From: a virus
Strand: one strand, 5' to 3'
Virus record (IMG/VR): IMGVR_UViG_3300001847_000419
Coordinates: 1 to 32,439 of that record
Length of the DNA: 32,439 bases
Shown: positions 1 to 32,439 of the stretch, piece by piece
How positions within the stretch are numbered: the first letter of the stretch is position 1
Layout of the letters: every line of letters starts with the position of its first letter
The notes under the pieces: model-generated
What the model was told of the DNA's origin: nothing
Database searches by the model: none
The model's input: the letters and a program-made list of their open reading frames with translations, nothing else
Translations under genes and position numbers: made by a program

Positions 1-194
1 AAATTCAAGCATATCCAGAATCGAATGATATAATTGGATTAAAAGACTTATATTTATCTTTCAGTATTCCAAAAAGTTCAATAAATATGATAAAAGATGT
101 TATTGCCTCTGGAGATAACATATCTGGTACAACATTTTCTACAAGTGATTATTACAGATCAAGCTATTCAAATGGGGAATTAAAGAGGGTATAA
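1..194 (+). CDS. 6: Probable baseplate wedge protein gp6, C-terminal end (partial)
   Basis: This is an open frame entering from the left edge (codons in phase with position 3) and stopping at TAA 192-194. About 63 residues are visible, including the stretch IGLKDLYLSFSIPKSS and the terminal GELKRV. It has no start in the window, so it is the tail end of a longer gene. The assignment to gp6, the T4 baseplate wedge protein that forms the inter-wedge ring, rests mainly on position directly before gp7 and gp8; in T4 and marine T4-like phages the order is 53-5-6-7-8. The visible peptide is too short to prove the family. Only 1 nt separates its stop from the next ATG, consistent with co-translation in one late operon. 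Confidence 0.6.
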   Translation, partial: IQAYPESNDIIGLKDLYLSFSIPKSSINMIKDVIASGDNISGTTFSTSDYYRSSYSNGELKRV

Positions 195-195
195 T

Positions 196-3100
196 ATGAT
201 TAAGACAGGGTTTGAATCTAGAGTAAAAATACAGCAAATTATTGACAGCCAATTACCAGAATTTGTTTTAGATGAAAGTCCAAAAGCTGTAGAATTTTTT
301 AAACAATATTATATTTCGCAAGAATATCAAGGTGGTCCAATTGATATCTCTGATAATTTAGATCAATATTTAAAACTTGACAATTTAATTCCTGAAGTAA
401 TTAGTGGAACTTTTACACTCTCCGAAAGTATCACATCTACATCAGATACAATTCGTGTTGAAAGTACTAAAGGATTTCCACAAAAATATGGATTATTAAA
501 AATAGATGATGAAATCATTACATATACTGGTATAACTACAAATACTTTTACTGGTTGTATTAGAGGATTTAGTGGAATAACAACTTATCATCAAAATTTA
601 AATTATGAAGAGTTAATATTTTCAACTTCTGACGCCTCATCTCATACATCACAAACTCCTGTATTAAATCTTAGTTCTTTATTTTTAAAAGAATTTTATA
701 AAAAAATAAAATATACGTTTACACCAGACTTACAAAATATTGATTTTGTTTCTGATTTGAATGTATCAAATTTTATAAAAGAAGCACGAACATTTTATAG
801 CACAAAAGGGACAGAAGAAGCATTTAGAATTCTTTTCAATATTATTTTTGGAGAAAATCCAAAAATACTTAATCTTGAGGATTTCCTAATTAAACCTTCT
901 ACAGCAAATTATATAAGAAGACTAGTTGTAGTTTGTGATGTAATATCAGGCAATCCTCTCAATCTTGAGGGACAAACTTTAATAAAAACTACTGATAGCA
1001 ATACAACTGCATCTATTTCAGAAATAGAAGTTATTAGAAGAAAAAATAAAACATATTATAAACTTTTACTTTTTCTCGGATATAGTATACCTTTTGATAC
1101 CATAACGGGTCAATTTTCTATCACAGGAAGTACTAGAAATATACAAAGTGTTAGTGTAGGAAGTTCAATTATAACAGTAGATACCACAATAGGATTTCCT
1201 CAATCTGGAACAATTTACTGTGGTGATAATATTATCACTTATACTGATAAGAGTATTAATCAATTTTTCGGATGTTCTGGCGTCACTTCTAATATTGATG
1301 TAGCATCAACTATCTTTTCAGAAGATACATATTTTTCTTATGAAAATGGTGATACTTCTAAAAAAGTTGTTTTGAGAATTACTGGAGTTTTATCCGATTA
1401 TGTTCCTATTGAGACGGATTTCCCTATTAGTGTAGGAGAAAAAATAGGAATTAAAAGTCTAGGTAAAACTATCAAAAATCCAGATACAGATAAAACATAT
1501 AAAGAAATTTTTGCAAATAGTTGGATTTATAATACCAGTTCAAGATATGAAATAATAGATAATTTTACTCCAGGAGTTACATCACAACTTATTTTAAAAA
1601 GTGAAGTTAATTCTTCAAGCCTTAAAGTTGGTGATTTTATTGATTTGCTTTATAAAAATACTCAGACCGTAATTAAAAGTGGATTAAAAGTAACTTCCAT
1701 TTCCTTAGGTGGAACTGGATTATATCAAATTACATTAGATAATAATGTAACACTTTCTTCTGGTTTTAATTATGATATTAGAAGAAGAATTAAAACCGCA
1801 TCGTCATCAATTGCTGAATATAATTCTTTATTTTCTGATGTTCAAAATGTATATGATGATAATAATGATTCAATGTATGTGGCATCAAATTCATTACCTT
1901 CATATCAAATAACTAAATCTATATTTTCATATAATGCAATTGGTGTTAATGATATTGATCCAGATACTGCTGAATATACTACAATTGTTTTTAGTAATAA
2001 AGTTTCATTTTTTACAGGAGATCAAATTTATTATAAGCCATCAAATGATCCTATTTCAGGATTAAGTGAGGCGATATATTATGTTGAAGTTTTACCAGGA
2101 AATTTAAAAATTAGATTGTATGGATCCAGCTCTGCAATCGGAACAGTAAATTATTTGCGTTTTGGTAGTTTGACAAATGGTACACATAACTTCGTACTTA
2201 ATTCTCAAAAAGAAGGAGTAATATCCGCACAAAAAATTCTTAGAAAATTTCCTTTGACTGTTAACATTGGTGATGGAGAATCTGATGATACACCACCAAG
2301 TTCTGTTGGAATGTTAATTAATGGAGTAGAAATTTTTAATTGTAAGACAACTAATAAAATTTATTACGGCCCATTGACTAAAATTGATGTTCTAAATGGA
2401 GGAAGTGATTATGATGTTATAAATCCTCCAAATTTAACTGTTTCTACAGGTTCAGCACTAATACAACCATGTCTTAGTGGTTCTGTAGAAAAAGTTTATG
2501 TCACTCCTCAAAATTTTGATATCAATGTATCAGTTTCAATTGCTCTTACTGGTGGAAATGGTACAGGAGCATCATTTGAACCAATAATAGAAAAAAGAAG
2601 AAGAGAAATAGAATTTGATGCTAGAATAACAAGTTCTGGTGGTGGTATTGATACTAGTAATGAGACTGTTACATTTTTAACTGAGCATAACTTAGTTGAT
2701 GGTCAAAGAATTACTTATCGTTCTCTCAATAATCCAGAAGTTGGAATCGGAACCTTTTTAGGATCGAATGGAATTACTGGATTGACATTAAAAGATGGTT
2801 CTGTATATTATGCACAATACATAAACAATTATACAATTCGCCTATATCCATCAATTTTAGATTATAATGCTGGAATTAATACTATCGGATTTACTACTAC
2901 TTACAATTCTTCTGGAATTCAAAGATTTGATACAGATAGTAAAAATTATTTGAGCGGAATTAAAGTTATTAATAGTGGACAAAATTATAAAAATAGAAAT
3001 CTTAGAGTTTCTCCATCTGGAATTTCTACTGCAACAAATGTAATTTATTTCCCAAGTCATGGCTTCAATGATGGAGAAAAAATTGTATATTCTTATACAG

Positions 3101-6100
3101 GAATTTCTTTATCTGGATTAACTACATCAAATCAATATTATATTTTAAAAGTAGATGATGATAATTTTAAATTATCTGATGCTGGAATTGCTGGAACTAG
3201 TCTAACAAATTATCAGAGAAGAAATTTTGTAAGTTTAGGTTCATCTTCTGGCACAGGTTATCATATTTTTAGTGATCCAAAAATAACTTTAAAAGTAAGC
3301 TATGGATCAGTTGGTTTAAATACTAGTCAAGTATTAGGAACTATTGATGCTACGCCTGTTGTAAAAGGATCTATATCAAGTGTTTATGTTTATAATAGTG
3401 GAAGTGATTATGGATCAAATATTTTAAATTATCATAAAAAACCAACAGTTTTGGTTCAAAATGGAAAAGATGCTTATTGTAAGCCAATCATTGTAGATGG
3501 AAAGATTACAGATGTAATTGTTCAATATGGAGGAAAAGAATATTATTCTATTCCAAATATTAATGTTGTAGATTACTCTGGAAATGGAAGAGGTGCAATT
3601 CTTCAACCAATTATAGTTAATAATAAATTAACAAATATTATAGTAATTAATCCTGGCGCAGATTATTCTTCCACTGATACAAAAATACAAATAATTTCAT
3701 CTGGAAAAAATGCAGCATTTGATCCCCAGGTAAGATCTCTTTCAGTAAATGATAACTTCTTGTTTGGCGTAATAAATTCAAATAATAGCACTATTACACC
3801 AACTAATGAAATTATAAGATCTTCTTATAATAATTTGCAATATGGAGTTACTGGATATTTTGGAACACTTAAAAGTGAATTTGGTGATACGGGCATTAAA
3901 CATTCACCTATTATAGGTTGGGCTTATGATGGAAATCCAATTTATGGTTCATATGGATATACCAATCCAAAATCTACAAGCGGAAGTGTAAAATTACTCA
4001 GTCCAGGCTATTCTTTAGATCCAAGTAAAGTAAGTAATAGACCAAGTTTGTCTGTTTTTTCTGCAGGATTTTTTGTTGAAGATTATCAATTTACTAATTC
4101 AGGTGATCTTGATCAATATAATGGTAGATTTTGTATTACAAATGAGTTCCCTGAAGGAACTTATGCTTATTTTGCAACTTCTGAAATAAACTCAGAAGGA
4201 AACTATGTAGGAAAATTTCCATATTTTATAGGGACTAAATTTAGATCTAAATTTTTAGATAAAAATAGATCATTAAATCAATCATTTGATTTCAATAATT
4301 CTTCTTTGATTAGAAATACTTTTCCATATAAAATTTCAGATCCAACTGCAAGTAATGATTTTATTATTGAATCAAATGAAGTAATTAATCAATTCTCAGT
4401 TGTAGAATCAGTCACATCTGGTTCAATTGATGCATTGCAAATTATTAAGGCTGGAGATAATTATAAAATTGGCGATACTTTAATATTTGATGAAGATAAC
4501 ACTGGTGGAGGCGGTTTAATTGCTCAAGTATCAGAAATTAAAGGAAAAAATATAAGTAATTTACAAAACTCTTCACTCTCTTATAGTAATGCAATTTTTC
4601 AGTTAAATGATAAAAATCAAATAAAAGTAAAAATTTACCCTAATCACAATTTAAACAATTTAGATTATGTAAGTATTTCTGGTTTATCAAGTTCATTAGG
4701 ATCTTTGAATGGTATTAGTCAAATTGGAGTAACATCGTATAGTTCATACTTATTTAAAGATCTTCCAGCTATATCAAGTGGAGTAGCAACTGATATATAT
4801 GTTTCAAATATTCCTACAAATATTTCTATAGGAAGTTCTATTAAAATAGAATCTGATATTTTAACTATTCTCAATATTTTTAATACGCAAAATGTAATCA
4901 GGGTTATTGGTGGTAGCTCTGTTGGATTGCATACTGCAAATACTCCAATTTATTTTATTCCTGATACATTTACAATTAATAAAAATGTAGATTATTTTGA
5001 TTCTAAAATTAATGATTTAGTTTATTTTAATCCAAAATATTCAGTTGGAATAGGAACAACTTCTGGGACTGATATTAGCGTTTTATATAATGTAGGTGTT
5101 CAAACAAATAATACAATTTTAGTTCCAACTCAATCAATTTATTTACCAAATCATCCATTTAAGACAAATCAATCAGTAATTTTAAGAAAACCAGCTTCTG
5201 GAAATGTTATTTCTGTTAGTAATACATCTACTAGTTCAACATTTAATTTACCATTATCTGGAAATAGTCAAACAGTTTATGTAATTAAAAAGTCTGACAA
5301 TTATATTGGAATAGTTACTCAGATTGGATTGACGACTTCCACAAATGGTTTATTTTTTAGATCTTTTGTAGCTGGTTCAAATCCAGATCAATACTCAATA
5401 GAATCTACATTTAATCAGATAACTGGATCAGTAAATAAAAATGTTACAACTGTTTCAGTATCAACATATCATAGTCTTCGTGAAGGCGATTCTATAGAAT
5501 TATATGTAAAACCAAACTTATCCGTAGGTATTGGAACTTCTACAAGTGTTAAAGTATTACGCGATACTTTAACAGGATTTATTTTAATTAATCCTTTAAA
5601 TTTCAGTTCAAGTGTAGTAAGTACTACAAATCAAACAATAACTATTAATTCCCATGGATTAAAAACGGGAGATAAAATTAAATATTCTGCAAATACTATA
5701 ATTAGTGGTCTTTCTACAGGATTTTATTATGTTTATAAAGTAGATAATAATACTATTCAACTTGGCAAAACTTATATTGATGTTGTTCAAACAGACCCTC
5801 CAAATATTATAAATTTTGCAAGCACTGGTGGTTCATCACAAACTATTTCTTTAGTTAATCCAGCACTAAATGTAATAAAAAATAATGATATTGTTTTTGA
5901 TCTTACAGATACTTCTTTATTGGGATATAATTTTAGAATATTTTATGATCAAGGTTTTTATGATGATTTTGTTTCAACAGGATCTACAAATTCTTTCTCT
6001 GTAATTGGTGTAGGAACTGTTGGATTTTCTACAAATGCTAAATTGACAATAGGATATGATTTTAATTTACCAGCTCCTCTTTTTTATAATTTAGAAAAAT

Positions 6101-9100
6101 CTGGATATATTAGTACAGCAGATACTGAAGTAATAAATTATTCATCAATTAATTATATTGATAGTTCTTACAATAATTCTTATAATATTTTTAATGTTGG
6201 ACAAACTACATTTAATGTATGCTTATCTAATACTCCTGAAAAGAGTTCATATGCATCTACAGAATGTGATACTTTAGAATATACAACTAATTCAGGTTTT
6301 TCATCAGGTGGTGTTTCAAAAGTAAAAATTATATCCTCAGGTTTTAATTTTAAAAAATTACCTTCATTTAGTGCAATAAATTCTGATTATGGAAATGGGG
6401 CATATATTGTACCTAATTCTGATAAAATTGGAAAAATTAATAAAGTTAGAATTTTAAATGAAGGTTTTGAATACTCTTCAGATAAAACCTTAAAACCTGA
6501 AGCTTTTGTTTCTAAATATGCTTCAATTGAAAGTTCAAATACTATTAAATCTATTCAAGTACTTGATGGTGGAAAAAGATATAATCAAGCTCCAGATTTA
6601 ATTATAATTAAATCTGATACTGGTGAAGTTATAAATTCTGGAATATTAACACCCAATCTTTCTCAATCTGGTAGAATTCAATCAGTTTCTATTGATTATC
6701 CTCCCACAGGTTTGCCAGAAAATCCCGTAACTATAAAAGCAATTAATAATAGTAATGGAGTTGGTATTAAGACTGTTCAATATTCTTCATCTGGAATTGT
6801 AACTTGTTTTCTTTTAACTCCAGCATCTGGATTTAGCGTGGAGCCATTTACCCAAGGTGATCAAATTTATGTTGAAGGTATACAAAAATCTTCAAGTGAT
6901 GGTACAGGATTTAATTCACAAGATTATGGATATAATTTCTTTACAATTAATTCATATACTGTATCTTCTCCAGGAACTCTAGCATCTTTAAGTTATAATA
7001 TTTCTGGATTTAGTACAAATCCAGGAACTGTAAAACCAGTCGAAAATTATTATGGGACAATTGTTAATTATAATAATTATCCAAAATTTGAAGTTACTCA
7101 AGATTTCTCATCCTTTACAGTCGATGAGAAATTGCAAGTTAACATTGCAGGACAATATGTGTCCGAAGATTTAATGATTATGAGTTCTGATAAAAATTAT
7201 ATTAAAGTATATGGCACTTATAATTTGCAGAAGGGTCAAATTATAAAAGGATTAATATCTGGAACAATAGCAACAATTAATGAAGTAAAGGAAGCTAAAG
7301 GTGAATATAATATTAGTTATGGAAATATAACTGATATTGGATGGGCTGATAATGTAGGAAAAATTAGTGATGATACTCAAGTATTAGCTGATAATGATTA
7401 TTATCAAAATTTATCTTATTCAGTTAAGAGTAGTAAACAGTGGGATGATATTGTAAGTCCTGTAAATAGTATCCTCCATCCATCAGGATTAAAGAATTTT
7501 GCAGATACTCAAATTACTCAAAATATAGATCAAACATCTGTTTATGTAAATCCAGATCAGGTAGTAGATGTAAAAGTAGACATTACTGAAGGGCAAAGAG
7601 TAGATACAATTAATAATTTTGATTTAGTTTTAGATGTTGATGCTTATAATAACTCTTCTAAATTTTTAAAATTTAAAAATAAAAAATTAACAAGTTATTT
7701 TAGAGTAGTTAGTAATAGAGCTTTACAGATTGATCAAATTAGCTCGCAATTTTCTAGTTCTAATAATGTTACATCCACAACATCAAAAATTGTAGATATT
7801 GTACCAACAAGACAATTTAATAGATATTTGGTTCAAGTTTCAAATAAAAATTATACTAATTTTCAATTTACAGAGTTAATTATTTTAAATAATAACTCTA
7901 ATACATTTACTTTAGAAAAAGGAACAATTAATTCAGGAATATCTTCTGAAACTGGTTATCAAACAAATACTATTGGAAACATTTATGGTTATTTAAATAC
8001 AGATACTAATCAGTGTTATTTAAAATTTGATCCAAAAGATCCATATTCAACTAGTTACAATATTAAGTATTTGAATGATACTTTTGTAAATTCAACAGTT
8101 GGTGTAGGGACAACTAATATTGGTTATGCCAGCCTTACTGGAATTACAACTACTGTGTCTTCAGGAACTACGACTACTTTAGTTGGTTTATCTACTACAT
8201 CATTGGATTCATTACATTCTATGATCCATATAATTGATAACACAACTGGAAATATGGATTATGTTGAAGTATTTGTTGATCATGATGGTATCAATACAAA
8301 TTTAGCTGAATTTTATTTTGACACTAATGATAACCTTAGTTCTAATTTCATAGGAACATTTGCTGCATCCATAAGTAGTGGAGTTATAAAATTACAATAT
8401 ACAAATAATACCTCAAATGGAGTAACAATTAGAACTAAAAATATAGGATTTAGCACAAGTCTAGTTGGATTACAGACATATACATTCAAAGATCCAAGTC
8501 AAATAGATGGGTATGAAAATACTGTTAGATTTAACACTTTTTATTCTGTAGTTTCTGGTGCTTCTACCATAGTATCGGCAAATAAAGATACTTTTTCAGC
8601 TATCAAATCATTAATAAAAATTGGTGTTGGGCAAACAAGTGCATTGCATCAAGTTATGATGATATCTGATGGAACTAATGTAAATACTATGCAATATCCA
8701 TTCCTTTCGATTGGAAGTACTTCAGGTATAGGAACCTTTGGCGGTGGAATAGTTGGATCTCAATTAGTCTTAAATTTCTATCCAGATAGTAATTTCTCTG
8801 CAAGTTCTATAAAAATTATATCATTTAATGAAAATTTCTATACTCAAAATGATTATATTAATACTCCTCCAAATTTAAGCTATTCTAATATAACAGAATC
8901 TGTCGGAGTTTCTCGTTTTTATTCAGTGAATGATCCTGATATTAATGCAAAAGTTTTTGCTCTTAATTATCAAGGAACTCCAATTTTCCAAAAAACTTTT
9001 AATCCTTCTAATAGTTCAGTATTAAATGCTTCTACAGGAGAATTTAATATTCCAAATCACTTCTTTAGTACAGGTGAAGAATTAATTTATACGCCAAATA

Positions 9101-12100
9101 CTAGTTATATTGGAGTTGCAGTAAGTTCAGTAGGAATAGGAAGTACTTTGAACTATGTTGGAGTAGTTACAAATATTTTACCAAGTAAAGTATATGCGAT
9201 TAGAGTTAATAATGATAAATTTAAAATATCTACAAGACAAGATTATGCAAATTCTGGAATAGCTGTAACATTTACTTCTTTAGGTTCTGGAAATGTCCAT
9301 ACATTTGAAATGGCTAAAAAGAATGAAAAAAGTATGATCTTAATCAATAATATTATTCAAGAACCAATTACATATTCCTTATTAAATTATACCGTAAATA
9401 ATGGATCTGCAGTTAGTTCATCATCCACTATATTTGGGTTAAGTGGAATATCATCCATCAATTCTGGAGATCTTCTTAGAATAGATAATGAATTTATGAA
9501 AGTTACTAATGTTGGATTGGGAACTACCTATTCTGGCCCAATTTCATTTGCAGGAACTTTCCCACTTGTTAATGTTGAAAGAGGATCAGTTGGAACTTCA
9601 GCTACATCACATTCAAATTTAGGAATTGCCTCAGTATATAGAGGTTCATATACTATTTCAGGAAGTAACATATACTTCTCAGAAGCTCCTAGAGGTCCTT
9701 TACAATATCAATCATATCCAGATACTGATGGTCTTCCTGATGTAACTGATTATTTTTCTGGAAGAGTATTCTTGAGAAAAAATTATGATGCAAATACAAT
9801 TTATGATAATATTTCAGAAATATTTACTGGAATAGGTCAAACTTATACATTAACTGTTTCAGGAAGTAATGTAGTTGGATTAGGAACTAGTGGATCAAAT
9901 GGTTTTGTATTCTTGAATGGAATATTCCAAAAACCAACTACACAAAATAATCCAAATAATAATTTTTCAATTATAGAAAATACAATATCTGGAATATCAA
10001 GTGTAGTATTTTCTGGAATAACATCATCAAATGGATCTATTGTAATATCTCAAAATGATGTTAATTTAAATCAATTGCCAAGAGGAGGATTGATCGTTTC
10101 TATTGGTTCAACAAGTAGAGGGATAGGATATGCTCCTTTAGTTGGAGCATCTGTAACTGCTATAATTGGGGCTGGTGGAGCTATTACGGCTATTGGAATT
10201 GGTACAACTGGCGATTTGGTAACTGGGAATTGGGGTTCTGGTTATAGATCACCAGTATCAGTGGCGGTTACAGAAAGTGGACATGTTGGAACTGATGCAG
10301 TGATTACTGCAAATGTGGGCGCTGGTGGTACATTATCATTTACTATCGTTAATGGTGGAACTGGATATGTGAAACCAACAATCAATATTCCTTCTCCAAG
10401 TTATACTAATTTGCCAATTACTGGAGTTTCTAGAATATCATCTGGTTCAACAACTGATTGTGGGGTGGGATTACTTCTGGATATTGATGTTGGCGCAAGC
10501 TCAAGTACTGGCATAGGTTCTACTTTATTTGAAGTAGTAGGATTTAAAATTAGAAGACCTGGATATGCTTTCAAAAAAGGTGATGTTATTAAGCCTGTTG
10601 GTTTAGTGACAGACAGAAAATTATCGAGCCCTATTTCAGAATTCCAACTTACAATTTTAGATACTTTTACAGATTCTTTCTCCGCAATACAGTTTGGTCA
10701 AATAGACTATATTGATCCTATACAAATTTATCAAGATGGAATAAGAACTAGATTCCCTTTATATTATAATGGACAACTTCTAAGTTTTGAAAAAGATTTT
10801 TCTGATTCTCAATCACAACTTATTGATTTTAACACTATTTTAATTATTTTTATTAATGGTGTTTTACAAACTCCTGGAGAAGCTTATCAATTTACTGGTG
10901 GTTCATATTTTACGTTTAATATAGCCCCAAGAGTAGATGATAATGTTGCTATTTTCTTCTATAGAGGAAGTTCTAGCGATAGTTCTTATTCTAGCGTAGC
11001 TGAAATATTAAAATCTGGAGATGACGTTCAAGTATTCAAAAATAATGACTATTTGGGTATTACTACAAATCAAGATCCAAGATTAGTAGATTATATAAAT
11101 TCTTCTAGTACTATAGAAACTCAATTATATAATGGTCAAGGAATAGATGGTACTAATTATAAGCCTATTAGTTGGACAAAACAAAAAGTAGATAAAATTA
11201 TTAATGGTGAAATTGTTTCTAAAGCTAGAGATTCTATCGAATCTCAAATTTATCCAACAGCAAAAATTATTAAAAATGTTGATACTAATAGCTCAGAAAT
11301 ATTTGTAGATTCAATATCATTATTTAATTATGAAAATCTTTCTCCTGCACAAATTAATTTTAATGCTTTAATGGTTTCTGGAACATCTGATCCAGTTTCC
11401 GCAGCAGTAACTGCAGTAGTTTCTGCTGCTGGAACAATTCAATCTTTATCCATCAATAGTTCTGGAAGTGGATATAGAGGTTCATCTGTTAATGTAAGCA
11501 TTTCCGCTCCTAGTACAATTGGAGTTGGTATAGGAACTACTGCTAAGGCTACTATTTCTATTGTAAATGGATCACTTTCCACTGTAACAATAACTAACCC
11601 TGGACTTGGTTATACTAGAAGTAATCCACCAAAAGTTTTAGTTCCTCCGCCAAGTTCAATTTATGAAAATATAACCAATATTACAGGAATAGCTGGAACT
11701 TTTGGTGGAATTACTGGAATTGGAACTACGGTCGGTGTAGGAACTGCTTTGGCTATTAATTTTACAATGAATGTAACTGGACTATCTATAGGATATCCGA
11801 TCTATGTCTATAAAACTTCAGTTGGTAAAGGTGTAACTTCAATTTTAACTAATAATTCAAGTATTGTTGGAGTTGGAACTACTTGTTTAGATAATATTTA
11901 CATTGTAAGTGGTATTAATGCGTCCGCAGGGGTAGTAACTTGCAATATAGATTCTAGAACATCTACGGTAGGGATTGCAACTACAGGAAATGTAGGATAC
12001 TTCTCTTGGGGTAGAATTAGTGGGTTTACTAGATCATCTTCACCTGTTGCAATTGCAGTATCAGGATTTTCTGTTGATAGTGGTTTATCCACATTTCCAA

Positions 12101-12153
12101 CCATTCAAAGAAGAGGTTATGGACTTAGGGGTATTGGCCCAATTAAGAAATAA
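196..12153 (+). CDS. 7: Giant gp7-like baseplate wedge protein, 3,985 residues
   Basis: Probable baseplate wedge initiator (gp7 class), which in T4 nucleates wedge assembly with gp10 and gp8. The start at 196 follows an AGAGGG ribosome site 7 nt upstream and lies 1 nt after the previous stop. Residues about 1-75 (KIQQIIDSQLPEFVLDESP, then GGPIDISDNLDQYLKLDNL) are typical of marine T4-like gp7. Near residue 200, FYSTKGTEEAFRILF resembles, from memory, a segment close to the C-terminus of T4 gp7. The rest, about 3,600 residues, is beta-rich and repetitive, with at least three module types: GxGY/GxDY repeats (residues about 734-800, 1060-1180, 2047-2140, 3330-3400, 3750-3815), H-G-L/D-G-x-x-I-x-Y repeats (about 830, 954, 1482, 1652, 1757, 1818, 2953), and IxxDxEIIxY-RG modules (about 76-135, 315-370, 3065-3150). 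T4 gp7 is about 1,030 residues. No frameshift or stop interrupts it. Arginine is almost always AGA. The C-terminal repeats may be exposed on the wedge, but this is inference. Confidence 0.78.
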   Translation: MIKTGFESRVKIQQIIDSQLPEFVLDESPKAVEFFKQYYISQEYQGGPIDISDNLDQYLKLDNLIPEVISGTFTLSESITSTSDTIRVESTKGFPQKYGLLKIDDEIITYTGITTNTFTGCIRGFSGITTYHQNLNYEELIFSTSDASSHTSQTPVLNLSSLFLKEFYKKIKYTFTPDLQNIDFVSDLNVSNFIKEARTFYSTKGTEEAFRILFNIIFGENPKILNLEDFLIKPSTANYIRRLVVVCDVISGNPLNLEGQTLIKTTDSNTTASISEIEVIRRKNKTYYKLLLFLGYSIPFDTITGQFSITGSTRNIQSVSVGSSIITVDTTIGFPQSGTIYCGDNIITYTDKSINQFFGCSGVTSNIDVASTIFSEDTYFSYENGDTSKKVVLRITGVLSDYVPIETDFPISVGEKIGIKSLGKTIKNPDTDKTYKEIFANSWIYNTSSRYEIIDNFTPGVTSQLILKSEVNSSSLKVGDFIDLLYKNTQTVIKSGLKVTSISLGGTGLYQITLDNNVTLSSGFNYDIRRRIKTASSSIAEYNSLFSDVQNVYDDNNDSMYVASNSLPSYQITKSIFSYNAIGVNDIDPDTAEYTTIVFSNKVSFFTGDQIYYKPSNDPISGLSEAIYYVEVLPGNLKIRLYGSSSAIGTVNYLRFGSLTNGTHNFVLNSQKEGVISAQKILRKFPLTVNIGDGESDDTPPSSVGMLINGVEIFNCKTTNKIYYGPLTKIDVLNGGSDYDVINPPNLTVSTGSALIQPCLSGSVEKVYVTPQNFDINVSVSIALTGGNGTGASFEPIIEKRRREIEFDARITSSGGGIDTSNETVTFLTEHNLVDGQRITYRSLNNPEVGIGTFLGSNGITGLTLKDGSVYYAQYINNYTIRLYPSILDYNAGINTIGFTTTYNSSGIQRFDTDSKNYLSGIKVINSGQNYKNRNLRVSPSGISTATNVIYFPSHGFNDGEKIVYSYTGISLSGLTTSNQYYILKVDDDNFKLSDAGIAGTSLTNYQRRNFVSLGSSSGTGYHIFSDPKITLKVSYGSVGLNTSQVLGTIDATPVVKGSISSVYVYNSGSDYGSNILNYHKKPTVLVQNGKDAYCKPIIVDGKITDVIVQYGGKEYYSIPNINVVDYSGNGRGAILQPIIVNNKLTNIIVINPGADYSSTDTKIQIISSGKNAAFDPQVRSLSVNDNFLFGVINSNNSTITPTNEIIRSSYNNLQYGVTGYFGTLKSEFGDTGIKHSPIIGWAYDGNPIYGSYGYTNPKSTSGSVKLLSPGYSLDPSKVSNRPSLSVFSAGFFVEDYQFTNSGDLDQYNGRFCITNEFPEGTYAYFATSEINSEGNYVGKFPYFIGTKFRSKFLDKNRSLNQSFDFNNSSLIRNTFPYKISDPTASNDFIIESNEVINQFSVVESVTSGSIDALQIIKAGDNYKIGDTLIFDEDNTGGGGLIAQVSEIKGKNISNLQNSSLSYSNAIFQLNDKNQIKVKIYPNHNLNNLDYVSISGLSSSLGSLNGISQIGVTSYSSYLFKDLPAISSGVATDIYVSNIPTNISIGSSIKIESDILTILNIFNTQNVIRVIGGSSVGLHTANTPIYFIPDTFTINKNVDYFDSKINDLVYFNPKYSVGIGTTSGTDISVLYNVGVQTNNTILVPTQSIYLPNHPFKTNQSVILRKPASGNVISVSNTSTSSTFNLPLSGNSQTVYVIKKSDNYIGIVTQIGLTTSTNGLFFRSFVAGSNPDQYSIESTFNQITGSVNKNVTTVSVSTYHSLREGDSIELYVKPNLSVGIGTSTSVKVLRDTLTGFILINPLNFSSSVVSTTNQTITINSHGLKTGDKIKYSANTIISGLSTGFYYVYKVDNNTIQLGKTYIDVVQTDPPNIINFASTGGSSQTISLVNPALNVIKNNDIVFDLTDTSLLGYNFRIFYDQGFYDDFVSTGSTNSFSVIGVGTVGFSTNAKLTIGYDFNLPAPLFYNLEKSGYISTADTEVINYSSINYIDSSYNNSYNIFNVGQTTFNVCLSNTPEKSSYASTECDTLEYTTNSGFSSGGVSKVKIISSGFNFKKLPSFSAINSDYGNGAYIVPNSDKIGKINKVRILNEGFEYSSDKTLKPEAFVSKYASIESSNTIKSIQVLDGGKRYNQAPDLIIIKSDTGEVINSGILTPNLSQSGRIQSVSIDYPPTGLPENPVTIKAINNSNGVGIKTVQYSSSGIVTCFLLTPASGFSVEPFTQGDQIYVEGIQKSSSDGTGFNSQDYGYNFFTINSYTVSSPGTLASLSYNISGFSTNPGTVKPVENYYGTIVNYNNYPKFEVTQDFSSFTVDEKLQVNIAGQYVSEDLMIMSSDKNYIKVYGTYNLQKGQIIKGLISGTIATINEVKEAKGEYNISYGNITDIGWADNVGKISDDTQVLADNDYYQNLSYSVKSSKQWDDIVSPVNSILHPSGLKNFADTQITQNIDQTSVYVNPDQVVDVKVDITEGQRVDTINNFDLVLDVDAYNNSSKFLKFKNKKLTSYFRVVSNRALQIDQISSQFSSSNNVTSTTSKIVDIVPTRQFNRYLVQVSNKNYTNFQFTELIILNNNSNTFTLEKGTINSGISSETGYQTNTIGNIYGYLNTDTNQCYLKFDPKDPYSTSYNIKYLNDTFVNSTVGVGTTNIGYASLTGITTTVSSGTTTTLVGLSTTSLDSLHSMIHIIDNTTGNMDYVEVFVDHDGINTNLAEFYFDTNDNLSSNFIGTFAASISSGVIKLQYTNNTSNGVTIRTKNIGFSTSLVGLQTYTFKDPSQIDGYENTVRFNTFYSVVSGASTIVSANKDTFSAIKSLIKIGVGQTSALHQVMMISDGTNVNTMQYPFLSIGSTSGIGTFGGGIVGSQLVLNFYPDSNFSASSIKIISFNENFYTQNDYINTPPNLSYSNITESVGVSRFYSVNDPDINAKVFALNYQGTPIFQKTFNPSNSSVLNASTGEFNIPNHFFSTGEELIYTPNTSYIGVAVSSVGIGSTLNYVGVVTNILPSKVYAIRVNNDKFKISTRQDYANSGIAVTFTSLGSGNVHTFEMAKKNEKSMILINNIIQEPITYSLLNYTVNNGSAVSSSSTIFGLSGISSINSGDLLRIDNEFMKVTNVGLGTTYSGPISFAGTFPLVNVERGSVGTSATSHSNLGIASVYRGSYTISGSNIYFSEAPRGPLQYQSYPDTDGLPDVTDYFSGRVFLRKNYDANTIYDNISEIFTGIGQTYTLTVSGSNVVGLGTSGSNGFVFLNGIFQKPTTQNNPNNNFSIIENTISGISSVVFSGITSSNGSIVISQNDVNLNQLPRGGLIVSIGSTSRGIGYAPLVGASVTAIIGAGGAITAIGIGTTGDLVTGNWGSGYRSPVSVAVTESGHVGTDAVITANVGAGGTLSFTIVNGGTGYVKPTINIPSPSYTNLPITGVSRISSGSTTDCGVGLLLDIDVGASSSTGIGSTLFEVVGFKIRRPGYAFKKGDVIKPVGLVTDRKLSSPISEFQLTILDTFTDSFSAIQFGQIDYIDPIQIYQDGIRTRFPLYYNGQLLSFEKDFSDSQSQLIDFNTILIIFINGVLQTPGEAYQFTGGSYFTFNIAPRVDDNVAIFFYRGSSSDSSYSSVAEILKSGDDVQVFKNNDYLGITTNQDPRLVDYINSSSTIETQLYNGQGIDGTNYKPISWTKQKVDKIINGEIVSKARDSIESQIYPTAKIIKNVDTNSSEIFVDSISLFNYENLSPAQINFNALMVSGTSDPVSAAVTAVVSAAGTIQSLSINSSGSGYRGSSVNVSISAPSTIGVGIGTTAKATISIVNGSLSTVTITNPGLGYTRSNPPKVLVPPPSSIYENITNITGIAGTFGGITGIGTTVGVGTALAINFTMNVTGLSIGYPIYVYKTSVGKGVTSILTNNSSIVGVGTTCLDNIYIVSGINASAGVVTCNIDSRTSTVGIATTGNVGYFSWGRISGFTRSSSPVAIAVSGFSVDSGLSTFPTIQRRGYGLRGIGPIKK
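2380..3730 (+). repeat. GxGY/GxDY beta repeats in gp7, first clusters
   Basis: Degenerate protein repeats of about 35-45 residues. Each has a core resembling (I/V)xxxGxxY followed by a Pro-rich turn and a beta strand. Copies include NGGSDYDVINPP (about 2395), NSGQNYKNRNLRV (2971), NSGSDYGSN (3395), YGGKEYYSIPNINV (3527) and NPGADYSSTDTKIQI (3651). Between copies, short segments such as VKGSISSVYV and VDGKITDVIV recur. The repeats are protein-level and diverged; no long exact DNA repeat was seen. A single H-G-D/G-x-x-I-x-Y type module is interspersed at about 3050. Confidence 0.7.
6300..6640 (+). repeat. GxGY-type beta repeats in gp7, middle cluster
   Basis: Three consecutive diverged copies of the same repeat family: SSGFNFKKLPSFSAI (about 6334), NEGFEYSSDKTLKPEAF (6457) and DGGKRYNQAPDLIII (6563). 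The aromatic residue after the glycine pair and the following Lys/Pro turn are retained. The spacing is about 35-41 residues. Confidence 0.6.
10130..11660 (+). repeat. GxGY-type beta repeats in gp7, C-terminal clusters
   Basis: The best-preserved copies in the protein are here: GSGYRSPVSVAV (about 10240), NGGTGYVKPTINIPSPS (10355), RPGYAFKKGDVIKP (10557), SSGSGYRGSSVNVSIS (11459) and NPGLGYTRSNPPKVLVPPP (11597). The last form is nearly the same as copies in gp8 and gp14. Linkers are rich in GIGTT, GVGTT and similar short peptides. Confidence 0.68.
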
Positions 12154-12167
12154 ATTCCCAATCTTCA

Positions 12168-12175
12168 TATAAATA
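12168..12175 (+). promoter_or_regulatory. Putative T4-type late promoter for gp8
   Basis: The octamer TATAAATA is an exact match to the T4 late promoter consensus. It sits in the 40-nt gap between gp7 and gp8, 18 nt before the gp8 ATG. By T4 rules transcription would start near 12181, leaving a very short leader without a strong Shine-Dalgarno sequence. The sequence is AT-rich, so chance matches occur, but placement in the only gap before gp8 supports it. Confidence 0.6.
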
Positions 12176-12193
12176 TAAAAAAAACACAGTAAA

Positions 12194-13750
12194 ATGTCGG
12201 CAATTATAACTGATAAATTTAGAATACTTAATGCATCTAGCTTTATAGATTCTATCAATGATACGTCAAATTCTTACTATGTATTTGTTGGGTTAGCAAA
12301 TCCTGATGCTTCTGGTTTTGGTAGATATTCTCAATGGAACACTAGCACCCCACCACCAACAGATAATATTGATTATTTAAATCATTATAAAAATACTATT
12401 TTATTTGGTAAAAAAATTACTTCCACAAGTGTTAAAAGGGTAATTAAAAAAATTACTTGGACTTCTGGTCAAATATATGAAATGTATAGACCAGATTATA
12501 GTGGAATTAATTCTGCCCCAGTAACAGGAGCAATTCGATTATATGATGCTAATTATTATGTAATTAATTCTGATTATAGAATTTACATCTGTATTGATAA
12601 TAATTCATCATCCACAAATAGAAATGGCAATATTTCTCAAACAGAACCAACATTTACTGATTTAGAACCAGTTCTATTAGATGATGGTTATACTTGGAAA
12701 TATTTGTATACAATGACCCCAAGTGATATAATTAAATTTGATTCTACTGAATATATTTCCATACCAAATGATTGGCTAACTTCTACAGATTCTCAAATTC
12801 AATCAATAAGAGAAAATGGAGATTCTTCTTTAAATAGTAATCAAATTAAAACTGTATATATTGAAAATCCTGGATTAGGATATCCAACAGGTACTAAATC
12901 TTGTAATTTAGTTGGAGATGGTTCTGATGGCGAAGTCACAGTCACTATAGGACAAGATACTAAAATATCAGATGTTGTTGTCACTTCTGGCGGAAAAAAT
13001 TATACTTATGCTTTAGTAGACTTAGGAACAGTAACAAATCCAGGAACATATGCCGAGTTAATTCCTATTATACCTCCATCAAAAGGGCATGGATTTGATA
13101 TTTACCAAGAATTGGGATCTGATAAAGTATTAGTTTATGCTAGATTTGATGATTCAACAAAAGATTTTCCAATTGATACAAAATTTGCTCAAGTTGGGAT
13201 AATTAAAAATCCATATATTTATAGCTCAACAGGTATTAGTACAACAGTATTCACCGATACTCAGTTTTCTGGTGTATACTCAATGATGTTAAAGAATGTT
13301 TCTGGCACAGTTTCTATAGGAGATAAACTACAACAAACTGTGACTGGTGGAATTGCATATGGATATGTAGTTTCTTTTGATACTGAAACTAATGTTTTGA
13401 AATATTATAGAGATAGATCTTTATATTATGGAAATAATGGAATATCTCATCAAGATTATCCAAATATTTCATCTCTATTTTCTTCATCAACTAATACAGT
13501 TTTAAGTTTTGAATCAAGTGCTCAGCAGGTTACAACCAATAATGGTTTTTCTGCTAATATTATGAGTTATTCTGGAATTACAACAACAGTTTCCAATAAA
13601 ATTATCAATTTAGGTGTGACATTTCAAAATGGTCTTGCAGATCCAGAGATAAATAATAAGTCTGGAGAGATAATTTATATCGATAATAGATCAACTGTTT
13701 CTAGAAGTTCTAGACAAAAAGAAGACATTAAAATTATTCTGGAATTTTAA
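12194..13750 (+). CDS. 8: Baseplate wedge protein gp8, 518 residues
   Basis: The N-terminal sequence (SAIITDKFRILNASSFIDSI, then NSYYVFVGLANPDASGFG and FGKKITSTSVKRVIKKITW) is characteristic of gp8, which joins gp7 and gp10 in each of the six baseplate wedges. T4 gp8 is about 334 residues. The extra length here comes from an inserted beta region at residues about 219-360. It starts with GxGY-type repeats (IENPGLGYPTGTKSCNLVG, VTSGGKNYTYALVDLG) like those in gp7 and gp14, and includes a GTVSIGDKLQQTVTGG-type module. Conserved gp8-like features DGYTWKYLYTMTPSDIIKFD (residues about 164-183) precede the insertion. The C-terminus (GEIIYIDNRSTVSRSSRQKE, then DIKIILEF) matches the family ending. No strong ribosome site is visible before ATG 12194; an exact late promoter octamer lies just upstream. 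The next gene starts 3 nt after the stop. Confidence 0.85.
   Translation: MSAIITDKFRILNASSFIDSINDTSNSYYVFVGLANPDASGFGRYSQWNTSTPPPTDNIDYLNHYKNTILFGKKITSTSVKRVIKKITWTSGQIYEMYRPDYSGINSAPVTGAIRLYDANYYVINSDYRIYICIDNNSSSTNRNGNISQTEPTFTDLEPVLLDDGYTWKYLYTMTPSDIIKFDSTEYISIPNDWLTSTDSQIQSIRENGDSSLNSNQIKTVYIENPGLGYPTGTKSCNLVGDGSDGEVTVTIGQDTKISDVVVTSGGKNYTYALVDLGTVTNPGTYAELIPIIPPSKGHGFDIYQELGSDKVLVYARFDDSTKDFPIDTKFAQVGIIKNPYIYSSTGISTTVFTDTQFSGVYSMMLKNVSGTVSIGDKLQQTVTGGIAYGYVVSFDTETNVLKYYRDRSLYYGNNGISHQDYPNISSLFSSSTNTVLSFESSAQQVTTNNGFSANIMSYSGITTTVSNKIINLGVTFQNGLADPEINNKSGEIIYIDNRSTVSRSSRQKEDIKIILEF
12840..13070 (+). repeat. GxGY-type repeats inserted in gp8
   Basis: Two copies of the repeat family seen in gp7: ENPGLGYPTGTKSC (about 12861) and TSGGKNYTYALVDLG (12984). 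They are separated by VTVTIGQDTKISDVVV, which parallels the gp7 linker VDGKITDVIV. They fall inside the part of gp8 that exceeds the T4 length. Confidence 0.65.
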
Positions 13751-13753
13751 CAG

Positions 13754-16700
13754 ATGGCCCAAAAAACAAATCTCAATGTAAGTCCATATTTTGATGACTT
13801 TTCTCAGCAAGATACTGGAGCTAAGGATAAAAATTACTATAAAATTCTTTTTAATCCTAGCAGACCAGTTCAAACAAGAGAATTAAATACTTTACAATCT
13901 ATACTGCAAGATCAGATAGAAACCTTTGGCAGCCATGTATTTAAAGAAGGTTCTGTTGCAATTCCAGGAAACATTGTTTATGATGGTCAATTTTATGCGG
14001 TAAAATTACAACCACAACAATATAATGTAGAATTATCTACATACTTATCGCAATTCATTGGTAAAAAAGTAATTGGACAGTCATCTTTGGTAACGGCTGT
14101 TGTCCAATTTGTCCAACTTCCAAATACAGAAGTAGATTATCCTACAATTTACGTTAAATATTTGCATTCTGATTCAAATTTTGAAATTAGTCAATTTCAA
14201 GATGGTGAAACATTATATTCTGACGAAACTGTTGGTTCTATAACAAGTGGAACTTCATTTGCCACTACAATTTCTCAAAATTCAACCTCAATAGGATCTG
14301 CAGCTTCAATAGGAGATGGTGTTTATTTTGTTAGAGGTTCTTTTATTAGAGTTTTAAATCAAACAATTATTTTAGATTATTATACTAATACTCCATCATA
14401 TAGAGTTGGATTAAAAGTAATTGAAGAGGTAATTACTGCAAAAGATGATTCAACTTTATATGATAATGCAAAAGGTTTTACTAATTTTGCAGCGCCAGGA
14501 GCAGATAGATTTAAAATTTCTCTAATCTTAACAAAAAAACTTTTAGATGATACTAATGATACAGATTTTATTGAATTATTAAGAGTTAAAGATGGAACGA
14601 TTAAAAAATTAGATGTAAAATCTGATTATTCAGTAATAAGAGATTATTTAGCACAAAGAACTTACGATGAATCTGGAGATTATGTAGTTACTCCATTTCA
14701 ATTTTCTCTGAATAATTCTCGTAATGATGCTTTAGGTAATGATGGTATATATTTTGATGGAGAAAAAACTGATCAAGGAAATACTCCTTCAGATGATTTA
14801 ATGTGTATTAAGTTCTCTCCAGGGAAGGCTTATGTGAGAGGCTATGATATTGAAAAAACTGGAGTAGAAATTATAGATGTTGCAAAACCAAGAACAACCG
14901 ATACTGCAAGTAATGTAAATGTCCCATTTGAAATGGGAAATTTAATTAGAATTAATAATATATCAGGGGCTCCAAAACAAAAATATACAGTAGATCTTTA
15001 CAATTACAGAAAAACTTCTACAATATCACCAACAGGAACAAAAATTGGAGATGCAAGAATTTACACATTTAGTTTAACCGATGCTGCATATTCTGGAAGT
15101 TTAACAAATTGGGATTTATACTTATACGATATTCAAACTTATATTAAACTTGAATTAAATCAAGTTGTATCAGCAACAGAATTACCTGCAACGTCTTTTG
15201 TTAAGGGTAAAAATAGTGGAGCATCTGGATATGCTACTGCTGCTGGTTCAGGTTCAAGTATTATTTACCTCAGTCAAACGTCTGGTTCATTTATTGTAAA
15301 TGAACCAATTACTATTAATGGAATAGATACATATCCTAGAACTGTTAAGAGTGTAGAGGCTTATTCCTCACAAGATATTAAATCCATATACCAATCAACA
15401 GCAGTTTCTGGTTTTTCAACTGCATTTATTGCAGATACTCAGCTAGATAAAATTGTACCTAGTGGATTTACTCCAACAGATTCAATTACTATTGAAAATG
15501 GTACAGTATACTCTTCTGGAAAGATTTTTTCTGGAATAACAAGTAATGCTATTATAAGGTATCAAAGAATTGGATTTAATACTGAAACTTATAACAGAGT
15601 TTCTTCAATATCCTCAGATAAATCTACTATAACTGTAACTGGAGTGACAACAGTCCCTGGGGTTTGTGATGGGGCAGTTCCAGTTGCACAAACTAGAGTA
15701 TCATTCTCTGTCGGTGCTCCTAGAATTAGAAATCAAGACAAGGGGTTTTTATATAAAGAATTATACAATAGTAATGTTGCATCAACTAATTTAAGCAATT
15801 CTAATTTAGCATTTACTGCTCAATCATTAGGAACTTTAACTCCTTCTGGTGGTGTGCTAAGTTTATCTCCGTCAAATTTTGATTTGGGTATAAGCACTTC
15901 TATTGCACAATTTGTTCCATTTAATCAAGAAAGATATTCTATTCATTATAGCGATGGTACGATCGAATCTTTAAGTTCTGATAAGGTAGTAATAACAAAT
16001 AATCAATTAACATTTAATAATATTCAAAATAAAACTATTTCAGTAATAAATGCCGCATTTATTAAAAATGGTATTCAAGTTAAAACTAAAAAATATAATA
16101 GAAGTAAAACTGTAAATATTAATTATTCAAAAAATATTCATTCTGGAACTGGAGCCAATTCTTCCATAAATGATGGATTGACATATAATTCTTATTATGG
16201 TTTAAGAGTTCAAGATCAAGATATTTGTTTAAAATTTCCTGATGTTGCAAAAATTATTGCTGTATATGAATCCTTAGATACCTCCAATCCAGTTTTGGAT
16301 ACAATTACATTTAATGCATCTGCAAATGTAGACACTAATGCAATTATTGGAGAAAACATTATTGGTTCTCAAAGTAATGCTGTTGCTAGAGTTGTTTCAA
16401 AACCTTCATCAAATACTTTAGGAATTGTTTATTTAAATAGTAGTAATTTTTATGCAAATGAATCTGTTTATTTTGAAGAATCTAGTATTAATACAACTAT
16501 AAGTGCATTTACCCCAGGAAAATATAAAAATATTACCAATAAATTTATTTTAGATAAAGGGCAAAAAGAACAATATTATGATTATTCAAAATTAGTACGA
16601 AAGAATGGAGAGCCAGAGCCAACTAATAGAATTTTAGCAATTTTTGATTATTATTCTATACCATCTAACGATACAGGTGAAGTATTTACAGTAAATAGTT

Positions 16701-19700
16701 ATGAATCTGAAAGATATGAATCTGACATACCTCTTATTGGTATGAATAATGTTCGTGCATCAGACACTTTAGATTTTAGACCAAGAGTAACAGAGTTTAC
16801 TGGAACAACATCTTCACCTTTTGATTTTTCATCTAGATCATTTGCTCCAGACCCTAAAATAATTTTAACTCCGAATGAAAGTTCATTAATATCTTATGAT
16901 TTTTACTTGGGGAGAATTGATAGGTTATATCTTAATAAATTGGGCGATTTTATAGTTTCGCAAGGAACACCATCAATAAATCCAACCCCACCAACTAGTC
17001 CTTCTGAAGTCTTAGAACTTGCTACAATAACTCTTCCACCATATCTCTATAATCCAAAAGATGCATCAGTATCTTTAGTTGATAATAGACGTTACACAAT
17101 GAGAGATATTGGATTAATTGAAAATAGAGTTACCAATTTAGAAAGAGTAACTTCACTATCTCTTTTAGAGCTGAATACTCAAACTCTTCAAATTCAAGAT
17201 GCTCAAGGATTTAATAGATTTAAAACAGGATTTTTTGTAGATGATTTTAAAAATTATGATTTGATGAATAATTTATTATCGACAGTTGAAATTGATCCTG
17301 TAAATGATGAAATGATTCCTCCAATAGGAAGAAATAGTATCAATTTACTTCCAGTGTCATCTCAAGTATTCACAAATGAGCAATTAGATTTAAGTTCTAA
17401 TTTTGCTCTTTATGATAATAATGTTCAAAAAACTGGAGATGCAATTACATTAAAATATCAATCTGTAGGATGGATCGAGCAACCATTAGCTACAATGGTT
17501 GAAAATGTAAATCCATTTAATGTTGTAAGTTACAATGGTGTTGTAAGATTAAATCCAGAAAGTGATAGTTGGGTTAGAACAATTACACTTAATGATGTTG
17601 TAAAAACTACTTTTACAACTTTAACTGTCACTCCTAAGTCTGCACAAAGATGGATTAATAGGAATAATGCTTTACCAGTTTTTGCTAGAATTAGAAATGG
17701 TAGAAGAGGAACATGGCAATGGTTATATAATAAAAAACCAAGAAAGAGAGCAACTGGAGCAATCATAGTAGATGAGGGTGAATATAATGTAATTTCAGAA
17801 GGTGAAGATATCTTTATGAGATCCAGAAATACTGGATTTTATGCTAATAATTTGAGACCTTTAACTAGATTTTATCAATTCTTAGATGGAAATAGTGGAG
17901 TTGATTTTATACCAAAATTAATAGAAATTTCTAATAATTCAAACTTACAAAATAGTGGATCTAATGGTACATTTGCAGTTGGAGAAACTGTAATTGGCTC
18001 TTTTAATGATACAAATTTAATTCAATTTAGAGTAGCAAATTCAAATCATAAAAAAGGACCCTATAATAGCCCAACAGTAACTTACGACTCTAATCCTTAT
18101 AGTAGAGACGAAAATATTCCATCTTCTTACAGTTCTTCTTCAAGCATACTTAATATAGATATTGATTCTTTATGTCAACAGACACAAGGTCTTTATTCTG
18201 GATATTTGGTTACTGGAATGAAACTAGTTGGTCAAACCAGTGGAGCAATTGCTTATGTTAAAAATTTGAGACTTATTTCTGATAGCTATGGAGATCTTTT
18301 AGGTGCATTTTTCTTAAGGGATCCAAATACTAATCCACCTCCAGCAACTAGAATAAACACTGGTTCTAAAGTTTATAAATTAACATCAAGTAGTAATAAT
18401 GAATCTCCTCTTCCAGGAAGTCAATTAATATCATCTGGAGAAACAATTTATGTATCTACAGGAAGATGGGAAGATATACAAAGAAATACTACTATAGAAA
18501 ATTTTAGATTTGATTATGACAATCCATTGAGATTTGATTATAATGATCCATTGGCTCAATCTTTTACTGTCGGTGGAAACATTGGTGATAATAGAGATTC
18601 TGCAAATGAAGATGCAAATGGAGCTTATTTAACTGCTGTAGATCTTTTCTTCGCAAATAAAGATGGAAGAAATGCTCCTTTGACAGTAGAAATTAGAACA
18701 GTTGATCTGGGAACACCCACTCAAAATATACTTGCTCGCACTACTTTACGTCCAAGTGAAATAACTACATCCAGTACTGCATCTGTAGCAACACATGTGA
18801 CATTTGACTATCCAATTTATCTTTCTCCAGGAAAAGAATATGCTATAGTTTTACTGTCACCTAACTCAGATCAATATGAAGTTTGGGTAGCTAAGATGGG
18901 AGAAAACACAGTAAATACTGCAAGTCTTCCAGATTCTCAAAGTGTACGTTATACAAAACAATTTGCAATTGGAAGTTTATTTAAATCTCAAAATGGATCT
19001 ATTTGGACTGCAAATCAATATGAAGATATGAAATTTAAGCTTTATAAAGCTAATTTTACATCAACAAGTGGAAGTGTTTTATTCCAAAATCCAACTTTAA
19101 ATCAGAGTAATGGTTATGTTCCAACTCTGATGAACAATCCAATTAAAGTTTTTCCAAGAAAATTAAATATCGGAATTACTACAGTAGCATCTAGTAGTCC
19201 TTTAGTTGGAATATTGACATCTGGAAGAAAAGTTTCTGCGAATGGTGAAACTTATAAGTATGGATATATTGTAGGAACTGGTAGTTCAGTATCTACTGTA
19301 AATATTACAGGTGTAGGTACTAATTATTCCACAACCGCTTCTGTTCAAACATATGCAATTACTGGAAGTGGATCTGGTTTAACTTTATCTATATCGGCTT
19401 CAGGTGGAGCAATTAATTCTGCTACTCCAATTAACCGTGGAAATGGATATGCTGTTGGAGATGTGGTTGGTATTGTCACATCATCAGTGACTTCGACATC
19501 AGGAAAAGATGCTAGAATTACAGTGTCAGCAATTACTGGTATTGATACTTTATACTTATCTAATGTTCAGGGGCAAAATCTCACAACTCAAATTCCTTTA
19601 GTATATTACGATAACTCTGGAAATGCAGTTTCTCTTGCATCTACTCTAATCCAAACATCAACCCCTGTTGGAGGAATTTATGATGGTGATGTTTTACAGG

Positions 19701-21019
19701 TAAGTCATTTTGAACATGGCATGTATGCATCAAATAATAAACTTATACTTAATAATATACAGTCAAATGTTCCACCAGGAACTTTAACTTCTCAGGTTGC
19801 TACTTCTGACGGAAGTATTAGTCTTGCTTCCACAGCAAACTTTACAACATTTGAAGGACTTGCTGTTGGACCATCTAATCCAGGTTATATAAAAATTGGA
19901 AATGAAATTATTAAATACACTGCTTTTTCAAATAATCAGTTGACTTCTTGTACCAGAGGATTTGATTCAACCGCTATTGAAATCCATGATGTAAGTGTAC
20001 CAGTATACAAATATGAGCTTGCTGGAGTTTCATTAAGAAGAATAAACACTACAAATACAATTAGTAGTATTCCTGAAGATATTGATAGCTATTATGTAGA
20101 ATTTGATAGAGGAACTAGAGTATCAGATGCTGTTAATAGTCCACAATTAAGTTTTAATGTAGATTATTCTGGTGGTGGGGATAGTGTCACAGCTACTCAA
20201 AATATCCAGTATGATTCAATTATTCCAAGAATTTCTTCAATAATTCCTAGTTCAATGACAGAAATTTCTGCACAAATTAGGTCAGTAAGTGGAACTAGCG
20301 TTGGTGGAAATGAAGTTTCATTCCAAGATCAAGGATATGAAGATGTTGATATTAATTCAACAAATAAACTTTCTTCAACAAGAATTGTTTGTTCAAACAT
20401 TAATGAAACTACCTATTTAACTGGAGCACTATTACAAAATAGAAGCAAATCTTTAATATTAAAAGTTGATTTGTCAACCTCTGATGATAATCTTTCTCCT
20501 CTAATTTTCTGGAAAAATTCTTCTGTAGAACTCTTTAGTAATAGTTTGAATAATCCTGTTTCCAATTATATTGCAGATAATAGGGTAAATTCAATTAATA
20601 ATGATCCTCATTCAGCAGTATATGTGTCAAATACTGTAATGTTAGCTCAACCAGCAAATTCTCTTAAAGTTATTTTAAGTGCATATAGATCAAATACTTC
20701 AGACTTTAGAGTTCTCTATAGTCTCATTCGCCCCGATTCTTCTGAAATCGAACAATCATTTGAACTATTCCCTGGATATGATAATTTAACTGTTGATAAT
20801 AATCAGGATGGTTACTTAGATATAATTGATACATCAAAAAATAGTGGTCTTCCAGATGTATTTGTTCCTTCAAGTTTAGTAGACCAATTCTTAGAATATG
20901 AATTTACTGCTGCAGATTTGGGCGATTTTACTGGATATACAATTAAAATTGTTATGTCTGGAACAAATCAAGCAGATCCTCCAAGATTTAGAGATTTGAG
21001 GAGTATTGCAATCCGATGA
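13754..21019 (+). CDS. Giant DUF4815-type baseplate/fibre structural protein, 2,421 residues
   Basis: The N-terminus (NLNVSPYFDDFSQQD, YYKILFNPSRPVQTRELNTL, QDQIETFGSHVFKEGSVAIPG) is the hallmark of DUF4815-type phage virion proteins. It occupies the slot of T4 gp9/gp10 after gp8, so a wedge or fibre-connector role is likely. Visible parts in order: DUF4815-like region, about residues 1-600; several SGxxAxV modules (for example SGASGYATA, about 490); a conserved helix, RRYTMRDIGLIENRVTNLER (about 1112-1131), likely coiled coil; a beta-sandwich-like domain, DPLAQSFTV to the FKLYKANF region (about 1597-1770); GxGY-type repeats (about 1850-1915); an IGNEIIKYT-RGF-H module (about 2012-2090) shared with gp7; and a C-terminal domain ending PPRFRDLRSIAIR. 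There is no signal peptide or membrane segment. It starts 3 nt after gp8 and its stop overlaps the next ATG by 4 nt. The family is well supported; the exact T4 equivalent is not. Confidence 0.82.
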   Translation: MAQKTNLNVSPYFDDFSQQDTGAKDKNYYKILFNPSRPVQTRELNTLQSILQDQIETFGSHVFKEGSVAIPGNIVYDGQFYAVKLQPQQYNVELSTYLSQFIGKKVIGQSSLVTAVVQFVQLPNTEVDYPTIYVKYLHSDSNFEISQFQDGETLYSDETVGSITSGTSFATTISQNSTSIGSAASIGDGVYFVRGSFIRVLNQTIILDYYTNTPSYRVGLKVIEEVITAKDDSTLYDNAKGFTNFAAPGADRFKISLILTKKLLDDTNDTDFIELLRVKDGTIKKLDVKSDYSVIRDYLAQRTYDESGDYVVTPFQFSLNNSRNDALGNDGIYFDGEKTDQGNTPSDDLMCIKFSPGKAYVRGYDIEKTGVEIIDVAKPRTTDTASNVNVPFEMGNLIRINNISGAPKQKYTVDLYNYRKTSTISPTGTKIGDARIYTFSLTDAAYSGSLTNWDLYLYDIQTYIKLELNQVVSATELPATSFVKGKNSGASGYATAAGSGSSIIYLSQTSGSFIVNEPITINGIDTYPRTVKSVEAYSSQDIKSIYQSTAVSGFSTAFIADTQLDKIVPSGFTPTDSITIENGTVYSSGKIFSGITSNAIIRYQRIGFNTETYNRVSSISSDKSTITVTGVTTVPGVCDGAVPVAQTRVSFSVGAPRIRNQDKGFLYKELYNSNVASTNLSNSNLAFTAQSLGTLTPSGGVLSLSPSNFDLGISTSIAQFVPFNQERYSIHYSDGTIESLSSDKVVITNNQLTFNNIQNKTISVINAAFIKNGIQVKTKKYNRSKTVNINYSKNIHSGTGANSSINDGLTYNSYYGLRVQDQDICLKFPDVAKIIAVYESLDTSNPVLDTITFNASANVDTNAIIGENIIGSQSNAVARVVSKPSSNTLGIVYLNSSNFYANESVYFEESSINTTISAFTPGKYKNITNKFILDKGQKEQYYDYSKLVRKNGEPEPTNRILAIFDYYSIPSNDTGEVFTVNSYESERYESDIPLIGMNNVRASDTLDFRPRVTEFTGTTSSPFDFSSRSFAPDPKIILTPNESSLISYDFYLGRIDRLYLNKLGDFIVSQGTPSINPTPPTSPSEVLELATITLPPYLYNPKDASVSLVDNRRYTMRDIGLIENRVTNLERVTSLSLLELNTQTLQIQDAQGFNRFKTGFFVDDFKNYDLMNNLLSTVEIDPVNDEMIPPIGRNSINLLPVSSQVFTNEQLDLSSNFALYDNNVQKTGDAITLKYQSVGWIEQPLATMVENVNPFNVVSYNGVVRLNPESDSWVRTITLNDVVKTTFTTLTVTPKSAQRWINRNNALPVFARIRNGRRGTWQWLYNKKPRKRATGAIIVDEGEYNVISEGEDIFMRSRNTGFYANNLRPLTRFYQFLDGNSGVDFIPKLIEISNNSNLQNSGSNGTFAVGETVIGSFNDTNLIQFRVANSNHKKGPYNSPTVTYDSNPYSRDENIPSSYSSSSSILNIDIDSLCQQTQGLYSGYLVTGMKLVGQTSGAIAYVKNLRLISDSYGDLLGAFFLRDPNTNPPPATRINTGSKVYKLTSSSNNESPLPGSQLISSGETIYVSTGRWEDIQRNTTIENFRFDYDNPLRFDYNDPLAQSFTVGGNIGDNRDSANEDANGAYLTAVDLFFANKDGRNAPLTVEIRTVDLGTPTQNILARTTLRPSEITTSSTASVATHVTFDYPIYLSPGKEYAIVLLSPNSDQYEVWVAKMGENTVNTASLPDSQSVRYTKQFAIGSLFKSQNGSIWTANQYEDMKFKLYKANFTSTSGSVLFQNPTLNQSNGYVPTLMNNPIKVFPRKLNIGITTVASSSPLVGILTSGRKVSANGETYKYGYIVGTGSSVSTVNITGVGTNYSTTASVQTYAITGSGSGLTLSISASGGAINSATPINRGNGYAVGDVVGIVTSSVTSTSGKDARITVSAITGIDTLYLSNVQGQNLTTQIPLVYYDNSGNAVSLASTLIQTSTPVGGIYDGDVLQVSHFEHGMYASNNKLILNNIQSNVPPGTLTSQVATSDGSISLASTANFTTFEGLAVGPSNPGYIKIGNEIIKYTAFSNNQLTSCTRGFDSTAIEIHDVSVPVYKYELAGVSLRRINTTNTISSIPEDIDSYYVEFDRGTRVSDAVNSPQLSFNVDYSGGGDSVTATQNIQYDSIIPRISSIIPSSMTEISAQIRSVSGTSVGGNEVSFQDQGYEDVDINSTNKLSSTRIVCSNINETTYLTGALLQNRSKSLILKVDLSTSDDNLSPLIFWKNSSVELFSNSLNNPVSNYIADNRVNSINNDPHSAVYVSNTVMLAQPANSLKVILSAYRSNTSDFRVLYSLIRPDSSEIEQSFELFPGYDNLTVDNNQDGYLDIIDTSKNSGLPDVFVPSSLVDQFLEYEFTAADLGDFTGYTIKIVMSGTNQADPPRFRDLRSIAIR
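19260..19540 (+). repeat. GxGY-type repeats in the DUF4815 protein
   Basis: Two copies resembling those in gp7, gp8 and gp14 are present: ITGVGTNYSTTASVQ (about 19305) and NRGNGYAVGDVVGIV (19435). They are joined by a GSGSGLTLSISASGGAI linker. The region separates the beta-sandwich-like domain from the IGNEIIKYT module. Confidence 0.58.
19795..20020 (+). repeat. IxIGNEIIxY...RGF...H module shared with gp7
   Basis: The segment reads SDGSISLASTANF, then YIKIGNEIIKYTAF, then LTSCTRGFDSTAIEIHD. It parallels gp7 residues about 76-135 (SDTIRVESTKGFP, LLKIDDEIITYTGI, FTGCIRGFSG, YHQ). Weaker gp7 relatives lie at about 1138-1310 and 9400-9650. The conserved order of Asp/Asn-Glu-Ile-Ile-x-Tyr, Cys-x-Arg-Gly-Phe and His suggests a common small fold. 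Confidence 0.6.
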
Positions 21020-21216
21020 TTAGAGTAAAAGGGCATCCAAATTTATATAGAGATGAAGCTTCTGGTGCTATAATAAACTGTGATAATCAATCTTACAATC
21101 AGTATGTAAATAGTTTGCACAATAGAGAAGTTCAAAAAAATGAAATAGATCAAATGAAAGTTGACATATCAGAGATTAAATCTTTATTAAAGGAGTTAAT
21201 AAATGCAAATAAGTGA
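21016..21216 (+). CDS. Small conserved phage protein, 66 residues
   Basis: A short protein beginning MIRVKGHPNLYRDEASGAII. It ends in a charged helix (NEIDQMKVDISEIKSLLKEL) with heptad-like spacing, so a small N-terminal fold plus a C-terminal coiled coil is likely. From memory, proteins starting VKGHPNLYRD are common in the structural modules of marine T4-like phages; I do not know a function. Its ATG overlaps the previous stop as ATGA, which implies translational coupling to the giant DUF4815 protein. The 3' end contains the ribosome site of the next gene. It may be a minor virion component or an assembly factor for the preceding protein. Confidence 0.75.
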   Translation: MIRVKGHPNLYRDEASGAIINCDNQSYNQYVNSLHNREVQKNEIDQMKVDISEIKSLLKELINANK

Positions 21217-21388
21217 AATAGAACTTGAAACAATTGATAAAATGTTTGAGTTTGAAAGACAATCAAGATTAATTGATGAATTAAGTATCGAAGAGCTTAA
21301 AAAATTCTCAAAATTATATTGTAAATTATATTTAAAGCAACAAGAAGTTATTAGTTCCTTAGGATCTTTTGGAGTTGATAATAGATAA
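21203..21388 (+). CDS. Small hypothetical protein, 61 residues
   Basis: The start ATG lies inside the previous gene (14-nt overlap) and is preceded by a good AGGAG ribosome site at 21191-21195 with 7-nt spacing, which decides the start. The product is acidic and almost entirely helical by composition (ISEIELETIDKMFEFERQSR, then LIDELSIEELKKFSKLYCKL). It has one cysteine, no signal peptide and no membrane segment. I do not recognise a family. A late-promoter-like octamer covers its stop codon, so the following gene may be transcribed separately. Being in a conserved virion operon suggests an assembly or accessory role, but this is inference. Confidence 0.6.
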   Translation: MQISEIELETIDKMFEFERQSRLIDELSIEELKKFSKLYCKLYLKQQEVISSLGSFGVDNR

Positions 21389-21391
21389 ATA
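21384..21391 (+). promoter_or_regulatory. Putative late promoter before the 114-residue gene
   Basis: GATAAATA matches seven of eight positions of the T4 late consensus TATAAATA. It overlaps the stop codon of the 61-residue gene and ends 23 nt before the next ATG at 21415. By T4 spacing transcription would start near 21397. It would serve the block running from the 114-residue protein through gp13, gp14 and gp15. Confidence 0.5.
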
Positions 21392-21414
21392 AGAAGTAGA
21401 GCTTTTAAAAATAC

Positions 21415-21759
21415 ATGGCATCAGTATATGTAAATAATTTAGTTATTAATGCTGGTTCCGATTTTAATCAATCTTTCAGTTTAGAAGGATCTGACAATAA
21501 TTCTGCTTTGAATTTAACAAATTATAGTGTGCAGTCCGAAATGAGAAAATGGGCAGGAAGTTCTACATCGGTAGCTTTTGCTTCTACTATCATTTCGCCT
21601 CAAACATTAGGAAAAATTGTAATAAGTTTAGGATCTACTATAACGCAGGATTTAAAACCTGGACGTTATGTATATGATGTTCTTATTACAGATGATCAAG
21701 GTGTTAAAAGCAGAGTTGTAGAGGGTATGGTTCTCGTAAGGGAAGGAGTTACCAGATAA
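21415..21759 (+). CDS. Small beta-sandwich-like virion protein, 114 residues
   Basis: The protein (ASVYVNNLVINAGSDFNQSF, then SVQSEMRKWAGSSTSVAF and LKPGRYVYDVLITDDQGVKS, ending VVEGMVLVREGVTR) has the alternating pattern of a compact beta-sandwich. The motif PGRYVYDVLITDDQG followed by a Val-rich strand is common in small phage tail-associated Ig-like or BppU-like proteins. No catalytic residues are evident. It sits in the region where T4 has gp11 and gp12, ahead of the neck genes. Its stop overlaps the next ATG by one base (TAATG). The ribosome site is weak: only a purine-rich AAGAAG about 20 nt upstream. A structural or fibre-attachment role is likely; the exact role is unknown. Confidence 0.7.
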   Translation: MASVYVNNLVINAGSDFNQSFSLEGSDNNSALNLTNYSVQSEMRKWAGSSTSVAFASTIISPQTLGKIVISLGSTITQDLKPGRYVYDVLITDDQGVKSRVVEGMVLVREGVTR

Positions 21760-22232
21760 TGCCAAATATTAAAGTTAATTTAGATAATCATGTTACAAAA
21801 GTTAGAGTTGGACAACAAAATGGTGTAAAAGTTGTTTCCAGTGTTTCTGGATCAGCTGGAGGAACTGCTGTTAATGTTGTTGGTGGAATTGCTTCAGTAT
21901 CTCAATTAAATGTAACAGGATTTTCTGATTTTGTTGGCACATCTACCTTTCACAATGATATTCATATTGACGGAAATTTATATGCTAATAATGCTGTAGT
22001 ATTTGATACATTTACAGCTAGTAATGGAAATATTACTGGCATTCTTACAGTCGGCCAATCCTTATATTATCCAATCGGAGAACCATTTGGTATTGCCTAT
22101 TTTGATCAAAATGATAAGTTAGTTTCAACGGGCACAACAGCGTTAGCTATATCTGAAACTAATTACATTGTTTCAACTAATTCTTCAGGTATTCCAACCT
22201 GGGCAAGCGTTATAGATGGAGGAGTTTATTAA
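21759..22232 (+). CDS. Fibre-like structural protein in the wac slot, 157 residues
   Basis: The start follows an AAGGAG ribosome site at 21743-21748 and overlaps the previous stop (TAATG). The N-terminus NIKVNLDNHVTKVRVGQQNG is followed by Gly/Ser/Val-rich beta sequence. The middle contains FHNDIHIDGNLYANNAVVF and GNITGILTVGQS, resembling the repeating strand-turn pattern of phage fibre shafts and chaperone-associated fibre tips. The C-terminus (STNSSGIPTWASVIDGGVY) also looks like a fibre end, with a PTW turn. It lies immediately before gp13, where T4 carries wac (fibritin, the neck whisker). No sequence similarity to fibritin is claimed, and no long coiled coil is present. A short fibre of neck or baseplate is the best guess. 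Confidence 0.68.
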   Translation: MPNIKVNLDNHVTKVRVGQQNGVKVVSSVSGSAGGTAVNVVGGIASVSQLNVTGFSDFVGTSTFHNDIHIDGNLYANNAVVFDTFTASNGNITGILTVGQSLYYPIGEPFGIAYFDQNDKLVSTGTTALAISETNYIVSTNSSGIPTWASVIDGGVY

Positions 22233-23074
22233 TGGCAAAACCAAATAGCAGACAAGAATTAATAGATTATTGTTTAAGAAAATTGGGGGCTCCAGTTTTA
22301 GAAATAAATTTGGCTGATGAGCAAATAGACGATGCCGTAGATGATGCCTTGCAATACTTCCAAGAAAGACACTTTGATGGTGTTGAAAGGATGTATTTAA
22401 AATATAAAGTCACTCAAGCTGATATAGATCGTGGAACAGGTAAAGCTCCAAATGGTGTAGGTATTGTAACTACTACTGGAAACGCAAATATTTCTGGAAT
22501 TGGTAGCGTTAGTTATAATTTTTATGAAACATCTAATTTTATTCAAGTGCCTGATTCAGTAATTGGTATTGAGAAAGTTTTTAAATTTGACACTAGTTCA
22601 ATTTCTGGTGGAATGTGGAGTATTAAATATCAATTATTTTTAAACGATTTATACTATTTTAATTCAGTTGAACTTCTACAATATTCTATGGTTAAAACAT
22701 ACCTAGAAGATATTGACTTTTTACTTTCAACAGATAAACAAATTAGATTTAATAAAAGACAAAATAGATTATATCTTGATATAGATTGGAATTCAAAATC
22801 TACAGATACATTTTTTATTATAGATTGTTATAGAATTTTAGATCCTAATGATTTTACTAAAGTTTATAATGACAGTTTTCTTAAAAAATATCTTACATCT
22901 TTAATGAAGAGACAGTGGGGTCAAAATTTAATTAAATTTAGAGGAGTAAAGCTTCCTGGTGGAATAGAACTAAATGGAAGAGAAATTTATGAAGATGCTG
23001 AAAGGGAACTTGAGGCATTAAAACAAAGAATGTCGATGGATTACGAATTACCACCTTACGATTTTATTGGATAA
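22232..23074 (+). CDS. 13: Neck protein gp13, 280 residues
   Basis: The sequence NSRQELIDYCLRKLGAPVLE, then INLADEQIDDAVDDALQYFQ, is the classic N-terminus of gp13, which with gp14 forms the neck closing the filled head and joining it to the tail. The length is close to T4 gp13 (309 residues). A conserved C-terminal part (FTKVYNDSFLKKYLTSLMKR, then QWGQNLIKFRGVKLPGGIEL) ends in a charged helix with LEALKQRMSMDYELPPYDFIG. The start is decided by a strong GGAGGAG ribosome site at 22218-22224, 7 nt from the ATG. The ATG overlaps the previous stop (TAATG), and the gp14 ATG overlaps this gene's stop the same way. No beta-repeat insertion is present, unlike its neighbour gp14. Confidence 0.92.
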   Translation: MAKPNSRQELIDYCLRKLGAPVLEINLADEQIDDAVDDALQYFQERHFDGVERMYLKYKVTQADIDRGTGKAPNGVGIVTTTGNANISGIGSVSYNFYETSNFIQVPDSVIGIEKVFKFDTSSISGGMWSIKYQLFLNDLYYFNSVELLQYSMVKTYLEDIDFLLSTDKQIRFNKRQNRLYLDIDWNSKSTDTFFIIDCYRILDPNDFTKVYNDSFLKKYLTSLMKRQWGQNLIKFRGVKLPGGIELNGREIYEDAERELEALKQRMSMDYELPPYDFIG

Positions 23075-24465
23075 TGGCACTCAATCCCTTTTTTTTACAA
23101 GGATCACCAAATGAACAAAGGCTCATTCAAGAGTTAATTAATGAGCAACTTAAAATGTATGGTGTTGAAGTAACATACATTCCAAGAAAATTTGTAAGAA
23201 AAGAAACTATTTTAAAAGAAATATCATCTTCTAAATTTGATGACAATTATGCTTTAGAGGCATACATAAACAATTATGATGGATATACAGGACAGGGAGA
23301 TATTTTAACAAAATTTGGAGTAAGTTTAAAAGATGAAATAAGTTTAATTATTTCAAGAGAAAGATTTGAAGATTTTATTTCTCCTTTTATGAACTCTGAT
23401 GATCCAGAAATAGAATTAGCAAGTAGACCTAGAGAAGGAGATTTGGTTTATTTTCCTCTTGGTCAGAGATTATTTGAAGTTAAATTTGTTGAGCATGAAA
23501 ATCCATTTTATCAACTTGGAAAATTATATGTCTATGAAATAAAATGTGAACTATTTGAATATGAAGATGAAGTTATTGATACCAGTATTCATGAAATTGA
23601 TACTCAAGTACAAGATGAAGGTTATATTACAACATTATCACTAATTGGAAGTGGTTCAACTGCAACAGCAATTGCAAACATTGGTTCTGGTTATATTCGT
23701 AAAATATATTTAAATAATGACGGGTATGATTATACAACTTCACCGACAGTTTCTATATCCACTGCACCATCTGGAGGAATAAATGCTTCTGCAGTTGCAA
23801 TTACAACATCTCTTGGTGGTGTTCGATCAATTAAAGAAATACTTTTAGTTAATGCAGGATCTGGTTATACTGCACCACCTTTAATTAGTATATCTGGAGG
23901 TGGAGGAGTAGGAGCATCCGCAACTTGTTCTATCGAAGCAATTCAAAAAGGTATTATTAGTTTTACAATGACTAATGTTGGAAGTGGTTATAAAAACAAA
24001 CCTCAAATAACTATTACAGGTTCTGTAGGAACAGGCGAAACTGCTGTCGGTATTGCTTCTTTGGGAACAAATAATCAAATTTCTGCTCTCAGAATTTCAA
24101 ATCCAGGTGTAGGGTATACTATTACTCCCATTGTAACAATAGCTCAACCTTCTTCCCTTTCTGGATTCGGAACCTATATATTTAATGAAATTATTACAGG
24201 ATCTATTTCTGGAACTCAGGCAAGAGTAAAATCTTGGGATTATGATACTAAAATACTTAAAGTATCTTTTATGAATATAGGATCAAATAATTCTGGATTT
24301 TATCCTGGAGAACTTATTGTTGGAACTGCTTCTTCTGCAACTTATGCTGTATCAACAGTTAGTCAATTTGATTTATATGATAAATATGGTGAAAATGATG
24401 TCATACAAAATCAGTCCGATCAAATTATAGATTTTTCACAATCAAATCCATTTGGTAACTTTTAA
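23074..24465 (+). CDS. 14: Neck protein gp14 with beta-repeat insertion, 463 residues
   Basis: Residues about 1-185 show gp14 features: NPFFLQGSPNEQRLIQELIN, VTYIPRKFVRKETILKEISS, YTGQGDILTKFGVSLKDEIS, and PREGDLVYFPLGQRLFEVKF. The product caps the portal-neck assembly with gp13 after DNA packaging. T4 gp14 is about 256 residues; this one is much longer because of an insertion at residues about 190-360 made of at least four GxGY repeats (IGSGYIRKIY, NAGSGYTAPPLISIS, NVGSGYKNKPQITI, NPGVGYTITPIVTI). A second module, TGSISGTQARVKSWDYDTKI, lies at about 375-395. The C-terminus (LYDKYGENDVIQNQSDQIID) returns to the family pattern. The ATG overlaps the gp13 stop, and the stop overlaps the gp15 ATG. 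The ribosome site is weak, consistent with coupling. Confidence 0.9.
   Translation: MALNPFFLQGSPNEQRLIQELINEQLKMYGVEVTYIPRKFVRKETILKEISSSKFDDNYALEAYINNYDGYTGQGDILTKFGVSLKDEISLIISRERFEDFISPFMNSDDPEIELASRPREGDLVYFPLGQRLFEVKFVEHENPFYQLGKLYVYEIKCELFEYEDEVIDTSIHEIDTQVQDEGYITTLSLIGSGSTATAIANIGSGYIRKIYLNNDGYDYTTSPTVSISTAPSGGINASAVAITTSLGGVRSIKEILLVNAGSGYTAPPLISISGGGGVGASATCSIEAIQKGIISFTMTNVGSGYKNKPQITITGSVGTGETAVGIASLGTNNQISALRISNPGVGYTITPIVTIAQPSSLSGFGTYIFNEIITGSISGTQARVKSWDYDTKILKVSFMNIGSNNSGFYPGELIVGTASSATYAVSTVSQFDLYDKYGENDVIQNQSDQIIDFSQSNPFGNF
23630..24150 (+). repeat. Tandem GxGY beta repeats inserted in gp14
   Basis: This is the cleanest tandem run of the repeat in the window, with period about 40-45 residues: IGSGYIRKIYLNNDGYDYTT (about 23680), NAGSGYTAPPLISISGGG (23854), NVGSGYKNKPQITITGSVG (23977) and NPGVGYTITPIVTIAQPSS (24103). 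Each unit has the order strand, GxGY, Pro/Lys turn, strand, Gly-rich loop, strand. Confidence 0.75.
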
Positions 24466-25262
24466 TGCTAGGAACTTACTTTTATCACGAAATTATTAGA
24501 AAAACAGTTATCGCTTTTGGTACACTGTTTAATGACATTAATATCAGACATAAAGATTCATCTGGAAATAGTATTAGTCAAATTAAAGTTCCATTGGCAT
24601 ATGGTCCAACTCAAAAGTTTTTAGCTAGAATTGAGCAACAACCAGAGTTAAATAAACCAATCGCAATTACTTTACCAAGGTTATCATTTGAAATGACATC
24701 TATTCAATATGATCCAACAAGAAAATCTAATATCACTCAAACTTTTAAAGCCTGTGATGGGGAAAACATTAAAAAAGTTTTTATGCCAGTTCCCTATAAT
24801 ATTGGATTTCAATTAAATTTGATGTCAAAACTTCAAGATGATGCTTTACAAGTTGTTGAGCAAATTTTACCTTATTTTCAACCTTCTTTTAATTTAACTA
24901 TTGATTTAATTGATTCTATTGGAGAAAAGAAAGATATTCCAGTTGTTTTAGATAACATATCATTTACTGATGATTATGAAGGAGATTTTTCTACAAGAAG
25001 AGTTTTAATTTATACTTTTAATTTTACAGCAAAAACTTACTTGTTTGGACCTATTGCAGATACTACAGATGGTCTTATCCGTAAGGTTCAAGTTGATTAT
25101 TACACAAGTACAGATAAAACAACTGCTAAGAGAGAAATGAGATATACAGTTGTTCCAGATCCCATTGATGCTAATCCAGGAGATGATTTTGGATTTAGTG
25201 AAACTACAGAAATGCTCTTTGATAGTAAGACATATAGTCCATCTCAACAACAAGATATCTAA
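24465..25262 (+). CDS. 15: Tail completion/sheath stabiliser gp15, 265 residues
   Basis: The N-terminus (MLGTYFYHEIIRKTVIAFGT, then LFNDINIRH and YGPTQKFLARIEQQPEL) and the motif LPRLSFEMTSIQYDPTRKSN are diagnostic of gp15, the hexameric terminator that caps tube and sheath and joins tail to neck. The length matches T4 gp15 (272 residues). Further conserved parts are VPYNIGFQLNLMSKLQDDAL and QVVEQILPYFQPSFNLTIDL. The C-terminus FSETTEMLFDSKTYSPSQQQ is acidic. The ATG overlaps the gp14 stop by one base, and gp16 begins 6 nt after this stop. No insertion is seen. Confidence 0.92.
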   Translation: MLGTYFYHEIIRKTVIAFGTLFNDINIRHKDSSGNSISQIKVPLAYGPTQKFLARIEQQPELNKPIAITLPRLSFEMTSIQYDPTRKSNITQTFKACDGENIKKVFMPVPYNIGFQLNLMSKLQDDALQVVEQILPYFQPSFNLTIDLIDSIGEKKDIPVVLDNISFTDDYEGDFSTRRVLIYTFNFTAKTYLFGPIADTTDGLIRKVQVDYYTSTDKTTAKREMRYTVVPDPIDANPGDDFGFSETTEMLFDSKTYSPSQQQDI

Positions 25263-25268
25263 TAAATT

Positions 25269-25691
25269 ATGAAAAAAGAATATGACAAATTAAATGAGAC
25301 ACTCAATATTAAGAGTGATATTATTGAGGTGGAAAAAACTGCTGCGGAAATTATACCTGCTCCATCAAATCATGATGATATTAAAAAAGATTATGAATAT
25401 ACCAGAGCAAATTTATATTCTTTAATTGAAAAAGGACAAGAAGCAATTAATGGAATTATGGAGCTTGCAGGAGAATCAGCTTCTCCCAGAGCATATGAAG
25501 TTGCTGGGCAATTAATTAAAAATGTAGCTGATACTGCAGATAAATTAATAGATTTACAGAAGAAATTAAAAGAAGTAGAAGAGGATAATACAAAAACAAC
25601 AAATAATGTCACAAATAATGCTTTATTTGTTGGTTCCACTACAGAACTTTCTAAACTACTAAAGCAAGGTTTTCTAAATAATAAAGAGTAA
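25269..25691 (+). CDS. 16: Small terminase subunit gp16, 140 residues
   Basis: This is the DNA-recognition or regulatory subunit of the packaging terminase. The sequence DIKKDYEYTRANLYSLIEKG, then QEAINGIMELAGESASPRAY and EVAGQLIKNVADTADKLIDL, is typical of gp16 in T4-like phages: a helical core with a central coiled-coil pair that forms rings. The length is near T4 gp16 (164 residues). The C-terminus has NNALFVGSTTELSKLLKQG, the usual terminal motif. It is 6 nt downstream of gp15. Unlike T4, where gene 17 follows directly, gp17 here begins about 2.87 kb later, after three other genes. No clear ribosome site precedes the ATG. Confidence 0.88.
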   Translation: MKKEYDKLNETLNIKSDIIEVEKTAAEIIPAPSNHDDIKKDYEYTRANLYSLIEKGQEAINGIMELAGESASPRAYEVAGQLIKNVADTADKLIDLQKKLKEVEEDNTKTTNNVTNNALFVGSTTELSKLLKQGFLNNKE

Positions 25692-25702
25692 TATTTTTAA
25701 TC

Positions 25703-26935
25703 GTGCTTAGACTAGCTCATATAAAAGATAGACATATAAATGAGCATTGTGGTTGTGAAGATAATGCCGTAAAAGAATTGGAAAGTGGATTAAAAAAACT
25801 TTCTAATATTTCATATAATTCTATTGATCATTTAATGCATCGTATTATGAAAAAACATGGTATGACTGCAAAACAATTACATAATGCATTTGTAAGTAAG
25901 CATGATAAAACACCCGACACTTGGATTAAGGAAAAATCTACAATGAAAGAGTCAAAGAAGTCATTAAAAACATCAAATCCTTGTTGGAAGGGCTATAAGC
26001 CTGTTGGAACAAAAATGAAAAAGGGTAGAAAAGTTCCTAATTGTGTTCCAATTGAAGAAACAAAACATCACGTTAGATATTGTCCTAAATGTCAAAAGGA
26101 TGAGACCAGAGATGCATGTAAGTATGGACCAAAATATTGGGAGATGTTTTCTTTACCTTCAAAATTATCAGATGTAGCATTATCCACACCTACAGTAGAA
26201 TATAATCCAACTAAACCTCATCCAGGTAATTTTCCAGAATCTGTAGATCATGAGTATTCTATGGCTCGTTCAGAACTTTCTACAATCGTTTCTGCAGCAA
26301 AAAGACTTCGTAAAAAAATAGGAAAAGGTGAAGGAAATATTGAAGCATGGGTTCAATCAAAAATTACTAAAGCTGCAGATTATCTTGATACTGCAGCGGA
26401 TTATGTAGATAGTGGAGAAATGAAAACCGAAAGTGTTGGGTCACAAGTTAAACTAAAACCAGGATCTGGGTTAGGTGGTGGTGTTATTGTATATCCGCAA
26501 GGACAAGGACCAAAAATAAATCCTGGAGATCCAGAACCACAATTGCCAAAACTTCCAGGTGGATTTGTAAAACAAGCAAAAGCTCCTACTAAAAAAGAAC
26601 TTCAAGTAGCACACTATGAACCAGAAGGGGAATTAGTTGAATACTCAAACTGGAGAGCAGATTTTGGCTTGTCAGAAGATTGGCAAAAAGTCAATCGTAA
26701 AGATAAAACTGATGGCCTAAGCCCCGCTGCAGTCAAAGCATATCGTCGTGAACATCCTGGATCAAAACTTCAAACTGCAGTAACTGAGAAGAAACCAAAA
26801 GGTAAGAGAAAGAAACGTCGTTCATCTTTCTGTAGTCGTATGAAAGGAATGCGTTCTAAATTAACCTCAGCAAAAACTGCAAGAGACCCAGATTCAAGAA
26901 TTAATAAAGCGTTACGTCGCTGGAGATGTAGATGA
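25703..26935 (+). CDS. Mosaic Cys- and Lys/Arg-rich protein, 410 residues
   Basis: Starts with GTG at 25703; the ribosome site is weak. It looks like several cassettes joined by linkers. Residues 1-75 are helical, with HINEHCGCED. Residues 92-114, around NPCWKGYKPVGTKMKKGRKV, form a short basic Cys motif. Residues 125-145 contain CPKC (127, 130) and Cys139, possibly metal-binding. Residues about 182-235, with EYSMARSELSTIVSAAKRL and NIEAWVQSKITKAADYLDTA, form a helical module that from memory occurs in many unrelated cyanophage proteins. Residues 247-290 are a Gly/Pro linker. Residues 330-410 are strongly basic, with SSFCSRMKGMRSKLTSAKTA and RDPDSRINKALRRWRC; I recall this tail as a phage domain of unknown function (DUF6321-like, unverified). 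The basic end suggests contact with DNA or packaging into the head. The ATGA overlap with the next gene implies coupled translation. CGN arginine codons are much commoner than in the baseplate genes. Function unknown. Confidence 0.75.
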   Translation: MLRLAHIKDRHINEHCGCEDNAVKELESGLKKLSNISYNSIDHLMHRIMKKHGMTAKQLHNAFVSKHDKTPDTWIKEKSTMKESKKSLKTSNPCWKGYKPVGTKMKKGRKVPNCVPIEETKHHVRYCPKCQKDETRDACKYGPKYWEMFSLPSKLSDVALSTPTVEYNPTKPHPGNFPESVDHEYSMARSELSTIVSAAKRLRKKIGKGEGNIEAWVQSKITKAADYLDTAADYVDSGEMKTESVGSQVKLKPGSGLGGGVIVYPQGQGPKINPGDPEPQLPKLPGGFVKQAKAPTKKELQVAHYEPEGELVEYSNWRADFGLSEDWQKVNRKDKTDGLSPAAVKAYRREHPGSKLQTAVTEKKPKGKRKKRRSSFCSRMKGMRSKLTSAKTARDPDSRINKALRRWRCR

Positions 26936-27240
26936 AATCTTTTCAACAATTTTTATCAGAAAGTATTAATATTGCAGGAGATTTCAATGGAAATCTTTAT
27001 ATGAATTCCCCACAACAAGAAACAGCTACTGAATCTTTTCTTGCTGATGTTGTCTGGGAAGGAAAAATCTATCGTCTTCAAATAGAAGGTAAGATAATGA
27101 GTAAAACTGAGTTAGCTGAGAATTTGCAAAGTGAATATCCAGGTGCAATAGTTCATAACATATATCCAACTACAGATAGCTCTATAAAAATTAAAAGTTC
27201 ACAAAGATATAGACCAGAAAGACTTTCTTGGTCTGATTGA
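26932..27240 (+). CDS. Putative internal head protein with capsid-targeting-like N-terminus, 102 residues
   Basis: A small protein beginning MKSFQQFLSES. This resembles the T4 internal-protein capsid-targeting peptide (recalled as MKTYQEFIAEA), which directs proteins into the prohead core and is removed by protease gp21 after a Leu/Ile-x-Glu site. Here Leu-Ser-Glu10 followed by Ser11 fits that rule. The remainder (ATESFLADVVWEGKIYRLQI, then SKTELAENLQSEYPGAIVHN) looks like a small alpha/beta fold and ends LSWSD. No enzyme motif is visible. The start overlaps the previous stop (ATGA), so it is coupled to the Lys/Arg-rich 410-residue gene. Location between the terminase genes fits a head role. 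N-termini of this kind are common in marine T4-like phages, so the targeting role is plausible but untested. Confidence 0.65.
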   Translation: MKSFQQFLSESINIAGDFNGNLYMNSPQQETATESFLADVVWEGKIYRLQIEGKIMSKTELAENLQSEYPGAIVHNIYPTTDSSIKIKSSQRYRPERLSWSD

Positions 27241-27252
27241 GAGGTATAAACG

Positions 27253-28554
27253 ATGGCCCAGTGGAATAAATCTTCACAAGATTATTTAAATCAAGAAAGA
27301 ACGCTCTTTGAAGTTTATATGAGAGCAGATAAGTATGGAAATGTTTATGATGATCTTGGTCAAGGATTTAGTGGAGATTTATTTGGGAGACTTAAAGTTT
27401 CTAATCCTTATACATTATTTGATGATACACATAGATATGCAAATGATGGTCAATTTAGCGATGTAGTAATTGGAACTGGATCAACAATAGGAATTGTTAC
27501 TGCACAAAGTACTGCATTTTTAGGAATTGGAACCACCGCAGGATGTTCAATTATTCGTGAGAGTAAAAGGGTATTTTCTTATCAACCAGGAAAATCTTTA
27601 CAAGTTCTTCAAACCTTTGTTCTAAATCCAGCAAAAAGTAATTTAGTTCAAAGAGTTGGCTATGGCTCTTCAGAAAATGGAATATTTTTAGAATTAAATA
27701 ATTTTCAAACTAATATTGTTAAAAGAACATCTATATCAGGAGTTACAACAACAGTTTCTATTCCACAAAATCAATGGAATTTTGATACTTTAGATGGAAC
27801 AGGGCCAAGTACATCAAATCCAAGTGGACTTAATTTAGATTTAACAAAAGCTCAAATTTTATTTACAGAGTATGAATGGTTAGGTGTAGGGTGTGTTAGA
27901 GTTGGATTTGCAAATTCAAACGGAAAATTTCATATAGCGCATATTTTTAATCATGCAAATATTTTAGATAGCGTTTATATTACTACAGCAACTCTTCCTG
28001 TTCGTTATGAAATTTTAAATACTGCTGATGTTGGAACTGCTTCCACCATGAAGCAAATTTGCGTTTCTGTACAATCTAATGGTGGATATGAAAAAAAAGT
28101 TATAGAAACTATAGCTAAACGAGGAGCGGCAATTACAGGCATAGGTCAGTCCTATTTTCCAATTGTTTCTATTAAATTGGCTCCAGGAAGAGAAGATGCA
28201 ATTGTAATTCCATCACAATTTACTGCACTCCCACTTTCAAATAATATAAACTATGAGATTGTACTAATAAAAAACGCCACTCTAGTTGGTGCAGCTTTTT
28301 CAGTTTCAGATTCAAATAATGTTCATTATGATACTAGTGCTTCTGGATTATCTGGAGGTAAAGTTGTTAATATTAAATATATAACTGGGTCAAATCAATC
28401 TGGGGGAGCAATATCAGTAGATCAACAATATAATTGGGATATGCAATTGGGAAGAACTCAATCGAAGGTAAGTGATATATACACATTGGCAGCTAGAACT
28501 ATAAGTGGATCAGGTGATGTTATAGGCTCATTATCTTTTTATGATTTAACATAA
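27253..28554 (+). CDS. Virion structural protein, 433 residues
   Basis: The ATG follows GAGAGG at 27239-27244 with 8-nt spacing. The N-terminus (QWNKSSQDYLNQERTLFEVY) is followed by FGRLKVSNPYTLFDDTHRY, FSYQPGKSLQVLQTF, RVGYGSSENGIFLELNN and TEYEWLGVGCVRVGFANSNG. From memory this pattern belongs to a family of cyanophage structural proteins of undefined role. The protein is beta-rich with Gly/Ser/Thr-rich loops, and the middle (DTLDGTGPSTSNPSGLNLDL) has a conserved D-G-T-G-P turn. The C-terminus ends LSFYDLT. No catalytic or binding motif is evident. It lies 3 nt before gp17 and is the last gene of the island between terminase subunits. A capsid-decoration or fibre role is possible; I cannot choose. 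Confidence 0.75.
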   Translation: MAQWNKSSQDYLNQERTLFEVYMRADKYGNVYDDLGQGFSGDLFGRLKVSNPYTLFDDTHRYANDGQFSDVVIGTGSTIGIVTAQSTAFLGIGTTAGCSIIRESKRVFSYQPGKSLQVLQTFVLNPAKSNLVQRVGYGSSENGIFLELNNFQTNIVKRTSISGVTTTVSIPQNQWNFDTLDGTGPSTSNPSGLNLDLTKAQILFTEYEWLGVGCVRVGFANSNGKFHIAHIFNHANILDSVYITTATLPVRYEILNTADVGTASTMKQICVSVQSNGGYEKKVIETIAKRGAAITGIGQSYFPIVSIKLAPGREDAIVIPSQFTALPLSNNINYEIVLIKNATLVGAAFSVSDSNNVHYDTSASGLSGGKVVNIKYITGSNQSGGAISVDQQYNWDMQLGRTQSKVSDIYTLAARTISGSGDVIGSLSFYDLT

Positions 28555-28557
28555 CTC

Positions 28558-30279
28558 ATGGCAATTCAAGATATTCAATTAAAACAAACAGATGCTTATC
28601 TTTCTAACCCTAATCTAAAAAGGGCTAATGTTAGCATACCATGGACTGCTGAGCAAATGGCAGAGTGGGCTAAATGTTTTAATGATCCAGTATATTTTGC
28701 CAAAACTTATATTAAAATTGTATCTCTTGATCATGGTCTAGTTCCATTTAGTCTTTATCAATTTCAAGAAAAATTAATTACTAGGTTCCATGAAAACAGA
28801 TTTAATATCTGCAAGATGCCACGACAGACTGGAAAATCAACAACTGTTGTATCATATCTTTTACATTATGCAGTTTTTAACGATAACGTAAATATTGCAA
28901 TTCTTGCTAACAAAGCATCTACTGCTAGAGACCTTCTACAGCGTCTACAACTGGCTTATGAAAATTTACCCAAATGGATGCAGCAAGGGGTCATACAGTG
29001 GAATAGAGGCTCTCTGGAGCTAGAGAATGGCTCTAAAATCATTGCAGCATCAACTTCAGCATCTGCCGTTCGTGGTGGTTCTTACAACATCATTTTCTTA
29101 GACGAATTTGCGTTCATTCCAAATCATATTGCAGATGATTTCTTTGCATCTACCTACCCTACAATTTCATCTGGACAAAGTACAAAGGTAATTATCGTTT
29201 CTACCCCAAGGGGTATGAACCATTTTTATCGCAAATGGCATGATGCTGAGAGAGGAAAAAATGAATATGTTCCTACTGACGTTCATTGGTCAGAAGTTCC
29301 TGGAAGAGATGAGAAGTGGAAAGCTCAAACAATTGCAAATACTTCAGAGGAACAATTTAAGGTAGAGTTTGAGTGTGAATTTCTTGGCTCTATCAACACT
29401 CTGATTAATCCAACAAAACTTAAAAATCTTGTTTATGAAGATCCTATAAAAAGAAATGCTGGATTAGATATCTATGAACATCCTCAAAAAGAACATAATT
29501 ATTTGATGACAGTTGACGTTGCTCGTGGTCTTGGCAATGATTATTCAGCATTCATCATATTTGATATTACTAATTTTCCATATAAAGTTGTAGGAAAATA
29601 TCGTAATAATGAAATTAAACCCATGCTATTTCCAAGCATTGTTAATGAAGTTGCACGAGGATATAATAATGCTTGGATATTAATAGAAGTCAACGATATT
29701 GGAGATCAAGTAGCAAATATTTTACATTTTGATTTAGAATATGATAATATTTTAATGTGCGCTATGAGAGGACGTGCAGGGCAACTTGTTGGTTCTGGAT
29801 TTAGTGGTAAAAAATCTCAACTAGGCGTTCGCATGACTGCGGCTGTTAAAAAGTTAGGATGTTCAAACTTAAAAACATTAATGGAGGATGACAAGTTAAC
29901 GACTGTAGATTATGATATTATTTCAGAATTGACTACATTCTCTCAAAGACATAATTCATTTGAAGCTGAAGAGGGTTGTAATGATGATCTTGCAATGTGC
30001 TTAGTTATTTTTGCTTGGTTAGTTGCACAAGATTATTTTAAAGAAATGACGGATAATGATGTCCGTAAAAGAATTTATGAAGAGCAGAAAAACCAAATTG
30101 AACAAGACATGTCTCCATTTGGGTTTATTTCCGATGGTTTAGAAGAACTTACAGTTGAAGTGGATAAAAACACTGGAGACCATTGGATGTTTGCGACAAA
30201 TGAAAATAAAAATGAACCTATTGATATTTGGAATGTTGATGAGTATGGAGATCGCTCATACATGTGGGAATATAGATAA
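28558..30279 (+). CDS. 17: Large terminase subunit gp17 (ATPase-nuclease), 573 residues
   Basis: The motor that cuts the DNA concatemer and drives it into the prohead through the portal. N-terminal ATPase: Walker A at residues 88-95 (PRQTGKST), Walker B at about 178-183 (IIFLDE, with Asp182-Glu183), and a coupling motif at about 211-220 (VIIVSTPRGM). C-terminal RNase H-like nuclease: Asp320 in MTVDVARG, Asp380 in EVNDIGDQ, and Asp476-Asp477 in EGCNDDLAM are the likely metal ligands. The N-terminal part has TAEQMAEWAKCFNDPVYFAK and LYQFQEKLI, with the adenine-binding Gln-type motif. The length is close to T4 gp17 (610 residues). The gene is intact, with no intron or intein. It starts 3 nt after the previous stop with a weak ribosome site, and its stop overlaps the next ATG (TAATG). 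Confidence 0.96.
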   Translation: MAIQDIQLKQTDAYLSNPNLKRANVSIPWTAEQMAEWAKCFNDPVYFAKTYIKIVSLDHGLVPFSLYQFQEKLITRFHENRFNICKMPRQTGKSTTVVSYLLHYAVFNDNVNIAILANKASTARDLLQRLQLAYENLPKWMQQGVIQWNRGSLELENGSKIIAASTSASAVRGGSYNIIFLDEFAFIPNHIADDFFASTYPTISSGQSTKVIIVSTPRGMNHFYRKWHDAERGKNEYVPTDVHWSEVPGRDEKWKAQTIANTSEEQFKVEFECEFLGSINTLINPTKLKNLVYEDPIKRNAGLDIYEHPQKEHNYLMTVDVARGLGNDYSAFIIFDITNFPYKVVGKYRNNEIKPMLFPSIVNEVARGYNNAWILIEVNDIGDQVANILHFDLEYDNILMCAMRGRAGQLVGSGFSGKKSQLGVRMTAAVKKLGCSNLKTLMEDDKLTTVDYDIISELTTFSQRHNSFEAEEGCNDDLAMCLVIFAWLVAQDYFKEMTDNDVRKRIYEEQKNQIEQDMSPFGFISDGLEELTVEVDKNTGDHWMFATNENKNEPIDIWNVDEYGDRSYMWEYR

Positions 30280-30506
30280 TGGATTTAGAAAAACAGTTTG
30301 AGATAGAACATCTATTATTTACTGAAAGAAAATGTAGAGTATGTGGTATTAAAAAAAATTTAATAGATGATTTTTATAAAATTAGAAAAAATAATACTCT
30401 TTTATCATCATACTCTTATGAGTGTAGAGAATGTACTATAAAGAGAGTTAAGAAATCAAGAATGTCAAAAACATACTCAACGGATTGGAATTATCCTGAT
30501 TGGTAA
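30279..30506 (+). CDS. Four-cysteine zinc-ribbon-like protein, 75 residues
   Basis: Two CxxC pairs, Cys19-Cys22 (KCRVCG) and Cys49-Cys52 (ECRECT), separated by 26 residues, are the layout of a single zinc ribbon. The segment after the first pair (LIDDFYKIRKNN) and the basic stretch after the second (IKRVKKSRMSK) resemble the N-terminal zinc finger that precedes HNH nuclease domains in phages, but no HNH motif (His-Asn-His) follows. So this is either a free zinc-ribbon protein or the remnant of a homing endonuclease. The C-terminus is TDWNYPDW. Its start overlaps the gp17 stop by one base, and it is followed by the 81-nt gap before gp18. DNA binding is inferred from the fold only. Confidence 0.7.
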   Translation: MDLEKQFEIEHLLFTERKCRVCGIKKNLIDDFYKIRKNNTLLSSYSYECRECTIKRVKKSRMSKTYSTDWNYPDW

Positions 30507-30587
30507 ACATTCATGCATCGTTTCCCCAATTAAGATACTCATTTTAATAAATATTTCTAGATAAATCTGGACTGTAGGAGAATAAAG
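30507..30587 (+). other. Gap before gp18 with control signals
   Basis: An 81-nt AT-rich non-coding gap and the longest intergenic stretch in the window. It holds a late-promoter-like octamer (30546-30553) and a strong AGGAG ribosome site at 30576-30580, 7 nt before the gp18 ATG. No stable stem-loop terminator was seen. Confidence 0.7.
30546..30553 (+). promoter_or_regulatory. Putative late promoter for gp18 tail sheath
   Basis: AATAAATA matches seven of eight positions of the T4 late consensus. By T4 spacing transcription would start near 30559, giving a leader of about 29 nt that carries the AGGAG ribosome site. A second, poorer AGATAAAT at 30559-30566 lies too close to be a separate promoter. 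A dedicated late promoter fits the high copy number of sheath protein. Confidence 0.55.
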
Positions 30588-32439
30588 ATGCCGCTAAATT
30601 TAGCATCTCCTGGATTTGTAGTCAAGGAAATTGATTTAACCACTGGTAGAACTACTCCCTCTGTTAATAAAGTTGGTGCTCTTGTCGCACCTTTTGCTCA
30701 GGGGCCTATAAATGTTCCGATATTGATCGAAAATGAAAACGATCTATTGAAAACTTTTGGACAACCATATTCAATAGACAACCATTATGAACAGTGGTTG
30801 TCTGCATCATCTTACCTTGCTTATGGTGGAACATTAAGAGTTGTAAGAGCAAATGATGTTGATTTAACAAATGGTTTTGTTGGAACTGCAACAAGTGTTA
30901 AAATTAATAGTATAGATCATTATAATGCTCTTGGATATGATCAAAACATTCTTTCAAATGTTTTAGTAGCAGCAAGAAATCCAGGTTCTTGGTCAAATGG
31001 AATTAGAGTTGCAATTATTGATAGCAAATCTGATCAAATTTTAACAGGATTTAATACAACTGGAGTTACAACATCAATTGCAGTTGGTTATGGAATTACA
31101 CAATCTTTATATGGAACAGTTAATCCTGGAATTGGAACTACATCTATTTTAACTGGATATTTAAAAGGAATTGTTACTGGTATCGGCGTAAGTCAAGTTG
31201 AAGTCAAAGTTTTAAGTTATACAGAAAATAATGTAGAAACACTAGTAGATTATCAACCATCAGGAAATTGGAAATTCTCAAGTGGAACTTCAGTTGGTGT
31301 TACTACATCTGGACAAACAGTTTCTTATGGAACTACAACTTATTCCGCAAGTCTTGATTGGTTTGATCAGCAGACAGTTGGTTTGACTACAGCATCTAGC
31401 GTAAATTGGAACAATCTTGCACCAAGACCTGCAACGTCTGCTTATGCAAATGCAAGAAATTCAAGATTTGATGAAGTTCATGTTGTTGTGATTGATGCTC
31501 TAGGTACAGTTACTGGAAATGCGGGAACAATTCTCGAAAAGCATTTAAGTCTTTCTAAAGCAGTAGATGCTGATTTTTCAGTAGGAAATCCTTCTTATTG
31601 GAGAAAGTATCTTGCGAATAATTCAAGTTATATTTTTGGTCTTGGAGGTCCTACAGGAATTGTAACATCAAGTTATAGTTCTGGATTTAATTTAGTATCT
31701 AATGGTTCATGGGATCAAAACGCAAATGGTATTAAATTTGGAGGTTATGGATCTGTTACTTCAGAATTGACTAGAGGAACGGATTATTCTGGAATTTCTA
31801 CATATTCAATTGGAACTTCAGGAGCCTTAACTGCAACACTTGGAAATCTTTCATCTGGTTATGATTTATTTGAAAATCCAGATAATTTTAAAGTAGATTT
31901 CTTATTGATGGGATCTGCTGCATATGCTAAAGAAACTGCACAAGCCTTAGCAAATAAAATTATTTCTATAGCTGAACTTAGAAAAGATGCTGTTGCATTT
32001 GTTTCTCCATATAGAGGTGCTGCACTTACTGATACTTCAGATCAATATTCTATAAATGTAAAATCTGCCGAAGATATTACAAATAATTTGATATCATTCT
32101 ATTCTCCTGTTGCATCATCATCATATGTAGTATTTGATAGTGGATACAAATACATGTATGATAGATTTTCAGATACTTTTAGATATGTTCCTTTGAATGG
32201 AGATATTGCTGGTATTTGTGCCAGAAATGATATTAATAATTATCCTTGGTATTCTCCAGCAGGAACAGTAAGAGGTTCTGTCTTAAATGCAGTCAAACTT
32301 GCTTATAATCCTTCAAAATCACAGAGAGATAGACTTTTCTCAAATAGAATTAACCCAGTAATTTTCTCACCTGGAGCTGGAATTGTTCTTTATGGTGATA
32401 AAACTGGACTTGCAAGAGCATCTGCATTTGATCGTATCA
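30588..32439 (+). CDS. 18: Tail sheath protein gp18 (partial, runs off the window)
   Basis: The open frame continues uninterrupted to the window end, giving 617 codons without a stop. The N-terminus (LNLASPGFVVKEIDLTTGRT, then NKVGALVAPFAQGPINVPIL) is the conserved sheath N-terminal arm and first domain. ENDLLKTFGQPYSIDNHYEQ and SYLAYGGTLRVVRAND follow. Near the right edge, PVIFSPGAGIVLYGDKT and ARASAFDRI mark the start of the conserved C-terminal core that forms the inner sheath layer. The protein assembles as stacked hexameric rings around the tail tube and contracts on infection. T4 gp18 is 659 residues; this copy will be longer, since much of the C-terminal domain is still to come. The middle region is Gly/Thr/Ser-rich, with GIGTTS-type strings like those in gp7. 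The start is fixed by AGGAG at 30576-30580. Confidence 0.96.
   Translation, partial: MPLNLASPGFVVKEIDLTTGRTTPSVNKVGALVAPFAQGPINVPILIENENDLLKTFGQPYSIDNHYEQWLSASSYLAYGGTLRVVRANDVDLTNGFVGTATSVKINSIDHYNALGYDQNILSNVLVAARNPGSWSNGIRVAIIDSKSDQILTGFNTTGVTTSIAVGYGITQSLYGTVNPGIGTTSILTGYLKGIVTGIGVSQVEVKVLSYTENNVETLVDYQPSGNWKFSSGTSVGVTTSGQTVSYGTTTYSASLDWFDQQTVGLTTASSVNWNNLAPRPATSAYANARNSRFDEVHVVVIDALGTVTGNAGTILEKHLSLSKAVDADFSVGNPSYWRKYLANNSSYIFGLGGPTGIVTSSYSSGFNLVSNGSWDQNANGIKFGGYGSVTSELTRGTDYSGISTYSIGTSGALTATLGNLSSGYDLFENPDNFKVDFLLMGSAAYAKETAQALANKIISIAELRKDAVAFVSPYRGAALTDTSDQYSINVKSAEDITNNLISFYSPVASSSYVVFDSGYKYMYDRFSDTFRYVPLNGDIAGICARNDINNYPWYSPAGTVRGSVLNAVKLAYNPSKSQRDRLFSNRINPVIFSPGAGIVLYGDKTGLARASAFDRI

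Follow-up and report, generated by a model that had tools for sequence, protein, structure and literature searches.

Repeats with a core of the type NPGxGY occur in gp7, gp8, a DUF4815 protein and gp14 of the DNA analyzed here, which raises the question of whether they form one family and, if so, how one unit came to lie in four different virion proteins. The window, by which we mean the whole stretch analyzed, is a virus record of 32,439 bases that contains the virion genes of a T4-type cyanophage from gp7 to gp18. Judged by gp14, the closest isolate is Synechococcus phage S-SRM01 (69.6% identity; family Kyanoviridae), which has the same gene order. The genes identified include those for gp7 (3985 aa), gp8, the DUF4815/VrlC protein (2421 aa), gp13, gp14, gp15, gp17 and gp18. 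The window gp14 is 463 aa long compared with 256 aa in T4, and gp7 contains a YHYH domain (PF14240) at residues 1235-1332.

The GxGY unit is about 42 residues long. Its pooled consensus in gp14 is roughly I..I.l.N.G.GYt..P.vtI..p.G.G..A.a.a, with G10, G12, Y13, P17 and G28 near-invariant. A sequence-only reading of the window had described a Pro/Lys turn after the core; the lysine part of it is not conserved. The copy numbers given by that reading stand (four in gp14, two in gp8, two in the DUF4815 protein and at least 14 in gp7, for which we count about 15). Its motif labels were swapped, NPGVGY belonging to gp14 and NPGLGY to gp7, and it had ended the feature at 24150, while the last gp14 unit in fact ends near 24213. 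In gp7 the units lie in four regions (residues 727-800, 1060-1183, 2040-2155, and 3300-3421 plus 3748-3838), with isolated units at 919 and 1411. Twelve gp7 units scored above the shuffle maximum with gp14 or gp14+gp7C profiles, and those at 3300, 3341 and 2079 were recovered by windowed scans or array comparison. The features located were the following.

2374..2592, + strand: gp7 units n1 and n2 (residues 727-762, 764-799); above the shuffle maximum, n2 with the gp14-only and n1 with the gp14+gp7C profile; array versus gp14 P=1.7e-10.
2950..2994, + strand: gp7 unit n3, core only (residues 919-933); profile score 25.0 versus null maximum 16.3.
3373..3744, + strand: gp7 units n4, n5 and n6 (residues 1060-1100, 1104-1144, 1145-1183); array versus gp8 P=1e-12 and versus gp14 P=3e-11; BLASTP to gp8 E=0.002.
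4426..4533, + strand: gp7 unit m1, weak (residues 1411-1446); 20.8 versus null maximum 15.3.
6313..6660, + strand: gp7 units m2, m3 and m4 (residues 2040-2073, 2079-2116, 2117-2155); m2 25.8, m4 33.0, m3 by array alignment to gp8 (P=6.6e-8).
10093..10458, + strand: gp7 units c1, c2 and c3 (residues 3300-3337, 3338-3379, 3380-3421); profile and array scores; BLASTP to gp14 E=0.002.
11437..11709, + strand: gp7 units c4 and c5 (residues 3748-3793, 3794-3838); 22.0 and 16.6 bits versus local-shuffle maximum 10.5; array versus gp14 P=1.5e-14.
12845..13081, + strand: gp8 units a and b (residues 218-257, 258-296), inside the T4 gp8 fold; profile and array; three strands each in the model; no T4 gp8 counterpart in the alignment.
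13292..13408, + strand: gp8 counterpart of module B (residues 367-405); 29.5 versus null maximum 21.7.
19289..19543, + strand: DUF4815/VrlC units d1 and d2 (residues 1846-1886, 1887-1930); 27.9 and 23.5 versus null maximum 19.2; array versus gp8 P=2e-11.
23623..23694, + strand: gp14 leading half unit (residues 184-207); matches unit columns 26-40; model strands 186-191 and 198-204 before u1.
23695..24213, + strand: gp14 units u1-u4 (residues 208-252, 253-293, 294-335, 336-380); profile and AlphaFold2 model, most blocks at pLDDT 83-94; four copies in 79 of 83 homologues.
24214..24369, + strand: gp14 second module, B, after the repeats (residues 381-432); common to gp8 367-405, 29.5 versus null maximum 21.7.
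24370..24462, + strand: gp14 C-terminal tail (residues 433-463), like the T4 gp14 C-terminus; low-probability second hhalign match, P=0.14.

A profile built from only the four gp14 copies of the window failed as a tool for linking the genes: gp8 scored 6.0 bits, the same as shuffled sequence. As this profile was too weak, homologues were needed, and the working profile drew on 80 homologues for its gp14 units. With single sequences of the window as targets, it gave 22.0 and 16.6 bits at the C-terminal end of gp7 (local shuffles up to 10.5) and a borderline 10.6 bits for gp8; the single gp8 sequences of S-SRM01 and pelagiphage HTVC008M scored 19.2 and 18.9 bits (shuffle maximum 13.1). At the family level the control consisted of 40 column-shuffled alignments of each protein with the same composition. 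Here the gp14-only profile scored 26.6 against the gp8 alignment (best shuffle 17.2), 30.8, 29.9 and 24.6 against the N-terminal half of gp7 (16.8), 47.3 and 30.1 against the gp7 C-terminal end (19.1), and 27.9 and 23.5 against the DUF4815 alignment (19.2). The predicted sites ranked top in all three non-gp14 proteins, and a rerun with fresh shuffles agreed. Once gp14 homologues were included, a profile did link the copies across genes, exceeding all shuffles.

Comparison of whole arrays gave the same picture. Scores of 27 of the 28 pairs were above the shuffle maximum of 20.4, with P values down to 1e-14 (gp14-gp8, 3e-7; gp14-DUF4815, 5e-7; gp14-gp7 C-terminal end, 1.5e-14; gp7-gp8, 1e-12), and tandem units aligned in register across roughly 50-130 columns. 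BLASTP among the window proteins also aligned units in register, two between gp7 and gp8 and three between gp7 and gp14, each at E=0.002. HMMER found no match in whole-length gp7, for which 90-residue windows were needed. These sequence comparisons argue strongly that the GxGY copies of gp7, gp8, the DUF4815 protein and gp14 are one homologous family.

No match to the gp14 unit profile was found in the T4 genome. The earlier suggestion that the repeats occupy extra length relative to T4 is borne out for gp14 and gp8 by alignment to T4. Residues 1-180 of the window gp14 correspond to the T4 gp14 core (PF11649, 110.5 bits versus a cut-off of 25, E=1e-31; hhalign 1.8e-26), and the sequence DKY..ND.IE.EAD at its end resembles the T4 C-terminus, a resemblance seen only in the second hhalign alignment (P=0.14). 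Between core and tail the window protein contains four units and module B, whereas T4 gp14 has no repeat insert; PHROG 460 (head closure Hc2), the gp14 family, reaches into part of the insert. In T4 the beta-barrel core of gp14 extends to residue 177, and the rest of the protein (178-256) is bound to gp15 in the virion (PMC12270204). Because of the alignment to T4 gp14 and the presence of this gp15-binding region after residue 177, we infer that the insert lies at the neck-tail joint. The window gp8 matches PF09215 (40.8 bits versus a cut-off of 25) and its predicted fold matches the T4 gp8 structure 1n7z (E=2.3e-9). It is 184 aa longer than T4 gp8 (PHROG 438), and units 218-296 together with the module B counterpart 367-405 are segments absent from T4 gp8. 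In gp7 only residues 19-287 align with T4 gp7, and weakly.

In the AlphaFold2 model of gp14 each repeat unit has three strands, and ten-residue blocks of the repeat region have pLDDT values of about 77-94; the N-terminal core of this model was mostly below 50 and uninformative. In gp8 the predicted strands of the repeat region fall into two sets of three, most blocks there having a pLDDT of 79-91. Five gp8 models were made, with mean pLDDT between 54 and 79.7, and the one showing these sets was that at 79.7. The strand pattern per unit is alike in the gp14 and gp8 models, as a comparison of pattern in these two proteins. Searched against the PDB, the gp14 model had no match at E<=0.001, the best being T4 gp14 at 0.033, and the repeat had no sequence match to any solved chain. 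Sequence matches of the unit profile in the PDB were chance GPPGxGxTA P-loops only and were rejected; no Kyanoviridae myophage virion structure was found in the PDB searches. No Pfam or NCBIfam model found covers the repeat. There was no indication of an Ig-like family or fold (no significant Pfam match; no PDB match of the gp14 model at E<=0.001), and the repeat matched no carbohydrate-binding family or fold, either by sequence or by fold.

The repeat family was present in five complete Kyanoviridae genomes. Two of the phages, S-SRM01 and P-SSM2, have it in two further genes, that of the gp5 hub-lysozyme and a tail-fibre/baseplate gene. The gp14 array found 231 named-phage records by tblastn, all of them Synechococcus, cyanophage, Prochlorococcus, marine or unspecified phage. 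It had no relatives in plasmids, nor in bacterial and archaeal genomes, scanned at a sensitivity for close relatives only. Predicted viral structures resembling the gp14 model include structural proteins of cyanophages, a Sylvanvirus protein and, from uncultured phages, both P22 gp10-like and uncharacterised proteins; matches of this kind, the P22 gp10-like ones among them, were at E around 4e-8. In the HTVC008M genome the gp14 unit profile matched once, in the gp7 gene, which is mislabelled 'head closure Hc2', a gp14 name.

In a tree of 136 units, copies grouped by position (20 label changes versus a minimum of 16). Four units were present in 79 of the 83 gp14 homologues, and no DNA-level repeats were found between GxGY copies of different genes; a DNA repeat is common to gp7 copies n1, n4 and n5 only. 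Judging by the tree, every unit position is orthologous across phages. Grouping by position and the lack of cross-gene DNA repeats led us to reject recent transfer, concerted evolution and recent gene conversion. Taken together with the fixed copy number, they indicate that the spread was ancient and not ongoing, and on this evidence the transfers between genes predate the sampled diversity. The earlier proposal of repeated intragenomic transfer is thus right in that copies must have moved between genes; the movement was old, before these phages diverged, and none of it recent.

As for the relations between the genes, the AU test on the 40-column tree gave p=0.72 for gp7 as one clade and 0.66 for gp14, the columns being too few to judge interleaving. 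In the array comparison gp14 had its top score with the gp7 C-terminal pair (87.1) and gp8 with the gp7 array 1052-1186 (70.8), both above any gp7-gp7 array match. These scores, which also vary with length and alignment depth, suggest interleaving of the genes. The gp8, gp14 and C-terminal gp7 copies had been singled out as especially close, a claim that did not survive: the gp8 pair is nearer to gp7 array 1052-1186 than to gp14 (44.5), and NPGLGY is found in 2 of 132 gp8 homologues, in which the commonest letter before G is Q. On these counts the NPGLGY likeness between genes is a coincidence. Long gp7 variants were also considered as GxGY expansions; this was rejected for L232, whose added ~320 residues are a different repeat.

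Mean pairwise identity was 0.40-0.63 in the repeats versus 0.76 in the gp14 core and 0.68 in the gp8 core, values by which the repeats are less conserved than the cores and far from hypervariable. This moderate conservation and the fixed number, together with the occurrence of one copy in the gp5 hub-lysozyme, speak for a structural module, which is probably a regular component of the particle rather than a fast-evolving, host-binding tip. With some reserve, we prefer the reading that the GxGY units are one three-stranded family of ~42 residues, copied before divergence and now kept as structural arms. Within it, homology, position-wise orthology, absence from T4 and fixed number are established by sequence comparison, and the three-stranded form of the gp14 and gp8 units by prediction only. 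The unit would have been copied into several virion genes of Kyanoviridae (here, T4-type cyanophages and pelagiphages) before the sampled relatives diverged, would then have expanded in tandem, and would since have been kept in place and number. Tandem units may pack end to end, giving stiff beta-rich arms at joints of conserved T4-type proteins. The gp14 arm would follow the beta-barrel core and precede the C-terminal part, with which T4 gp14 grips gp15, and the gp8 arm would interrupt the T4-like fold. Such arms could enlarge the neck and baseplate and offer docking or packing surfaces for neighbouring subunits or fibres, their geometry and partners being guesses.

The setting for these arms would be phages devoid of the T4 whiskers and outer baseplate proteins (wac, gp10, gp11, gp12). 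A Fibritin_C domain was detected in T4 and none in the five Kyanoviridae genomes searched, and the window gp13 aligned poorly with the fibritin-binding region of T4 gp13, being shorter there. The genes wac, g10, g11 and g12 have been reported absent from cyanomyoviruses, and one cyanomyovirus with visible whiskers is mentioned in the same review (PMC2984593).

The sequence-only reading had instead suggested repeated transfer of a surface module between virion genes of one genome, perhaps as a common decoration for binding a ligand of the host or the environment; on the host side such a ligand would be a glycan. The occurrence of the unit in many virion proteins including tail-fibre/baseplate genes, its proximity in gp7 to the YHYH domain, and the gp7 arrays that score best with other genes (c4-c5 with gp14, 87.1; n4-n6 with gp8, 70.8) agree with this. 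Fixed copy number, position-wise orthology, moderate conservation, the copy in the gp5 hub-lysozyme, the lack of recent transfer and the lack of any match to solved carbohydrate-binding domains, in fold or sequence, speak against it. The ligand idea is slightly disfavoured by these data and the proposal as a whole seems unlikely. The arms may bind a ligand of the host or the environment, although this is not our leading reading, and one arm could be structural and ligand-binding at once. Alternatively, homologous copies may have entered each gene separately from other aquatic phages and not from within one genome. The structural matches at E around 4e-8 to proteins of uncultured phages, P22 gp10-like ones included, favour such entries, and the 40-column tree is compatible with either route; the 231 named records matched by sequence are, however, confined to Synechococcus, cyanophage, Prochlorococcus, marine or unspecified phage, and several cross-gene array pairs are as close as pairs within gp7, so that we consider this route doubtful too. 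That the copies are convergent glycine-rich beta turns is very improbable: the motif is short and low-complexity-like and the four-copy gp14 profile did not link the genes, yet composition-matched shuffles were far exceeded, tandem units stayed in register along some 50-130 columns, P being as low as 1e-14, and the gp14 and gp8 models give the same strand pattern.

On the structural reading, the arrays would provide arms and docking surfaces for which T4 uses other proteins. A broader version, to which we give rather little credence, has a hitherto unnamed beta-repeat fold, one lacking any solved counterpart, enter the neck, baseplate, hub and fibre proteins of an entire phage family and take over the architectural role of the T4 whiskers, collar and outer baseplate as common fibre-docking arms. 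Oceans and lakes contain T4-like cyanophages in very large numbers, and these phages differ strongly from T4 in neck and baseplate. Naming one repeat family that recurs in the extra mass provides a concrete target for structure work and makes replacement of the whiskers and outer baseplate testable. The shared repeat is also the likely reason for some misannotations, such as that of HTVC008M gp7.

The window gp7 is the same orthologue as the giant gp7 already known in Kyanoviridae (PHROG 2885, 701, 4406; YHYH family PF14240), for which we found no Pfam or NCBIfam description of the GxGY repeats inside it. Ig-like domains are scattered across phage virion proteins. The GxGY family is alike in style, one small beta module being inserted in many structural proteins, but its unit has three strands per ~42 residues as predicted, while the Ig-like domain is a sandwich of ~90 residues. 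Mosaicism has been reported in receptor-binding, baseplate and neck-passage proteins of phages (PMC10684548); in contrast to such domain shuffling, the sharing of GxGY units appears to be old and to have taken place within one lineage's own set of virion proteins, and not by recent exchange.

The GxGY repeats are accompanied by a second module (module B), with the consensus SGT.A.V.S.D..T..Lk...F.pGE.I.G..S, which is found in gp14, in gp8 and, weakly, in the DUF4815 protein. A third module, with the consensus ..L.I.dEII.YTg...n...C.RGF, is common to gp7 and the DUF4815 protein (BLASTP, E=8e-6). These modules and the YHYH domain of gp7 were located as follows:

Module B, gp14: residues 381-432, window 24214-24369, directly after the GxGY repeats
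Module B, gp8: residues 367-405, window 13292-13408, score 29.5 against a null maximum (best shuffled control) of 21.7
Module B, DUF4815 protein: residues 862-922, weak match, E=0.0026
Third module, gp7: residues 59-125, window 370-570, from BLASTP to the DUF4815 protein
Third module, DUF4815 protein: residues 1997-2070, from BLASTP to gp7
YHYH domain (PF14240), gp7: residues 1235-1332, window 3898-4191, E=3e-25

The YHYH domain lies about 50 residues C-terminal to the n4-n6 GxGY array. An additional repeat, H[GFN][FL]..G...I.Y, recurs in gp7 in at least four copies (residues 831, 955, 1820 and 2955), and the protein therefore looks like a mosaic of multiple repeat types. In some relatives, among them L232 with its long gp7, the C-terminal region of gp7 carries an insert of about 320 residues immediately following GxGY units c1-c3, made of a different repeat, TSTDAITWELRTSS...ANNVYVAGG.

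The gp7 of the pelagiphage HTVC008M (L087, 33435-36485) is labelled 'head closure Hc2', a name used for gp14. Since the sole match to the gp14 unit profile in that genome falls within this gene, the label may derive from the common GxGY repeat.

Among predicted structures in BFVD, the gp14 model resembled A0A6J5L2T0, A0A6J5SB35 and A0A3G5AH46; these hits include P22 gp10-like proteins from phages that have not been cultured, as well as a Sylvanvirus protein. Fibritin_C was not found in any of the five Kyanoviridae genomes searched. Compared with T4 gp13, gp13 of the window (22232-23071) is reduced in length across the part aligned with the T4 fibritin-binding domain.
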